DNA of 64,000 nucleotides. It comes from Cytobacillus pseudoceanisediminis (lineage in GTDB: Bacteria; Bacillota; Bacilli; Bacillales; Cytobacillaceae). Positions 1 to 64,000 of the stretch are shown here, piece by piece. Positions within the stretch are counted from its first letter, which is position 1. Every line of letters begins with the position of its first letter. The notes under the pieces are model-generated. The model was not told where the DNA came from. It saw only the letters and a list, made by a program, of their open reading frames with translations, and did no database searches. The position numbers and the translations under genes are program-made. The stretch covers positions 1,674,001 through 1,738,000 of the forward strand of contig NZ_CP097349.1 in assembly GCF_023516215.1 (NCBI RefSeq), read 5' to 3'.

Positions 1-214
1 CCTGATAACCTTTCACAGTTACAAGCCGCTGCTGTGATTTTTCTTTATACCAGAATTCCTTCTTAACTTCCCTTGTAGTTGATAAGCCCCATTCCCTGAC
101 TTTCTCTTCATAATGAGCATCATCCTGAAACGTTTCAAATTTCCCCACTGGAGGAAAATATACCGTATTGTTTGAGTCTTCAATATGAGGCAGAGTTATT
201 GCCAATCCGTCCAC
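1..214 (-). CDS. hypothetical protein, N-terminal part (cut by window edge)
   Basis: An open frame of about 71 codons runs off the left edge on the minus strand. It can start at GTG 214 or, with better spacing from an AAAGGA ribosome site, at TTG 205; a TGA lies in frame just upstream, so it cannot begin earlier. The visible part is polar, with several Lys/Glu and aromatic residues, no signal peptide and no motif I recognise. It is divergent from pepF. Function unknown. Confidence 0.45.
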   Translation of the reverse strand, partial: MDGLAITLPHIEDSNNTVYFPPVGKFETFQDDAHYEEKVREWGLSTTREVKKEFWYKEKSQQRLVTVKGYQ

Positions 215-337
215 ATCCTTTCAAGATTATTTTAATGGCCGTTCATGATAAAATCAAAAATGAGGAAGGGTTTTTCCGATAACTTTTGAATATAGTTAAT
301 AAATGAATGACAGTTTTGCTGTAAAGGAGGCTATAAG

Positions 338-2125
338 ATGAAGACATACAAAAACAGAAATGATGTTCCGCTAAATGAAAAATGGAATCTGGAAGACATT
401 TATTCCAGTTTGGAAAAATGGGAGGAAGATTACCAGAGGATTGAACAATTAGCTGATAAGCTGAAGACCTTTGATGGGCAGATTCAAGATGGTTATTCCC
501 TGTATCAATATCTTGAGCAAAAAGAAAAACTTTCTTACATATTTAATAAGCTATATGCATATGCGATGCTAAAAACAGATGAAGACACACGGGTGTCTGA
601 TTCACAGGCTTTTGTGGACAGGGCAAAGCAATTAGGCGTTAAAATCAGTTCTTCCACTTCTTTTTTTATGCCTTTTCTTTTAAGTCTGGATGAAGAAACC
701 CTAAAAAGCTATATTGCTGAGGAAAAGGGCTTGAAATACTTTGAGGAAGATCTGCTCGAATCTTTCCGCTATAAGCCTCATGTCCTTAATAAGGACCAGG
801 AAGAAATTCTGTCCCGCCTTGGCGAAGCACTTTCGGTTCCAAGTCATACATTTGGAATGATGAATAATGCTGATATAAAGTTTGGCGATGTAACAAAAGA
901 CGATGGCGAAAAGGTTGAACTGACACGCGGCATGTATGCAAAAATTATGGAAGAGGAAGACCGGGAAAAGAGAAAAGAAGCGTATAGGGCCTATTACCAG
1001 CCTTATGTGCAGCTAAAGAATTCCATTGCTTCCACCCTTTCTGCTGCGATAAAAAACAATGTGAGCATGGCCAAAATCCGGAATTATCCTTCAGCCCTTG
1101 AAAAAGGATTATTTGGAGATAAGGTGCCCAAGGAAGTATATGTAAATCTTATTGAGACCACTAAAAAAAATATCGGGGCAATGCATCAGTATACCAGGAT
1201 CCGCAAGAAACAGTTAGGCCTTGACGAGCTGAGGCAATATGATTTGAGTGTTCCATTAGCAGAGGGTGTAAAACCTGATATATCATATGAAGAAGCTTAT
1301 GAAACGATGTGTAAAGCATTGGAGCCTCTTGGAGAGGATTATATTAATATTCTCAAGGAGTTTAAGTCAGGGCGCTATATTGATGTGCGGGAAACTCCAG
1401 GGAAGCGGTCAGGGGCGTATAACCTGGGCATCTACGGCGTTCATCCCTATATCCTCCTGAATCACCGGGATGATCTGGACAGCCTTTTCACACTTGCACA
1501 TGAATGCGGACATGGTGTCCACAGTAAGCTGAGCTCTCAGCACCAGCCGCAGATTACCGCCCGATATAGCATCTTTGTAGCGGAAGTGGCTTCAACAGTA
1601 AACGAAGTGCTGCTGATTAATTATTTGCTGAACAGGGAAAAGGATAAACAAGTCCGCAGGCATCTCCTTAATCATTTTATTGATCAGTTTAAAGGAACCT
1701 TCTTCACTCAAGTCATGTTTGCTGAATTTGAGATGAAAACGCACGAATTAGCTGAAAAGGGAGAACCGCTTAACGCTGAAGTTTTCAGCGGAATCTATGA
1801 ACGCTTATTCCGCGAATATAATGGGGATGAAATAGTCTTTGATGAAGAGGTAAAATTCGGCTGGGCTAGGATCCCTCATTTTTACCGTCCATTTTATGTT
1901 TATAAGTACGCTACCGGATTTGCGTCTGCCATTCATTTGGCAGCGAAAATTCTTGAAGGGGACAAAGAAACGCTGCAAAGCTATCTTGAGTTCTTAAAAA
2001 GCGGAAGTTCCGATTATCCGCTTGAGCTGTTAAAGAAAACCGGAGTGGATCTGACTTCCCCATATCCAATTGAAAACTCACTTCGGAAATTCAGAGAACT
2101 TGTAGAAGAATTCGGAAACCAATAG
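338..2125 (+). CDS. pepF: oligoendopeptidase F (M3 family zinc metallopeptidase)
   Basis: Cytosolic zinc peptidase that cleaves short peptides; M3B family. The 595-residue length is normal for the family. The zinc site HECGH lies at residues 388-392, inside the longer motif LAHECGHGVHS, and the downstream helix with the third ligand (EVAST) follows at the usual distance. The C-terminal half carries the conserved stretch ending in FYVYKYATGF. A strong AAAGGAGG ribosome site precedes the ATG. A hairpin terminator follows directly, so it is a single-gene transcript. In Bacillus such enzymes process small peptides, and PepF overproduction is known to affect sporulation; nothing here shows which role applies. 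Confidence 0.95.
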   Translation: MKTYKNRNDVPLNEKWNLEDIYSSLEKWEEDYQRIEQLADKLKTFDGQIQDGYSLYQYLEQKEKLSYIFNKLYAYAMLKTDEDTRVSDSQAFVDRAKQLGVKISSSTSFFMPFLLSLDEETLKSYIAEEKGLKYFEEDLLESFRYKPHVLNKDQEEILSRLGEALSVPSHTFGMMNNADIKFGDVTKDDGEKVELTRGMYAKIMEEEDREKRKEAYRAYYQPYVQLKNSIASTLSAAIKNNVSMAKIRNYPSALEKGLFGDKVPKEVYVNLIETTKKNIGAMHQYTRIRKKQLGLDELRQYDLSVPLAEGVKPDISYEEAYETMCKALEPLGEDYINILKEFKSGRYIDVRETPGKRSGAYNLGIYGVHPYILLNHRDDLDSLFTLAHECGHGVHSKLSSQHQPQITARYSIFVAEVASTVNEVLLINYLLNREKDKQVRRHLLNHFIDQFKGTFFTQVMFAEFEMKTHELAEKGEPLNAEVFSGIYERLFREYNGDEIVFDEEVKFGWARIPHFYRPFYVYKYATGFASAIHLAAKILEGDKETLQSYLEFLKSGSSDYPLELLKKTGVDLTSPYPIENSLRKFRELVEEFGNQ

Positions 2126-2134
2126 AAGAATCCG

Positions 2135-2166
2135 GCCTGTTTCTTGCCTTAGAAACAGGCTTTTTT
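2135..2166 (+). terminator. Rho-independent terminator of pepF
   Basis: A 9-bp perfect stem (2135-2143 with 2152-2160, arms GCCTGTTTC and GAAACAGGC) is followed by a run of six T, 10 nt after the pepF stop. Confidence 0.9.
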
Positions 2167-2294
2167 ACTGTCATAATTAAAAGAACAGCTAGCTGAAATA
2201 CAATTAATGGACAGGATGAAATATTCCTGCAATAATTGATGCAAACTTTAATTAAAACGAAGATAGTGCAAATATAATTGTGAAGGATGAAAGG

Positions 2295-3303
2295 ATGAAA
2301 GTAATACTGGCAAGCCCAAATTTTCACCAGGCAAGAGGAAATACGGTTACCGTTCAGCGTATTTCTGATGGACTTAATAAGCTTGGCATCGAGACTAAAA
2401 TCATTAATATCACAAACGATTACGAATTCACTTACCTGCCAAAAGCTGATATTGTGCATGGCTTTAACGCTTACAGGTTTGGCCAATTTATTAAAAGGCT
2501 TGCTAAAAGGCCTGAAAGATATGTCGTAACCATGACAGGGACGGACTTAAATATCGATCTTTATGATCCGGAAAAAAAGCCGTTGTTTCGGAAACCATCC
2601 TCCATGCCGAAGCTATACACGTATTTGATGATGAAGCCAAGCTGGTACTCTCAAAAGAACTTCCCGAAGCAAGAGATAAAATCAGCGTTATCCATCAGGG
2701 CACTGTAATATTTCCTGAACCTGGAGGTGATTATAAGAAAGAACCTGGCACTTTTTTATTTTTGCTGCCGGCAGGGATCCGCAAGGTGAAAAATATTCCT
2801 TTTGCCATAGAAAAGCTTAAAATCATTTACGAAAAAAATCCTGAGATACGACTTTGGCTGGCGGGCCCTATTATTGAAGAAGAAGAGGGGTATATTGTAA
2901 AGTCCCTTGCAGAAGAGAATAAAGAGTGGATTCAATATCTTGGTCAAATCCCCCATCATCATATGGGGGAACTATACAGGCAAGCTGATGCCGTATTGAA
3001 TACATCCCATTCTGAAGGCCAGCCTGCTGCTATTTTAGAAGCAATGGGATATTGCCTTCCAGTACTTGCAGCCAATAACCTGGGAAATCGAAATATCATT
3101 GACCATCAGGAAACCGGTTTAATCTATACAAATCCGGTCGAATTTCTTGATTATGCAGACAAACTAGTGAATAATTACGAGTTGAGGATAAAATTGGGGC
3201 GTGCTGCCAAATTCTATGTTGAATGCAGCCATTCTTCAGAATATGAAGCTAAAACACTTCAAAAAATGTACAAAACCATTTTAGAAAAGTCCCAAGTAAA
3301 TAA
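2295..3303 (+). CDS. SenB-like glycosyltransferase, broken by a frame shift at A7 (2572-2578)
   Basis: GT-B fold glycosyltransferase. The N-terminal half shows a glycine-rich start (ARGNTVTVQR) and the segment TMTGTDLNIDL; the C-terminal half shows HSEGQPAAILEAMG, the usual donor-site region of GT4-like enzymes. RGN...T and TGTDL recall SenB, the selenosugar synthase that uses selenophosphate, and selD follows directly, so a selenium role is plausible but inferred. ATG 2295 has an AAGGA site. The frame shifts by -1 at A AAA AAG, after which reading continues in the frame of selD. No stop occurs before the selD UGA at 3377; one extra A in the run near 3286-3289 would give a TAA at 3301-3303, which I use as the provisional end. 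An alternative is any GT4 enzyme. Confidence 0.6.
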
Positions 3304-3325
3304 TCATAGGCAAGGAGAGAGAAAT

Positions 3326-4375
3326 ATGTCGAGAGAAGAAATCATAAAACTAACTTCTTTATCTACAAAAGGCGGCTGAGGATGCAAAATTGGTCCTGAA
3401 GACCTGGCGCAGGTTCTGCGTCATTTGCCAAAGTCTGTACCTGACCCCAACCTTTTAGTAGGACTGGATACTTCTGATGATGCAGGTGTATATAAAATAA
3501 ATGATGAAACTGCCCTGGTGCAGACACTTGATTTCTTTACTCCTATCGTGGATGACCCGTATATGTTCGGGCAGATTGCCGCAGCCAATTCACTTAGCGA
3601 TATTTACGCTATGGGCGGAAAGCCGATAACCGTTATGAATATTGTAGGTTTTCCAATCAGCAAATTGGATAAAAACATCCTTGCAGACATTCTGGCTGGC
3701 GCATCCGATAAAGTTAGAGAATCCGGTGCTGTTTTAGTTGGAGGGCACTCCATTGATGACCAGGAGCCAAAATTCGGTTTATCTGTGACTGGAACAGTAC
3801 ATCCTGAACGAGTTAGAACAAATGCAGGAGCCAAACCTGGTGACAAACTGATTTTAACCAAGCCGATTGGCGTGGGCATTCTTACTCAAGCGATTAAAAG
3901 GGATATGCTGGATCAGGAAGGAATTGACCGTGTAATGGAAGTCATGGCTGCCTTAAATAAAGACGCAGCTGAAGCTATGGATAACTACCAGGTCAATGCC
4001 TGTACAGACATTACCGGTTTTGGCCTTCTAGGCCACGCAATGGAGATTGCGGAAGGAAGCGGCACAGGCATTACCATTGAAAGCAAAGCCGTTCCAATCC
4101 TTCCAAAAACAAGAGAGCTTGCTGAACAGAATATTATTCCTGGAGGCTCCAAAAAGAATCATAAATGGCTGTCCGGCCGGATTCAATATGAAAATATTGA
4201 TGATGTGGACCAGGTGATCCTTTGTGATGCCATCACTTCAGGGGGACTTTTAATAACCGTTCCTGAAACAGAAGCTGAATTGCTCCTTAAAGATCTTAAG
4301 GTAAAAGGAGTAGAATGGGCTTCCATCATTGGGACTGTCACAGATCAGAATCCTGGAAAGATTACTGTTATCTGA
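3326..4375 (+). CDS. selD: selenide, water dikinase (SelD), selenocysteine-containing
   Basis: Makes selenophosphate from selenide and ATP for tRNA-Sec charging, selenouridine and selenium cofactors. A 349-residue product results if the in-frame TGA at 3377-3379 is read as selenocysteine (residue 18). The flanking residues are KGG-Sec-GCKIGPEDL, which places Sec exactly at the catalytic Cys/Sec position of SelD (Cys17 in E. coli). After it come DDAGVY, the ATP/Mg-binding Asp region, and the conserved segments FTPIVDDPY, MGGKPITVMN and CTDITGFGLLGH. ATG 3326 follows a CAAGGAGAG site. The reading frame is open from the upstream glycosyltransferase into selD. A terminator follows the stop. selA, selB and tRNA-Sec must lie elsewhere. 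Confidence 0.93.
3392..3415 (+). promoter_or_regulatory. candidate bacterial SECIS hairpin after the selD UGA
   Basis: Just downstream of the UGA two alternative hairpins can form: GGTC 3392-3395 with GACC 3401-3404, and GACCTG 3401-3406 with CAGGTT 3410-3415 around a GCG loop. Bacterial SECIS elements sit within the coding region a short distance after the UGA, so position fits. The fold is judged by eye only. Confidence 0.4.
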
Positions 4376-4403
4376 AAAAAGGACTCGAAAAGAGTCCTTT
4401 TTT
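4376..4403 (+). terminator. Rho-independent terminator of selD
   Basis: GGACTC (4381-4386) pairs with GAGTCC (4392-4397) around GAAAA, followed by T6 and preceded by A6, so it could act in both directions. Confidence 0.85.
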
Positions 4404-4439
4404 ACCTTTACAAAATTAAGGCTGTTTTCGTTAGAGTTT

Positions 4440-4640
4440 TTACTTGCAACTAAATCTAACAATAGAGTTGATTGTAGCGGAGGGCATTTGATCCTCGAAA
4501 ATGCATCCGCATTTCTTCGTGCGGTGTTGATTCAGGGAAGTTTATTCAATGTCCTGCGGGAAGCCAGGGAAGTGAGAGGTGCAGGCGTAGCCGAAGAGGA
4601 TCTCATCTCTCCCCGCGGGTTCGCTGCGTGCATGCAGCCA
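4440..4640. repeat. GC-rich noncoding repeat-like element between selD and phnD
   Basis: This 344-bp gap contains no convincing gene. Its middle is much richer in G+C than the surroundings and is built of complementary arms: CCGCA/TGCGG at about 4507-4524 and CCTGCGGG (4553-4560) with CCCGCGGG (4612-4619). The sequence style (CCTGCGGGAAGC, then CCCCGCGGG) recalls intergenic repeats scattered in Bacillaceae genomes. A related string, GCATTTGATTCTC, occurs at about 20500. A structured RNA is also possible. Confidence 0.4.
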
Positions 4641-4719
4641 AAGATCAACGAACAATATTCACAAGCTAACCGACATTTTATAGCAATAGAGCCAAAATCA
4701 AAAACAAGGAAGTGCAAAC

Positions 4720-5622
4720 ATGAAAAAATTCTTAATGCTCATAACTATCTTTTCACTGATGCTTTTGTCAGCATGCGGCGGAAATGAAACAGATAACACA
4801 GACGGAAACGGAAAAGAACAATCGAAAGAAACGTTCACCATTGGGGTCATTCCAGTTCAAACAGAGGGATCCATGGAAGCTGCCATGGAGAAACTTCAGT
4901 CCACTTTATCTGAAAAACTCGATAGGGATGTAGCTGTCGAAGTATATCCGGATTATAACGGGGTAGTGGAAGCCATGAACTACGATAAAATTGATATGGC
5001 TTATTTCGGCCCGTTAACATATGTTGTTGCACATGAGAAGAGCGGCGCAAAAGCCATCATTACACAGCTGATTGATGGAGAGCCATTCTATTATTCATAT
5101 ATCATCACACATAAAGACAATCCATGGAATTCACTTGAAGATTTACTGAAAAACAGCAGTGAATCTGACTTTGCTTTCGGTGATATCAATTCAACTTCAG
5201 GATCTCTAATCCCATCCATTGAATTGAAGGACCGCGAAGTTTACAAATCAGAGGACGACCACAGCTTTAAGTCCGTCAGATTTACAGGCTCGCATGATGC
5301 TACTGCATTGGCAGTTCAAAATAAGCAGGTTGATGCAGGTGCGATCGACAGCGCCATTTACAATCAATTAGTGGATTCAGGAAAAGTAGATGGAGATCAG
5401 ATTAAAACGATCTGGAAATCAGAAAAGCTTTTTCAGTACCCATGGGCTGTACATGAGAACACCGATGAAGAAACGATTAAAGCATTAAAAGAAGCATTTC
5501 TGGCGATTGAAGACCCGGAAATTCTGGATGCTTTCGGGGCAAGCGGATTTACAGAGGCAAGCAATGAAGATTATGAAAGCATCCGCCAGGCTGCCCTAAA
5601 AGAGGGACTTATTAAAGAATAG
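4720..5622 (+). CDS. phnD: phosphonate/phosphite ABC transporter substrate-binding lipoprotein
   Basis: Extracellular lipoprotein that captures phosphonate, phosphite or a similar anion for the PhnEC transporter. A type II signal peptide ends in LLSAC (lipid-modified Cys19) and is followed by a Ser/Thr/Asn-rich linker. The mature part has the PhnD fold signatures TIGVIPVQ, DIAYFGPLTYV-like DMAYFGPLTYV, and GSHDATALAV. At 300 residues it has normal length. It is first of three genes in the order D-E-C. Ligand identity cannot be read from sequence: phosphate esters, phosphite and alkylphosphonates are all possible, and no C-P lyase genes are present here. AAGGAAG precedes the ATG. Confidence 0.9.
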   Translation: MKKFLMLITIFSLMLLSACGGNETDNTDGNGKEQSKETFTIGVIPVQTEGSMEAAMEKLQSTLSEKLDRDVAVEVYPDYNGVVEAMNYDKIDMAYFGPLTYVVAHEKSGAKAIITQLIDGEPFYYSYIITHKDNPWNSLEDLLKNSSESDFAFGDINSTSGSLIPSIELKDREVYKSEDDHSFKSVRFTGSHDATALAVQNKQVDAGAIDSAIYNQLVDSGKVDGDQIKTIWKSEKLFQYPWAVHENTDEETIKALKEAFLAIEDPEILDAFGASGFTEASNEDYESIRQAALKEGLIKE

Positions 5623-5633
5623 GGCTGATAAGA

Positions 5634-6389
5634 TTGTGGTTTAAAAAACGCAGCATATTAACATATTTCGTGTTGGCTTTATTCGTTTATCTTAGCATGA
5701 GGCTAACGGAATTCGATTTATCGAAATTCAAAGACTTCCGCAATATGATTGACTTTCTGTCCCATTGGTTCCCGATGGATTTTTCTCTTCTTCCAAAGAT
5801 ACTTGAAGACAGTCTGGAAACATTGGCCATGGCTTTTTTGGGAAGCTTTTTCGGGCTTATCATCGGACTCCCCTTAAGCTTTATGGCAGCCAAAAACACG
5901 TCCGGCTCTAAACTTATTTACCATTTAACCAGAGTCGGCCTCAGCTTTGTCCGTTCCATCCCTGAAATTGTTTTCGGTCTGATTCTTCTTACGGCTCTTG
6001 GACTTGGTCCTTTTCCTGCTGTCCTGGCCATTATGTTTCATAATATTGGGGTTCTGGGAAAACTGATCTCAGAACTCATTGAAGCATCCGATCCCGGCCC
6101 GCAGGAGGCCATGAAAGCAGTTGGTGCTAAAAGCTGGTTTGCTTCCCTGTTCAGCATCCTGCCTCAAATATGGCCAAATGTATTGTCGAATTACTTCTAC
6201 CGGTTTGAGGTTGCCATTCGAACTTCTCTTATATTGGGGTTTATTGGCGGTGGAGGTATTGGCCAGAGACTTTTTAATGATTTTAAAACATTCCAGTACA
6301 GTTCAGTTTCGCTCGATGTACTGGTTATAATGATCATCGTTGTTCTTGTGGATCTTTTCGGAAGCTATGTTAGGAACCGAGTGATATAA
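5634..6389 (+). CDS. phnE: phosphonate-type ABC transporter permease
   Basis: Inner-membrane permease partner of PhnC and PhnD. About 251 residues with five to six hydrophobic segments; the EAA loop region is seen as DPGPQEAMKAVGA, and FIGGGGIGQRLF near the C-terminus is typical of PhnE/MetI-type permeases. TTG 5634 is the start used; the ribosome site is weak (AGGGCTGAT), which fits translational coupling to phnD, whose stop lies 11 nt upstream. The start could be a few codons different. Confidence 0.9.
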   Translation: MWFKKRSILTYFVLALFVYLSMRLTEFDLSKFKDFRNMIDFLSHWFPMDFSLLPKILEDSLETLAMAFLGSFFGLIIGLPLSFMAAKNTSGSKLIYHLTRVGLSFVRSIPEIVFGLILLTALGLGPFPAVLAIMFHNIGVLGKLISELIEASDPGPQEAMKAVGAKSWFASLFSILPQIWPNVLSNYFYRFEVAIRTSLILGFIGGGGIGQRLFNDFKTFQYSSVSLDVLVIMIIVVLVDLFGSYVRNRVI

Positions 6390-6401
6390 AGGAGGCCTGA
6401 A

Positions 6402-7175
6402 ATGCTTGAGATTCGAAATATAACAGTCCGTTATCCCGGCATGAAGCATAATGCCCTGAATTCTATAAACCTGACCATTCATCCTGGTGATTTTGTTTGT
6501 GTGTTAGGTAAAAGCGGTGCTGGAAAATCCACTTTGATCCGCTGTTTAAACGGCTTGCAGACACCATCATCCGGGGAAATCATCTGGGATGGCCAATCCT
6601 TTTCTGCACTGAGTGATGAACAGCTTCGAAAAATCCGCAGGGAGATGGGAATGATCTTTCAGCATTTTAATCTAATTCCCCGATTGACTGTACTGCAAAA
6701 TGTTCTGACAGGCATGTTCGGCTTCAGGAGCAGCTTCAAGAATCTTATTGGATGGTTCACAGATGAAGAAAAGGCACAGGCTAAACAAGTCATTGCAGAG
6801 GTGGGCTTAGCCGATTTTGCCGATCGCAGGGTCGAGCATCTTAGCGGAGGGCAAAAACAGAGAGTTGGCATTGCAAGGGCTCTCCTTCAAAATCCAAGTT
6901 TCCTTCTAGGCGACGAGCCTGTTGCAAGCCTGGATCCTGGAACTTCAGACCGGATATTCAGCTTGCTTCAGGAGATGCATGAGCGGCATAAGCTTCAAAC
7001 CATTATTAATGTCCATGATGTTCAGTTAGCTAAACGATATGCAACCCGCATTATCGCTTTAAAAGATGGGGAAGTCGTTTTTGATGATAAACCAGAGCAG
7101 TTTACAGACGATATGTATGTATTTACATATGATGCAGAAAGTTATGGCGAGAAATCATATATCCGTTCTACTTAA
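6402..7175 (+). CDS. phnC: phosphonate-type ABC transporter ATP-binding protein
   Basis: Cytosolic ATPase driving the PhnDE importer. 257 residues with Walker A GKSGAGKST (residues 36-44), Q-loop MIFQHFNLI, ABC signature LSGGQKQR, Walker B FLLGDEP and H-loop INVHDVQLA. A perfect AAAGGAGG site stands before the ATG, 12 nt after phnE. The next gene begins within 20 nt of the stop, so cotranscription with the deacetylase is likely. Confidence 0.93.
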   Translation: MLEIRNITVRYPGMKHNALNSINLTIHPGDFVCVLGKSGAGKSTLIRCLNGLQTPSSGEIIWDGQSFSALSDEQLRKIRREMGMIFQHFNLIPRLTVLQNVLTGMFGFRSSFKNLIGWFTDEEKAQAKQVIAEVGLADFADRRVEHLSGGQKQRVGIARALLQNPSFLLGDEPVASLDPGTSDRIFSLLQEMHERHKLQTIINVHDVQLAKRYATRIIALKDGEVVFDDKPEQFTDDMYVFTYDAESYGEKSYIRST

Positions 7176-7192
7176 AAAAGGAGGCAGAGGAA

Positions 7193-7825
7193 ATGGCCAA
7201 TTGTCCATGAGTTGTGGATAGCTCGAACGTCGTGTACGTTTCGAATGACCCTGATATCAAACTATTTAATGAGGGCCATGCATCCAAGAAAACAGTGGTG
7301 TTGACCTTTGATGATGGACCCGGTAGAGTTCTTCCGGAAATATTGGATATCTTGAAGAAAGAGAATGTTCCAGCTGTATTCTTCTGGCAATCCAGGCTTT
7401 TATACCCTCAGCGTCCGTGGAAAAGAGTCATAGAAGAAGGTCATCAGATAGGTACCCACTCTTCAAAGCATTCCAATTATGTTAATTTGAGTCCACATGA
7501 ACAAGTCCAGGATCTCAGCAGCAGCAAAACTAAGATTGAGTCGATCATCGGCCAGGAAGTGAAGCTATTTCGGCCCCCATTTGGGCAGTACAATGAACAC
7601 ACTATAGCCGCAGCCAAACAGCTTGGGCTATCAACCATCATGTGGAGAATCTCGGCAATGGACTGGGAGCTAAAAGAACAGCCTGAACAAATTATCGCAA
7701 ACGTCATAGAGAACCTGGAAGAGGGAGCGATCATTCTTTTGCATGAATTAACCCAGACTGTTGAAGCTCTCCCTGCTTTAATTGCTGAGATCCGAAATAA
7801 AGGCTATGAATTCAGTTTGCTCTAA
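7193..7825 (+). CDS. polysaccharide deacetylase (NodB domain), in-frame UGA at codon 6
   Basis: Carbohydrate esterase 4 fold, probably removing acetyl groups from peptidoglycan or another glycan. Motifs: TFDDGPG with the metal Asp, HSSKH with the two metal His, RPPFGQYN, and LLHEL near the end. It has no signal peptide. The best start is ATG 7193, placed ideally behind AAAAGGAGG, but this frame meets TGA at codon 6 (MANCP-stop-VVDSS). The alternative start is GTG 7214, which has no ribosome site. TGA is either a recoded selenocysteine codon, a mutated or misread Trp codon (TGG), or a real stop. Length without the first codons is about 203 residues. Confidence 0.75.
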
Positions 7826-7826
7826 A

Positions 7827-7856
7827 AAGTATCCTTGCGCAGGATACTTTTTTTGT
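7827..7856 (+). terminator. Rho-independent terminator after the deacetylase
   Basis: AAGTATCC (7827-7834) pairs with GGATACTT (7842-7849), followed by a T-run. Confidence 0.85.
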
Positions 7857-7937
7857 GCAGTGAAAAAAGCAGTATTTTTTTAAAGCAGATTGATATATAT
7901 TGTGGAGATAGGATGCCTATTAAGGGGGAGCTCCAGC

Positions 7938-8872
7938 TTGTTTACTAATATTGTGACTGAAAACGGGACTCTAAATGACCGTTACATTTTAAGAAGAGAG
8001 AACTTATATCAGGGAGCGAACGGCCGGTTTGTCGAGCGTTTTTTTATTGATGCGTCAAAAAGCTTTATTTTCAAACCTCTGACAAACAATACTCAGCTGG
8101 GAAAAGAAGTGTGGATTTTTGAAAATGTACTGTCAGAACTCCCGCTAAAGTTTCCAAAAATCCTGTCGTACTCCGTCCAAAACAAACTAAGCGATAATTG
8201 GATTATTTTAGAAGACCTTGGCACCATTACACATACATTTGATTCAAATATTGCACTGGAACTAACTGCATTAATGGCCAAATGGCACTCTCTGCCCGCT
8301 GAGCGGTTTTCCCATGCACAGCTGAAAGGTCCTAAACCGCCTATTGAGGAGATGGCAGACCAAATCCTGCAGAACAAAGAGAAAGTGTTTTCTATTTTCA
8401 AGTTACATAATATTTCAGATCGTTTAGGCAATAAAATTTTCAGCGCATTTACCAGTAAACCCTTTTCCACTGTGAGAGTTCTTTGCCATGGGGATTTGCA
8501 CCAGGGGAATTATGGGTATGCGGGGATAAGACGGTGGTTCTGGACTGGGAACATTGCCACATGAACACACCTTTTTGGGATTTGTTTCATTTAATCGATA
8601 TTTCACATCCGGATTTCCCTAAGCCTAATAACCATACTATGCGAAATATGATTCTGGACTGTTATTGTAAAGAAATTCAAATTTCTGCTCCAGACAGGGA
8701 GAAGTTCAAACAGGAATATTATGTGTTTTCAGCTGTTTTTTCGGTTTGGATGATGATGCTAATACAATCAGATCTGGACAATCAGAGAGCGAAATGGACT
8801 CCAGAACAGCTGTCGAGGCAATTAAAAGAGACAATACACAATCTTGTTGAATGTGCAGAAGAAATCATTTAG
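7938..8872 (+). CDS. aminoglycoside phosphotransferase-fold (APH) kinase, frame broken at G4 (8522-8525)
   Basis: Small-molecule kinase of the APH/choline kinase fold. The catalytic loop reads LCHGDLHQGN and the metal-binding motif is VLDWEH in the other frame, so both halves belong to one protein. Adding one G to the run at 8522-8525 joins them (YAGDKTVVLDWE) into about 311 residues. Start TTG 7938 is preferred because AAGGGGGAG lies 7 nt upstream. Substrate is unknown; the APH fold covers sugars, choline, homoserine and drugs, so resistance should not be assumed. Confidence 0.75.
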
Positions 8873-8894
8873 AACGAAAGTCAGTTCATGCTGA

Positions 8895-8923
8895 TTGACA
8901 CAAATTGACTAATATGATATTTA
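8895..8923 (+). promoter_or_regulatory. likely sigma-A promoter of htpG
   Basis: TTGACA at 8895-8900, 17-nt spacer, TATTTA at 8918-8923. It lies directly upstream of the CIRCE operator. Confidence 0.55.
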
Positions 8924-8931
8924 AATATTGT

Positions 8932-8958
8932 TTAGCACTCTTAAGGTTTAAGTGCTAA
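8932..8958 (+). promoter_or_regulatory. CIRCE operator (HrcA site) upstream of htpG
   Basis: TTAGCACTC, nine bases, then AAGTGCTAA: this matches the CIRCE consensus TTAGCACTC-N9-GAGTGCTAA with a single mismatch. Its place just after the promoter suggests HrcA repression and heat induction. Confidence 0.88.
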
Positions 8959-8990
8959 TGTAATGAAAATTTGAAAGGGGAGAGACTAAC

Positions 8991-10868
8991 ATGGAAACGA
9001 AACAGTTTAAGGCAGAATCCAAGAGATTATTGGAAATGATGATCAACTCCATTTACTCTCAAAGAGAGGTGTTCCTGAGGGAGCTTATTTCCAACAGCAG
9101 CGATGCGATCGATAAGATCTACTATAAAGCACTTACAGACGATTCCTTAACGTTTGACAAAGAGAGTTACTACATAAAGGTCGTTCCTGATAAGGAAAAC
9201 AGAACATTAACAATCAAAGATACTGGCATTGGAATGACAAAGGAAGAGCTGGAAAATAACCTTGGCATCATTGCTAAAAGCGGTTCTCTCGCTTTTAAGA
9301 AAGAACAGGAGATTAAAGATGGCCATGATATTATTGGCCAATTCGGAGTAGGATTTTATGCGGCATTCATGGTCGCTGATGTTGTAACTGTGATCAGCAA
9401 AGCCCTTGGCAGTGAACAGGCCTACAAATGGGAATCACATGGGGCGGAAGGATATACGATTACGCCATGTGAAAAAGAGGCAGTCGGTACTGATATTATC
9501 CTTAAAATAAAAGAAAATACGGAAGATGAAAGCTTTGATGAATACCTCGAAGAGTACCGCTTAAAATCGATCATAAAGAAATACTCAGACTTCATCCGCT
9601 ATCCAATTAAGATGGATGCAGAAATCAAAGAACCAATAGAAGGTGCTGAGAATGAATATAAAGAAAGCACCGAAGAGCAGACCATCAATAGCATGGTTCC
9701 GATTTGGCGGAAAAATAAAAGTGAACTGACAGACGAAGATTATGAAAAATTTTATCAGGAGAAGCATTATGGCTTTGACAAGCCGGTAAAGCATATCCAT
9801 ATTCATGTGGATGGCACAATCCGCTATAATGCAATTTTATATATTCCTGAGAATATTCCATTTGATTATTATTCAAAGGAATATGAAAAAGGCCTGGAGC
9901 TTTATTCAAATGGCGTATTAATTATGAATAAGTGCGGAGACCTTCTTCCAGATTATTTCAGTTTTGTAAAGGGGATGGTGGACTCTGAAGATTTATCACT
10001 TAACATTTCAAGAGAAATGCTCCAGCATGATCGGCAGCTGAAGCTCATTGCTAAAAACATCAGCAAAAAGATAAGAAACGAACTTCACAGCCTGATGAAA
10101 AATGAGCGGGAAAAATATGAACAATTTTATAAGTCGTTTGGAAGACAATTAAAATATGGTGTATACAGCGATTTCGGAACCCATAAAGAAATGCTCCAGG
10201 ATTTATTGATGTTCTATTCTTCAAAAGAAAAGAAACTGGCATCACTTGATGAATATATATCAAGGATGAAGGATGACCAGAAATATATTTATTACGCAGC
10301 AGGAGAGTCACATGAAAGAATAGAAAAACTACCGCAAACTGAACTTTTGGCTGACAAGGGTTATGAAATACTATATTTTACAGAAGATATTGATGAGTTT
10401 GCCATTAAGATGCTTATGACCTATAAAGACAAGGAATTCAAGTCTGTATCAAGCGGCGATCTCGGCATAGAGAATGAGGATGAAAAGGTATCCGAATCAG
10501 AAGAAAAAGAACATAAGGAATTGTTCAGCAGCATGAAAGAAATTTTGTCAGGAAAAGTGACGGATGTACGAATTTCCAAAAGGCTTAAAAGCCACCCGGT
10601 TTGCTTGACAGCTGATGGAGAAGTTACCATTGAAATGGAAAAAGTCCTTAGCAGCATGCCGGATAATCAAGACGTAAAAGCAAATAAGGTTTTGGAAATC
10701 AATTCAAACCATGAAGTCTTCCAAGCCTTAAAAAATGCTTTAGAAAACGATAAAGAAAAATTAAATCTGTATACAAACCTCCTATATAACCAGGCTTTGC
10801 TGATAGAAGGCCTTCCGATCAGTGATCCTGTTGAGTTTACGAATGATATTTGCAAAGTAATGGTTTAA
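8991..10868 (+). CDS. htpG: molecular chaperone HtpG (Hsp90 family)
   Basis: Dimeric ATP-dependent cytosolic chaperone. 625 residues, normal for bacterial Hsp90. The N-terminal GHKL ATPase domain shows [20 protein letters not shown] and the lid segment [11 protein letters not shown]. The middle domain has the catalytic Arg region LNISREMLQ, and a C-terminal dimerisation domain follows. ATG 8991 has a GAAAGGGGAG site. A terminator follows, so it is monocistronic. Confidence 0.97.
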
Positions 10869-10880
10869 CATACCGTTTTA

Positions 10881-10909
10881 ACAGCCCGAATCAATCGGGC
10901 TGTTTTTTT
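10881..10909 (+). terminator. Rho-independent terminator of htpG
   Basis: ACAGCCCGA (10881-10889) pairs with TCGGGCTGT (10895-10903), followed by T7. It also lies just beyond the end of the convergent gene at 10918. Confidence 0.9.
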
Positions 10910-10917
10910 GTACTCAA

Positions 10918-11298
10918 TTATTTCTGGCGGAAAGTTCCTGCATAATTGAATTGAGAACCAGTCTGAAATTGGCTCTGGCTATTAAAAGGCTGCTGCATTG
11001 CTGAAAGACTTCCTCCAGCCATTTCTTGCCCAGTAAGCTGTCCCTGCATTTGATTGCAAATGTGTACGACTTCCTGGCATCGCTGAATGGCTAAGTCATG
11101 GCTTTGCAGGCTTTGTTCAATTAATTGGGCAGCCTGCTTTTCACGCTGAAGAATCTGCTCAAGCATCTGAATGTTCTGCTGTTCCTGCAGCATCATCATA
11201 CGATATTGCTGGCTTCCTTGCTGTGTCTGCTGAATCAGCTGCTGAGCTAGCTGCCTGGCTTGATTTGCCTGCTGTACTCCATGTTGAGTTGTATGCAT
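10918..11298 (-). CDS. glutamine-rich hypothetical protein
   Basis: 126 residues, extremely rich in Gln (QQ pairs throughout), with a likely long helix or coiled coil in the first 90 residues and a loose Gly/Ser/Asn/Phe tail. No signal peptide and no membrane segment. AGGAGG stands before the ATG, so it is a real gene. The composition recalls small Bacillus spore-coat or spore-associated proteins, but I do not recognise a family and assign no function. Confidence 0.7.
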   Translation of the reverse strand: MHTTQHGVQQANQARQLAQQLIQQTQQGSQQYRMMMLQEQQNIQMLEQILQREKQAAQLIEQSLQSHDLAIQRCQEVVHICNQMQGQLTGQEMAGGSLSAMQQPFNSQSQFQTGSQFNYAGTFRQK

Positions 11299-11482
11299 AT
11301 TAACAGCCTCCTAATAATTATTCAGGGACATTTGCCCCTTTGATCTATTTCTCTTTGCCCATCACCTTCACACTAGAAAATTAAATCAATAAAAGGAATC
11401 TTTTTCTTAAATTGATGTACAGCTATATATGGGAATAATTTTTGTGCTAATAAACAAACTAACAATGTAAAGGAGGGAGATT

Positions 11483-11935
11483 ATGCAGCATTTCAAGGCA
11501 TTGGCTCTAAAATTTCTCGCAAGTGTTGTTCTCTTATATATCATTCTCGGAATATTCTTTGGAATGAGCTTTGTAAATGTATTTATAATAACAGCCATTC
11601 TGGGCATTACAGCTTATATCCTTGGTGACATGGTGATACTCCCAAGGAGCAGCAATATGATCGCAACGGCAGCCGACTTTGGATTGGCTTTTTTGCTCAT
11701 TTGGTTTTTGAGTTCAATTCTAACCAATGGTGATAATCTTATTGCAATGTCAATAGCCGCAGCTCTTGGAGTCGCATTATTTGAATATCTATTCCACTTA
11801 TATTTGCTTAGAAATATGACAGAAGCAAGTAATGAAAAAGGCACTATTAACCAAGGAAACCTTCGCTATAATACTGAAGTTTCCGAGGATTTAACACCTG
11901 TAAGACCGGATGTAAGAAGCGAAGAGGATAAATAA
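11483..11935 (+). CDS. yndM: YndM-family (DUF2512) membrane protein
   Basis: 150 residues with four hydrophobic segments in the first 115, then a polar cytosolic tail. The pattern (short basic N-terminus, GDMVILPR between helices 2 and 3, FEYLFHLYLL at the fourth helix) matches the DUF2512/YndM family of Bacillus. Function is unknown. AAAGGAGGGAG precedes the ATG. Confidence 0.7.
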   Translation: MQHFKALALKFLASVVLLYIILGIFFGMSFVNVFIITAILGITAYILGDMVILPRSSNMIATAADFGLAFLLIWFLSSILTNGDNLIAMSIAAALGVALFEYLFHLYLLRNMTEASNEKGTINQGNLRYNTEVSEDLTPVRPDVRSEEDK

Positions 11936-11968
11936 CACATTCTGAAAACTCTTGGGAAGGGGATTATT

Positions 11969-12310
11969 ATGTCAGTTTTCGTTTACCAGACATTTGAAGT
12001 GAAGCAGGACAATTTTGTTGAAGCGTTAAAAAACGTGAGAATGATCCAAAGCTACCGAAACGAGAATTATCAGCATGAGGTTGAGCTATTATCGCCCATT
12101 TCAGGACAAGACCATACCTATGCTTTTCTTTCCAAATATGAAGGTCTTGCTGAAATGGAGCTTCAAAACAGGAAGATGTTTGAAGATGAAGAATATAAAA
12201 AGCTAATCGAACAATTCTTCCTTGAGGATATTGTCCAGGGCAGCATGAACACACAGCTATTCAGATCTGTTACAGGATTAAAAAGCGACAGTTCAGAACA
12301 AAAGAAATAA
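11969..12310 (+). CDS. small hypothetical protein
   Basis: 113 residues, acidic, soluble, starting at an ATG with a GGGAAGGGG site. Alternating short strands and a helix (residues 55-85) suggest a small alpha/beta fold of the kind seen in dimeric antibiotic-monooxygenase-like or NIPSNAP-like proteins; this is a guess from pattern only. It follows yndM by 33 nt and may be cotranscribed. Confidence 0.6.
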   Translation: MSVFVYQTFEVKQDNFVEALKNVRMIQSYRNENYQHEVELLSPISGQDHTYAFLSKYEGLAEMELQNRKMFEDEEYKKLIEQFFLEDIVQGSMNTQLFRSVTGLKSDSSEQKK

Positions 12311-12345
12311 ATGCTTTGGCACCATCCTTTGCAGATTTGAACGGA

Positions 12346-12375
12346 AGCCGATCACCAAAAGGAATCGGCTTATTT
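12346..12375 (+). terminator. weak Rho-independent terminator
   Basis: AGCCGAT and ATCGGCT form a 7-bp stem around an 11-nt loop, followed by TATTTATTT. Confidence 0.5.
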
Positions 12376-12433
12376 ATTTGAATGAAAGCAATAGCACGTT
12401 TAACAGCTATAGGAGATAAACAGGAGGTACACC

Positions 12434-13880
12434 ATGGACTTTTTCTTCCCAGCGGAAATTCCTCAAAAAAAGTGAATCCGGTGACCTAAAATGGTGGCAA
12501 TTATCATTAATTGGTGTTGGCTGTACCATTGGGACCGGTTTCTTTCTCGGTTCAGCCATTGGCATTAAGATCACCGGACCTTCCATCGTTTTTTCATTTA
12601 TGTTAGCGGCACTTGGAACCTATATCGTCTATAACCTTTTGGCTAAAATGACAGCTGAAGACCCTCAGGAAGGATCTTTTTGCTATTACGCCAATAAAGC
12701 CTATGGAAAGTGGGCAGGTTTTAGCTGCGGCTGGAATTACTGGTGCTCAAATATACTTATCATGGGAAGCCAATTAACCGCGCTCTCCATTTTGACAAGA
12801 TTTTGGTTTCCTCATGTGCCCCTTTGGGTTTTTGCAGCGGGTTATGCCATACTCTCCATTATAGTGGTATTAACAGGAAACAAAGGCTTTGATAAGGTGG
12901 AAAACCTGTTTGCAGTTATTAAAACAGCAGCCATTATTATGTTTATCATCCTCGCAGCAGCTGCTTTGTCCGGAGTGATTAATGGAGATGCCAGGCATCC
13001 CGGATTCCCCGGTTCTTCTGGGGAATGGTTTCCTGAAGCCTTTAGGGGCTTTTGGTCATCGTTGATTTATGCTTTCTATGCATACGGAGGAATTGAAGTG
13101 ATTGGGCTAATGGCAACAAGATTAAAAAAGAAGGAGGATGCACCTAAGGCGGGCATCATCATGCTTATCGTCCTTGTCATCATCTATGTCATTTCCCTTG
13201 GCTTAGCCGTTTATATGGCTTCACATGGTGCTTTTAATGAAAAAGAGAGCCCATTTGTAACTGCAATGGATAAGTATAATCTGGCCTTCTTCCCGCACGT
13301 TTTTAATGCAGCAATCATTATTGCCGGCTTCTCTACGATGACAGCTTCACTGTTTGGAGTAACTGCATTACTGGTTACGTTGGCTGATGACGGCGATGCT
13401 CCAGCGGTATTTTCAAAAAAGATAAAGAAGTGGAAGGACCTTCCTTTACCTTCGCTGGGACTGGCTACAGCGGGTTTAATTGCATCCATCGTAACCGCCT
13501 TATTGCTGCCTGGCAAAATATATGAGTATATCACTACTGCTGCTGGTATATTAATTTTATTCAATTGGTCATTCATCATCATTTCAGCTCTTCGGATTTT
13601 GGAAAATAAAGTGTTCGGAAAGATAATGGCTGCGGTGGGATTGCTTCTGATCCTGGCTGCGGTAAGCGGCACATTAATTGAAAAGTCCATAAGGTTTGGA
13701 TTTTTTGTCAGTTTAATATTTGTGGCATTAATAGCGATTGTAGCCTTAATCATGCAAAAAAAGTATGGAAAAAAGAAGGCGGGAGCAGCTGTTAACAATA
13801 AAAAACAAACACCAGTCTTCATTCTGGTGTTTGTTCAGTTTTTAGACGCTGTAATTAAGTTTTTTCTTATTCCTTTTTAA
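12434..13880 (+). CDS. amino acid permease (APC superfamily), frame broken near both ends
   Basis: Membrane importer for an amino acid, with about 11-12 hydrophobic segments. The first helix has GCTIGTGFFLGS, the unwound Gly-rich segment of APC permeases, and helix 6 has YAFYAYGGIEVIG. The ATG at 12434 has an ideal CAGGAGG site but is in a different frame; removing one C near 12448-12450 joins MDFFFQRKFL to the permease. At the 3' end the frame reads through a terminator hairpin to 13880; one extra A in the runs near 13757-13775 would instead stop at 13795. It resembles YvbW-type permeases; substrate unknown. Confidence 0.8.
13805..13838 (+). terminator. Rho-independent terminator of the permease
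   Basis: Perfect 11-bp stem, ACAAACACCAG (13805-13815) with CTGGTGTTTGT (13824-13834), then a T-rich tail. It overlaps the 3' end of the open frame, which argues that the true stop lies upstream. Confidence 0.75.
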
Positions 13881-14013
13881 GGAGCCCTATAAATAGGCGG
13901 TCGGTTTATTTAAAATCAGCAAGGACCAAAAGGGTGATTAAAGGAATTCACTGCAGAATTCTAATATAGGGAGAGTGCGGACTATGTTTTTGAAGTCCTG
14001 CTGATGGACAAGC

Positions 14014-14870
14014 TTACTTTAAATATGGGGATAATTTCTGTATGATTTGATTCAGCTTTTGAGTATTTTTTTCATACATTTCCTGTGCCTTTTTGGAATC
14101 AGTCTGCAGGGAAAACACTTCAAGGTCAGCAGCACACTTTTTTATCATTGCCATAAGCAGAGGACGCTGCTGTGGTGCAGGAACCTTAAGTGAATCATCA
14201 AATATATCTACAGTCAGTTCTCCATAAGAATCAATTTGACCCAAAAAAATGTTATCAATGGTCAAACCCAGTTTTTCTATCTCCATGTCAAGCCATTTTC
14301 TCGATTTCCCTGACTCAGCAAGGGGATCGTTTAGAATTTTCCCATCCATAATAACCGTTTGCGGCTCTTTTTCCTGAGGTAAATTCAATTGAAGATCCTT
14401 TGGGGTAAGCGGCTGGTTTTCTTTCTTCAGCATGATGCTAAGATCTCCGCGCGGCTCTAAAACAGCAAACTCCACATCTGCTGTTTTAAAGACATTTTTT
14501 TGGCGAAGCAGGGAGGATAAATCATCAATCGAGTATCTTTCTTTTTTAAATTATCTTCTAATATTTTCCCATCTTTAATAAAGATTGTTCCTTTTCCTTC
14601 AAAGAAATCACGGAAGCTTTTACTCTTAAGCGAAAGAATATCAGCAAATAATGTAACAAGACCAAAAATCAAAATAGAAAGGATTCCGCTGGCCCAGTGG
14701 TTATCAAGCCCCATAATTATTTCACCGGCTATACTTCCGATTGTAATTCCTGATACATATTCAAAAAATGAAAGCTCTGATATTTGTTTTTTTCCTATCA
14801 GTTTGGTTATAGCGAATAAAACACCTGCGAATAAAATAGAACGTGCACCAATAAGAAGCCATTCAGGCAT
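14014..14870 (-). CDS. DUF421/YetF-family membrane protein, frame broken at T6 (14542-14547)
   Basis: Integral membrane protein with three N-terminal helices followed by a cytosolic YetF domain (SFFEYVSGITIGS, FAVLEPRGDLS). Two frames join after adding one base to the run at 14542-14547 (LKKERYSIDDLSSLL), giving about 285 residues. It is the last of three minus-strand genes, after two DUF1657 genes. DUF421 and DUF1657 proteins occur together in spore inner-membrane loci of Bacillales, where the fused 2Duf protein affects spore heat resistance. That link is by family; this gene's role is inferred. Confidence 0.8.
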
Positions 14871-14890
14871 ATTTTCATCTCCATGTTCAG

Positions 14891-15097
14891 TTAATTTGGT
14901 TTATATTGGGGTTCCTCAAACTCTATAACCTTTTTTCGGTGTTCAAGATCAGTTTTTATCTCGCTAATTTCCAGCATTGATTCATGGAATAGGCGCTTTG
15001 CTTCTTCATCCATTGAGGTTAAAGCCAGGTTTGATAACTGTGCTTCTATAGAACGAATTGCTGCAAGACATTGATTTACATTCGAAGCAATTGTCAT
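14891..15097 (-). CDS. DUF1657 small protein 2
   Basis: About 68 residues, helical, with a conserved pattern shared with the neighbour at 15166 (NVNQCLAAIRSIEAQLS and the C-terminal EEPQY). ATG 15097 is preferred over GTG 15106. It lies 20 nt before the DUF421 gene and is probably cotranscribed with it. DUF1657 proteins are small acidic helical proteins linked to spores; molecular function is unknown. Confidence 0.7.
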   Translation of the reverse strand: MTIASNVNQCLAAIRSIEAQLSNLALTSMDEEAKRLFHESMLEISEIKTDLEHRKKVIEFEEPQYKPN

Positions 15098-15140
15098 TGA
15101 GATCACACCATTTCAAGATTTAAATTTATAATTGTAATAG

Positions 15141-15158
15141 GGCTGGCATATGCCAGCC
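15141..15158. repeat. 18-bp perfect palindrome between the two DUF1657 genes
   Basis: GGCTGGCATATGCCAGCC is its own reverse complement. In RNA it gives a strong hairpin between cistrons; it may stabilise or attenuate the transcript. No T-run follows closely. Confidence 0.6.
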
Positions 15159-15165
15159 TGAATGT

Positions 15166-15369
15166 CTATTGATTATATTGAGGTTCCTCTTGCTGAATCT
15201 CTTGAAGCCTTGGTTCAAGGCTGTCAATGATCGATTGTGTTTGCTGTGCGGCATTCTGGTACAGCTGTTTAGCATTTTGGTTTTCCGTAGCAAGTGCAAA
15301 CGTTTCAAAGCTGGCCTGAGCGCTCTTCAAGCCAACAATTGCTTGCTTTACTTGAGTTCCAACTGTCAT
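15166..15369 (-). CDS. DUF1657 small protein 1
   Basis: 67 residues, helical and Gln-rich, start ATG with GAAGGAATT. Shares spacing and the EEPQY end with the following gene, so the two are diverged duplicates. First gene of a DUF1657-DUF1657-DUF421 set. Confidence 0.72.
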   Translation of the reverse strand: MTVGTQVKQAIVGLKSAQASFETFALATENQNAKQLYQNAAQQTQSIIDSLEPRLQEIQQEEPQYNQ

Positions 15370-15403
15370 ATTTAATTCCTTCTTTCAAATGAAAAATAAA
15401 CTA

Positions 15404-15433
15404 CACAATGTATTATTACTTTTTATTGAATGC
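15404..15433 (-). promoter_or_regulatory. possible sigma-G promoter of the DUF1657/DUF421 set
   Basis: On the minus strand GCATT, an 18-nt spacer, then CATTGTG, compared with the sigma-G pattern GHATR-N18-CATWHTA. Spacing fits; three positions mismatch. Confidence 0.25.
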
Positions 15434-15621
15434 TTATGTAATAAACTTCATACCAAATTCAGTAACTTATCATATAAGGTGATCTGGATCTCGCTTTGTA
15501 TGACCCGGCTGCGAGCTGCCATATTTAAAAAGGCACTATATCCGTTCATTTCCATAATTAAAATTTCCATTAGATTAACATCCTATTTACTATAGCGCAG
15601 GAAGGAGGAGACCTAAAAAAC

Positions 15622-16179
15622 ATGTTCCGCAATATTTTATTATCAATATGGGTATTCCTGGATCCTCTTTATTATCCTTTTACCCGGCTACAGCATCTTA
15701 CAGCAGATCCGGAAAAGGGAGGAGTTTTTCGTGTAAGGCTGACAAAATATAAAGGAAATGACATTCAATTATCTGACGGAGTTATCATAAGAAAAAATGA
15801 TCTTTTACTTAAAATCCATCTGCATAATGTCAGGCTGTTAAAAGATTTTAACTATATGAAAAATGAGTTATTAAAAGGGAGAGCCATCTATAAACGTGTT
15901 AAGGAATCTATGCCGCTTTTGACTGCATTTATCCTCAGCCATCCGGAAGAAACGAAAATAAAAGGGGTTATTGGCATCACCCTTATAAACAAGGGATTCA
16001 GCACGCTTGGATTTGAATGTATATCTCCAAAAAATAAATTATACTGCTGGTTTAAAAAAACATTTCAATTGCCTATATATTTTTTATCGTGTTCAAAAAT
16101 TTCTGCTGCAAATTTAAAAAAGCATCGCACTGTTTACTTATTGATGTCTAAAGAAAACCTGATTAATAAATATAAATAA
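15622..16179 (+). CDS. YkoP-like protein
   Basis: 185 residues. The N-terminus (SIWVFLDPLYYPFTRL) and the stretch FRVRLTKYKGNDIQLSDG followed by KIHLHNVRLL match my memory of YkoP-type proteins of Bacillus, found alone or attached to polysaccharide deacetylases. No catalytic motif is apparent. AGGAAGGAGG stands upstream of the ATG. The next gene is a YkoQ-like phosphoesterase, the same pairing as ykoP-ykoQ in B. subtilis, where the genes are forespore-expressed. Confidence 0.6.
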   Translation: MFRNILLSIWVFLDPLYYPFTRLQHLTADPEKGGVFRVRLTKYKGNDIQLSDGVIIRKNDLLLKIHLHNVRLLKDFNYMKNELLKGRAIYKRVKESMPLLTAFILSHPEETKIKGVIGITLINKGFSTLGFECISPKNKLYCWFKKTFQLPIYFLSCSKISAANLKKHRTVYLLMSKENLINKYK

Positions 16180-16256
16180 ATGATGCAGACTGTTTCCTCT
16201 AACTCCCACTAGGACTGTCCCCTCAATCCCCTTATACTTTGAAGGAGGGAGGGGAT

Positions 16257-17078
16257 ATGAATATGGCATTATTTTTCACCTTAATCTTGTTCACCGTTTT
16301 CTGTTATCTTATTTACAAAGCCAATAAAAACACTAAGAATGTAACTATAAATTCAATTTCTGTTTCCCGTCCTAATATCTCAGTTTCGGGAGATAACATA
16401 AAAATTCTTCATATATCTGATATGCACCTCGAAAATATTTCTGTCAGTCCGGATGAATTATTTGAGATGATCTCAAAGCAACCAGTGGACCTAATTGCCC
16501 TTACAGGCGATTTTCTTGACCGCAAACGAAGTATTCCTAAGCTTGCGGGCTATCTCCATGCACTGAACAAGACAAATCCAAAGCATGGCATCTATGCAGT
16601 CTTTGGCAATCATGATTATGTCTTAAAAGGTCATAACTTTGAAACATTGAAAAACACTCTAGAAGAAAATGGCTGTAAAACACTTCAAAATGAGCATGTG
16701 TCGATACAGGTTAATGGGGAAAAATTAAACATCATTGGAATTGATAATTACAGCACCAGACACAGTGATGTAAAAAAGGCCTATGAAGGAGTAATTGAAG
16801 GCTGTAATCTAGTTTTGACCCATGATCCCAATGTTGTATTAGAGATGGAAAATGTTCCTTTTGATTATTTATTATCAGGGCATTTTCACGGCGGACAGAT
16901 TCATTGGCCAAAGCCATATCATTTGATAAAAATGGGCAGGCTTGTCCGGATGAAAATGGTGAAAGGCCTTCATTATCATAGCGGAAAACCTTTTTATATA
17001 AGTGAGGGACTAGGCCAGACAGGGGTCAATATCCGTATCGGCAGCCGGCCTGAAATCACTTATCATGAAATATCATAA
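16257..17078 (+). CDS. YkoQ-like calcineurin-type metallophosphoesterase, membrane-anchored
   Basis: One N-terminal hydrophobic helix, then a calcineurin-fold phosphoesterase with metal motifs ISDMHLE, ALTGDFLD, FGNHDY, LTHDPN and SGHFHGGQ in order. These bind two metals. The family includes YkoQ/YaeI-type enzymes that act on lipid head groups such as UDP-diacylglucosamine, but the substrate here is not known. ATG 16257 is chosen because it follows AAGGAGGGAGGGG; ATG 16263 is possible. Confidence 0.85.
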   Translation: MNMALFFTLILFTVFCYLIYKANKNTKNVTINSISVSRPNISVSGDNIKILHISDMHLENISVSPDELFEMISKQPVDLIALTGDFLDRKRSIPKLAGYLHALNKTNPKHGIYAVFGNHDYVLKGHNFETLKNTLEENGCKTLQNEHVSIQVNGEKLNIIGIDNYSTRHSDVKKAYEGVIEGCNLVLTHDPNVVLEMENVPFDYLLSGHFHGGQIHWPKPYHLIKMGRLVRMKMVKGLHYHSGKPFYISEGLGQTGVNIRIGSRPEITYHEIS

Positions 17079-17084
17079 TACATT

Positions 17085-17121
17085 CTAAAACCCTTGCCAT
17101 TGCAATAGGCAAGGGTTTTAG
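17085..17121. terminator. hairpin terminator after the phosphoesterase
   Basis: Perfect 14-bp stem (17085-17098 with 17108-17121), arms CTAAAACCCTTGCC and GGCAAGGGTTTTAG. Confidence 0.8.
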
Positions 17122-17246
17122 GCGTATAATAACCATGTACAATCAGTACTATATAGGTATACACAAATATTATTTACAAACCCAATAAAATTTTTGCCAG
17201 CATATTCGAATCCCTAAAAGTAAAAATTATATAAGGGAGGAGACAT

Positions 17247-17282
17247 ATGATTCCTTCTTATTACTTAAAGGGGAGTGCTTAA
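17247..17282 (+). CDS. 11-residue upstream peptide
   Basis: ATG with a strong AAGGGAGGAG site opens an 11-codon frame (MIPSYYLKGSA) that ends 2 nt before the TTG start of the next gene and contains that gene's ribosome site. It probably couples translation, or it is the true N-terminus of the next gene if a base is missing. Confidence 0.4.
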   Translation: MIPSYYLKGSA

Positions 17283-17284
17283 AC

Positions 17285-17686
17285 TTGAATAACTGGATAA
17301 ATGCGATTTTTAATACGGGCAAAATGCAGCCGTTTTTAAATATGTTTGGCAAAAAGAGAAGAAGAAACAGAGGAATGCTGTGGGGATCTTTAATTAGCCT
17401 GGGTTTAAGTGCAGCTGCATATGGCTTTACTAGAAATCGCGGCAGAAATATGGCTCGCCCGTTTCAAAATTTAATGAATAATACAGCCCAAATGACAAAT
17501 TTCCAGAAGCCAAATATGGCGGGGTTAACTGAGTTTGCAGAGGAATTAACATCAAATAAGAACCCGATAAACAACAAATTCAATAATACAGCCCAAACGA
17601 AAAACTTCCAGAAGCCAAATATGGCGGGGGTAACTGAGTTTGCGGAGAAATTAACATCGAATAAGAACCCGATAAACAACAAATAA
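17285..17686 (+). CDS. small basic protein with duplicated 35-residue unit
   Basis: 133 residues: a short N-terminal helix, a very basic patch (GKKRRRNRG), one hydrophobic Gly-rich segment (GSLISLGLSAAAYGF), an RNRGRN patch, then two nearly identical 35-residue units containing NFQKPNMAG and ELTSNKNPINNK. Start is TTG behind AAAGGGGAG. A basic membrane-attached protein with an unstructured repeated tail; function unknown, possibly spore-related by neighbourhood only. Confidence 0.6.
   Translation: MNNWINAIFNTGKMQPFLNMFGKKRRRNRGMLWGSLISLGLSAAAYGFTRNRGRNMARPFQNLMNNTAQMTNFQKPNMAGLTEFAEELTSNKNPINNKFNNTAQTKNFQKPNMAGVTEFAEKLTSNKNPINNK
17477..17683 (+). repeat. 105-bp tandem duplication inside the coding region
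   Basis: Unit 1 is 17477-17581 and unit 2 is 17582-17683, with only a few base differences. The offset is exactly 35 codons, so the frame is kept. High identity points to a recent duplication. Confidence 0.85.
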
Positions 17687-17694
17687 CGCATAGT

Positions 17695-17721
17695 AGCCCA
17701 CGTATTTTGTGGGCTTTTTTT
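17695..17721. terminator. Rho-independent terminator
   Basis: AGCCCAC (17695-17701) with GTGGGCT (17709-17715) followed by T6; lies between converging genes. Confidence 0.85.
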
Positions 17722-17755
17722 ATTTTCATAATTTTTATTTCAGCATTCGATCAGA

Positions 17756-18386
17756 TCATCTTTTTGATTGATCCAGCTTGTTATGGAACCATAATTTATA
17801 ACAAAGGAACAAGCAGAGGAGAAATAGAAGGTACCAAATTACTCCCAGCAAAAAATTATGAAGTGATAAAAACAATTGCTCGCCGCTATATGCAAGCATA
17901 AACATAGGAGGCAGCATTCCAATTGCAGTAGCTATAAAAAAATGCCTAAATGGAATATCTGCTATTCCACAATAGATATTAAACACCTGAGGAGGGATGA
18001 TAACAATCATTCGGCCAAACAAAATTGCCATAAATGCATTATTTTCGAACAGGTACTGAAATTTATTAATGGCTTTATACTTTCCCAAGTAGGCGGTGAA
18101 ATAATTCCTGAAATAGTATCTTGATAAAAAAGTAAATTAACGAAGTCAAAAGAATGCCAAACCAATTGATCAGCAGACCAACCATCGCACCAAATTTGAC
18201 TCCCATTATTCCTGCAAAAAGAGTAAATGGCAAGAAAGGAATAGACGCAATCAGTACAGAAAGTAAAAACATTGCAGGAAGCCAAGATGGATCACTTGTT
18301 CGCAGCCATTCTAATAAGTAATCTTTATTGGTCATTCCAACGATCAATAAAATGACATATGCTAATCCAATCCACCATCTGCGCAT
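17756..18386 (-). CDS. TVP38/TMEM64 (DedA-like VTT domain) membrane protein, frame broken near 18101-18105
   Basis: About 209 residues with five to six hydrophobic helices. The VTT-domain signature runs from IASIPFLPFTLFAGIMG through FGRMIVIIPPQVFNI to GIADIPFRHFFIATAIG. The two halves are in neighbouring frames and join by removing one base at 18101-18105 on the minus strand (FQEYFTAYLGKY). The family handles lipid scrambling or membrane homeostasis; the specific job is unknown. AAGGAG lies before the ATG. Confidence 0.8.
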
Positions 18387-18546
18387 AAAATTGCTCCTTG
18401 CCTATATCCCTAATCATTCGCGGCTGCCTTAATTTCAGTATGCTTATATTTTTGAAAAGAAATGTATTCACCTGGACAAAAATCATTTCTGAAGAATCCA
18501 ACATAAAATAACATCAAGGTAAAAAATGGGGGAGGCAGCTGTAAAA

Positions 18547-18774
18547 ATGCACTATATGAATTATGGTTACTATATTCCATACAGAGATATAAAAAACGAA
18601 ACCTTAATGATGGTAAAGCCATTTGTGAATTATGGCTTAACAGAAGCAAAATTCACTTCAGTTTCCCATGCAATGACTGAGGTTGCAGCCATTGCGTACT
18701 TGCTGGGAAAAGGCTATAATCCGCAAACAGCATATAAACTGGTGGAATCCTGGGAGGTTAATGAATCATTTTAA
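18547..18774 (+). CDS. small hypothetical protein
   Basis: 75 residues from ATG 18547, which is preferred because GGGGGAGG lies about 10 nt upstream. Tyr-rich N-terminus (HYMNYGYYIPYR) followed by a helical C-terminal part (AMTEVAAIAYLLGKGYNP). No family recognised. Confidence 0.55.
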   Translation: MHYMNYGYYIPYRDIKNETLMMVKPFVNYGLTEAKFTSVSHAMTEVAAIAYLLGKGYNPQTAYKLVESWEVNESF

Positions 18775-18818
18775 ATTTAGCATACTGAACTGATTCAAAA
18801 TAACTGGTGATTTAAACT

Positions 18819-18865
18819 AAACATAAACCTTCGCTCAGGTATTTGCTGAGAGCAGGTTTATGTTT
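18819..18865. terminator. bidirectional terminator between converging genes
   Basis: AAACATAAACCT (18819-18830) pairs with AGGTTTATGTTT (18854-18865); the inner GCTCAG/GCTGAG arms extend it. T and A runs flank both sides. Confidence 0.8.
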
Positions 18866-18867
18866 TT

Positions 18868-20435
18868 TCAATTCCAAAAATCCATAATCCATTGTTTCAA
18901 ATCTACAATCCGCAGGTGCTCGATACTTTTATTGGTTCCTGTAACAATGATGGGGATTAGTGAATCATCTTTATGCATGGAGCCATGGGCACCGCCACCG
19001 GAATGTTCAGGTGAACTTTCACCAATGAATTCATACCCGGGTTTTGCGTCAACGACAAGAAATTCACCTTCCTGAGAATACATAGCTCCATATAGCCTTG
19101 CTAATCCATCAGGATAATCCCCATAATGAATATTCTTGTTCTTTAAGGTTAAATCGAGAATGGAGGTATTTCCTTTTATAGACCATGCTTGATTATAAAC
19201 ATCACGATAGGTTCCACCTGAATTAAAATCGAAGGAACCCTCATGATCCCCAGATATCACATGTATTAATTCTTTTTCCTTCCATGCAATCCAGGCAATC
19301 CTCTGATCTTTTTTTAACCTTTCGGCAATGTTTTTTACTGAAATACTTCCATTAATTTCATAGACATAAGCCATTCGTTCATTTGCTGTAATGACAATTT
19401 CATCTTCTTTTCTAGCAGGCTTGCCGAGCTTTAAAATCCTATATTCAGAAAGGATTTCTTTTAAATCGATTAAAGCTTCTTTTTCGATTCAATGACAGGT
19501 GATTGTTTACTGTCTCCAACAATAACCCAATTATAATTTTTAAGGGCATCCTCCCATTTCGGAAAACTATTCAAGACCTCCTGAAGATACTTATCAAGTT
19601 TTTCAATTCCTTTTATTGTTTTTGGCCCTTTCCTATGTACAGTAAAGTCATTTCCTGAAATATACAGGATTGTAAATTCAGGGATAATATTTTTTCCCAA
19701 AAGGTATTTTAATTCTTGAACCGCGAAGGCATCATTAAGTCCTAAACGATTCACAATGTGATTATTCTTTTTGTCCTGTTGAATAAATGTACCTAAAGAC
19801 AGCATTTTCGGCCCAGCAGTTTCGTATTCCCCAGGTAAATTACTCACTTTTGTTATCAACTTGGGTACTTTAAGGGTATGATGATAATTTCCCCGATAAA
19901 TAAATGCGTTAATGGATGCTGATTCCTTTTTAATTCTGTCCAGATCCTCATGGATGGTGCTTACATTTGGACTGAGGTCAACATTATTATATTGATGCAT
20001 GATACTTTCAGCAAATTGGGAAACCCCAATTTTCATTATTTCAAAAAGCCCATTTCCATAAGTGATGATTTGCTTCTTATCATTATTAAACCAAACGAGT
20101 CCAGGAATCTTAGTCTCATCCGGGTAAGCACCAGTTATTAAAGAACTGTCGATTGTAACCGACATGGTTGGATAGGAACTTACTACATTTTTACTATATT
20201 GTCCGTGTTTTAAAAAGAAGGCCAGAGCAGGAGCTTTTTTCTCTTGTATTGCTTTTTTTAAAGGCTCATCCATCAACGAATCGATAACAAGAAGTATAAC
20301 TTTAGGTGAAGACTGACTTTCTGTTTGAATAGCAGCTGCTTTCTTATCCTGTTCATTTGAATTTTGACCACTGCTGGCGCAGCCGAATAGGAGAATAGAA
20401 ATAGCTATTATACAAGGAAGCAAACGAATCAACAA
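18868..20435 (-). CDS. alkaline phosphatase superfamily phosphodiesterase lipoprotein, frame broken at T5 (19480-19484)
   Basis: Cell-surface lipoprotein (LLFGC, lipid Cys19) with a type I phosphodiesterase/nucleotide pyrophosphatase domain: metal Asp in LLVIDSL, nucleophile region SSYPTMSVT with the GAYPDE loop, late metal His in VISGDHEG (second frame) and GGGAHGS. Adding one base to the run at 19480-19484 joins SKKEALIDLKEIL and gives about 522 residues. TTG 20435 follows GCAGGTG. Substrate is unknown; members hydrolyse nucleotide or lipid phosphodiesters. Confidence 0.8.
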
Positions 20436-21173
<738 letters not shown>

Positions 21174-21311
21174 TTATTCACTATCCTGTGTAATATTAAA
21201 AAACATATCATCTTGTTCTTTATTATCCTTAATATTGCTTTTGTTTTTTTCCCCCATCTCTCCATCCGATTCATAACTCAATCCAAATGTTTTCTCCTGT
21301 TCTTTCTTCAT
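21174..21311 (-). CDS. small hydrophilic hypothetical protein
   Basis: 45 residues from ATG 21311, chosen because AAAGGAGCG lies just upstream. Very rich in Lys, Glu, Asp and Asn, likely disordered. Not recognised. Confidence 0.45.
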   Translation of the reverse strand: MKKEQEKTFGLSYESDGEMGEKNKSNIKDNKEQDDMFFNITQDSE

Positions 21312-21422
21312 TCTAATCGCTCCTTTGCTTTTATGATAAAATACAGCTTCTTTTACATTTGTTGCTGCGTTTAGAGCCATTTTTCACAAAACGGAACACA
21401 CGTTCCATCACGCGCATTTTTT

Positions 21423-21896
21423 TCATACTGGCTGCAATGCAGCACTTAAATATTTTCTGGGAGTTCCGTAATAAAGCAGCTTGCTGAACTCCGGGTAAAC
21501 GGATTCAAAATATATAAAGATTGGCGAATCGAGCAGCCAGGGATAATTGGTAAAAAAGCATCTATCTCCATAAACCATCGCTGTCAGCGCCAGATCCAAT
21601 TCTTTTTGGAAGATAAGAAACCTTATTTTTGCGTATTGCTGATCGAATTCTCCGCCGCTGATATACACCCTTCCGCTCAGAACATACTGCCCCATTTGGG
21701 GAATCCATTCAGCAAATGCTTCATCGCGGAACTTACGATTGACTGCATTAAAATCATAGCATTCACCTATCGCCAAAAATAATTCTCCTGTTGCATCTGA
21801 GTGTGTAAGTGTATATTTCCTGCTGTCTACGGGCCTGAATTCCGTCGCAGGAGGCAAATATTTAACCGACAGCTTAGATGGATTAAAATTACTCAT
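21423..21896 (-). CDS. staygreen-family protein
   Basis: 157 residues. The pattern KLSVKYLPPATEFRPVDSRKYTLTHSD...GELFLAIG...WIPQMGQYVLSGRVYISGG...FFTNYPWLLDSPIFIYFES matches the staygreen domain, known in plants as the magnesium dechelatase acting on chlorophyll a, and present in some Bacilli. ATG 21896 (MSNFNPSK) is preferred over the upstream ATG because it matches the domain start. The substrate in a non-photosynthetic bacterium is unknown. Confidence 0.78.
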   Translation of the reverse strand: MSNFNPSKLSVKYLPPATEFRPVDSRKYTLTHSDATGELFLAIGECYDFNAVNRKFRDEAFAEWIPQMGQYVLSGRVYISGGEFDQQYAKIRFLIFQKELDLALTAMVYGDRCFFTNYPWLLDSPIFIYFESVYPEFSKLLYYGTPRKYLSAALQPV

Positions 21897-21974
21897 AATA
21901 AGCGCCCCCATATACAAATTTCCATATGCCCAGTATATGGGGTGCTGAAAGAAACGTGACAAATGCCCATATCG

Positions 21975-22735
21975 TTAACGCTTGCGGGAATTCATTTTCA
22001 TCACTTTGGTGTCTTTTAACATCCATTTCCCTTCTTCATACAGCCAGAAAGATTCTACAAATGCGATTGTATCTGCATTATAAGCACCGCTAATTCTCTG
22101 AACTCCCAATAATCCGTTTTGTCCTTCAACAGGGATGATCTTCAGCGTGCTATAAGGGTTTACCATTAGTTCAGTAGGTTCACTTAGTTTTCCGTTTAAA
22201 TACAGACCAAGCCGTTCATATTCCTCGCTCCGGTCCCTTAAATCAAACGTATATGATTGTTTGGTGTCTTGAATGCTAATATTGGCTTTGTAGCCATTTT
22301 CGAATTGGCTATTGATCACTAAAGGGTCTGGAACTGCCAGTTCTGTTAACATGAAGTCCTTTAACGTATATAAATAAAAATTCGACAGACCGCCGCTTCC
22401 CCTGTTGGAATACTTATAAACATATCTTTAATGGAATCATGATTTAAATCCTCAAACTGTATTTGAGGTTCATAGCCTCCTGCAAGCTCTGCTTTATATA
22501 TTTTACCGTCTGAAGCCTTTATTTCGAGTGATATTTCCTTTAAAAAGGACGCGCCTTCCTCATAATAAACACCCTTAATATAGACGGTATCCGCCTTATT
22601 ATCACCTGTTACATCCACTTTATCTTTTGACACCGTTACAGCTCTTTGTTCTTCCTCACCAGCATATACACCTGTTATGGCGGATAGAGACATAAAAAAG
22701 AAAGCCGCAAACGCAAAAAGCAATTCTTTTTTCAT
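21975..22735 (-). CDS. secreted hypothetical protein with Asp-rich repeats, frame broken at C4 (22399-22402)
   Basis: N-terminal signal peptide (cleavage probably after VYAG), then two Asp-rich loops, DVTGDNKAD and DLNHDSIKD, resembling calcium-binding FG-GAP/EF-hand-like loops. Adding one base to the run at 22399-22402 joins FISIPTGGSGGLSNFYLYTLKD to the second half, giving about 253 residues. The C-terminal half is strand-rich. Probably a cell-wall or surface protein; no named family recalled. Confidence 0.65.
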
Positions 22736-22792
22736 TTACTAATCCTCCCTAATTTTTTATTATCTTGCCCATTTATGGAAATAACATGTAAA

Positions 22793-22830
22793 ATCACAAA
22801 AAACCTCCTATCCTAAGGATAAGAGGTTTT
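22793..22830 (-). terminator. Rho-independent terminator of alsT
   Basis: AAAACCTC (22800-22807) pairs with GAGGTTTT (22823-22830), with an inner TATCC/GGATA stem; a run of seven T follows on the minus strand. Confidence 0.85.
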
Positions 22831-22841
22831 GCAGAAATAAA

Positions 22842-24287
22842 TTATTTAGCTGCCTTCTTCTTTAATGCATTTTCCTTGGTTTCCCATGATTCAATCCCTT
22901 TTAGACCCGGAATAGAGTCAGCATAGAACACAGGATCTTTTCCTTCTTTTCTCTGTGCCTTATAGTCCTTGAGTGCAGCGAATGCAATTTTCCCGAGCAT
23001 GGTAATAGCAACCAGATTTATTAAAGCCATAATGCCCATAAATAAATCTGCAAGGCCCCAAACTGTTGCCAGGTCGACTAAAGCCCCAAAGATGACCATG
23101 CCGATAACGCTAATACGATAAATGAAAATTGCCAATGGGCTTTCCTTAATGAACTCAATGTTCGTTTCCCCATAATAGTAATTGCCGATAACAGAACTAA
23201 ATGCGAAAAGAAAGATTGACACAGCCACAAAAATAGGAGCCCATGTGCCAATATGAGATGACAATGCTGTTTGAGTTAATTGTATACCTGAAAGATCTGG
23301 TGATGTATAAGCTCCTGAAAGGATAATCATAAAGGCAGTCGCAGAACAAATTAAAATCGTATCTACAAATACACCTAAAGTTTGTATTAACCCCTGTTTA
23401 ACAGGGTGAGAAACAGCAGCCGTTGCAGCAGCGTTGGGTGCACTTCCCATTCCGGCTTCATTGGAGAATAAGCCCCTTTTAATACCCATCATGACAGCAG
23501 CGCCCATTGCCCCGCCAAAGGCCTGATCCATACCAAATGCGCCTTTAACAATCGTTGCAATAAGATTTGGTACTTCAGTTATATTCATAATTACTATTAC
23601 AATGGCAACAATTAAGTAAATGACCGCCATAATCGGAACAATAACTTGTGATACATAGGCTATTCTCTTAATTCCTCCAAAAATGATAATAGCCGTTAAG
23701 GCAGCAAGAATCAATCCAATTGTCATGCGGCTTGTGCCAAATGCTTCATTGAAAGCTAATGAAATGGTGTTGGACTGGACTGAGTTGAATACAAGTCCAA
23801 AACAGAAAGTGATGATAACAGCAAACAAAATGCCCATCCAGCGTTTATTAAGTCCTTTTTCCATATAATAAGCAGGACCGCCGCGAAAACCGTCTTTATC
23901 TTTGACCTTATAGATTTGTGCTAAAGTACTCTCCACAAAACTTGAGGCGGCGCCTAAAAAGGCAATGACCCACATCCAAAATACGGCACCTGGTCCGCCG
24001 GCCGCTATTGCTGTAGCAACGCCAGCCATGTTGCCGGTCCCTATCCTGGAAGCAGCACTGATTGTAAATGCCTGGAAAGATGAAATCCCTCTTTTTCCTT
24101 CTGCAGAAACCATGGTTTTATCGCCAAGTATCCGAATCATTTCTCCAAAATAACGGAATTGTACAAATTTGCTTTTTAGACTGAAATAGAGGCCTAAAAT
24201 GATAAGTACTGCAATTAAAATATAAGTCCAGACAATATCATTTAGAAAGCCGACAGCCGAATTTAAACCTTCTAAAAATAAATTCAT
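22842..24287 (-). CDS. alsT: sodium:alanine/glycine symporter (AGCS family)
   Basis: Sodium-coupled amino acid importer with about 10-11 membrane helices, 481 residues. The family signature is seen in SRIGTGNMAGVATAIAAGGPG and in GMGSAPNAAATAAV. In B. subtilis alsT lies next to parE-parC as here, which supports the assignment; newer work on AlsT points to glutamine transport, so substrate is open. Confidence 0.92.
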   Translation of the reverse strand: MNLFLEGLNSAVGFLNDIVWTYILIAVLIILGLYFSLKSKFVQFRYFGEMIRILGDKTMVSAEGKRGISSFQAFTISAASRIGTGNMAGVATAIAAGGPGAVFWMWVIAFLGAASSFVESTLAQIYKVKDKDGFRGGPAYYMEKGLNKRWMGILFAVIITFCFGLVFNSVQSNTISLAFNEAFGTSRMTIGLILAALTAIIIFGGIKRIAYVSQVIVPIMAVIYLIVAIVIVIMNITEVPNLIATIVKGAFGMDQAFGGAMGAAVMMGIKRGLFSNEAGMGSAPNAAATAAVSHPVKQGLIQTLGVFVDTILICSATAFMIILSGAYTSPDLSGIQLTQTALSSHIGTWAPIFVAVSIFLFAFSSVIGNYYYGETNIEFIKESPLAIFIYRISVIGMVIFGALVDLATVWGLADLFMGIMALINLVAITMLGKIAFAALKDYKAQRKEGKDPVFYADSIPGLKGIESWETKENALKKKAAK

Positions 24288-24521
24288 TCATTTCCCCCTG
24301 TTTCTTAATTTACGGCATTTATTATCTCACAAAAATAACACCTCTTCTAATCTATCAAAAGAATTTTTAATAGACAAGACGTATATTCATTCCAATGCCT
24401 TAAAAAACACAATAAAATCTTGTTTTAAAAGAAAAATGCCAAAATTTATATTCCCTTGTAATCGGTTCTTTAAACGTTTTCAAATAATATTTTATTCGTT
24501 ATTTATGCAAAAATATAAAAT

Positions 24522-24550
24522 GAATCCCCCTGTCATTATCAGGGGGATTC
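24522..24550. terminator. terminator after parC
   Basis: Perfect 11-bp stem GAATCCCCCTG (24522-24532) with CAGGGGGATTC (24540-24550), just past the parC stop. Confidence 0.85.
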
Positions 24551-24557
24551 AAAAGGA

Positions 24558-27008
24558 TTATTCGGCAGGGGCATCTGAATCATTTTTAGGTTCTTCAGCC
24601 CTCCAGATGCATTTTGCTTTACCGCTTTCGGATTCGTCAATGATGAACGATCCATTGGAATATCTGTCATTAAAGCGGATAGATGAAACATTAACTGCTT
24701 CAATATGGCCTTTTTCCGTTTCAATGTATAATTCATGTTTGCTTCTGACAATCACACACCCAACAATACGGTGAGGGTTAGATTTCAATTCACGAAGCAT
24801 CACTACACCGCGCTTGGCACGGGAAGTCCGTTCAAATTCGCTCAGCTTCATTTTTTTAATAGATCCTCGCTGTGTAACAATCACGACAGACTGCTCTTTC
24901 TGATCCTCAATTAGCTGAGCACCTGCGACAAAATCGCCGTCTTTAAGGTTAATTCCTTTAACGCCTGCTGCCCGGGCACCAACGATACTTACTTCCTCTT
25001 CATGGAACCAGAGGCCGAATCCCTGGTGAGTGGCAAGGAATATTTCCTTCGTGCCATCTGTTAAATAAACGTCAAGAACTTCATCAGTGCCTTTTACATT
25101 AACTGCCACAAGCGGCTTGGAATATCTTTGAGCTTTATAAGCTTTTAGCTCGGTTTTCTTTACCATTCCATTTTTCGTCATAAAGAGCAGGTATTCTTCC
25201 GTTTCAAAATCTTTAACTGGAATAGCCCGGACAATCGATTCATTCCGGTCGATCGGTATGATATTGGCAATATGCTGTCCAAGGTCCTTCCAGCGGATAT
25301 CCGGCAGCTGATGTACTGGACAGTATAAATAGTTTCCTTTATTCGTAAACACAAGGAGAACATCGGTCGTATTCATATCAAGCTTTGCAATCAGCCTGTC
25401 TGAATCCTTCATGCCAAAATCCTGTCCGTTTGAGGCGGCAAACGACCTCTGGCTTGTGCGCTTGACATAGCCTTCCTTTGTTACCGTTACAATCACATCT
25501 TCACTGGCTACCAGAACTTCAAGATTGATCTTGATTTCTTCGATCTCCGCTTCAATTCTCGTACGGCGTTCATCGGCAAAACGCTTTTTGACATCTCTTA
25601 GCTCTTTTTTTATAACAGAGAATAGCTTCTTCTCACTTTCCAAAATGGATTTCAGTTCGCCGATTAGCTTAGCAAGATCCTCAGCTTCTGCTCTTAAGGC
25701 AGTAATGTCTGTATTGGTTAAGCGATAAAGCTGGAGGGAAACAATTGCTTCAGCCTGAGGTTCAGTGAACTCAAACTTTGCAATCAGATTATCTTTTGCA
25801 TCCCGCTTATCTTTAGATGCCCGGATTGTAGTAATCACTTCATCCAGGATGGAAAGAGCCTTCATCAGGCCTTCAACGATATGCTGACGCGCCTCAGCCT
25901 TTTGCAGTTCAAACTGAGATCTGCGTGTAACAACTTCTTTACGATGGCCGATATAGGCATCCAGAAGCTCTCTTAAACCCATTAATTTCGGGTGACGATT
26001 GTGGATAGCAACCATATTGAAGTTATAAGGGATCTGCAAATCACTGTTTTTGTACAGATAATGAAGGACGCCTTCAGGATCTGCATCCTTTTTTAACTCA
26101 ATCACAATCCGAAGGCCTGTCCGGTCCGTTTCATCACGGACTTCGGCGATGCCTTCGACTTTCCGGTCCAGTCGGAATTCATCAATCTTCTTTACCAGAT
26201 TGGCTTTATTCACTTCATAAGGAATTTCAGTTATGACAATTTGCTTTTTGCCTCCGCGCAAATCTTCGAATTCGGCCTTTCCGCGGACAATAATTTTTCC
26301 TCTTCCTGTTTCATAAGCTTTTTTAATTCCATCGACTCCCTGGATGATGCCTCCAGTAGGGAAATCAGGTCCTTTAATATGCTCCATCAGATCATCGATA
26401 GAACAATCCGGCTTATCCATCCGTAAAATAACCCCATCAATAATTTCATTTAAATGATGAGGCGGAATATCCGTTGCATATCCAGCAGAAATACCTGTTG
26501 AGCCATTGACTAGCAAATTCGGATAGACAGCGGGCAAAACGGTTGGCTCACTGGAAGTATCATCAAAGTTCGGGATAAATTCAACGGTTCTTTTCTCAAT
26601 ATCTCTCAGCAATTCGGAAGAAAGGGCCGATAATCGTGCCTCTGTATAACGCATGGCTGCCGGAGGATCTCCATCGATGCTCCCATTATTGCCGTGCATT
26701 TCAACAAGAAGGTTTCGAACCTTCCAATCCTGGCTCATCCGCACCATGGCGTCATATACAGAAGTATCGCCATGCGGATGATAATTGCCGATTACATTTC
26801 CGACTGTTTTAGCAGACTTTCTAAAGCCCTTTTCGTGTGTATTGCCTTCTACATGCATGGCATAAAGGATCCGTCTTTGAACAGGCTTTAATCCATCACG
26901 AGCATCGGGAAGGGCACGATCCTGAATAATATATTTACTATAACGCCCAAAGCGGTCGCCTAATACATCTTCAAGAGGAAGGTCCCGGAATTTTTCAGCA
27001 GAACTCAT
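24558..27008 (-). CDS. parC: DNA topoisomerase IV subunit A
   Basis: Breaks and rejoins DNA to decatenate daughter chromosomes, with ParE. 816 residues. The N-terminus has [20 protein letters not shown]; the quinolone-determining region reads [17 protein letters not shown], with the catalytic Tyr in [11 protein letters not shown]. The C-terminal beta-pinwheel follows. Thr-Ser (instead of Ser-Ser in many GrlA) occupies the QRDR Ser80 area, DTSVYDA: a natural variant. ATG overlaps the parE stop (ATGA), so translation is coupled. Confidence 0.96.
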
Positions 27009-28987
27009 GATTCATCACCCTCCTCCTCTAGCACTGAAATATTCTCATTTTCAAGTATGCTTCCATCTTCTTCAAGGCCGAATGCCACATTGGACTCGAT
27101 CCATTTGCGGCGCGGTTCAACCTTATCACCCATCAATGTGGTCACACGGCGTTCAGCTCTTGCTGCATCATCAATCTTAACGCGGATCAGTGTGCGCGAC
27201 TCTGGATCCATAGTCGTCTCCCATAGCTGATCGGCGTTCATTTCGCCAAGACCTTTATAGCGCTGAAGCATATATCCCTTACCCACTTTTTTAATGGTAT
27301 CCTGAAGATCATCATCACTCCATGCATACTCAATCACTTCTTTTTTGCCTGAACCTTTGCTGACTTTGTATAAAGGAGGCAGCGCAATGAATACCTTGCC
27401 CGCTTCAAGCAGCGGTTTCATATACCTGTAAAAGAAAGTAAGCAAAAGCACCTGGATATGTGCTCCATCGGTATCGGCATCTGTCATGATGATTACTTTA
27501 TCATAGTTGACATCTTCCAGATTAAAATCTGAGCCAACGCCTGCTCCGACTGCATGGATAATGGTATTGATTTCTTCATTTTTAAAGATATCCTGGAGCT
27601 TTGCTTTTTCCGTGTTGATTACTTTACCTCTAAGCGGGAGAACAGCCTGGAAGCGCCTGTCCCTGCCCTGTTTAGCAGATCCCCCGGCAGAATCGCCCTC
27701 AACCAGGTACAATTCGTTTCTTTGCGGGTTGCGCGACTGTGCTGGTGTAAGTTTTCCTGAAAGCATGGCTTCAGATTTTTTCCGCTTCTTCCCGCTTCTT
27801 GCTTCCTCACGTGCTTTGCGGGCTGCTTCTCTCGCCTGGAAAGCTTTTATCGCTTTTTTAATTAATAGAGAGCTTGTCTCAGGGTTTTCTTCAAGGAAAT
27901 AAGACAAATGCTCGGAAACAACTGAATCAACAGCCGACCGTGCTTCACTGGTCCCCAGTTTGCCTTTCGTCTGGCCCTCAAACTGCAAAAGCTCCTCCGG
28001 AACACGAACAGAGACGATAGCCGTGAATCCTTCCCGCAGATCCGCTCCATCCAGGTTTTTATCTTTTTCCTTCAGAAGATTCACTTTGCGGGCATATTCA
28101 TTAAAAGCCCTTGTCATCGCTGTTTTGGACCCAGCCTCATGCGTACCGCCGTCTTTTGTGCGGACGTTGTTAACAAACGAAAGGACATTTTCCGAATATC
28201 CATCATTGAATTGAAAAGCAAAATCCACTTCAATTCCATTGCTCTCGCCTTCAAAGCTTACTACAGGGTGAAGAATATCCTTTTCTTCATTTAAATATTC
28301 AACAAATGCTTCTATGCCATTTTCATAGTGAAAAACGTCATGAAAGTCATTACGTTCATCTATGATTTCTATTTTCATTCCTTTTAGAAGGAATGCAGAC
28401 TCACGAAGCCGCTCGCAGAGTGTTTCGTAATTATACGTGGTAGTCGAAAAAATCGACGGATCTGGCTTAAAGTGGATGGTAGTTCCTGATTGATTTGTCT
28501 TGCCCACTTTTTCGAGCGTTGTAACCGGCTTTCCGCCCAGCTCGAAACGCTGTTCATACACAAAGCCATCACGTTTAATTTTAACAACAAGCCACTCTGA
28601 GAGGGCGTTGACTACGGATGCACCAACACCATGCAGCCCGCCGCTTGTCTTATAGCCTCCCTGGCCAAACTTTCCCCCTGCATGAAGGACAGTTAATATG
28701 ACTTCTGGAGTCGGCTTGCCCATTCTGTGCATACCTGTAGGCATACCGCGTCCTTTATCTTGAACACTAATTGAATTATCTTTATGTATTTTGACAATGA
28801 TATGATCCCCGTAACCTGCCAGCGCTTCATCGACAGCGTTATCGACAATCTCATATACAAGATGGTGCAAACCCCTTGCATCCGTACTTCCAATGTACAT
28901 CCCAGGGCGTTTTCTAACAGCTTCAAGCCCTTCGAGTACCTGTATGGCATCATCATTGTAGTCAAAAGCTTCCTGATTTCTTGCCAC
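27005..28987 (-). CDS. parE: DNA topoisomerase IV subunit B
   Basis: ATPase subunit, about 660 residues. GHKL motifs [38 protein letters not shown] motifs [12 protein letters not shown] and [14 protein letters not shown] 28987 ([16 protein letters not shown]) is preferred: AAAGGGG lies 7 nt upstream and the N-terminus then aligns with B. subtilis ParE. A LexA-type box precedes the gene. Confidence 0.95.
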
Positions 28988-29099
28988 GAACATACCCCTT
29001 TCATTTCCTGCAAAAACACATGCCGTCAAAATCTCGGCACTAAGAACACCCGTATGAGAATTCGGCTTTTAAGTCCATTTCCTTTGATATCCCAAGGCT

Positions 29100-29113
29100 A
29101 GAACAGATGTTCT
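29100..29113 (-). promoter_or_regulatory. LexA (SOS) box upstream of parE-parC
   Basis: AGAACAGATGTTCT fits the Bacillus LexA pattern CGAACRNRYGTTYC except at the outer bases. On the minus strand it lies about 12 nt after a TAAAAT -10 element, placed to block transcription. Confidence 0.65.
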
Positions 29114-29269
29114 GTATTCATATTTTACCATATAATTTAGGATGGTCTATGCTTTATTTTATCTATTTATTTGGTTTTGGCAAATAAGATCTTGGGATTT
29201 AAAAGATTTATCCTGATTATTTCCGTTACACAAACCCTTTATTTACAGGGATTCTATAAAAAATAAAAA

Positions 29270-29293
29270 ACATGAGATCTTAAGCAGACCTCA
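29270..29293 (-). terminator. Rho-independent terminator of the CoA-binding protein gene
   Basis: ATGAGGTCT/AGATCTCAT-type stem with one mismatch, followed on the minus strand by a T-rich tract. Confidence 0.7.
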
Positions 29294-29301
29294 TGCTGAG
29301 T

Positions 29302-29715
29302 TTACTTCGTTAGTGCGTGTTCAACTTTAATGCAGCGGTCCATGATGACAGTGCAGCCTTTTTCTTTTAGAAAATCATATGCTTCCTGGTTTGCCACTCC
29401 AAGCTGAGCCCAGAAGATATCAGCATCTATTTCGGCAAACTCCCGAGCAATTTCCGGAAGAAACTCTGAACGCCTGAATACATTGACGATATCTACATGC
29501 CCCTCGATCTCTTTAAGACTTGCTACAGCCTTTACACCAAGTACCTCATCAACAGCGGGATTAACCGGGATAATTTCATAGCCGGCTTTTTGCATCGCCT
29601 CTGACACCATATAGGATGTGCGTTCAGGATTTCCGCTTAACCCCACAACAGCAATCCGCTTTGCCTTTTTTAATAGAACACCGATTTGGTCCCTGCTTGG
29701 ATTTTCAATAGCCAT
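29302..29715 (-). CDS. yneT: CoA-binding (YneT/YccU-type Rossmann) protein
   Basis: 137 residues, a single CoA-binding Rossmann domain: IAVVGLSGNPERTSYMVS, then IIPVNP and DIVNVFRRSEFLPEI, and a Cys-rich end GCTVIMDRCIKVEH. The family lacks a catalytic domain; function unknown. Position next to parE matches yneT in B. subtilis. Confidence 0.85.
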   Translation of the reverse strand: MAIENPSRDQIGVLLKKAKRIAVVGLSGNPERTSYMVSEAMQKAGYEIIPVNPAVDEVLGVKAVASLKEIEGHVDIVNVFRRSEFLPEIAREFAEIDADIFWAQLGVANQEAYDFLKEKGCTVIMDRCIKVEHALTK

Positions 29716-29786
29716 TTTGTTCCCTCCAATTTTTCTGGTTAATTATATTTTACCTAAAATCTTAAAAGCGCACTAACTTATTGCTC

Positions 29787-30647
29787 TTATTCCCAAATAT
29801 ACAGCTTATAAAAACTCAATGACCTTTCAACTTTAAATCCTGCTTTTTTATAAAGAGACAGGGCTTTCTGGTTGGTTGTTCCCACACAAAGCTTAATGCT
29901 TGCGGCTCCAGCATTCACAAAAAGGTCATGAACCGCCATATCAAGCAATTTTCGTCCAATGCCCTTCTTGCGTTTACAGAATTTCACACCAATGAATTCA
30001 ATGCTTCCTTCTTTTTCATCACGATTGTATTCTGCATATAAATAGCCATTTAATCCATCCGCATCACCAGATGTATAAACTTTGTGTTCGTCACTCAATC
30101 TTCCGATAATCTCTTTTCCTGAATAATATGTATGGGGAAACAATGTATCATGCAAATGGATAAACTCGCTATGGCTGTGAGGCGGCAATAAACTGATATC
30201 TCTTAATTCATTACTGGGATTTCCTTTCAGTTCCATGTATGTCTGAGCAGATTGCGGCTTGAATCCGTTACTTAAAGCAAATTCGGCAGCAGTATGGTTG
30301 GCTGTATCCGCAAACAGAAAGTAAGAATGCAGGTTTCCTTCAAAATAATGAAGTGCTTTTTCCCATAAAAGTCTCATAAATTCAAATTCCTGAACAAAAG
30401 GACCCCATAATTCTGCTGTCCCTTTATTAAGATCAGCATCTACTCCCAGAAAACCTGCAATTGCGCCATCCTTCCAGACAATAAATGCAGCTGATTCGGC
30501 ATCACTATTCATTTCTTCCAGACTATGAAGAATATCGTTTTGGCTGGTACCCAAATACCCTATATGACACTGGCGCAGAGAGTTCATTCCTGCAATAAAC
30601 TCGGATGCCTGCACTAGATTTGCATGATCCAAAATGCCGGCTTTCAC
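29787..30647 (-). CDS. GNAT acetyltransferase, two-domain
   Basis: 286 residues with two GNAT-like halves. The C-terminal half has the acetyl-CoA loop FCKRKKGIGRKLLDMAV and the terminal NQKALSLYKKAGFKVERSLSFY. The N-terminal half keeps the fold pattern (NHTAAEFALSNGFKPQ) but lacks a clear Q/RxxGxG/A loop. Substrate unknown. It begins the stretch inserted between yneT and plsY relative to B. subtilis. Confidence 0.8.
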   Translation of the reverse strand: MKAGILDHANLVQASEFIAGMNSLRQCHIGYLGTSQNDILHSLEEMNSDAESAAFIVWKDGAIAGFLGVDADLNKGTAELWGPFVQEFEFMRLLWEKALHYFEGNLHSYFLFADTANHTAAEFALSNGFKPQSAQTYMELKGNPSNELRDISLLPPHSHSEFIHLHDTLFPHTYYSGKEIIGRLSDEHKVYTSGDADGLNGYLYAEYNRDEKEGSIEFIGVKFCKRKKGIGRKLLDMAVHDLFVNAGAASIKLCVGTTNQKALSLYKKAGFKVERSLSFYKLYIWE

Positions 30648-30678
30648 ATCATCACTCCTCTTTACTATATTTTACCAT

Positions 30679-30707
30679 AAAAAAAACGGCTGATTTGCTT
30701 TCAGCCG
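30679..30707 (-). terminator. Rho-independent terminator of the BMC/purine gene set
   Basis: CGGCTGA (30687-30693) with TCAGCCG (30701-30707), then T8 on the minus strand, 11 nt beyond the amidohydrolase stop. Confidence 0.88.
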
Positions 30708-30717
30708 AATTAGAAGA

Positions 30718-32055
30718 TTAATAAACGGCTGTCTCTAATCTTTTAAGCAGCCTCTTTATGCTGATGTTCGCTTCTCTTAACACCATTTCTTTATCAACCG
30801 TTTTTAGCTTCCTATTTTCCATGACGATTTTCCCGTTTACAATGGTTATTTCTACATCTGCTCGAGTGGCTGAATAGACAATCCTCGAGATGGTGTCGAT
30901 ATCAAATGACGGATACACATGAAAATCATTCAGATTAAGAATAGCAAGGTCTGCTTTCTTTCCGGGCTCAAGGCTTCCGATTTCCTTTTCCATTCCAACT
31001 GCTTTAGCTCCGCCGATCGTAGCCATTCTGAAGACTGTTCTGGCATTCATTGCTGTTGGTCCATGTACAGGCTTCTGAATGATTGCAGCCAATCTCATTT
31101 CATTGAACATATCCAGATTGTTATTGCAGGGAGCACCATCAGCACCCAGGCTGACAAAAGCCTGCTGATCCAATAAAGAAGGAATTTCTGCTACACCTGA
31201 TGCCAGCTTTAAATTGGATCCCGGACAATGGCTGACCTTTACACCACGCTCTTTGATGATCCTTTTTTCTTCTTCATCAAGCCAAACACAATGCGCAAGA
31301 ATCAGCCTTTCATTGGCAAGCCCAATGCTGTCCAAGTAAACTACATTCCGCATGCCTAATTCTCTTTCAACAAGCAGAATTTCATTGGCATTTTCCGATG
31401 CGTGCGTATGGACTCTTACATTGTACTGTGCAGAAAGATCCCTGACACTTTTCAGCAATTCCTCTGTGCAGGAAACTACAAAACGGGGACAGAAGGCATA
31501 TTGTATTCGTCCATTATCGCTGTTATGCCATTTCTCAAGCAGATCTGCGCTTTGCTGGATGGACTTTAAGGTATTTTCCCTTAACGGAACTGGAACTTCA
31601 TCCCCCTTATCCATCATGACCTTTCCGGCAAGTGCCCGTATGCCGCTCTCGGCAATTGCCTGAAATGCATATTCGGTATGATTGACCGTTTCCATGTCCA
31701 CCACAGTTGTTGTTCCGCTTTGAAGCAATTCACCAATCCCCAGCATGGCAGAATAATAGATGGATTCTTCATCATGCGAAGCCTCCAGCGGCCAGATTTT
31801 CTGTTTCAGCCAATCAAGCAGTTCAAGATCATCAGCCTGTCCTCGGAATAATGTCTGGCATAGATGTATATGTGTCTGGATAAATCCCGGTATGATTGTT
31901 TTTCCTGAAGCATCCATTACTTTATCAGCTTTATGTGTTAAATTCTGGCCAATTTCCACGATGCGGTCATCCACAATATAAAGGTCGCCGAAAACGATTT
32001 CTTCAGCTGCGTTCATCGTGATGATTTCAGCATTTTTTATCAGTATACTGCTCAA
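30718..32055 (-). CDS. SsnA/TrzA-type amidohydrolase (deaminase or imidazolonase candidate)
   Basis: Metal-dependent hydrolase of about 445 residues, ATZ/TRZ-like subgroup: metal His pair in QTHIHLCQTL, later VHTHASE, LAHCVWLDEEE and the catalytic Asp in GADGAPCNNN. Members deaminate guanine, 8-oxoguanine, S-adenosylhomocysteine or chlorinated triazines; imidazolonepropionase (HutI) is a relative. In this locus it may be a guanine deaminase or the 4-imidazolone ring opener. TTG 32055 is chosen because GGGGAGG lies just upstream; it overlaps the end of the M20 gene by 29 nt. Specificity unproven. Confidence 0.8.
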   Translation of the reverse strand: MSSILIKNAEIITMNAAEEIVFGDLYIVDDRIVEIGQNLTHKADKVMDASGKTIIPGFIQTHIHLCQTLFRGQADDLELLDWLKQKIWPLEASHDEESIYYSAMLGIGELLQSGTTTVVDMETVNHTEYAFQAIAESGIRALAGKVMMDKGDEVPVPLRENTLKSIQQSADLLEKWHNSDNGRIQYAFCPRFVVSCTEELLKSVRDLSAQYNVRVHTHASENANEILLVERELGMRNVVYLDSIGLANERLILAHCVWLDEEEKRIIKERGVKVSHCPGSNLKLASGVAEIPSLLDQQAFVSLGADGAPCNNNLDMFNEMRLAAIIQKPVHGPTAMNARTVFRMATIGGAKAVGMEKEIGSLEPGKKADLAILNLNDFHVYPSFDIDTISRIVYSATRADVEITIVNGKIVMENRKLKTVDKEMVLREANISIKRLLKRLETAVY

Positions 32056-33223
32056 CTTCTTCCTCCCCTTGTACAGGACTTGCTTCTCCTGGCTCCAGTT
32101 TTCCATATGTCATGATAAGCTGCTTGTAAAATTGAATGGAGCGCTGATAAGCCGCCAGACTCACCCACTCATTTGGCTGATGGGCAAGCTTTTCGTCTCC
32201 CGGGCCGTAAATCAGGGTAGGAATCTCACTCCTTGGATTAAGAACGGCACCATCTGTATAGTAGGACACCCCGTAATGGTTTGCTGGCGATTCGCCTTTG
32301 ATCATTTGCGCTATTTGAATAATGTCCACAGCAGGATCTGTTAAAATAGATGGACGGTCCAGGATGGTTTCAACACTGTATTTATAAATCTCTTCCTGAT
32401 CCATCAGCAGATCAAGTTTGGATTTCAGCATGTTTATAAAACTGGAATGGGATTGAGGAGGGACGGTTCTTATATCTGCTCTGATGCTGCATTTATCTGG
32501 AATGACATTGGTCTGCACTCCGCCTTCAATCATGGTAACAGCCAGGCTGCTTTGTCCGAGTGGCTTCCTATCTGTCATCCATTCAATTTTCATTTCATCC
32601 AATAGCCGGACTATTTTAAGCATATGATCTACTGCATTTATTCCCTGTTCCGGCATCGAACCGTGAGAGGTTTTTCCATACGCTGTTATTTCAAGCCAAA
32701 GAGCTCCCTTATGGCCAATCACAATTTTTTCATTTGTCGGTTCGGCAATGATTAGTGCATCGATTTTTCTGCAGTCATTCTCCTTTATAAAAGCCCTTGC
32801 CCCGCAGCTGTCGACTTCCTCCCCGGCTGTTGCCAAAAAAGTAACGCCAGCAGGGGGTACAGTACTCGTGAGATACAGCTCTTCCAATGCCAGGAACATC
32901 GCTGCAAGACCGCTTTTCATATCAGATGCTCCTCTGCCATATATGCGTCCATCTGCGATTTCTCCTGAAAATGGAGAGTAAATCCATTCTCCCGTTCCAG
33001 AAGAAACGGTATCCATATGGCCGCATAAGACTAGCTGTTTACCGCTTTTTCCCGGAAGCGTAACTTCAAAATTGCTTCGAGTCTCATCAAGCATTGTCAC
33101 TTTAAACGGCAGACCATTTTGTTTGCATCTGTTAATAAAAGCTTCAGTCACTAAATGTTCGTTTCCTGGCGGATTAGAGCTGTCGATTTGAAGCAGCTGC
33201 TGAAGAAACTGAATGTCATTCAT
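32027..33223 (-). CDS. M20-family peptidase/deacylase (ArgE/DapE-like)
   Basis: 398 residues of a dinuclear zinc amidohydrolase. Metal motifs: LCGHMDTVSSG, GRGASDMKSG, TAGEEVDSCG with the catalytic Glu, IIAEPT, and a final metal His in GDEKLAHQPNEWV. A dimerisation domain (KTSHGSMPEQGINA) is inserted. Family members cleave N-acyl, N-carbamoyl or N-formyl amino acids; in a purine-to-glycine route an N-formimino- or N-formyl-glycine could be the substrate, which is inference. Start ATG 33223 overlaps the preceding stop by one base. Confidence 0.85.
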   Translation of the reverse strand: MNDIQFLQQLLQIDSSNPPGNEHLVTEAFINRCKQNGLPFKVTMLDETRSNFEVTLPGKSGKQLVLCGHMDTVSSGTGEWIYSPFSGEIADGRIYGRGASDMKSGLAAMFLALEELYLTSTVPPAGVTFLATAGEEVDSCGARAFIKENDCRKIDALIIAEPTNEKIVIGHKGALWLEITAYGKTSHGSMPEQGINAVDHMLKIVRLLDEMKIEWMTDRKPLGQSSLAVTMIEGGVQTNVIPDKCSIRADIRTVPPQSHSSFINMLKSKLDLLMDQEEIYKYSVETILDRPSILTDPAVDIIQIAQMIKGESPANHYGVSYYTDGAVLNPRSEIPTLIYGPGDEKLAHQPNEWVSLAAYQRSIQFYKQLIMTYGKLEPGEASPVQGEEEVEQYTDKKC

Positions 33224-33844
33224 TAATCCGCCTCCACTATTTGCATTTTAATAGGGGTCACTTTAAACCCATTAACCGGTGCCATGTCCTGGGAACAGGT
33301 TGTACAGGCAATGACAACATCGCACAATGCTTTCAGCCTTATGTAATCACCAGGCTTGGAAAGAGGCTCGGTAATGACATAATCACCAGCATCATCAAGG
33401 ACATTATTCATAAATATATTGATGGGATCCGGAATGACAGGGGGTGAATATCATACTTTTTCAAAGCAGCCGCAATATTATCATGGCAATTTGGGTGATC
33501 CTCCTTGCCAAAATCAACTTTATAGCGGTAATAATCACAAGCAGGAAAGAAGAAATCATGTTTTCCAACAGTGTCTTCCACTAGCTGCATCAGCGGGCGG
33601 CGGCGGTTGCTGTAAAGCCAATCTCCCGTTTTAAGCCGAATGCTGCTTAATGAGGCACGCATATGAACAGGTGAAACATGTTCCTCAGGATCTTTATAGT
33701 TAAAACAGACAAAATCCCCCACTTGTTTTCCTTCCATATCAATAATAATGAGCTCTTCTCCTTTGTGAATCAGGGCGCTTCTTCCTTCATAAGGGGGATA
33801 ATCATTTCGTCTCTGATCTTCCCCCTGTTAAAAACCTCTTTCAT
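33223..33844 (-). CDS. DUF1989 (urea carboxylase-associated) protein, frame broken twice
   Basis: About 207 residues once one base is added to each of two G/C runs (33793-33797 and 33440-33444 on the plus strand). Rebuilt order: ATG 33844, IIPPYEGRSALIHKGEEL, DMEGKQVGDFVCFN, FFFPACDYYRY, then HPPVIPDPINIFMNN and CSQDMAPVNGF. The DFVCFN, PACDYY and PDPINIFMN motifs with several Cys/His are typical of DUF1989 proteins found beside urea, allophanate and glycine-type catabolic genes; recent work links relatives to nitrogen release from carboxylated urea derivatives. Role here unknown. Confidence 0.75.
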
Positions 33845-33864
33845 TTGATCACCAACCTTTGTTG

Positions 33865-34548
33865 TTATTCAATGAAAACGGCAACAGCACGAACTGGAGA
33901 TCCCGTTCCTTTTCGAATCCTGAGCGGCAGTCCGAAATATAGAAATCGCATTCCTGCAATCTGATCGAGATTACAGAGATTTTCCGTATTGGTTATCCCA
34001 TATTCCCGGCAAATGAGGTGCCCGGAATACTTCGGATCATCCGGATGGTCAATGGCCGGGGCATCGATGCCTATATTGACCGCACCTTTTTCAGCCAGCC
34101 ATTTTGCTGCTTGATAATTCAGGCCCGTGTAGGTTGTGAGCCATTTGTCTGTACCATAAGAGCGATTATAGTGGCCGGTATAGAGGAGAACGATATCTCC
34201 TTTTTCAATAAATTGCTGTGATTTCCGCAATGCCGCCTCGAGATCACGGTCTGTAATATATCGATCAGGCTGGATGTGGGACACATCCAGGCAAACTGCG
34301 GGCCCGTAAAAATATTCAAGCGGCATTTCATCGATGTATTTGCCGTTTGGATCATATTCATAGGTTGCATCGCTATGGGTAGGGCCATGTTCATTGATTA
34401 ATAGATTATTGGTTGCAAACATAAATCCCACTTGCTTTTCACTTTCTTCGTGAGAGATATTTGGGAAGATCATTGTTTTTTGATGAAGGGGAAAAACAGG
34501 CATTCCCTGATAAATTTCCTGCGTTAAATCGACTAATTTAACTCCCAT
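33865..34548 (-). CDS. cyclase-family metal hydrolase (kynurenine formamidase-like)
   Basis: 227 residues of the PF04199 type. The metal-binding loop is INEHGPTHSDATYEY where the family usually has HxGTHxDxP; the Gly-Thr is changed to Pro-Thr but all ligands (His, His, Asp) are kept. Further motifs: GDIVLLYTGH and IGIDAPAIDHP. The family opens or hydrolyses N-formyl and lactam-like bonds. With its neighbours it is a candidate for 4-imidazolone or formimino hydrolysis. GGAGGAAT precedes the ATG. Confidence 0.82.
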   Translation of the reverse strand: MGVKLVDLTQEIYQGMPVFPLHQKTMIFPNISHEESEKQVGFMFATNNLLINEHGPTHSDATYEYDPNGKYIDEMPLEYFYGPAVCLDVSHIQPDRYITDRDLEAALRKSQQFIEKGDIVLLYTGHYNRSYGTDKWLTTYTGLNYQAAKWLAEKGAVNIGIDAPAIDHPDDPKYSGHLICREYGITNTENLCNLDQIAGMRFLYFGLPLRIRKGTGSPVRAVAVFIE

Positions 34549-34585
34549 GCTATTCCTCCTTGCCTGCTAATTTTTTTACTATATG

Positions 34586-34610
34586 AAAAGCGGCAGAGAA
34601 CGCCGCTTTT
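34586..34610. terminator. terminator within the BMC gene set
   Basis: AAAAGCGGC (34586-34594) pairs with GCCGCTTTT (34602-34610). It separates the adenine deaminase gene from the cyclase set, so the last four genes may be transcribed at lower level by read-through. Confidence 0.75.
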
Positions 34611-34614
34611 AAGT

Positions 34615-36425
34615 TCAATTAATAATGGTCGGAATGACCTCAAATTTATCTACATCGATCAGTCCCATATCTGTAATTTTCCACTTAGGGCTTGTTACCA
34701 GTGACCAGAATGATAAATGCATAAACGGAACCTCCATGCCACAGCCAAGAACATCTTTTGCAAGCTGCGACAATTCGTCTACCTTTTCACTCATTTCTTT
34801 TCCAGTTAATTCGTCTGTCATTAAACCGCCAATCCTCAATGGCAGGTCACCGACTACTTTGCTATCCTTTATCATCGCTATTCCGCCATCCATTGCAATT
34901 ACACGGTTCACCGCAGTTACCATATCTTCGTAGTTTGTCCCTGTTACGATGATATTGTGTGTATCATGGGCGACGCTTTCTGCAATGGCACCGCTTTTCA
35001 AATCGAAGCCATGCAGGAAAGTCTTACCGATTTTTCCTGTTCTGCCGTGGCGTTCTACAACCAGAAGCGGCAGCACATCCTGCTTTAGGCAAGGCAGCAC
35101 AATGCCGTCTTTGACATTCAGAGTGAACTCGCTTCCGCCAGTTAAGTTCTGAAAAGGTATAGCTTCAATTGCCCTTACTTTTGCTCGGCTGCCTGAAGCC
35201 TCAATAGCCAGCTCCTTGAGTGTTACAGGTTTTCTCCTCACTGACTTTTTCACACTTTCCGGATATATGTAAGGAGCAATATCTATGGTTAATTCGCCTT
35301 TTTCAGCTGCTTTTTTCCTGCAAGATATACCTGGTCAACGGTCATATTGTTCAGGTCGCTGATCACGACAACGTCTGCCCGTTTGCCTGGTGCAATTACC
35401 CCAACATCTTTAAAGCCAAAATGGGAAGCCGGATTTATGGTCGCCATTTGGATGGCCTCCACAGGATCAATGCCTACAGCAATAGTTCTGCGGACAATAT
35501 CATTCATATGTCCGTAATTTAACAGATCAGCAGGCACCATATCGTCTGATACAAGGATTGCACGGCGGGAATCGAGCCCATCCTCTGTTATGGCACGGAT
35601 ACAGTCTGCCATATTTCTTTGGGAAGAGCCTTCACGCATGAACACACTTACACCATTGCGCAGCTTTTCGACAGTTTCTTCTTTTGTCGTAGTCTCATGG
35701 CAGGACACATGGTTCCCGCCACTGATAATATGAGCGGCAAGCTCTTTGCTAAACAATCCTGGTGCATTCCCTTCAACCGTTTTTCCTATGCTGTTTGCAT
35801 ACGAAACTGCGGCAACAAGGTCGTCTATTAATTCCGGGGCATGCTCATATACCGGCCTGATATTGCTGAAGCTCTGTATCTCTCCAATTCCCTGTACATT
35901 TGGGTCAGCCAATAGCTCTTTCATATCCTTGGAAGTCACATCAAATCCGGAGGTTTCAAGTCCGGGAGCATCAGGCACCGCGCAGGGAACCGTGAAAAGG
36001 ATCCGGTTTGGAAGTGTCTTTGCTTCTTCAATCATCGCCTGCATCCCGTGAACCCCCAGGACATTTCCAATTTCATGCGGATCTCCAATCAGCGTGGTGG
36101 TCCCAGTCGGAATGGAAAGCTTGGAGAATTCCGTGCAAGTCAGCATTGCACTTTCAAAATGCATATGAGAATCAATAAACCCGGGACATACGAATTTCCC
36201 CTGAATGTTTTCCACTTTCGTTTTTGGCCCGATTAAGTCTTTTGCATCTCCCGCCATTAAAATATATTCACCTTTCATCGCAACGTCTGCTTCATAGATC
36301 TCCCGGGTGATGACATTGATGAAGTATCCTCCTTTCAGGACTACATCAGCAAACTGGCTGGAATCAAGCAGCACGTCAATAAGCTTGCGGTATTGCACTG
36401 CCTTTTTTATGTCTATTGCATCCAT
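34615..36425 (-). CDS. adenine deaminase-like amidohydrolase 1 (BMC-linked), frame broken at T6 (35311-35316)
   Basis: Adenine deaminase fold: metal motif FIDSHMHFESAMLT, then DPHEIGNVLG, GHAAG-region variant EGNAPGLFSKEL, HETTTKEE, SDDMVPADLL; the second half carries VERHGRTGKIG and VAHDTHNIIVTGTN. The halves join by adding one base at 35311-35316 (AGKKAAEKGELTIDIAPY), giving about 603 residues. HETTTKEE replaces the usual DHE, and it lies in the shell operon while another adenine deaminase sits in the xdh set, so it may have moved to a related substrate such as 4-aminoimidazole. Confidence 0.85.
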
Positions 36426-36428
36426 TTA

Positions 36429-36704
36429 TTAACCCCCTGTCTCCCCTTCTACACTGTCAATAATTCCGATAATGGCCGCATCTATAGGAGCATCTTTATT
36501 TTGGACGGCTCTTGATGCCATGCTTCCAGTCACATATATGACCTTCTCTCCTATTCCGGCACCAACAGTATCAACGGTTATAATGGGGTTCGGTAACAGC
36601 GTGCCGTCCAATCCTACAGGCTGGGTAATTAATAATTTTGTGCCCACAAGATTATCATCTTTTCTTGTGGCAGTTACACGACCAACCACTATTCCCATTT
36701 GCAT
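36429..36704 (-). CDS. BMC pentameric vertex protein (EutN/CcmL, BMC-P)
   Basis: 91 residues; closes the corners of a polyhedral protein shell. Pattern MGIVVGRVTATRKDDNLVGTKLL, IITVDTVGAGIGEKVIYVTGS and the end DAAIIGIIDSVE match the EutN/CcmL family. Four nt from the deaminase start, clearly cotranscribed. Confidence 0.93.
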   Translation of the reverse strand: MQMGIVVGRVTATRKDDNLVGTKLLITQPVGLDGTLLPNPIITVDTVGAGIGEKVIYVTGSMASRAVQNKDAPIDAAIIGIIDSVEGETGG

Positions 36705-36740
36705 AAAGACCTTCTCCTTAATGTAGAATGATTTCGATCT

Positions 36741-37448
36741 TCAGTTCCTTTGCTGTATCTCTTGCAAGGGGGTAATGATAGCCCCTTTTGGAACAGCTAT
36801 TTGATCAAGCTTACTAAAGCGGGCAAACCGGACTGATTCATCGGTAATAACCGTTTTCTTCACATGCTGAACATCAAATTCTGCTTGTTGATGGAAATCT
36901 ATTAATCTGATTCCAAGCATCTTCAGTTCTGTCATCTGCTCATTGAGCTTCCTTTTTAACAGGTCGGGGCCTTTATCCATTCCTTTCAGTTTCCAATATT
37001 GGCTGAAGGGATCACCTCCAGCCTTTAAAGCCGTGATCCGTTTTCCCTTCAATAAGCCCTTTAGGATGATCTGCACAATTGGTCTCTTTTCGTTAAGGGA
37101 CAGTATGTCTGTTATTAAAGAAAAGGATAGAATAGGCAAAAAGATCTCATCGAATTGATCAATTGACTGGGCATGAAACGCTGTCGGAGAGATCCAATCG
37201 TCATTTCCAGTCAGGTTAACTAACTCCTGAAGCGGAAATTGTTTTAGCATTTCCTCCTCAGCAGCCATTCTGAGTGTAATATCTTTCTTTGTTAACTTTT
37301 TCAAGTAAGAAAATCCTGGTTCCATCCCTATCATATGAGAGGTTAATAGAGCCAGGATGTGAGGTTTTCTGTCTCTGCAGCTGTCATTTCGCAGGTAAAG
37401 CTCCTGCAGAGTGTTTTTTGCCATAACACTCTGCTTTTTGCTGCTCAT
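36741..37448 (-). CDS. BMC-associated hypothetical protein
   Basis: 235 residues. The N-terminal two thirds is helical with no enzyme motif. The C-terminal segment KTVITDESVRFA followed by IAVPKGAIITPLQEI is like the end of 'Eut_hyp'-type proteins found only in BMC loci. It may help assembly or attach cargo; that is inference. Stop and start are close to both neighbours, 2 nt from the shell gene stop, so it is within the operon. Confidence 0.6.
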   Translation of the reverse strand: MSSKKQSVMAKNTLQELYLRNDSCRDRKPHILALLTSHMIGMEPGFSYLKKLTKKDITLRMAAEEEMLKQFPLQELVNLTGNDDWISPTAFHAQSIDQFDEIFLPILSFSLITDILSLNEKRPIVQIILKGLLKGKRITALKAGGDPFSQYWKLKGMDKGPDLLKRKLNEQMTELKMLGIRLIDFHQQAEFDVQHVKKTVITDESVRFARFSKLDQIAVPKGAIITPLQEIQQRN

Positions 37449-37450
37449 GC

Positions 37451-37735
37451 TTATTCACCGATATTTTTTGATAAAAGAGCTCTTTCAACTTCGCTGTGCG
37501 GCCTTGGGATGACATGTACCGAAATGAGTTCTCCAACTCTGCTGGCCGCTTCCGCACCTGCATCGGTGGCTGCTTTAACTGCTCCAACATCTCCTCTGAC
37601 CATAACCGTTACAAGACCAAATCCCACTTTTTCATATCCGCAGATCTCCACATTAGCTGCTTTAACCATTGCATCCGCTGCCTCTACTGCGCCTACAAGA
37701 CCTTTTGTCTCGATTAATCCCAATGCTTCACCCAT
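37451..37735 (-). CDS. BMC hexameric shell protein (BMC-H) 3
   Basis: 94 residues, PduA/EutM-like: [40 protein letters not shown] and [11 protein letters not shown]. Pore loop residues near KVGFG. AGGAGGAAACAC lies upstream. Confidence 0.95.
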
Positions 37736-37758
37736 TGTGTGTTTCCTCCTTAAATTTA

Positions 37759-38172
37759 TTAACCTGATGATTTGTCTGTATCGTTTATATTAACGTTGCT
37801 GCTCTCTTTCGCTTGCTTTTTTCTATTCGGGTTAACCTCTAGTCTGTTACCCCCTTGAGCATCATTTCCAGGATGCATATCTTCCAGCTTAAAATTCGGA
37901 AGCAGCTTCCCTGCTACTTCACTGTGGGCACGCGGAATGACATGAGCAGAAATTACTTTTCCAATTCTTTCTGCAGCACTAACACCAGCATCGACAGCAG
38001 ACTTCACTGCCGCTACATCCCCGTTAAAATGGATTGTAACCCCCAAATAGCTCTCCACTCCTATTACTTTTTCAATTCCTACAATTTCTACATCTGCTGC
38101 TTTTACGGCTGCATCTGCTGCAGAAACTGCTGTTGAATAACCAACGGTTTCAATCAGTCCCAATGCTTGCAA
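37759..38172 (-). CDS. BMC hexameric shell protein (BMC-H) 2 with C-terminal extension
   Basis: 137 residues: a BMC domain ([52 protein letters not shown]) followed by about 45 extra residues rich in Asn, Lys, Asp and Ser. Start is TTG 38172, 9 nt after AGGAGG; the earlier ATG is not preceded by a site. Extensions of this kind in BMC-H proteins can bind cargo or nucleic acid, or point into the lumen. Confidence 0.92.
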
Positions 38173-38274
38173 CTGGTAAATCCTCCTATGAAATAGACAA
38201 ATCATCTCTCCATGCCTATAAGATGCTTCCGGGATGAATAGTTTCTGATCTGTGACAGAGATGCTGGCTTACAA

Positions 38275-39234
38275 CTAATTAATTCTGTCGAATTCCTTAT
38301 GAAGCTGATCAGAGATGCGTGAAACATCATCATAGTGTCCATGAAGCAGCAAGTATTTCTTCTCTATTAAAAAATTGAAATGTTCAGAAGTGCTTTTTTT
38401 CATGTAACGGTCAAGGATCAAAATACCCGAATAATAGTCGATCCCTTCAATGACAGCCACACCGCCGATTGAAGAGTTCAGCCCCAATTGTTTTGTAAGC
38501 CATGGACTGGGGGATTTTTCTCTATAGATTTGAGTAGTTTTAAAGGATCTTTGGGAAAGTTTTTTAAAGAAGCTCTTTAAGGCGTTTAATAGTGTCCCAT
38601 GATTCTCTTCATATAGCTCCAGCGAAAAAGATTTCCCGCTGTTTTTGTCCCATGTCAGGCAATATCTTAAAGAAGGAAACTCTCTTAAAAGGTCATTCAG
38701 CATAAATAACTGCCCGGGCGTGCATTTTTCTGAAATGACTACACCGATTGAGGCTGTTTTTAATTCCCGCTGAAAAGAGCTTTCAAGAGCTGGATGAAGC
38801 TCTGAGAACAGCCAGACTTTTACACCCTCCGGCGTTTGTCCGATAAGCTGGCTTTCTCTTGCATTACGGTCAGGTTTTATATCAGCAAAGCCAGCATTGG
38901 AAGAAACCGGATGTTTCCCCTGTACCAGGGATAGGGTTTGAAGCTGTGCAATTTTTTCCTTAGCTGAAGACTTGGGTGCAGAATGAGAAACTGGTTGCCT
39001 TTTAAGGTTTTGATGTGGCTCTGCAGTCTTGACCGGTACTGAATGATGAACTGATATTCTTTTATTCATTTTTTCCTTCTGGTAATTAGGCCGGCTAATG
39101 CCCGGTATATTCTTCTTCGTTCCCTGCTGCCTGCTTGGAGGGGACTGGTTGGAAACCCCATTAATAGGATTTACTTTTGACTTGCCGTAAGGCTTCATCA
39201 CTTCTTCTACAACACTTTTAATAAAGTCAGACAC
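38275..39234 (-). CDS. BMC-locus protein with N-terminal helix resembling an encapsulation tag
   Basis: 319 residues. Residues 1-18 (MSDFIKSVVEEVMKPYGK) form a short amphipathic helix, followed by about 90 residues rich in Pro, Ser, Gln and Lys that are likely disordered, then a folded domain (about residues 125-319, GVKVWLFSELHPALESS to the end). Helix plus flexible linker is how cargo is tagged for BMC lumens. The folded domain has no motif I know. It lies between two shell genes in the operon. It is probably an internal scaffold or cargo protein. Confidence 0.7.
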   Translation of the reverse strand: MSDFIKSVVEEVMKPYGKSKVNPINGVSNQSPPSRQQGTKKNIPGISRPNYQKEKMNKRISVHHSVPVKTAEPHQNLKRQPVSHSAPKSSAKEKIAQLQTLSLVQGKHPVSSNAGFADIKPDRNARESQLIGQTPEGVKVWLFSELHPALESSFQRELKTASIGVVISEKCTPGQLFMLNDLLREFPSLRYCLTWDKNSGKSFSLELYEENHGTLLNALKSFFKKLSQRSFKTTQIYREKSPSPWLTKQLGLNSSIGGVAVIEGIDYYSGILILDRYMKKSTSEHFNFLIEKKYLLLHGHYDDVSRISDQLHKEFDRIN

Positions 39235-39250
39235 ACATTATGCACCTCCT

Positions 39251-39514
39251 TTAAAGAATTTTGCGAAGTTCTGAATGAGGGCGGGGAATAACATTAGCCG
39301 AAACCAGTTCTCCTCCTGTCATGGTGTGTGCAGTCTTCCCAACCTCAACAGCTGCAGACACTGCTGCGACATCGCCCTCAATAATGACGGTGACAAGGCC
39401 GGATCCGACTCTCTTTAAATCAACTAAACTGACATTTGCCGCTTTTGCCATTGAGTCCAGCGCTTCAATAGCCGCTGTCAAACCCCTAGTTTCAATCAAG
39501 CCTATTGCCTTCAT
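39251..39514 (-). CDS. BMC hexameric shell protein (BMC-H) 1
   Basis: 87 residues: [54 protein letters not shown]. Shortest of the three, close to the PduA core, so a likely main facet protein. Lies just after ubiD. Confidence 0.95.
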   Translation of the reverse strand: MKAIGLIETRGLTAAIEALDSMAKAANVSLVDLKRVGSGLVTVIIEGDVAAVSAAVEVGKTAHTMTGGELVSANVIPRPHSELRKIL

Positions 39515-39539
39515 TTTTGACCTCCTCTACTGCAGAAGC

Positions 39540-40877
39540 TTAAAGATAGTCTTCGAGATTCACTTCAATGGGGATTGAAGTCCTTTTAAATAACTCCTCT
39601 TTTCCAAGAGGATAGGTTGCGTCGATGCCCATCTTATCACTGACTCCTTTTAGATGATGGGAAGACTCGAGCGGCGATCCCTTTGCACCCTGAACGATAA
39701 ATATGTCATCACCAGCCTGGACTCTTGTCGCAATGGCCCATTCAACATCATCTGAATCAAAAATATCGACATCATCATTCACGACAACCACATGCTTTAA
39801 ATCCTTATCGCTTGCAAAAGCTGCAAGTGCTGCCTGCTTGCCGTCACCATCATGCTTCTTCTCAATTTGAATGACTGCATGATAGCGAGCCACCCCGCCC
39901 ATCGGGATATGTACAGCTTTTATATTTGGAACCACTTGCCGGACGGTGCTTAAAAGCGTAGCTTCCCTTACAAGCGCCATCGGCAGCCTTTCTTCATAGC
40001 TTGATGGAAAAATAGTCTGTGAGATAGCATTATCACGATAAGTAACGGCTGAAAACTCTACAACCGGCTGAGGCGTTCTGGTGCCATAATAACCTGCCAG
40101 TTCGCCAAACGGTCCTTCCAGTTCTCTTTCATATGGCAGCATTCTGCCTTCCAAAACGATTTCCGCCTCAGCCAATACTTCCAGATCGACCGTTTTGCAT
40201 TGAACAACATCAAGGGATTGGCCGAGCAGTGCACCGGCAACATCCAATTTGTCGGTATGATACAAATGTGTACTAATCTGAGAACTTAATACAACTGCTG
40301 GAACCACTCCAAACATAACAGCCACTTCCATCGGTTCGCCAATGCTTTCATAATGGGCATATTGCTCCATCAGCTCTGGGGAGGTTATGAGAATATTTGT
40401 TCGATTCCCGCCAAGATATTGCATTCTGCGAATGGAGGTATACCTTTTTCTCCCCGATAAATCTTTAACCACCAATATTCCTGAAACATAATAGGCACCT
40501 GAGTCTTCCGCGTGATAGGTTGGGATAGGAAACAAGTCTGCAAGATCGAATTCCCCGCTCACCAGATTCTCCTGAACAGGGCCAGTTTGCCTTAACGTGG
40601 TTGGAATAGGGTTAACAATTGAGTCGATGATTTTAGGAATAAGTTCGGCAGACTGGATTCCCATGCTGTCAGCCATCAGCTCTCTGTCACCTCCCAAACC
40701 GGCTGCCATGGAAGATTGATAGCCTTTAATTTTTTCAAATAAAAAAGGCTCTTTTCCTTTTTTGGCATTAATCACTGCCCCCAGCTCGTGCATCGGATCC
40801 ACTTCTTTTTTCACCCGATGAAGAAGTCCCATGCTTTCCCATCTATCCAGCAATGCCCTCATTGTTACAGGGTTCAT
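39540..40877 (-). CDS. UbiD-family (prenylated-FMN) decarboxylase
   Basis: Reversible decarboxylase of aromatic or unsaturated acids, about 445 residues. Motifs: IPTYHAEDSGAYYVSG, YTSIRRMQYLGGNR for cofactor binding, and the catalytic ERELEGPFGELAGYYG (Glu-Arg-Glu network). Needs prenyl-FMN made by the UbiX encoded just upstream. In this locus 4-amino-5-imidazolecarboxylate is the logical substrate; this is inference. ATG 40877 is chosen (MNPVTMRALLDRW); the first 12 codons of the longer frame lack a site. Confidence 0.9.
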   Translation of the reverse strand: MNPVTMRALLDRWESMGLLHRVKKEVDPMHELGAVINAKKGKEPFLFEKIKGYQSSMAAGLGGDRELMADSMGIQSAELIPKIIDSIVNPIPTTLRQTGPVQENLVSGEFDLADLFPIPTYHAEDSGAYYVSGILVVKDLSGRKRYTSIRRMQYLGGNRTNILITSPELMEQYAHYESIGEPMEVAVMFGVVPAVVLSSQISTHLYHTDKLDVAGALLGQSLDVVQCKTVDLEVLAEAEIVLEGRMLPYERELEGPFGELAGYYGTRTPQPVVEFSAVTYRDNAISQTIFPSSYEERLPMALVREATLLSTVRQVVPNIKAVHIPMGGVARYHAVIQIEKKHDGDGKQAALAAFASDKDLKHVVVVNDDVDIFDSDDVEWAIATRVQAGDDIFIVQGAKGSPLESSHHLKGVSDKMGIDATYPLGKEELFKRTSIPIEVNLEDYL

Positions 40878-41460
40878 GCCTTTTCCCCCATCTCTCCAGC
40901 AGCTCATGGTCAATATCCAGCATGTCCAAGATCCTTGCCACCATAAAGTTGGCCAGCTCCCATATTTCCGTCGGCTTATGATAGAAGCCTGGTGATGCAG
41001 GCATTATACATGCTCCACTCTCAGCAAGAAGAGTCATATTGCGCAAATGAATCAAATTAAAAGGTGCTTCCCGAGGAACAATAATGAACTTTCGATTCTC
41101 CTTCAAGACAACACTGGCAGCCCTGCTTAGTAGCGTATCACCGACCCCATTCGCAATAGCTCCCAATGTATTCATCGAACATGGCACGATAACCATTCCG
41201 TCTGTCTTAAAGGATCCGCTGGCAACCGCAGCGAAAAGATTTTGGTTGCTGTGGATAGTGGCATACTCCTTCAGCTCGTCCATCTTGACCCCGCATTCAA
41301 ATTGCATTACTTTTTCTCCCATCTCCGTAGCAATTAAATGCGTTTCGATCTCTAATTGATGAAGAGCGCGGATCAATGTATAAGCATACAATGATCCGCT
41401 TGCTCCGGTAATGCCCACTAAAATCCGCTTTTTCCTAGTCCCCAGCGAGGAGTTAGACAA
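40843..41460 (-). CDS. ubiX: UbiX-family flavin prenyltransferase
   Basis: Makes prenylated FMN, the UbiD cofactor. Rossmann start RILVGITGASGSLYAYTLI, then VIVPCSMNTLGAIANG, ENRKFIIVPREAPFNLIHLRNM and MPASPGFYHKP, all family signatures. Start is uncertain: TTG 41460 overlaps the preceding stop; upstream codons seem too far. End overlaps the start of ubiD by 35 nt, so the pair is coupled. Confidence 0.92.
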   Translation of the reverse strand: MSNSSLGTRKKRILVGITGASGSLYAYTLIRALHQLEIETHLIATEMGEKVMQFECGVKMDELKEYATIHSNQNLFAAVASGSFKTDGMVIVPCSMNTLGAIANGVGDTLLSRAASVVLKENRKFIIVPREAPFNLIHLRNMTLLAESGACIMPASPGFYHKPTEIWELANFMVARILDMLDIDHELLERWGKRHEPCNNEGIAG

Positions 41461-42043
41461 CAGATTCGTCTTGGGAGAATTTCTTTTTAGCAAGCATTTT
41501 GTAATTTTCTGTTGATAATATATCTCCGAAGATATCAATGTCTCTTAAACCTGATACATGCATATCGTCATCCTGAGAAGCGGTGGCATCTGAAATGCAA
41601 ATGACATTGTAGCCGTGATACAAAGCATCAGAAGCAGTACTGCGAACACATACATTGGTCCAGACTCCAGTCAGCACGACGGTATCAATTTCTTCTTCTC
41701 TCAAGAAGAGATCAAAATCGGTGTAGCTAAACGCACTATGCCGCCTCTTTTGGACCACATAATCCCCTTTGCTCTCATCAGGCTGAAGCTCTGGAATGAA
41801 TTCCGAACCCCAGGTTCCCTTAACTGCATGGACAGGCCTCACGCGAAAATCCCGGTCATTTTTTCTGTGTGCTTCCTGAACATGCACAACCTGGATATTG
41901 TGCTCATGAGCGAATTGAATAAGCTCTTGAATTTTGGGAACTATTTTTTCGCCATTTTCACACCTTAATGCTGCTTTTTCGCCGATAAAGTCGTTTAACA
42001 TATCAATAATGACCACACAGTGCTTTTTTCCCCTAAGTTCCAA
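41453..42043 (-). CDS. isochorismatase-type cysteine amidohydrolase
   Basis: 196 residues. Catalytic triad candidates: Asp in VVIIDMLNDF, Lys in VVQKRRHSAF, Cys in LTGVWTNVCVRSTA. The family includes nicotinamidase, N-carbamoylsarcosine amidase, ureidoacrylate and biuret hydrolases, all acting on amide or ureido groups. Here the fitting job would be removal of the carbamoyl group from 4-ureido-5-imidazolecarboxylate (inference). Confidence 0.87.
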   Translation of the reverse strand: MELRGKKHCVVIIDMLNDFIGEKAALRCENGEKIVPKIQELIQFAHEHNIQVVHVQEAHRKNDRDFRVRPVHAVKGTWGSEFIPELQPDESKGDYVVQKRRHSAFSYTDFDLFLREEEIDTVVLTGVWTNVCVRSTASDALYHGYNVICISDATASQDDDMHVSGLRDIDIFGDILSTENYKMLAKKKFSQDESVV

Positions 42044-42070
42044 TCCGGTCAGCCTCCCTCTATTAACTAT

Positions 42071-43531
42071 TTATTGCTGTGCTACTGGGTCTTTTGTTTT
42101 TGCTTTTACCGCTTCGTATTTTTCATACTTGAATGTTCTCTCAAGCCTCTGAATGCTTTGGCGCGGAACATACTCACCATAGCCAGCTTCTCCTACGATG
42201 CCTTTATCTTCATCGAAAATCACGGTTCCGCGAATGATCGTTTGGACTGGCTTCCCTTTAAGCTTCATGCCATGCAGCGGGTTATATTTAGCCATTGATT
42301 CTGTTTTCTGCTCGTCTATTACATATTCTTTCTCAAGATCAATAACAGTGAAATCAGCATCACTGCCAATTTCCATTGATCCCTTTTTAGGGTAAATGCC
42401 ATAGTGAATGGCGGCATTGCGGCTCGTTACCTCGACAAATCTTGATAGGGATAAACGGCCTTTATTTAAACCTTCACTGACAAGGATCGGCACCATCGTT
42501 TCTACCCCGGGTATGCCAGGGAAAGTGTTCCAGATCGTTGCCCCAGGATAATCCTTTTCTGTGGCAATTTCATATGGAGCATGATCTGTACCGACAAAAT
42601 CGATGGTTCCGTCAGCCAGAGCCTGCCAGTGAGATTCGTTATCCTCTTTTCCTCGTAAAGGAGGAGCAATCTTTGCATAGGAACCGCGCTCTGACATGGA
42701 GTCCTTTGCATTAAGAACAAGATAGTGAGGACAGGTTTCTGCTGTAACCTTAACACCACGCTTCTTGGCTGCTTTTACCAGCTCGACGCCTTCTTTTGTA
42801 CTCATATGTACCACATGTACACGTGCGTCTGTAGCTTCTGCAAAGCTGAGAATCAATTCAATGGCCACCTTCTCAGCGAGGCTTGAACGCGCTTCCGCCC
42901 ATGCTGGTCCGTCAAGGCGCCCTTCCTTTTCAAGTTTTTTGGAATAGAATGTGCAGATATCATAGTTTTCAGCATGTACACCAATTGGGAGTCCGGTTTT
43001 TGCAACGTTCCTGAAAATTTCCAGCATCTCTGCGTCCGATACTTTAGGGAAGGTAGGTACAGAAGGAGTCATGTAAACTTTAAAGGCAACAACTCCCTGG
43101 TCAATCTGCGGATAAATATTATCAATCCAGCCTTCACGAGCATCTTCTCCAGTCATGCCTCCCCAGAAACAGTAATCAATATAGGCCTGATCCCTGATTG
43201 GTCCGATTTTTTTATTGAAACTCTCCCCATCACGAACGGATGGCTTGCTGCAGCAAGGCATATCTATAATGGTTGTTAAGCCTCCGGCTGCTGCAGAACG
43301 GCTGCCAGTAGCAAAGGTTTCTCTATGAGTGAAGCCTGGATCCATAAAATGAGTATGCGGATCAATACAGCCTGGAACGACTAATTTTCTTTTAATATCA
43401 ATTACCCTGGCTGCATTTAGAAAAGAAATGTCATTAGTGTAGCCAACAATTTTTCCCTCGTTTACCAGAATATTTGTTAAAACCTGACGATCTCCCTGGG
43501 GAATGCTTGCATTTTTCAAAATTAAATCCAT
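42071..43531 (-). CDS. cyclic amidohydrolase (dihydroorotase/allantoinase-like), xanthine amidohydrolase candidate
   Basis: 486 residues with a dinuclear metal site: DPHTHFMDPGFTHRE, carboxylated Lys in VVAFKVYMTPSV, GVHAENYD, HVVHMST and catalytic Asp in FVGTDHAPYE. The family opens cyclic ureides and amides (hydantoin, allantoin, dihydropyrimidine). Allantoinase is possible, but no urate oxidase or ureidoglycolate genes are here, while ubiD/ubiX and a carbamoyl hydrolase follow at once; I prefer opening of the xanthine pyrimidine ring. Confidence 0.85.
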   Translation of the reverse strand: MDLILKNASIPQGDRQVLTNILVNEGKIVGYTNDISFLNAARVIDIKRKLVVPGCIDPHTHFMDPGFTHRETFATGSRSAAAGGLTTIIDMPCCSKPSVRDGESFNKKIGPIRDQAYIDYCFWGGMTGEDAREGWIDNIYPQIDQGVVAFKVYMTPSVPTFPKVSDAEMLEIFRNVAKTGLPIGVHAENYDICTFYSKKLEKEGRLDGPAWAEARSSLAEKVAIELILSFAEATDARVHVVHMSTKEGVELVKAAKKRGVKVTAETCPHYLVLNAKDSMSERGSYAKIAPPLRGKEDNESHWQALADGTIDFVGTDHAPYEIATEKDYPGATIWNTFPGIPGVETMVPILVSEGLNKGRLSLSRFVEVTSRNAAIHYGIYPKKGSMEIGSDADFTVIDLEKEYVIDEQKTESMAKYNPLHGMKLKGKPVQTIIRGTVIFDEDKGIVGEAGYGEYVPRQSIQRLERTFKYEKYEAVKAKTKDPVAQQ

Positions 43532-43602
43532 TTCTCCTGCTCCTATCTATTATTTGGATTTCTGCCTCCCGAAGAAAAGGCAGATCGTTTCAGCAATTGC
43601 AT

Positions 43603-44929
43603 TTAAATCGCTTCAGCTGAATGATCTCCTTTCAGCTGTTCGATTCTTTCACTTTCACTTATATTTAAATCTTTATAATTAAATACCAAATTTAATAAAA
43701 TTGCTGTGATGCTTCCCAGCACGATCCCATTTTCAACCAGCAAGCGTGCGCTTGTTGGAAGACTTTCAAAAATTTGCGGGACAACTGCCGAACCAAGTCC
43801 GATTCCTATGGAACAGGCAACGATAAGCAAGTTTTCATTTTTGCTGAAATCAACAACAGAAAGCATTCTGATTCCGGATGAGATAACCATTCCAAACATT
43901 GGAATCATTGCTCCGCCAAGAACAGCCATAGGGATAATCGTGGTCAGAGCTGCCACTTTAGGCAAAAGCCCCAAAATCATTAATATAACGCCAGCTGCGA
44001 TAACTACATTTCTCGTTTTTACTTTAGTTAGCGCTACAAGTCCCACATTCTGTGAAAAGGACGTATAAGGAAATGCATTAAAGATTCCTCCTATTACCAC
44101 AGCCAGCCCCTCTGCACGCAGCCCTTTTTTATGTCTTTGGAGTCCAGCTTTCTCTCGCAGACATCTCCGAGGGCCAGAAATACCCCAGTAGATTCAATCA
44201 TGCTCACAATAGCTACTAAAGTCATTGTAAGTATGGCCGAGGCATTGAATGTCGGGAATCCGAAATAAAATGGCTGAACGACATGAAACCAGGAAGCCTG
44301 GCTGACTTCGGCAAAGCTGACGAGCCCCATAAAATAAGCAGTGATCGTTCCGGCCACCAATGAAAGCAGCACAGATATAGCTCTCATATAGCCTTTAAAG
44401 AACCTGTTCATTAAAATAATGAGAACGAGTGTAAATGCAGCCAGGAATAAATTCTGGGCACTCCCATATTCTGGGGAACCAAGTCCTCCTGCAGCATTAT
44501 TCATTGCAACAGGGATCAAGGAAACCCCGATAATAGCTACCACTGAACCGGTTACGACCGGCGGGAAAAATCTCATTATTTTACTCATAAATTGAGATAA
44601 GATCATTACGATGATTCCCGAAGCAATAATGGCCCCGTAGATGGCTGTAATGCCCTGCAAATTCCCGATGGCAATCATGGGTCCGACTGCTGTAAAAGTA
44701 CATCCAAGAATCACCGGCAGCCTTATGCCAAAATGCCTCCCCCTATTACTTGAAGCAATGTAGCAATCCCGCAAGTAAATAAATCAATTGAAATTAAGTA
44801 AGCAAGCTGCTGGGCCGTGAGCCCTATTGCCGGTCCAACAATCAGTGGAACAATAACAGCACCTGCATACATGGCCAGCACATGCTGAAATCCCAAAGTC
44901 CCTACTTTCCAAGGATTTAGCTTTTCCAA
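43603..44929 (-). CDS. NCS2 purine (xanthine/urate) permease, frame broken twice
   Basis: About 443 residues after adding one base at C5 (44739-44743) and T6 (44125-44130). Order: FQHVLAMYAGAVIVPLIVG, Gln-rich helix start IATLLQVI, GGRHFGIRLPVILGC, FPPVVTGSVVAIIGVSL, IVSMIESTGVFLALGDV (the conserved Glu of NCS2), NAFPYTSFSQNVGL. These are xanthine/uric acid permease motifs. TTG 44929 has GGAGGGGAAG upstream. First gene of the BMC set, so it supplies the substrate. Confidence 0.88.
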
Positions 44930-45021
44930 AGACTTCCCCTCCAGGTTTAATTCTTTGTTATGCCTCAGCCTGACTCCAGCGGATAAAAACAGGCATCACC
45001 TCCCAAAAGAAAAATGAGTAT

Positions 45022-45081
45022 AAAAAAACCGCAGCAATAGATAACATCAAAGTACACATAGATGCTCTATTACTGCGGTTT
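45022..45081 (-). terminator. strong hairpin with T-run between DUF2294 gene and the BMC set
   Basis: 16-bp stem (45026-45041 with 45066-45081) with one wobble, a second short stem CATC/GATG inside the loop, and T7 on the minus strand. It is a terminator for the DUF2294 gene, or an attenuator, because no clear promoter lies between it and the permease start at 44929. Confidence 0.8.
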
Positions 45082-45182
45082 CATTCAGCTTCCGTTAAAC
45101 AAAAGGCAAAGGAACCGCTCCGATATTCAGGTTTAAGAAAAACTGCGGCATGCACAGCTTCCCCAAACATATTGTAAAACTG

Positions 45183-45533
45183 CTATTCTTCAAAATAAAT
45201 AACTGTGCATGCTTCTTCGGTATCAGGATCGTAATCTTTTAAAATCGTTTTGACTTTCAAATGGAGAGAATTTTCAATCAGACCCTTTAAAAGCGATTTA
45301 AATTCAACAATTAATGCTGAATCAACCGATATGGTCAGGTGATGAAAATTCTGGCTTAGCATATGCAGTGCCTGTACACGCTTATGCTGAGCAAATATGA
45401 TGACTCTATCATCAAAAGTTTCAAGACGCTGTTTCTTTACGCCTGTACCGTAGATCTCCTGATTGACACGATTATAAAGAAAAGCGAGATCTTTTTTTAA
45501 TGATTGATGGAATTTTGAGGTTATTACAGTCAT
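45183..45533 (-). CDS. DUF2294-like protein
   Basis: 116 residues: LAFLYNRVNQEIYGTGVKKQ, DDRVIIFAQ, LKTILKDYDPDTEEACTVIYF. The pattern (helix, small strands, final VIYF) matches the DUF2294 group, seen beside formate dehydrogenase and other molybdoenzyme genes in Bacillaceae, as it is here beside xdh. Function unknown. AGGAGG before the ATG. Confidence 0.65.
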   Translation of the reverse strand: MTVITSKFHQSLKKDLAFLYNRVNQEIYGTGVKKQRLETFDDRVIIFAQHKRVQALHMLSQNFHHLTISVDSALIVEFKSLLKGLIENSLHLKVKTILKDYDPDTEEACTVIYFEE

Positions 45534-45554
45534 GTAGTCCTCCTGTTATTCACT

Positions 45555-45583
45555 ATATTAAACAAGGCAGTTTTATAAGTCAA
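45555..45583 (-). promoter_or_regulatory. sigma-A promoter of the DUF2294 gene
   Basis: On the minus strand TTGACT (45583-45578), 17-nt spacer, TAATAT (45560-45555). Confidence 0.7.
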
Positions 45584-45607
45584 TACCATTTATCAGAAAA
45601 TTCTTAC

Positions 45608-45637
45608 TTGACAAAATATTAGCTTAACTATTACACT
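45608..45637 (+). promoter_or_regulatory. possible sigma-A promoter of the xdh set
   Basis: TTGACA at 45608-45613, 18-nt spacer, TACACT at 45632-45637, about 80 nt before the riboswitch-like element. The gap 45534-45974 otherwise holds the riboswitch, its hairpins and AT-rich leader. Confidence 0.55.
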
Positions 45638-45715
45638 ACAAATCAACTCCCCCTCTATTTCTATAATTGTCTTGATAATACCTCCCTCCAGCACACTGAA
45701 AAATCAAATAGAATT

Positions 45716-45780
45716 TTTCGTATAACCTCAATAATCGGCTTGAGGGTTTCTACTGGGAACCGGAATTCCTATCTACGAAA
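45716..45780 (+). promoter_or_regulatory. purine-riboswitch-like aptamer, guanine/xanthine type by position 74
   Basis: Three-way junction read by eye: P1 TTTCGTA (45716-45722) with TACGAAA (45774-45780); J1/2 begins TAA; P2 CCTCAA with TTGAGG (45726-45731/45740-45745); J2/3 GTTTCTAC, the core of the purine family; P3 TGGGAA with TTCCTA (45754-45759/45766-45771); loop 3 starts CCGG and loop 2 ends CGG, allowing a kissing GG/CC. The base before the 3' P1 strand is C, as in guanine-type members (U in adenine type). Loop 2 (TAATCGGC) differs from the common ATATGG. Confidence 0.8.
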
Positions 45781-45786
45781 GGCATT

Positions 45787-45831
45787 TTCCTGTGGACAGC
45801 AGCCAGGAACCTTTTGTGCAGGAATTTTTTT
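45787..45831 (+). terminator. candidate expression platform of the riboswitch
   Basis: TTCCTG (45787-45792) can pair with either CAGGAA at 45804-45809 or CAGGAA at 45819-45824; only the second is followed by T7. Two exclusive partners, one making a terminator, suggest a switch, though the link to P1 is not resolved. Confidence 0.5.
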
Positions 45832-45974
45832 GTGCTTATTAGTCTATTTAGTAGAATATGCATAATATCATAATTTAAATACCTCTGCTTGCTCGCCAGA
45901 CTATTATCCCTTAATACTCACACAATTTCTCATTGTCATTTTTAAGTTTCAAAGTTCTATGAGGAGGCGAAGAT

Positions 45975-46463
45975 TTGAAAAGTATTAATTTTATTGTTAA
46001 TGGAAAGGAACGTACGGTCGTTTGCCCGCCTGCTAAAACACTCCTGGATGTCTTAAGGGAAGATTTAGGATTGACTGCCAGCAAGGAATGCTGCGGCAAG
46101 GGAGAATGCGGATCATGCTCTGTACTAATCAATAAAGAGGTTGTATGCTCCTGTCTAGTCCTCGCTGGCCAGGCGGAAAACCAGGTGATCACAACTTGTG
46201 AAGGAGTCGGCCTATCACCAAATCTCGATGTAATTCAGGAATCATTTATTGCTGAAGGGGCAACACAGTGCGGTTACTGTACTCCGGGTATCATCGTATC
46301 AGCTAAAGCATTTTTAGATAAAGTTGACACGATCCCATCTGCAGAGGAAATTAAAACAGCATTAGGCGGCAATCTATGCCGCTGTACAGGCTATACAAAA
46401 ATTATTAAGGCAGTGCAGACAGCTGCTTCAAAAAAAATATCCGAACCGGAAGCAGCCAAATAG
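45975..46463 (+). CDS. xanthine dehydrogenase small subunit, two [2Fe-2S] clusters
   Basis: Electron-transfer subunit of a molybdenum hydroxylase, 162 residues. First cluster Cys in KECCGKGECGSCSV with the later Cys at VCSC; second cluster in QCGYCTPG and NLCRCTGY. Same role as PucE/XdhC-type small subunits. TTG 45975 follows GAGGAGGCG. First gene of the plus-strand set. Confidence 0.95.
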   Translation: MKSINFIVNGKERTVVCPPAKTLLDVLREDLGLTASKECCGKGECGSCSVLINKEVVCSCLVLAGQAENQVITTCEGVGLSPNLDVIQESFIAEGATQCGYCTPGIIVSAKAFLDKVDTIPSAEEIKTALGGNLCRCTGYTKIIKAVQTAASKKISEPEAAK

Positions 46464-46466
46464 TCC

Positions 46467-47051
46467 ATGACACATACAGCTATTGTTCTTGCTGCAGGCC
46501 GATCCAGTAGAATGGGCACTTTAAAAGGACTGCTGCCGTGGCAAGGAACGACATTATTCGAGCATCAGCTGCAAAACCTCAAGGAATCCGTGTTTTCTGA
46601 CATTGTTGTCGTTTTGGGTTACAAAGCCGAAGAATTTATTCCTATCGCAAAGAAATACCCTATCAAAATCATAATGAATGAACAATTCCATGAAGGAAAA
46701 TGCTCATCAATCATTTCCGGAGTTAAAACCGCAGTCAAGTCAGCAGAAACGATTCTTATTACATCTGTTGACCAGCCGCTTCAGTCTTTCACCGTTAACA
46801 GGCTTGCAGAATCTCTTGCAAAAAGCGGCGGCCTGATTGCAGTTCCCAGCCATCAAGGCAAAAGAGGTCACCCTATCCTCTTTTCCGCCCAATTGAGAAG
46901 CGATCTTTTATCTATCAAGGAAGAAAGAATGGGCCTGAGATTTGTAATTCAAAAGCATGAAAAAGCTCTTCTTGAGGTGCCCGTTGAAAATGATGAGATT
47001 CATCTCAACCTGAATAAAGAGGCAGATTATATAAATGCCCTAAAAAAATGA
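46467..47051 (+). CDS. molybdenum cofactor nucleotidyltransferase (MocA/PucB-like)
   Basis: 194 residues, GT-A-like nucleotidyltransferase: IVLAAGRSSRMGTLKGLLPW binds the nucleotide, SVDQPL carries the metal Asp, GKRGHPILF the substrate site. It adds CMP to molybdopterin for Xdh enzymes, as PucB/MocA. Starts 3 nt after the previous stop. Confidence 0.9.
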   Translation: MTHTAIVLAAGRSSRMGTLKGLLPWQGTTLFEHQLQNLKESVFSDIVVVLGYKAEEFIPIAKKYPIKIIMNEQFHEGKCSSIISGVKTAVKSAETILITSVDQPLQSFTVNRLAESLAKSGGLIAVPSHQGKRGHPILFSAQLRSDLLSIKEERMGLRFVIQKHEKALLEVPVENDEIHLNLNKEADYINALKK

Positions 47052-47067
47052 CCTGGGAGGTAAGTCA

Positions 47068-47943
47068 ATGCTCGTTTCAGAAATTGATATGATTACCCCT
47101 TCCTCACTATCCGAATGTCTGACCCAGCTATCAAAGGAAGACAGGAAACATAGATTGATAGCCGGCGGGACAGATGCAGCAGTCCGGATGAAGGAAGGCA
47201 AATGGCGGCCTGATACATGGATAAATATTAAAAACTTAAAAGAGCTGCGCTATATCAAAGAAAGTGAAGATTTTATCCATATTGGCCCCTTGACCACACA
47301 TACCGATATGATTCAATCACCGCTTCTGCAGAGAAAAGCAGATGTTCTCGTGGAAGCAGCCCGTGAAGTCGGAGCCACCCAAATGCAGAATATGGGAACA
47401 ATCGGGGGAAATATTGCTACTGCTTCCCCTGCAGGCGATACCCTTCCGGCTTTGTATGTTCTTGGTGCCATGCTCGAACTCACCTCGCTGACGAATAAAC
47501 GGACCATTCCAATCGAAGAGTTTATCACTGGTCCCGGCAGGACAGTTTTAAAAGAAAATGAAATGATTACAAATATCCTAATAAAGCCGCAAAAACCAAA
47601 TGGTATAGGCATTTTCCAAAAGCTCGGCCCCCGAAAAGCACAATCCATTTCCATTGTGAATGTAGCCATTTTACTCACAATGGACAATGACCGCAATTGC
47701 ACGGAAGGAAAAATTGCCTTCGGTTCTGTGGCGCCGACTATTATCCGTGCACGTAAGTGTGAATCAATGCTTACCCTGGGGCAGCTTAACGAGGAATTAA
47801 TCCAGAATATCGCCAAAATTGCCTGGAAAGAGGTCATGCCCATTTCAGATGGAAGAGCAACTGCTACATATAGAAGAGATATGGCAAGCGCTTTACTGGA
47901 AAGAGGGTTATATCGTCTAATCAGGAGGTGGGAAAACCAATGA
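47068..47943 (+). CDS. xanthine dehydrogenase FAD-binding subunit
   Basis: 291 residues, CoxM/PucC-like. FAD motifs RLIAGGTDAAV and QNMGTIGGNIATASPAGDT; C-terminal domain with GIFQKLGPRKAQSISIVN. ATGA overlap with the next gene. Ribosome site TGGGAGG. Confidence 0.93.
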   Translation: MLVSEIDMITPSSLSECLTQLSKEDRKHRLIAGGTDAAVRMKEGKWRPDTWINIKNLKELRYIKESEDFIHIGPLTTHTDMIQSPLLQRKADVLVEAAREVGATQMQNMGTIGGNIATASPAGDTLPALYVLGAMLELTSLTNKRTIPIEEFITGPGRTVLKENEMITNILIKPQKPNGIGIFQKLGPRKAQSISIVNVAILLTMDNDRNCTEGKIAFGSVAPTIIRARKCESMLTLGQLNEELIQNIAKIAWKEVMPISDGRATATYRRDMASALLERGLYRLIRRWENQ

Positions 47944-50225
47944 ACACCAAATGGGTTGGAAAAAGAGTCCAAAGAATTGATGGCCCGGAAAAAGTAACAG
48001 GAGAATTAAAATATATGACCGATTACCAATTTGACAATATGGTTTGGGGCAAAGTCCTGCGGTCTGAATATCCGCATGCCAAAATAAAATCCATTGACAC
48101 TGAAGCAGCTAAAAACCTCCCAGGTGTTATTTGTGTACTTACCCATAAAGATATTCCCGGCTTTAATGGATTTGGGATTGTTGTTCCCGATCAGCCTGTT
48201 CTGTGCTCAGATGTCGTACGGTGCACAGGGGATGCTGTAGCACTGGCTGCAGCAGAAACTCTGGAAATCGCCGAACAGGCACTGACGTTAATCAAAGTGG
48301 ATTATGAGCCTTTGGAAGTTGTTGCTGATGCTGAATATGCCTTAACCGATTCTGCTCCAAAGCTTCATCCTGATGGCAATTTGCACAGCCATGTGAAAAT
48401 AAAAAACGGAAACATTGAGGAAGCCTTCGAAGAAGCTGACATCATTGTTGAGAATACCTTCTACTCCCCCGCCAAATGCATGCATTTATTGAAACAGAAG
48501 GCGGCTGGGGAGTTATGGATGAAGAAGGATTCCTCACGATTCGCTGCCCTGGCCAATACGCGTACCGTGATCGAATGCAGATTGCAAGGTCCCTGGCTTA
48601 TAACCCTGAAAGAATCAGAGTCATTTCAAGTCCTATTGGAGGAGCATTCGGCGGGAAGGATGAGATTACGGTTCAAATTTATCTGGCTCTCCTTGCCATG
48701 CATACAAACGGGCGGCCGGTAAAAATTCATTTAAGCCGTGAAGAGTCTGTCATTGCCGGCATAAAAAGGCATCCATTTAAAGTCAAAATGAAAACAGCTG
48801 CCAAAAAAGACGGCACATTGATCGCTAACCAGGTAACTGCCATAGGAGATACCGGGGCCTATGCTTCCCTGGGTGGGGCAGTCATCGCTCTGGCAATCGA
48901 GCATTCTTGCGGCCCTTATAAAATTCCAAATGTGGATCTCGAAGGCTTCTGTGTTTATACCAATAATGGCATTGCCGGTGCCTTCAGAGGCTTTGGCGTC
49001 AACCAGGTATGTATGGGAATTGAAACCCATATGGATATGATTGCAGAAAAACTGGGAATGAATCCAATTGAACTTCGCAAAAAAAATGTCTATCATCAGG
49101 GCGAAGTTTCAAGTGTCGGCCACATTGTCAAATCCAGTGTGGGCACCTATAAAACACTTGAAACCGCAGAAAATTGCGATCTGTGGAAGAACCGTGAAAA
49201 ATATAAATCCGAAGTGAGTGAGCCATGGAAAAAACGGGGGTGTCCCTCGCAACTTCCTTTCATGGCATTGGAATGGGTATTGGCCTGCCTGATTATGGAG
49301 CCGCCTCTATCGAACTTCAGTCAGACGGTAAATTTCTTGTAGGTGTCGGATGCGAGGAAATCGGCGGAGGCAATAGCACTGTGTACGCCCAGATAGCGGC
49401 TGAGATGCTGAACTGTGATATCAGCAATATTATGGTCGTTCAAGGAGATACACAGAAGACACTTGATGGCGGTACTGTAACTGCCTCCCGCTCCACCTAC
49501 ACCGGCGGAAGAGCTGTTGCGGCAGCAGCACCTAAGATGACTGAGCTTCTTATCCAAACAGCTGCTGAAATGCTGAATTTACAAGCATCAAGAATTGACT
49601 TAAGACCAAACCATATTTCAGCCGATGGACAAATCATACCCTATAAGTCTATATATAAGTACCTTTATGATCAACATCAGTCTGCCAGAGTAGAAGGACA
49701 CTTCTACCTTCCAAAAGAAAAGGAAGAAATCAAAGGCTCAGGCGGCGCCCCCATCATTTATACGGATATTTAACCCATGTCGTGATGGTTGAAGTAGATA
49801 CTTTAACTGGTGAAACGGATGTTTTGCGGGTTGTTTCCATCCCTGATGCAGGAAAAGTCATTAATCCGCAGGGGTTAGAGGGCCAGGCTGAAGGCGGAGC
49901 AGTAATGGGAATCGGCTATACCCTTTTTGAGGATGTGCTGATAGAGAATGGTTATCATAAGACACGGAATTTCACTGATTATATCATCCCCACTATTCGC
50001 GAGACGCCTTTAATTGAGACCTTCCCTGTTGAAGAGCCCGAACAATCAGGGCCTTTTGGGGCAAAAGGAATTGGTGAAGTAGTGATGATTCCGATTATCG
50101 CTGCTATCATGTCGGCCATATATGATGCAACAGGAGCTAGAATCTTTCAACTGCCTGCTACTCCTGAAAGAGTTTTTAATGCATTGAAAGATCTAAAAAA
50201 ACAAAAAGTCCAATCTGCAAGGTGA
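47940..50225 (+). CDS. xanthine dehydrogenase molybdenum-binding subunit, frame broken three times
   Basis: About 762 residues once single bases are restored at 48474-48476, G5 49236-49240 and C5 49748-49752. Rebuilt order: RIDGPEKVTGELKY, DVVRCTGDAVALAAAE, AKMHAFIETEGGW, SSPIGGAFGGKDE, TNNGIAGAFRGFG, GVGCEEIGGGNSTV, TVTASRSTYTGG, and near the end GPFGAKGIGEV with the catalytic Glu. These are the signatures of the xanthine dehydrogenase/CO dehydrogenase large-subunit family (as PucD). AFRGFG fits a purine hydroxylase. Likely substrate hypoxanthine/xanthine from context. Confidence 0.9.
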
Positions 50226-50233
50226 TGCAATTG

Positions 50234-51067
50234 ATGAGCCGCAATTTATTTGCCAAATTAGAAGAGTCCATCAATAACCGAAAAGACACATATCTCCTTA
50301 CCATTACAGACTATCCTGATAACAAAATCCTCGGAGCAAAAGCGTTATTATGGCCAGATGGAGGCCTCTGTACTGAAAACTCACTGCTGCCGCAGGATGT
50401 GAAGGATCTATTAATAGCACAATGCAGTATACTTGTCGCCAAAAAGCGGTCCGGCGCAGTGAAATTTGTGTGGAAGGACAGCATAATTGAATGTTTTGCA
50501 GAATACTTCCCTGCTCCGCTCCATTTAATAGTCGCCGGGGCGGGCCATGTGTGTGAACCCGTGGCAGAAATGGGGCGTATGCTGGGATTTTTCGTCACAG
50601 TAATAGACGATCGGGAAGAGTTCGCAAACAGGGAACGCTTTCCATTTGCCAATGAAGTGGTTTGCCAATCCTATCTGCATTATTTCAGGGATGTGGATAT
50701 TTCGGAAAAAACCTATATTCTCCTTCTTACCAGGGGACATAAATATGACGTGCTCAGTTTGAATGAACTTTTAAAAAGAAACAGTCAGGCAGGATATATA
50801 GGCATGATTGGCAGCAGAAGGCGCATTTCAGGTGTTTTTAAAGAACTTCAGCAGGATTTTCCGGATGAAAGCTTTGACAATTTATACACCCCTGTAGGAC
50901 TAGATATCGGAGCAGAAACACCTGCAGAGATAGCAGTCAGTATTATGGCAGAAATTCTGAAAGTAAAAAATCAAAAATCTGGAAATTCTTTAAGTACACA
51001 GATTAAAAAGTATGCGAAGATGGGTTTCCATGAGGGGGCCGGCAAATGGACCAAATGCAGCTCATAA
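50234..51067 (+). CDS. XdhC-type maturation factor, Rossmann part
   Basis: About 277 residues. N-terminal short domain, then an NAD-type Rossmann fold (LHLIVAGAGHVCEPVAEMG, VTVIDDREEFAN), YIGMIGSRRR and the end GLDIGAETPAEIAVSIMAEI, as in XdhC/CoxI proteins that deliver sulfurated cofactor to Xdh. ATG 50234 is preferred; GTG 50222 and ATG 50225 are possible. The next gene encodes a CoxI-like N-terminal domain separately. Confidence 0.88.
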   Translation: MSRNLFAKLEESINNRKDTYLLTITDYPDNKILGAKALLWPDGGLCTENSLLPQDVKDLLIAQCSILVAKKRSGAVKFVWKDSIIECFAEYFPAPLHLIVAGAGHVCEPVAEMGRMLGFFVTVIDDREEFANRERFPFANEVVCQSYLHYFRDVDISEKTYILLLTRGHKYDVLSLNELLKRNSQAGYIGMIGSRRRISGVFKELQQDFPDESFDNLYTPVGLDIGAETPAEIAVSIMAEILKVKNQKSGNSLSTQIKKYAKMGFHEGAGKWTKCSS

Positions 51068-51360
51068 AGCGAGCCATGGAAGTCAGGAAGGGAGGTGAGA
51101 AAGCAGCGCTTGCCACAATTATTCGCACCAAAGGGTCCACTCCGAGAAAAACTGGAAGCAGAATGATTGTGTTTCCGTGCGGAAGAATTGAAGGTACAAT
51201 TGGCGGGGGCTGCGGTGAAGCAGAAGTGATTGAGAAGGCCTTCGAAATCATCCAATCGAATACTCCAAGTCAACAGCGCGTCGATTTAACGAAAGGGCTA
51301 CTTTTTGAAGATGGAGGAATCTGCGGCGGAATTATGGATGTCTTTATTGAACCAATTTAA
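51046..51360 (+). CDS. XdhC/CoxI N-terminal-domain protein
   Basis: 104 residues: ALATIIRTKGSTPRKTGSRM and GTIGGGCGEAEVI are the signatures of the XdhC N-terminal domain, while the rest is missing. It overlaps the previous gene by 22 nt with site GAGGGGG. The two probably form one split maturation factor. Confidence 0.85.
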   Translation: MDQMQLIKRAMEVRKGGEKAALATIIRTKGSTPRKTGSRMIVFPCGRIEGTIGGGCGEAEVIEKAFEIIQSNTPSQQRVDLTKGLLFEDGGICGGIMDVFIEPI

Positions 51361-51450
51361 CCAAAATAATGTATAACTCCCGCCTATTCCATGGTCAAGT
51401 CAGTTTGTATGGCAGAATGGACATTTACCATGAAGAAGGAGTGACTTTTC

Positions 51451-52818
51451 ATGTCGATAATCGAAAAGGATCTTGGTTCAGGCCTCCCGCCTGCCTCTGG
51501 TGCGAACCTCTTAGAACGGCTCTTTAAGCTATCCGCACGAAACACCAATGTAAAGACAGAACTTCTTGCGGGCGTTACTTCGTTTATGACAATGAGTTAT
51601 ATTATCTTTGTCAACCCGATTATCTTAGCGGACGCAGGAATACCAAAAGAAGCCGCACTGGCTGCAACCATATACGCAAGTGTCTTCTGTACTCTTCTAA
51701 TGGCACTGTGGGCAAATTTCCCTGTTGCGGTTGCCCCTGGCATGGGGCTGAATGCTTTTTTTGCTTATACAGTAGTCCTTGGTCAGGGACTTTCCTGGCA
51801 AACAGCCCTTGGAGCTGTATTTATATCGGGAATTGTGTTTTTAATTTTAACAGTTACAGGAGTCCGCCAAAAGATCGTAGATGGTGTCCCGGATGTTTTA
51901 AAGTCAGCTATAGGTGTTGGGATTGGATTATTCATTGCTTTTATTGGCTTAAAAAATGCAGAACTTGTGGTCGCAAATGAATCTACATTTGTCGGCTTAG
52001 GAAGCATAACAAGCCAAGGCCCGCTTCTTGCCCTTTTTGGATTAATTATTGCCGCCCTCCTCATGGCGAAAAAAGTAAAAGGCGCGCTGCTGATTAGCAT
52101 ATTGGGTACAAGTGCGCTGGCCATGATTGTTGGCTTTATTGCCTATCCAAAGGCCGTAAGTGATATCGTATCCCTAAGTCTTCCAAGCATGTCTGACACG
52201 TTTTTAGCTATGGATATTATGGGAGCAGTAAAATATGGCATCATCTCAGTCATTTTCTCCTTTACTATTGTAGAATTATTTGACAATTTAGCTACCCTCA
52301 TCGGATTATCAAGAAAAGCTGGCCTCACTGATGAAAATGGAAAAATTGAAAATCTGGATCGTGCACTTCAGGCAGATGCAGTTGGCACGATGGCAAGTGC
52401 AGCCTTTGGAAGCACTGCCTTAAACGCATATGTGGAAAACGCAACCGGGATCTCGGAAGGCGGTCGAACTGGCTTAACTGCTTTAACTGTAGCTGTTTTA
52501 TTTTTTCTGTCGCTCATTTTTGCTCCGCTCATTTATTTCATACCGTCTGTAGCCACAGCACCTATCCTTATCCTCGTTGGTGCCTTAATGCTCAGTGAAA
52601 TAAAACATATAAGCTTCGATGACTTCACTGATGTCATACCTGTTTTTTTAACAATCGTTCTTATGCCTTTAACTTTCAGTATCGCCCAGGGGCTGGCATT
52701 CGGCTTTATCTCTTACACACTGCTTAAGCTTCTTACAGGCAAGCATCATCAAATTCACTGGATCATGTATTTTGTCAGTACAGCCTTTATCATTAATTTC
52801 ATTATGGGCGGACATTAA
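51451..52818 (+). CDS. AzgA/PbuG-type purine permease
   Basis: 455 residues, 12-14 helices. Motifs of the AzgA branch: ELLAGVTSFMTMSYIIFVNP, VAPGMGLNAFFAYTVV, VELFDNLATLIGLS and ALNAYVENATGISEGGRTG. Relatives (PbuG, PbuO) import hypoxanthine, guanine or adenine. Here it would bring bases for Ade and Xdh. GAAGGAG precedes the ATG. Confidence 0.93.
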   Translation: MSIIEKDLGSGLPPASGANLLERLFKLSARNTNVKTELLAGVTSFMTMSYIIFVNPIILADAGIPKEAALAATIYASVFCTLLMALWANFPVAVAPGMGLNAFFAYTVVLGQGLSWQTALGAVFISGIVFLILTVTGVRQKIVDGVPDVLKSAIGVGIGLFIAFIGLKNAELVVANESTFVGLGSITSQGPLLALFGLIIAALLMAKKVKGALLISILGTSALAMIVGFIAYPKAVSDIVSLSLPSMSDTFLAMDIMGAVKYGIISVIFSFTIVELFDNLATLIGLSRKAGLTDENGKIENLDRALQADAVGTMASAAFGSTALNAYVENATGISEGGRTGLTALTVAVLFFLSLIFAPLIYFIPSVATAPILILVGALMLSEIKHISFDDFTDVIPVFLTIVLMPLTFSIAQGLAFGFISYTLLKLLTGKHHQIHWIMYFVSTAFIINFIMGGH

Positions 52819-52857
52819 AAAGATGTTTGTCATTTTCAAAAAAAGCGAGGAGTTTAC

Positions 52858-54593
52858 ATGAAGCTAACCATTGAAAATTTACGAAAAAGAATAGACGTGG
52901 CAGCCAAAAGGACTCCTGCCGATCTGGTTATTAAAAACGGGAAGGTAATAAATGTATTTACACACGAAATCATTGAGGAAGACATAGCCATTGCCGATGG
53001 AATCGTAGCTGGCTTAGGAAGCTATGAAGGGAAGGAAATCATTGATGCTGGGGGCACCTATATAGCCCCCGGGTTCATTGATGGGCATGTCCATATTGAG
53101 TCAGCGATGGTTACCCCTGCTGAATTCAGCAATGTTGTTCTCCCGCACGGAGTAACGACTGTCATTGCAGACCCTCACGAAATAGCCAATGTCAGCGGAA
53201 CAATAGGCATTGATTTCATGCTGGAATCTTCAGAAGAGATCCCGCTTGATGTATTTTTTATGCTTCCATCCTGTGTGCCTGCAACTCCATTTGAAAATGC
53301 CGGCGCTTCTCTCAGTTACAAGGATCTTGAAAAATATTACGGTCACCCGAGAGTGCTCGGTCTTGGTGAAGTAATGGATTACCCTGCTGTTATGAACAAT
53401 GATGCAGAAATGCTAAAAAAACTGGAAGACGCTCATAGCAAAGGAAAATGTATCGATGGGCATGCAGCAGGACTTAATGCAGATGAAATTAATATATACA
53501 TGGCCGCCGGGATTAGAACGGACCATGAATGCATAAACCCTGAAGAAGCGCTGGACCGAATGCGCAAAGGAATGTATGTTATGCTGAGGGAAGGATCGGC
53601 GGCCAGGGACTTATTAGCACTTCTCAAATCTGTCAGCGAACATAACGCACGGCGCTGTTTATTTGTAACGGATGACAAGCATCTGGATGACCTGATCAAT
53701 GAAGGCAGCATTGACCATAATGTCAGAATGGCCATTAAGGAAGGGATGGATCCTATTCTTGCCGTCCAAATCGCTACGCTTAATGCAGCAGAATGCTTCG
53801 GCCTGAAAAATAAAGGGGCTATTGCTCCCGGTTATGAAGCCGACCTGATATTTCTTAGTGATCTTAGGAATGTAAAGGTTGAGAAAGTAATGAAAAGCGG
53901 AATACTTGCTGCAGAAAACGGGGTCATTAAGGATCCAGTTCCTGAGAGCCTCGAACCTGTAACTGCCATTTTGGACAGTGTCAAAATCGGCAGCCTAAAC
54001 GGTGAGGATTTAAGCATAAGAATGGGAACTGGGAATGCCAATATTATTGGCATTATACCAAACAGCATTGTGACCAGGCACCTGGTGGAAAAGGCCGATT
54101 CACTTAATGGCTATTTCCAGCCTAATTCTGATAAAGATTATTTAAAATTGGCTGTGGTGGAGCGGCATCACCTCACTGGAAGCATCGGGCTTGGCATAAT
54201 TAAGGGGCTGGGGATTACAAGAGGAGGGATTGCCTCAACGGTTGCCCACGATTCCCATAATATTGTGGCAGCAGGAACCTCTGATGAAGATTTACTGGCG
54301 GCAATTAAGCATACGGCAGCAATGAAAGGCGGCCTGGCTGTTGTCCAGGATGGAAAAATCCTTGCGGAACTCCCCTGCCTATTGCAGGGCTCATGAGTGA
54401 TCGGGATTCTTCATTTATTTACGGACGTTTGTCTGAGTTGAATCATGCACTTAGAACAGTCGGATGCAGCATGGAATTCAACCCGTTTTTGACGCTTTCA
54501 TTTTTAGCGCTTCCAGTAATACCTGAGCTCAAGTTAACTGATAGAGGATTATTTTCCGTCAGCTCCTTTAGCCACATTAATGCAGAATCATAG
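52858..54593 (+). CDS. ade: adenine deaminase 2, frame broken at C4 (54372-54375)
   Basis: Converts adenine to hypoxanthine and ammonia, feeding Xdh. Motifs FIDGHVHIESAMVTPAEF, ADPHEIANVSG, DGHAAGLNADE, DHECINPEEAL, FVTDDKHLDDL and VAHDSHNIVAAGTSD are typical adenine deaminase signatures. One base added at 54372-54375 restores LPLPIAGLMSDRDSS and the C-terminal FLTLSFLALPVIPELKLTD, about 577 residues. Contains the normal DHE motif, unlike the BMC-linked copy. Confidence 0.93.
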
Positions 54594-55038
54594 AAAAGCG
54601 GAAGCCGCCCGCCTATAAAGGAACCCAGACTTAAAGCGCTACGTCCTCCCAAAAGCTACCGCTTTCGGTCGTGCGATGTATCGCTGCCGTAGCTTTCCTT
54701 GTCCTGTGGCAGCGTCTGCATGACCCGCATCCTCCCAAAAGCTGCCGCTTTTGGTCGTGCGAAGATTACGCTGACGAAGCCTTCCTTGTCCTGCGGGCCT
54801 CAAGCATAAGACGAGCCGGCTAAATGGCTGTACTTAAACCATTTGGACGGATTGATAGAAATGTTGAGGCGACTGTCCAGGGACGACAAGCATAAGGCGG
54901 TTTTTCCTTCTGGAAGGGAACGGCTTATGACCTAGACTCCCTAGGAGTCGAAACTAGACACGCTTAGACCCGAGACCCGCTGGCGCATGGAGCTAGTCAA
55001 TTATCTAACTTCAGAATTTATACATTCTTATATTTTAA
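54594..55038. repeat. noncoding Bacillaceae-type repeat region
   Basis: No gene. Two direct copies of about 66 bp lie at 54644-54708 and 54730-54796; both begin TCCTCCCAAAAGCT, contain GGTCGTGCGA and end with TTCCTTGTCCTG. A second block (about 54800-54980) has CAAGCATAAG twice (54801, 54888) and a palindromic CTAGACTCCCTAGGAGTC. The GC content and wording recall dispersed intergenic repeats of Bacillus genomes. Confidence 0.7.
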
Positions 55039-55068
55039 AATAAGGCCGGGGTTTTCTCCAGCCTTATT
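55039..55068 (-). terminator. Rho-independent terminator of the GH18 gene
   Basis: AATAAGGC (55039-55046) pairs with GCCTTATT (55061-55068) on either side of a smaller inner stem. Confidence 0.8.
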
Positions 55069-56790
55069 TCATTTCTTAGTGACTTCCTTATTATCTAATG
55101 TTAATGCTGCCCAAGCTGTTTCATCTGCAAAGTACCTGCTCCAGCTTGCCACACCGGCCAAATTATATTTCTTTGCCAATTCAGTCCGTTTGGTTAATGA
55201 TAGTTCATCTTCAAGCCACACTTTATATGTGATTTTATCTTTTTCTGAAAAATGCTCAGCATAATTTTGCCCGCTTTCCGGATCATATACTGGAGTAACG
55301 TTATTCTGACTGAGCCACTCTTTTACTTTGCTCATAGAAAGTGCTTTAGAAGAAACATCCCCGTTTGATTTTTGTTCCCACAGTCTTGTATATAAAGGCA
55401 CTCCCAATATTAATTTTTCATTAGGAACAATCTCCAGCAGATGTTTCAGGTTTTCTTCAACCCACGGCAGGCTCGCTACGCTTCCTGCAACCTGCGAGCT
55501 TCCCCAATGTTCATCATAAGCCATGACAACCAAATAATCTGCTATCCCGGCAAGTTTATCCCTTTCATAAAAAGCCGACCAATTACCGCTCGATGAAATG
55601 AATGTGATATCCATAGACACAACTAAACCTGCTTCATGAAAGTACGGAGTGGCTTCCCTCGCAAACTGTGTTATTAATGGCCCATCCTCCGGATTAACAT
55701 TTTCAATGTCCAGATTCACCCCATTTAATTCATACATTTGACTGAAATGCATAAGCTGCCGAATCATATTCTTCCTTGATTCAAAAGAACCAAATGCTTC
55801 ATGTGTTAAATCAGGGTCAAATGCATTTGAAAACAAGCCCCATATTTGGTATCCCTGTTTTCTTGCCCACATTGAATATTCTTTCGATCCCAGGTTTTTG
55901 ATGGAACCTTTTCCGTCCGCAAGCTCAAACCATGTTGGAGAAATGACATTAATACCCGGCATCTTCGGTATTTTTGAAGTATTAGGGTTCTTTGTATATA
56001 CCGCTTCCCAGGTCAGCTGTATAGGACCTTCCAGTTCCGGCACTGTATACGCAGATTCTTCAAGGGAAATAGCAATCTGTTTGTTCTCACCCTTTTTTAT
56101 GTATTGTTTCTTCAAATAACCAGCTGTACCGTCTTCTTTTCTAATAAAATAGTAGTCTCCTTTTTCTTGTTCTACTAAAACTTCTTCATTTGGAGATACT
56201 GAAGCCGTGTACGGAGATTCCAGACTGTCTTTCGTCCTCAGCCGAAGCAATTCTTCATGAATATCTTTTTCCTTCACCTTGCCGGAAACCATTGACTCTC
56301 CATCTTTGTGAACCCATATTGCACCTGTATCAGAGAGAATTGAATAAGTAATAGGATAGAAAGCCAAAAGCGGCTCGATAGCCAAATATCTGTCTTTTCC
56401 TATCTGTTTAGCAGCTGTAAAATCCAGTTTCATAGGCTTATCATTCACATAATAGCTCAAAGATTCCAATGGCATCTGCACTACTTTATTTTTTGTGGCG
56501 ATAATGATGGATTGTGAGTGTTCATCAAGAATAATGCCTTCATCGACAAATTCCTGCAAAAACGTTAATGGCAGGTAGATCGATTCACCTTCTATATAAG
56601 CATTGCCCGCCTGTTTGCCCATAAACAATATCGGATGTTCTCCTTTAAAGTAAGACACCTTTTCCTTTGAAGCAAAAGGATATAAAATCATGAAAATGCT
56701 TGAAATTATCAGTGTAAAAGCAAACAAAAGCCCCGCAAAGATAAGTTTTTTAGCGGCAGGCTTTTGTGGACTTGTTTCAATTTTATACAT
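55069..56790 (-). CDS. membrane-anchored GH18-family glycosidase with N-terminal accessory domains
   Basis: 573 residues. One N-terminal membrane helix (LIFAGLLFAFTLIISSIFMI), a copper-amine-oxidase-N-like domain (YLPLTFLQEF and related), an SH3-like part (TASVSPNEEVLVEQEKGDYYFI), then a GH18 barrel: catalytic motif GVNLDIENVNPED, MAYDEHWGSS, GVPLYTRLW and ASWSRYFADE. The catalytic Glu of the DxxDxDxE motif sits at NLDIEN, as in spore-cortex or wall-lytic GH18 proteins. Likely cuts peptidoglycan or related glycans at the cell surface. Confidence 0.88.
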   Translation of the reverse strand: MYKIETSPQKPAAKKLIFAGLLFAFTLIISSIFMILYPFASKEKVSYFKGEHPILFMGKQAGNAYIEGESIYLPLTFLQEFVDEGIILDEHSQSIIIATKNKVVQMPLESLSYYVNDKPMKLDFTAAKQIGKDRYLAIEPLLAFYPITYSILSDTGAIWVHKDGESMVSGKVKEKDIHEELLRLRTKDSLESPYTASVSPNEEVLVEQEKGDYYFIRKEDGTAGYLKKQYIKKGENKQIAISLEESAYTVPELEGPIQLTWEAVYTKNPNTSKIPKMPGINVISPTWFELADGKGSIKNLGSKEYSMWARKQGYQIWGLFSNAFDPDLTHEAFGSFESRKNMIRQLMHFSQMYELNGVNLDIENVNPEDGPLITQFAREATPYFHEAGLVVSMDITFISSSGNWSAFYERDKLAGIADYLVVMAYDEHWGSSQVAGSVASLPWVEENLKHLLEIVPNEKLILGVPLYTRLWEQKSNGDVSSKALSMSKVKEWLSQNNVTPVYDPESGQNYAEHFSEKDKITYKVWLEDELSLTKRTELAKKYNLAGVASWSRYFADETAWAALTLDNKEVTKK

Positions 56791-56919
56791 TCCTTTTCCT
56801 CCCTTAATTCCATCGTATCGAAATAAACAGAAAATGGGAAGAAAATTTAGAATACCTACAACTTATTTCCACCCCTCCTATATTAACGGAATGAAAACAG
56901 GAAAGGTTTCAGGTTTTTA

Positions 56920-58362
56920 TCAATATGTTGTAAAGTGAGTAAGATTCTGCAATCTGTAAGTAATATATTTTACCAAAGGCATTTTTTCATTGGAAGGATA
57001 GTTTTTCGTATAAATTGCACCGTTATTATTCCAAAGCTTATTAAAGTAGCTGTCGACATCCTTCATAACCTGGGATTGGTCAGGAGCGCTGATTTTTAAA
57101 TTTGTCTCCAGGTTTAAATCATCCAGATTTCTCTTTGTAAAATTGGCTGAGCCAGCAATGATCATACTATTTTCTTTGCCGGTTACATACATGATTTTCG
57201 AATGGTATTGCTCAAATCCCGTATTGTACCATCTGATTTTTATGTTTTCGTGGCCTAATTTGTCTAATTCAGCTGCGACAGGTATATTCGGAAGCCCAAT
57301 TTTCTCAGAGCCGAAAGCATTCTGATTTGGATCCAGGATCATTTTTACTTTCACTCCCCGATCAGCTGCCTTTTTTAGAGAATCAACCACTTTCCGGTCA
57401 GCAAGATAGAACATGCCGAGCCAGATGGTTTCACCTTTGCCGGATTTATTGATTTCTTTAATAATGTGTTTATAGATTTTCCCTTCAGTCAGCACCTGGG
57501 CCTTTACAGTCCCAGTTTTTTTGCTGTCTTCAGGCTTAAAATCTGTCAGTTTGCCTGATGCTGAATAATCGACCACCGCCTGCTCGGTTTTAACGAGATC
57601 AGCCAGGATTGGCCCTTTTACTTCAAACGCGATATTAGAATGATACCCACTGGCATTGTGGGGATTTCCGGATGTTACAATCCCTGTTTTCTCCGTTACA
57701 AAAACCTTCCGGTGATTTGCTTTAATATTCATGAGATCGAGATATGACCCAAATGTCACTTCAGGAGCATTTTCTGCGAGCGGATTGGGAAGCCAGCCAT
57801 TGCCTCCCTGTCCAAACCACTGTATAAATACACGCCAAAATGCCGAATAAATTGGATTAGAATCTCTCAAAGGGACTAATGAAGTATAAACTACATTTAT
57901 TCCATTCTCCTTCAGCTTCTTGAATTCGGGTACATCATGTGATCCATATGTGCTGTTAATCCGATCTGTGATCACTGTAATATCCATATTGGGGTGGCTC
58001 TGTTTTTGTTCGATGAGCTTATCAGTTATTTTACCGCTAATATCCGGATAATCTTTATCCCCATCAGTAAAACCATTGAATAAAAACATATCCATCACGA
58101 TAAAATCCTCCGCCTCACCAATGGCTTCTAATATCCGCTTAAAGATCTGTTGATCGCTTTCTCTTCTGCCGTTACCTTTTTCAAAATTCAAATCGTATAA
58201 AAACTTAATATCTTCTACAGTGTAAACTTCGCCTTCGAAAGAAAGGCCTTTTGGCAATGGTTTATTGGACTGATAGATAATAGTTGCTGCCAATACCAGC
58301 ACAAGGCTCAAAATGGGTATCCATACCGTTTTTCTATTTAACTTTCCCAGAACCTTTTTCAC
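56920..58362 (-). CDS. phospholipase D-family (PLDc) protein, membrane-anchored
   Basis: 480 residues. N-terminal membrane helix (VWIPILSLVLVLAATIIY), then two HKD-like sites: NHRKVFVTEKTGIVTSGN and YHSKIMYVTGKENSMIIAGS, the latter followed by ANFTKRNLDDLN. In both sites the Asp of HxKxxxxD is replaced (E/K or K), which may reduce activity or reflect a subfamily. GTG 58362 with GGGGGAG upstream. Function could be phospholipid or cardiolipin turnover; not proven. Confidence 0.85.
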   Translation of the reverse strand: MKKVLGKLNRKTVWIPILSLVLVLAATIIYQSNKPLPKGLSFEGEVYTVEDIKFLYDLNFEKGNGRRESDQQIFKRILEAIGEAEDFIVMDMFLFNGFTDGDKDYPDISGKITDKLIEQKQSHPNMDITVITDRINSTYGSHDVPEFKKLKENGINVVYTSLVPLRDSNPIYSAFWRVFIQWFGQGGNGWLPNPLAENAPEVTFGSYLDLMNIKANHRKVFVTEKTGIVTSGNPHNASGYHSNIAFEVKGPILADLVKTEQAVVDYSASGKLTDFKPEDSKKTGTVKAQVLTEGKIYKHIIKEINKSGKGETIWLGMFYLADRKVVDSLKKAADRGVKVKMILDPNQNAFGSEKIGLPNIPVAAELDKLGHENIKIRWYNTGFEQYHSKIMYVTGKENSMIIAGSANFTKRNLDDLNLETNLKISAPDQSQVMKDVDSYFNKLWNNNGAIYTKNYPSNEKMPLVKYITYRLQNLTHFTTY

Positions 58363-58455
58363 CAGGACTCCCCCTACCCGCTAGACTGCGATAACTATAT
58401 ATAGACCATTTTTGACTATTGTAAACTCATCTATACGCCTTCACTCAATATAAAA

Positions 58456-58477
58456 GACGAAGGCCTGCGCCTTCGCC
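58456..58477 (-). terminator. terminator of the DUF3243 gene
   Basis: CGAAGGC (58458-58464) with GCCTTCG (58469-58475), GC-rich, followed by T4 on the minus strand. Confidence 0.75.
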
Positions 58478-58493
58478 TTTAAAGATATATATT

Positions 58494-58817
58494 TTAACCT
58501 ACAAGCTTTACAAGCATATGAGATAGTTTATGCTTTTCTTCTTCAGTTCCTACCTTCCACAATTCCTGCAGAAGCTTTTCTTCCCTGTTTCTTGGATCCT
58601 CTTTGGAAGCCAGATAATCGCCTACCTTTTGAGCTGTGTTCGCGAGCTGTTCCTCATCCATGCCCATTTTCTGGCCCAGGGAGACCTTTCCGCTTAAATA
58701 TTCTTTAAAACCGTCAAAGCTTGAAAGAATTTCATCTTTCTTTTCGCTTCCCATATTACTGAGTTTTTCCTCTACATTGCCTGCTTGTCCATTTACATTA
58801 TTCATATTCTGTTCCAT
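58494..58817 (-). CDS. DUF3243-family protein
   Basis: 107 residues: EILSSFDGFKEYLSGKVSLGQKMGMDEEQLA, YLASKEDPRNREEKLLQELWKVGTEEEKHKLSHMLVKLV, both long helices typical of DUF3243 (YmfJ-type) in Bacillus. Function unknown. Good AGGAGAG site. Confidence 0.8.
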   Translation of the reverse strand: MEQNMNNVNGQAGNVEEKLSNMGSEKKDEILSSFDGFKEYLSGKVSLGQKMGMDEEQLANTAQKVGDYLASKEDPRNREEKLLQELWKVGTEEEKHKLSHMLVKLVG

Positions 58818-59013
58818 GCTTGAATCTCTCCTTTATATGGATGTGATTGCTGTGACAGTCTACTAATACCCGCTGTTAATCATGTCAAACACAAGCCAGA
58901 GAGTTTGAAAAACCTCCCTGAAATAAATTGGACAACTTTTTATTTGCACATGGTATGCAGGTTTGCTCACATGGTACAATATACTAACATAGAAAGTATG
59001 AAGGAGAGTTTTT

Positions 59014-59597
59014 ATGATTTATGGAATTATCATTATTTTAGCTTACTTACTGGGCTCCATTCCTTCTGGTTTAATAGTAGGAAAACTTTTTTATGGAGTG
59101 GATATCCGTGAGCATGGCAGCGGAAATTTAGGCGGAACTAATACTTTCCGGACCCTTGGAGTTAAGGCCGGCATGATTGTGACCATAGCTGATATCTTAA
59201 AAGGCACCCTTGCTGCATCCCTGCCCTTTTTCTTTGGATCGGACATGCATCATCTTGCTGCAGGAGTTTTTGCAGTTATTGGGCACATGTATCCGCTGTT
59301 TGCCGGCTTTCGCGGTGGTAAAGCAGTCGCTACATCGGGGGAGTGCTGTTAGCCTATGTTCCCTTAATGTTTCTTATCATATTGGGTGTTTTCTTTCTAA
59401 GCCTTTACATAACCAAGTACGTGTCCTTGTCCTCTATTCTGGCAGCACTGGCATCCATCATTTACGCACTAATTATATGGGACATTCCACTAATTATAGT
59501 AGTAACTATACTTGGCATCTTTGTTATTTACAGACATAGGGAAAATATTAAACGAATCAGGGACAAAACCGAGCCCAAAATAAAATGGCTTGGCTGA
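59014..59597 (+). CDS. plsY: glycerol-3-phosphate acyltransferase PlsY, frame broken at G5 (59337-59341)
   Basis: First step of phospholipid synthesis with acyl-phosphate. About 195 residues, five helices: [30 protein letters not shown] (phosphate site) and [13 protein letters not shown]. One extra G at 59337-59341 restores [18 protein letters not shown]. PlsY is essential in most Bacilli, so the break is almost certainly a base-call error. GAAGGAGAG site before the ATG. Confidence 0.93.
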
Positions 59598-59617
59598 AAA
59601 CCAGCCAGCCTGCAATG

Positions 59618-59645
59618 CAGCAGACTAGATCTGCTGTATTTTTTT
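59618..59645 (+). terminator. Rho-independent terminator of plsY
   Basis: CAGCAGA (59618-59624) with TCTGCTG (59630-59636) then T7. Confidence 0.85.
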
Positions 59646-59870
59646 GTCTAATTTTCTAATTCTTAAATTATTTTCAGATATTTCAGTCTAGTTTATTTGA
59701 ATAAAGTGTTAAAGGAATATTATACTGATTACAAAGGCCTAGAAACATAATACTATAAAGCCTATATAACAATTTTTATACATAAAGAAACATAAATTGA
59801 TATCTTTCGCCATACATTAGTTTAGGCTAAAATTTCAGCCAAAAACGTTAAAGTTAGGATGAAGAATTAA

Positions 59871-60945
59871 ATGGATAAAACTCAAGGCCTGCTGGAAAAC
59901 GTTTCCTTCCCATACTTTTTCATTGATCATAACCTAAGAATACTCACTTCATCATTAATAAGTGCTGAAGGAATGTTTACCGAATTTTTGGCAACAGAAG
60001 ATATTAGCAGATTCAACAATCTATTAAAGAAAAATGAATCTGGCATTTTTAAACTTAAAATAGGTAATAGCATTCTTCCATATAGAATTCATCTAGAAAA
60101 AAGTGATGCTGCGCACTATCATCTTTTTTGTTTTCCCTCTCTTCAGAAGATGAGGAATTAAGAAAGATGGCGGAGCACATGCAAAAAAGGCTGCACCGCG
60201 TTAATTACCAATTAAGAGAAAAAAGAAACACTTAAATAAAGCAGTGAAAGAGAATAAAGAAACTGTTTTGATATCTGACTATTCAGCTGATGCTGGACAG
60301 TTAGCGGGGATTGCACATGAGATCCGGAATCCGCTAACAACTGTAAAAGGATTTTTACAGCTTTTGAAGCCTTATTTATTAGAAATCGGAAAAGAACAGT
60401 ACGCTGAGATTGCAATTGAAGAAATTAATCGGGCAAATGATATAATATATGAATTCTTAAATGCATCAAAACCTCCTCAAAACAAAAGAACGGAAATAGA
60501 AGTCAACAGATTAGTTAAGGAAATGAAAATATTCTTCGAAAGCGAGGCGCATATTAGAAATATTAACCTTTCTGTATGCCTTTGCCCTAATAATCCCATT
60601 TTCTATGGTGATGTGAAGCAGATAAAGCAGGTCCTCATCAATATTATTAGAAATGCAATGGAAGCATGTGAAAGCATTCCTGCTCCAGAAGGAAAAATAG
60701 ATCTTAAAGCAAAAGCCCTTAACCAAAAAGTATCCATCACCATCCAAGATAATGGATTGGGAATGTCAGAAAAAACAATAAGCAAATTGTTCGTCCCATT
60801 CTATACAACAAAAGAAAAAGGAACCGGCATCGGTCTATCCATATGCCAAAAAATAATTGAAGAGCATGATGGCAAGATAAATGTCCATTCGAAAATGTCA
60901 CAGGGCACTGTCTTTGAAATTGAATTTCCGATGATTATCAACTGA
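59871..60945 (+). CDS. soluble sensor histidine kinase, frame broken twice
   Basis: About 358 residues once one base is added at C3 (60135-60137) and A6 (60219-60224). N-terminal small PAS-like region (LENVSFPYFFIDHNLRIL), a coiled link, then HisKA with the phospho-His in LAGIAHEIRNPLTTVKGFLQ and an HATPase with DVKQIKQVLINIIRNAMEA, DNGLGMS and GTGIGLSICQKII. No membrane helix. The HEIRNPLTTVKGFLQ box is that of sporulation-type kinases (KinA-E), so an input to a phosphorelay is plausible. No response regulator next to it. Confidence 0.85.
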
Positions 60946-61102
60946 AGTTATTAATTATTATTTTGTAAACAGTTATCAATGGAAATCAGATTATGACATT
61001 TAAAATAAAAAAATAGCAGAAAAATGATGAAAATTGAAAAAATTCATATTAAAATTAGACTATTAATATATCTTTATACTCTATATTAAGGGGATAATTT
61101 TT

Positions 61103-62260
61103 ATGAAATTCAGTAATGCCTTCTTACTATCCACAGTCATCTGTACAATGTTAATTATTTGTTCGGCTTTATTCATCTATCAATTGCACACAGAGAATAA
61201 AGCGGAGGCAGCTGAAGCAAAACCTGCTCAATTGCATATGGAAAACAGAGAAACCACCGCGGTTAATAAAATGCTTATAGAGAAGGTGACATTGGGAGCA
61301 ATTGGCGACATCCTTATTCATGACAGGGTATATAATGTTGCACAAACAAAAACAGGCTATGATTTCAAACCAATGTTTGAACATGCAAAAACGCTATTAA
61401 AAACGCCCGACATCCTGCTTGCCAATCAAGAAACTATTTTGGGAGGTCCGGAAATAGGAATTTCCAGTTACCCCATGTTCAACAGCCCTCAGGAAGTGGG
61501 AGACGCCCTCATTGAGGCTGGTGTTGACATAGTTTCAACTGCCAATAACCATTCACTCGATAAGGGAGAAAAAGGATTGAAAACATCCCTGGATTATTTG
61601 GATCAGATAGGATTGCCGCATGTGGGAACAAACAGAACACCCAGCGAACAGCAAACCTTGAAGGTAATAAACAAAAACGGAATTAAAGTTGCTTATCTTT
61701 CTTACACATATGGTACAAACGGAATTCCCGTTCCGGCAGGAAAAGATTATCTCGTTAACCTCATTGATAGAACAGCAATGAAAGAGGAAATTAACCGGGC
61801 AAAAGATGAAGCTGACGTAGTTGTTATGAGTATGCATTGGGGAAATGAATACCAGCTTCAGCCCACAGAGGAACAAAAGGAACTGGCAGAGGTCCTCGCA
61901 AATGATGGTGTGGATATTATTTTCGGACACCATCCACATGTACTGCAGCCAATGGAATGGATTGACAGGAAAGACGGACGGAAATCTCTTGTTGTATACT
62001 CTCTAGGCAATTTTTTATCCGGCCAGATTAATGATTACAAGGACATAGGCGGTATTGCAACTGTGGAGATTACGAAATATATTGATCAAAACGGGGTCGA
62101 TATTGAACTTTCCAATCCGGGGTTCATCCCGACATACGTAAGTAATAAACAGCCAAAATATCGGGTAGTACCATTGAAGGATGCTGGCGGCTATGGCCTT
62201 CCCAATGCAGAGTCGAAATACAGCGAAATTATGGCACATATGCTCGATCATGTTCAATAA
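61103..62260 (+). CDS. CapA-family protein (poly-gamma-glutamate type metallophosphatase)
   Basis: 385 residues. N-terminal signal anchor, then a calcineurin-like CapA domain: GAIGDILIHDRVY, ANQETILGG, TANNHSLDKGEKGL, SMHWGNEYQL and GHHPHVLQPMEW, all family metal motifs. In B. subtilis relatives (YwtB/PgsA/CapA) serve poly-gamma-glutamate surface attachment; here the pgs partners are absent, so substrate is unknown. GGGGATAA before the ATG. Confidence 0.87.
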   Translation: MKFSNAFLLSTVICTMLIICSALFIYQLHTENKAEAAEAKPAQLHMENRETTAVNKMLIEKVTLGAIGDILIHDRVYNVAQTKTGYDFKPMFEHAKTLLKTPDILLANQETILGGPEIGISSYPMFNSPQEVGDALIEAGVDIVSTANNHSLDKGEKGLKTSLDYLDQIGLPHVGTNRTPSEQQTLKVINKNGIKVAYLSYTYGTNGIPVPAGKDYLVNLIDRTAMKEEINRAKDEADVVVMSMHWGNEYQLQPTEEQKELAEVLANDGVDIIFGHHPHVLQPMEWIDRKDGRKSLVVYSLGNFLSGQINDYKDIGGIATVEITKYIDQNGVDIELSNPGFIPTYVSNKQPKYRVVPLKDAGGYGLPNAESKYSEIMAHMLDHVQ

Positions 62261-62284
62261 AGCGCTTTTTGGCGCTTTTTTTGT
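62259..62284 (+). terminator. Rho-independent terminator of the CapA-like gene
   Basis: AAAGCGC (62259-62265) with GCGCTTT (62272-62278), then T-run. Confidence 0.8.
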
Positions 62285-62327
62285 GTAAAAAATGGTAAAA
62301 TATTTTGTAGGCAAAGGAGGTCTGATC

Positions 62328-63139
62328 ATGAAAACCGCTTATGTTAATAAGTCTTTTCCTTATTTGCAATTATGTATATTCACAGCTGCAATATTGCTTT
62401 TTCAATACAAACTTTTTGCTTTCGCTTTCATACTTTGTTTTGGGCTTATCATTTTTTTACTATTCACTTCAGAGCAGGAACGTGTTTTTCCCTGGATCAT
62501 TGCAGGGTATTTAACAGGCAGTCTACTGTTTCTTTACGGCGATAAAATGCTAGATGCACTGTCTTTTCAACACTTCATTTTAATGATTTTCAATCGGATT
62601 CTACTGTTGATCCCTATCCTTCTTCTTGTTTATATCTCAAAAAATTTAACAAAACTGCCATTCCTTTTTGGCGGAAGCCGGATTGGAATTCCCAAATATT
62701 TTTTCCATTCATATGGAGCGGCTTCCATTCATTAAAAATAAAACATTTTCTTGTGGTTGCTATCATGATTAATTTTGCTTCATTTGCGTATTCAATTTTT
62801 TTAGCTGAAAACTCCTTAACCAGGGACTTTATCATTTTCCTGATTGGTTTCTCCATCATTAATGGAATGATGGAAGAGCTCTTATGGAGAGGAATCATCT
62901 TATCCAGAATGTCGGAGCTTTCAGGAGAAAAGACAGCTGTCCTTTTTTCTGGGCTGGCGTTCGGTTTTTCCCATATAATGCTAGGCTACTCTTTTATCTC
63001 ATGTCTGCTGTTTGCTTTTGGCGGAGTTTTTTATGCCGCCATTACAGTAAAATCCCGAAGCATTTTTCCGGCTGTCATATGGCATATTGCCATGAATGTA
63101 TTTATGATTCTAAGCGGATTCATCCCTTTTCCAGGTTAA
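62328..63139 (+). CDS. CPBP-family intramembrane metalloprotease (CAAX-like), frame broken at T6 (62699-62704)
   Basis: About 270 residues with eight membrane segments. The protease motifs are MMEELLWRG (EExxxR) and AFGFSHIMLG, with a third at AVIWHIAMNVF. One T added at 62699-62704 joins KYFFPFIWSGFHSLKIKHFLVV to the second half. The family includes bacteriocin self-protection and processing proteases; target unknown. ATG 62328 with GCAAAGGAGG. Confidence 0.85.
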
Positions 63140-63143
63140 AAGC

Positions 63144-63173
63144 AGGACTTCTGACAGCAGCAAGTCCTTTTTA
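63144..63173 (+). terminator. Rho-independent terminator
   Basis: AGGACTT (63144-63150) with AAGTCCT (63162-63168), then T5. Confidence 0.75.
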
Positions 63174-63234
63174 TGTATAGGATTAAAGTAGCTTAATAAG
63201 CATAGCTGGATACACATCCTACTTTGCCAAATTA

Positions 63235-63495
63235 TTAATGTCCTCCTCCAAATACCAGCTCCTGAAGAAAAACCATGCCAACAGAAAGCAGACCCAAAAC
63301 TGCCATCAGGGGGACGAAAAGATTTTTGCTTTTATGAAAGATAAATGTAAGGGCAAAATACAATAGAGCTGATACAGTTAAAAAAATCCCTGATTCAGTT
63401 AATTTTTTAGTACCATCCGTTTGAATGAACACCTGGAGGGCTATGCCTGTAAACAGAGCGGCACCTAAGATATTAAAAAAACGAAATGAATTCAT
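63235..63495 (-). CDS. small membrane protein
   Basis: 86 residues with three hydrophobic helices (ILGAALFTGIALQVFI, FLTVSALLYFALTFIF, LFVPLMAVLGLLSVGMVFL) and an end in GGGH. Unknown function. Divergent from the next gene. Confidence 0.65.
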   Translation of the reverse strand: MNSFRFFNILGAALFTGIALQVFIQTDGTKKLTESGIFLTVSALLYFALTFIFHKSKNLFVPLMAVLGLLSVGMVFLQELVFGGGH

Positions 63496-63593
63496 CTAAT
63501 CACCCCATCAATTCATTTTATGAAAACATTATATTCGCGCATAAAGAAAAACTAGCCTATAATATGACTATCACCCAGGAGGAGGAATTTCAA

Positions 63594-63887
63594 ATGAACA
63601 TACATATTGAAGATCAGGCTGCCCAATGGTATCAGGAGGAAATGCTCTTGAATAAGGGTGACTTCGTCCGCTTTTTTGCAAGATATGGCGGGTGCAGTAC
63701 TGTCCAGCAGGGATTTTCATTAGGAGTCTCTAATGAACACCCACATAACGCAGGAGTCCAGACTGAAAAAAACGGAATTACTTATTTTATTGAAGAAAAG
63801 GACTTATGGTACTTTGATAATCATGATTTATTGGTGACATTTAATGAGAAAGCACAGGAACCTGAATTCAAATATAACAATGGGTAA
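63594..63887 (+). CDS. yneR: HesB/YadR-like protein (YneR family)
   Basis: 97 residues: FVRFFARYGGCSTVQQGFSL, then GITYFIEEKDLWYFDNHDLLVTF. A member of the HesB-like family but keeping only one of the three conserved Cys, as B. subtilis YneR does; iron-sulfur carriage is therefore unlikely. ATG 63594 is chosen for AGGAGGAGG. Its place near plsY matches yneR/yneS synteny. Confidence 0.82.
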   Translation: MNIHIEDQAAQWYQEEMLLNKGDFVRFFARYGGCSTVQQGFSLGVSNEHPHNAGVQTEKNGITYFIEEKDLWYFDNHDLLVTFNEKAQEPEFKYNNG

Positions 63888-63916
63888 AAGAAGCAGATCC
63901 GGCCTGCTTCTTTTTC
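63888..63916. terminator. terminator after yneR
   Basis: AAGAAGCAG (63888-63896) with CTGCTTCTT (63904-63912), then T-run; shared by converging genes. Confidence 0.85.
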
Positions 63917-63998
63917 ATTTCAGCCTTTCCAGCTGCTCCCAAAGCTTTTCCTTTTCAAGGATTTCTTTCTGCCTGGCACCAATCAAATCATAGTGCGA
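63915..63998 (-). CDS. C-terminal end of a hypothetical protein (cut by window edge)
   Basis: A minus-strand frame enters from the right edge and stops at 63915. The visible 27 residues (HYDLIGARQKEILEKEKLWE and on) are a charged helix, probably coiled coil. It ends next to the shared terminator, which supports a real gene end. Confidence 0.5.
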   Translation of the reverse strand, partial: SHYDLIGARQKEILEKEKLWEQLERLK

Positions 63999-64000
63999 GT

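Follow-up and report, generated by a model that had tools for sequence, protein, structure and literature searches.

The DNA analysed here (the window, 64,000 nucleotides of the genome of Cytobacillus pseudoceanisediminis, G000) carries two divergent sets of genes (Table 1), and Pfam and NCBIfam matches bear out the arrangement and the domains proposed in an earlier sequence-only reading. The minus-strand set includes genes for a cyclic amidohydrolase, a protein with an isochorismatase fold, UbiX, UbiD, three BMC-H (PF00936) and one BMC-P (PF03319) microcompartment proteins, as well as an Ade-like enzyme (in two ORFs), a cyclase, a DUF1989 protein, an M20 hydrolase, an SsnA-like hydrolase and an NCS2 permease. 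The plus-strand set encodes Xdh subunits, MobA-like and XdhC-type factors, a second permease (PF00860), which we take to be AzgA, and an adenine deaminase.

Table 1. Features of the locus, with positions in the window.
Feature	Position	Strand	Evidence or remark
SsnA-like amidohydrolase	30718..32106	-	PF01979; PRK07228, 733 bits
M20 amidohydrolase, candidate N-formylglycine deformylase	32027..33223	-	PF01546/PF07687
DUF1989 protein, candidate formiminoglycine iminohydrolase	33223..33844	-	PF09347
Cyclase-family hydrolase, candidate 4-imidazolone ring opener	33865..34548	-	PF04199
Ade-like enzyme, candidate 4-aminoimidazole deaminase	34615..36425	-	PF01979 + PF13382
BMC-P pentamer (vertex)	36429..36704	-	PF03319
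BMC-locus protein	36741..37448	-	UbiX/flavoprotein-type fold in model; weak TIGR02536 (30 bits, cut-off 153)
BMC-H	37451..37735	-	PF00936
BMC-H with C-terminal extension	37759..38205	-	PF00936
Putative cryptic tandem BMC-T, PduB/EtuB/EutL type	38275..39234	-	predicted fold
BMC-H	39251..39514	-	PF00936
UbiD-family protein, candidate 4-amino-5-imidazolecarboxylate decarboxylase	39540..40913	-	PF01977/PF20695/PF20696
UbiX flavin prenyltransferase	40843..41538	-	PF02441
Isochorismatase-fold amidohydrolase, candidate ureido hydrolase	41453..42043	-	PF00857
Cyclic amidohydrolase, candidate xanthine amidohydrolase XauA	42071..43531	-	PF01979
NCS2 purine permease	43603..44950 (upper end approximate)	-	PF00860 in two ORFs
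MpsC-like small protein	45183..45533	-	PF10057
Purine riboswitch aptamer preceding the xdh set	45698..45795	+	RF00167, 63.5 bits (gathering 37)
Xdh 2Fe-2S, MobA-like, FAD and molybdenum subunits	45975..50225	+	Pfam
XdhC-type maturation factors	50222..51360	+	PF13478; PF02625
AzgA-like purine permease	51451..52818	+	PF00860
Adenine deaminase	52858..54396	+	shortened by deletion at 54375; 578-aa ORF in C. oceanisediminis 2691

Some reading frames of the window are interrupted or truncated, namely those for the NCS2 permease (single-base deletions at 44130 and 44743), the Xdh molybdenum subunit (the indels in the Xdh span lie at 48470, 49240 and 49752), DUF1989 (single-base deletions at 33444 and 33797), the Ade-like enzyme (indel at 35316; a single ORF of ~600 aa in relatives) and the plus-strand adenine deaminase. 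The window is 99.3-99.6% identical to the DNA of C. oceanisediminis 2691, in which the DUF1989 protein is intact (207 aa). Since at each of the 15 indel sites relative to this strain (~24600-56440) it is the window that carries a deletion, always in a homopolymer, the sequences indicate that the frameshifts are most likely sequencing or assembly errors, and decay of the locus was rejected on the same ground.

The locus is of the Xau/BUF1 type. The BUF type was described by Axen 2014 (PMC4207490), who list a BMC-T shell gene for BUF1, and the route from xanthine to formiminoglycine was predicted for Xau/BUF1 by Ravcheev 2019 (PMC6620236), so that this part of the interpretation is not new. Two of the features of the type are found in the window: BMC-H and BMC-P genes lie in a locus without the typical BMC enzymes aldehyde dehydrogenase and phosphotransacylase, as had been noted before (no match to either among 32 window proteins compared with Pfam, a set that leaves aside some short ORFs and Xdh pieces), and a cyclic amidohydrolase, a second amidohydrolase, a UbiD decarboxylase, a deaminase and a ring hydrolase occur together. 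With the published loci (PMC4207490, PMC6620236; Sutter 2021, PMC8217296), reported also in Bacillus fordii, it shares shell genes without a metabolosome core, amidohydrolases, an isochorismatase-fold enzyme, a decarboxylase, a deaminase and Xdh. It differs from them in that the window genome lacks any formiminotransferase match, with DUF1989 and M20 in place of this enzyme, and in that its putative tandem BMC protein is recognisable from its predicted fold alone.

These families are found again in most of the 80 loci that encode the best 80 of 168 XauA relatives, so the grouping is not due to chance; gene order was compared in a subset of these. The 80 loci (78 genomes), together with the window genome, were the basis of the genome tests, and loci were grouped as bacillus-type (L009-L050, L053, L069 and the window) from their record titles and the similarity of the loci. 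Two titles in this group, Paenibacillus sp. FSL R5-0490 and Pseudomonas sp. ISL-84 (XauA 97% and 94%), and one in the other group, Lutibacter sp. B2, look misplaced. In the other group at least four loci (L068, L074, L084 and L086) have no shell gene within the stretch examined.

A purine riboswitch, which in the window lies ahead of the xdh set, is located immediately ahead of the SsnA-like gene in two other loci (L028 and L026), and L038, L048 and L049 also have one; in the stretches examined it was missing from 5 of the 13 bacillus-type loci searched (L022, L035, L041, L046 and L047) and from all 7 clostridium-type loci searched. Guanine-type riboswitches, for which the C74 rule holds, often repress, which would be odd for a catabolic operon. 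The purine regulator PucR was found in clostridium-type loci, and uricase is rare (2/46 genomes). The riboswitch, the rarity of uricase, PucR and the fit of an enzyme family to each step are all in line with the xanthine degradation via aminoimidazole that the sequence-only reading proposed, which is itself a published prediction.

In the scheme that we infer from the enzyme families, with all its substrates and products, the permeases would import purine bases and the plus-strand set would deaminate adenine and oxidise hypoxanthine to xanthine. Guanine would be deaminated to xanthine, probably by the SsnA-like enzyme, which on sequence grounds is likely a purine (guanine) deaminase supplying xanthine, or alternatively an aminoimidazole deaminase. 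SsnA as the identity of this enzyme was rejected because PRK07228 (5'-deoxyadenosine deaminase) scores 733 bits (cut-off 522) versus 192 bits for SsnA. A relative with 70-100% identity is present in 27/27 bacillus-type genomes searched.

XauA would then open the six-membered ring of xanthine to give 4-ureido-5-imidazolecarboxylate. The protein is 61-99% identical across the best 80 of 168 relative loci, and H59, H61, K151, H186, H242 and D316 are invariant in 15/15 aligned sequences. Its NCBIfam scores resemble those of allantoinase, hydantoinase and dihydroorotase, and its nearest solved relatives are one hydantoinase and allantoinases, as would be expected if the compartment acted on another nitrogen ring (hydantoin, allantoin or another imidazole) instead of xanthine. 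The purine riboswitch, Xdh, the two purine-type permeases and the adenine deaminase make such a substrate very unlikely, and led us to reject a plain allantoin or hydantoin locus; moreover, we know of no role of UbiD, the Ade-like enzyme, the cyclase or FTCD/DUF1989 in allantoin breakdown.

In the xanthine scheme, the isochorismatase-fold enzyme would strip off the ureido group (top NCBIfam matches BiuH and RutB, both far under cut-off; solved relative 3hb7, 248 bits, presumably from Alkaliphilus), and UbiD, with prFMN from UbiX (family score above the cut-off), would decarboxylate the product to 4-aminoimidazole; the best solved relative of UbiD is 6h6v (408 bits), which we take to be HmfF. 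The Ade-like enzyme would convert 4-aminoimidazole to 4-imidazolone. In 69/69 Xau copies the His of its GHAxGL motif is replaced by Asn and the Asp of its DHE motif by Cys, whereas the adenine deaminases of the same loci keep both residues (7/7 each). The Asn for His indicates that this is not an ordinary adenine deaminase, and the earlier reading of the enzyme needed revision. The cyclase, whose solved relatives are kynurenine formamidase and isatin hydrolase, would open 4-imidazolone to formiminoglycine.

The same path to formiminoglycine has been proposed for xanthine fermentation by Clostridium cylindrosporum and C. acidurici (PMC3519856), in which, unlike in our proposal, formiminoglycine is passed to tetrahydrofolate. 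This anaerobic-type pathway was worked out in the 1950s and its genes were still predicted only in 2019 (PMC3519856, PMC6620236); in 2012 most of them had yet to be identified according to PMC3519856, the text of which does not contain the word microcompartment. We found no enzyme assay of any Xau enzyme in the literature searched.

Up to formiminoglycine, the earlier claim that every step has a fitting enzyme holds at the level of families; the next predicted enzyme, FTCD (XauG), is missing, without any FTCD_N match in the window genome. Among the best 80 of 168 relatives, FTCD is missing from 44/45 bacillus-type genomes and DUF1989 is present in exactly those 44, while the other XauA-bearing genomes have DUF1989 in 0/34 and FTCD in 32/34 cases; no genome of this set, the window genome included, has both, and two XauA-bearing genomes have neither. 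The published set includes B. fordii without XauG in its cluster, so the absence of FTCD marks a variant. For B. fordii DSM 16014, XauG acting outside the compartment (Ravcheev) was rejected, since that genome (L035/G015) has no FTCD_N match. In genome G146 FTCD is unlinked to the Xau locus, and an FTCD elsewhere may serve histidine use instead, as is seen in L100.

From this exclusive distribution we infer that DUF1989 hydrolyses formiminoglycine, which would yield N-formylglycine and ammonia; M20, where present, would probably remove the formyl group to leave formate and glycine. Such an ending would replace the folate-dependent FTCD and cyclodeaminase of the published model. The DUF1989 protein has the profile match and the Zn-binding cysteines, and a D, three Cys, an H and a D are invariant in 40/40 sequences. 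It shares the family, the Zn cysteines and Asp, and the proposed removal of an imino nitrogen with the carboxyguanidine deiminase CgdAB, reportedly described by Schneider 2020. Unlike CgdAB, it is encoded by a single gene, and the CgdAB-type neighbourhood (paired subunits, a biotin-dependent carboxylase and an allophanate hydrolase-type amidase) does not occur in the window locus, in contrast to L095; the window-type protein is 28% and 20% identical to the tandem pair in a carboxylase/amidase operon.

The distribution could also reflect no more than the division between bacilli and clostridia, with DUF1989 and M20 serving another step or being lineage baggage. Indeed, 27/27 FTCD loci in the cluster table are clostridium-type and 42/42 DUF1989 loci bacillus-type, and the contrast mostly follows one deep split, the independent events being two only. 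In the family scan, however, the sole two XauA genomes without DUF1989 lie on separate branches and both have FTCD and cyclodeaminase, with FTCD present in only 3/193 family genomes, and one of the two swaps is an exchange inside the operon. These two nested, independent losses make the lineage explanation rather unlikely.

DUF1989 might instead split formiminoglycine directly to glycine and formamide, with M20 acting elsewhere, for instance on a ureido or amide by-product. This would account for the FTCD swap and for two Fictibacillus genomes with DUF1989 and without M20 (three further Fictibacillus loci have no M20 in the stretch examined), which show that M20 is dispensable or replaced. Nevertheless, the DUF1989 member characterised in print is a deiminase, and M20 accompanies DUF1989 in 24/26 genomes searched and is not found in the FTCD-bearing G010, so that direct cleavage appears distinctly unlikely.

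The product of 38275..39234, previously listed as a tagged unknown protein, is by its predicted fold a cryptic tandem BMC shell tile of the PduB/EutL type. It has no Pfam or NCBIfam match, two PF00936 domains are not detectable by sequence, comparison of its profile with PDB sequences gave two weak unrelated matches only, and hhalign against the EutL of the same genome gave 0.5% probability. Both tandem domains lie within the match of the predicted fold, and BMC shell proteins take up each of the first 37 structural rows. No tandem BMC protein was found by PF00936: in these loci 178 ORFs have a BMC domain and none exceeds 170 aa, so there is no other tandem tile. The predicted tandem fold is shared with PduB, EtuB and EutL, and a tag and linker ahead of the tile with PduB (PMC12108088); unlike these proteins, with ~10% identity to it, the window protein lacks a PF00936 match and has a disordered N-terminus of ~128 residues carrying the tag. 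By analogy with PduB, this N-terminus is a candidate tether between the shell and its enzyme core.

A lumenal cargo adaptor with a BMC-like fold would fit the lack of sequence similarity to BMC domains, and 3 of the 7 clostridium-type loci compared have only a short linker-like protein in this slot. The extent of the fold match, its company of shell proteins and the lack of any other tandem tile speak against it, and we consider it unlikely. The amphipathic moment at the N-terminal start is 0.60 for the tagged protein versus 0.23 for one clostridial short protein; by eye, none of the other Xau enzymes has a clear signal sequence. With the tile, the shell would consist of three BMC-H, one BMC-P and the cryptic BMC-T around some of the steps, presumably retaining labile aminoimidazoles.

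Overall, we regard it as probable that the locus encodes a bacillus-type Xau (BUF1) microcompartment for hydrolytic purine breakdown, with a DUF1989/M20 ending and a cryptic BMC-T. More tentatively, we propose as plausible that a folate-free DUF1989 ending with M20 as deformylase has twice given way to FTCD and cyclodeaminase, in combination with a new tagged tethering tile that escapes sequence detection. The DUF1989-for-FTCD swap, the cryptic tile and the Asn for His in the Ade-like enzyme go beyond the literature found; a search by title and abstract, with bioRxiv and most subscription journals outside its scope, gave no paper on the first two. The variant apparently ends purine breakdown at glycine without folate and with an unrecognised shell tile. 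The swap points to a single short reaction, open to assay, on which the predicted pathway as a whole could be anchored; it would also assign a function to a member of the DUF1989 family and explain how bacilli spare folate as formimino acceptor, and a hidden tile with a built-in tag would, if true, alter the annotation of BMC shells. The gene for the MpsC-like small protein is present in 37 loci, every one of them bacillus-type.

Gene calls and domain searches recovered in place all elements named in the sequence-only reading, and the window locus is a real compartment of a known kind. The pathway proposed in that reading agrees with the published prediction for the Xau type, from xanthine to formiminoglycine (PMC6620236), and is not new; BUF1 was given the same prediction in a 2021 survey (PMC8156839). 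Axen (2014) described a BMC locus that lacks metabolosome core enzymes and holds amidohydrolases, a deaminase, a carboxy-lyase, an isochorismatase and formiminotransferases (PMC4207490), and PMC6620236 counts 2_A_57_CT2 among the genomes without the last gene in the cluster. What is new, as far as literature searches show, is the variant end of the pathway and a hidden shell tile, a tagged protein with the predicted fold of a tandem BMC protein.

With an alignment of 15 sequences of XauA (the cyclic amidohydrolase, candidate xanthine amidohydrolase) as query against reference genomes, the best 80 of 168 relatives were kept as loci, and ORFs were clustered over these and the window (81 loci). 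The cluster counts, which are too low for loci cut at contig ends and for genes past the 10 kb flank, placed XauA in 79 of the 81 loci, followed by the isochorismatase-fold enzyme and UbiD (75 each), UbiX (73), the Ade-like enzyme (70) and the cyclase (69). DUF1989 (42/81) and M20 (36/81) were confined to bacillus-type loci (grouped by record title and locus likeness), and the formiminotransferase FTCD (27/81) and a PucR-type regulator (26/81) to the remaining loci. A profile test of a single FTCD and a single PucR-type cluster member gave matches to PF07837/PF02971 and PF07905, respectively. In Thermosyntropha (L068, L083, L074) XauA adjoins an isochorismatase-fold gene, once with UbiD, and in Desulfovibrio and Melainabacteria MAGs (L084, L086) a XauA relative lies near a UbiD of ~30% identity; the stretches examined held no shell gene.

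The last pathway step, predicted for FTCD, appears to be swapped between DUF1989 and FTCD. We searched 79 XauA-bearing genomes (46 + 33, from the best 80 of 168 loci plus the window's genome) in full, so that linkage to the locus is irrelevant: DUF1989 was found in 44 of the 45 bacillus-type genomes and FTCD in one, whereas the 34 others had DUF1989 in none and FTCD in 32. No genome had both and 77 of 79 had exactly one; neither was found in the whole genomes of Thermosyntropha lipolytica and of a possibly incomplete Desulfovibrio MAG, and neither stretch had shell genes. That the step is merely located outside the cluster was ruled out for B. fordii DSM 16014, since FTCD_N had no match in its whole genome. 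The sole bacillus-type genome without DUF1989, that of Neobacillus notoginsengisoli (locus L028), has the gene order Ade-like, cyclase, SsnA-like, FTCD and then a PF04961 formiminotransferase-cyclodeaminase protein.

A second set consisted of 193 genomes of the family (XauA threshold E up to 1e-150). XauA was found in 34 (one a partial match) and DUF1989 at 73-100% identity in 32, every one XauA-positive; the window's own DUF1989 matched in two pieces (85-90%), and one XauA-negative genome carries a 39% homologue. FTCD was found in three: G095, whose coordinates match those of N. notoginsengisoli, and G146, which together are the only XauA-positive family genomes without DUF1989, and G201, which lacks XauA. 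The chance of two FTCD genomes among 34 falling on both DUF1989-less ones is 1 in 561 by our own arithmetic, with ancestry ignored. When the XauA, UbiD and Ade-like proteins of 69 loci were concatenated for a tree (deeper nodes supported at only 0.57-0.58), L028 and L025 came out as sisters, as did the G146 locus and L032, both at support 1.0. Because L025 and L032 both have DUF1989, it was lost twice; that independent swaps are so few is one of the main weaknesses of the proposal. G146 has two FTCD genes away from its Xau locus, one followed by a cyclodeaminase and one, which probably serves histidine, adjoining urocanase and an imidazolonepropionase-like protein. In G201 genes for FTCD, a cyclodeaminase (PF04961) and a formate-THF-ligase-like protein are grouped together.

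DUF1989 could be the enzyme for the formiminoglycine step. Carboxyguanidine deiminase is a DUF1989 member (PMC11271267 and PMC11410670), and formiminoglycine would, by analogy, likewise need its imino nitrogen removed. Full-length Xau DUF1989 copies (40/40) retain three cysteines that are reported zinc ligands in TMAO demethylase (PMC12560246), together with the neighbouring Asp, His and Asp; the nearest solved protein, 3oru, is a DUF1989 protein with no function stated. Paenibacillus monticola has a tandem DUF1989 pair with only 28% and 20% identity to Xau DUF1989; genes for a biotin-dependent carboxylase and an amidase follow it, as in a guanidine operon. For M20, the weaker part of the hypothesis, the role would then be to deformylate N-formylglycine. 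Of 26 genomes with DUF1989 that were tested, 24 had M20 (23 at 49-100% identity; P. monticola at 47%, on a separate contig); genome searches gave no M20 in the two Fictibacillus genomes covered or in N. notoginsengisoli, and 4 of 19 other genomes had only 34-39% homologues.

A purine substrate is supported by riboswitches and by the rarity of uricase, found in 2 of 46 genomes, so that most lack the enzyme of the oxidative route. Besides the window, 8 of 13 bacillus-type loci searched (L013, L016, L026, L028, L033, L038, L048 and L049) had a purine riboswitch, and none of seven clostridium-type loci searched; L028 has two, one preceding the xdh set. As a riboswitch lies beside the SsnA-like gene in L028 and L026, the SsnA-like enzyme is likely a guanine deaminase.

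Coordinates of features in the window, its genome (G000) and related loci
Feature	Position	Remarks
Window	G000 C1:1674001-1738000	
Indel sites	window ~24600-56440	15 sites versus C. oceanisediminis 2691
TIGR02536-like protein (weak)	window 36741-37448	fold predicted as UbiX/flavoprotein-type
Hidden tile	window 38275..39234 (-)	
MpsC-like small protein	window 45183-45533	between divergent sets; in 37 loci, all bacillus-type
Purine riboswitch	window 45698-45795	between divergent sets, before xdh; 63.5 bits (gathering 37)
Second purine riboswitch, N. notoginsengisoli	L028 19790-19889	between cyclase and SsnA-like gene
Purine riboswitch, bacillus-type locus	L026 20007-20109	between DUF1989 and SsnA-like gene after conversion to genome coordinates
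Glycine riboswitch, bacillus-type locus	L047 4308-4411	~5.6 kb upstream of XauA; glycine is the predicted Xau product
Second BMC locus (L002-L008)	G000 C1:1425360-1437499	resembles ethanolamine utilisation

In XauA, H59, H61, K151, H186, H242 and D316, which sit where such residues are expected in a hydantoinase-type metal centre, are kept in 15/15 aligned sequences. The isochorismatase-fold enzyme (solved relative 3hb7) scored best with biuret and ureidoacrylate amidohydrolases, far under the cut-off, and the nearest solved relatives of UbiD were 6h6v and 6h6x (~400 bits; next 165). The Ade-like enzyme has Asn in 69/69 copies where adenine deaminases of the same loci (7/7) and the solved adenine deaminase 3nqb have His, and Cys replaces Asp before the HE motif, residue changes that would fit an altered substrate such as 4-aminoimidazole.

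The window's genome (5.69 Mb) is 99.3-99.6% identical in DNA over the window to Cytobacillus oceanisediminis 2691, in which DUF1989 has 207 aa and adenine deaminase 578 aa. Since every indel against that strain is a window deletion at a single-base run, the breaks in the permease, Xdh molybdenum subunit, DUF1989 and Ade-like genes, and the shortening of the plus-strand adenine deaminase, most likely reflect errors of assembly. The second BMC locus of this genome encodes EutL-, EutC- and aldehyde-dehydrogenase-like proteins (labelled by eye).
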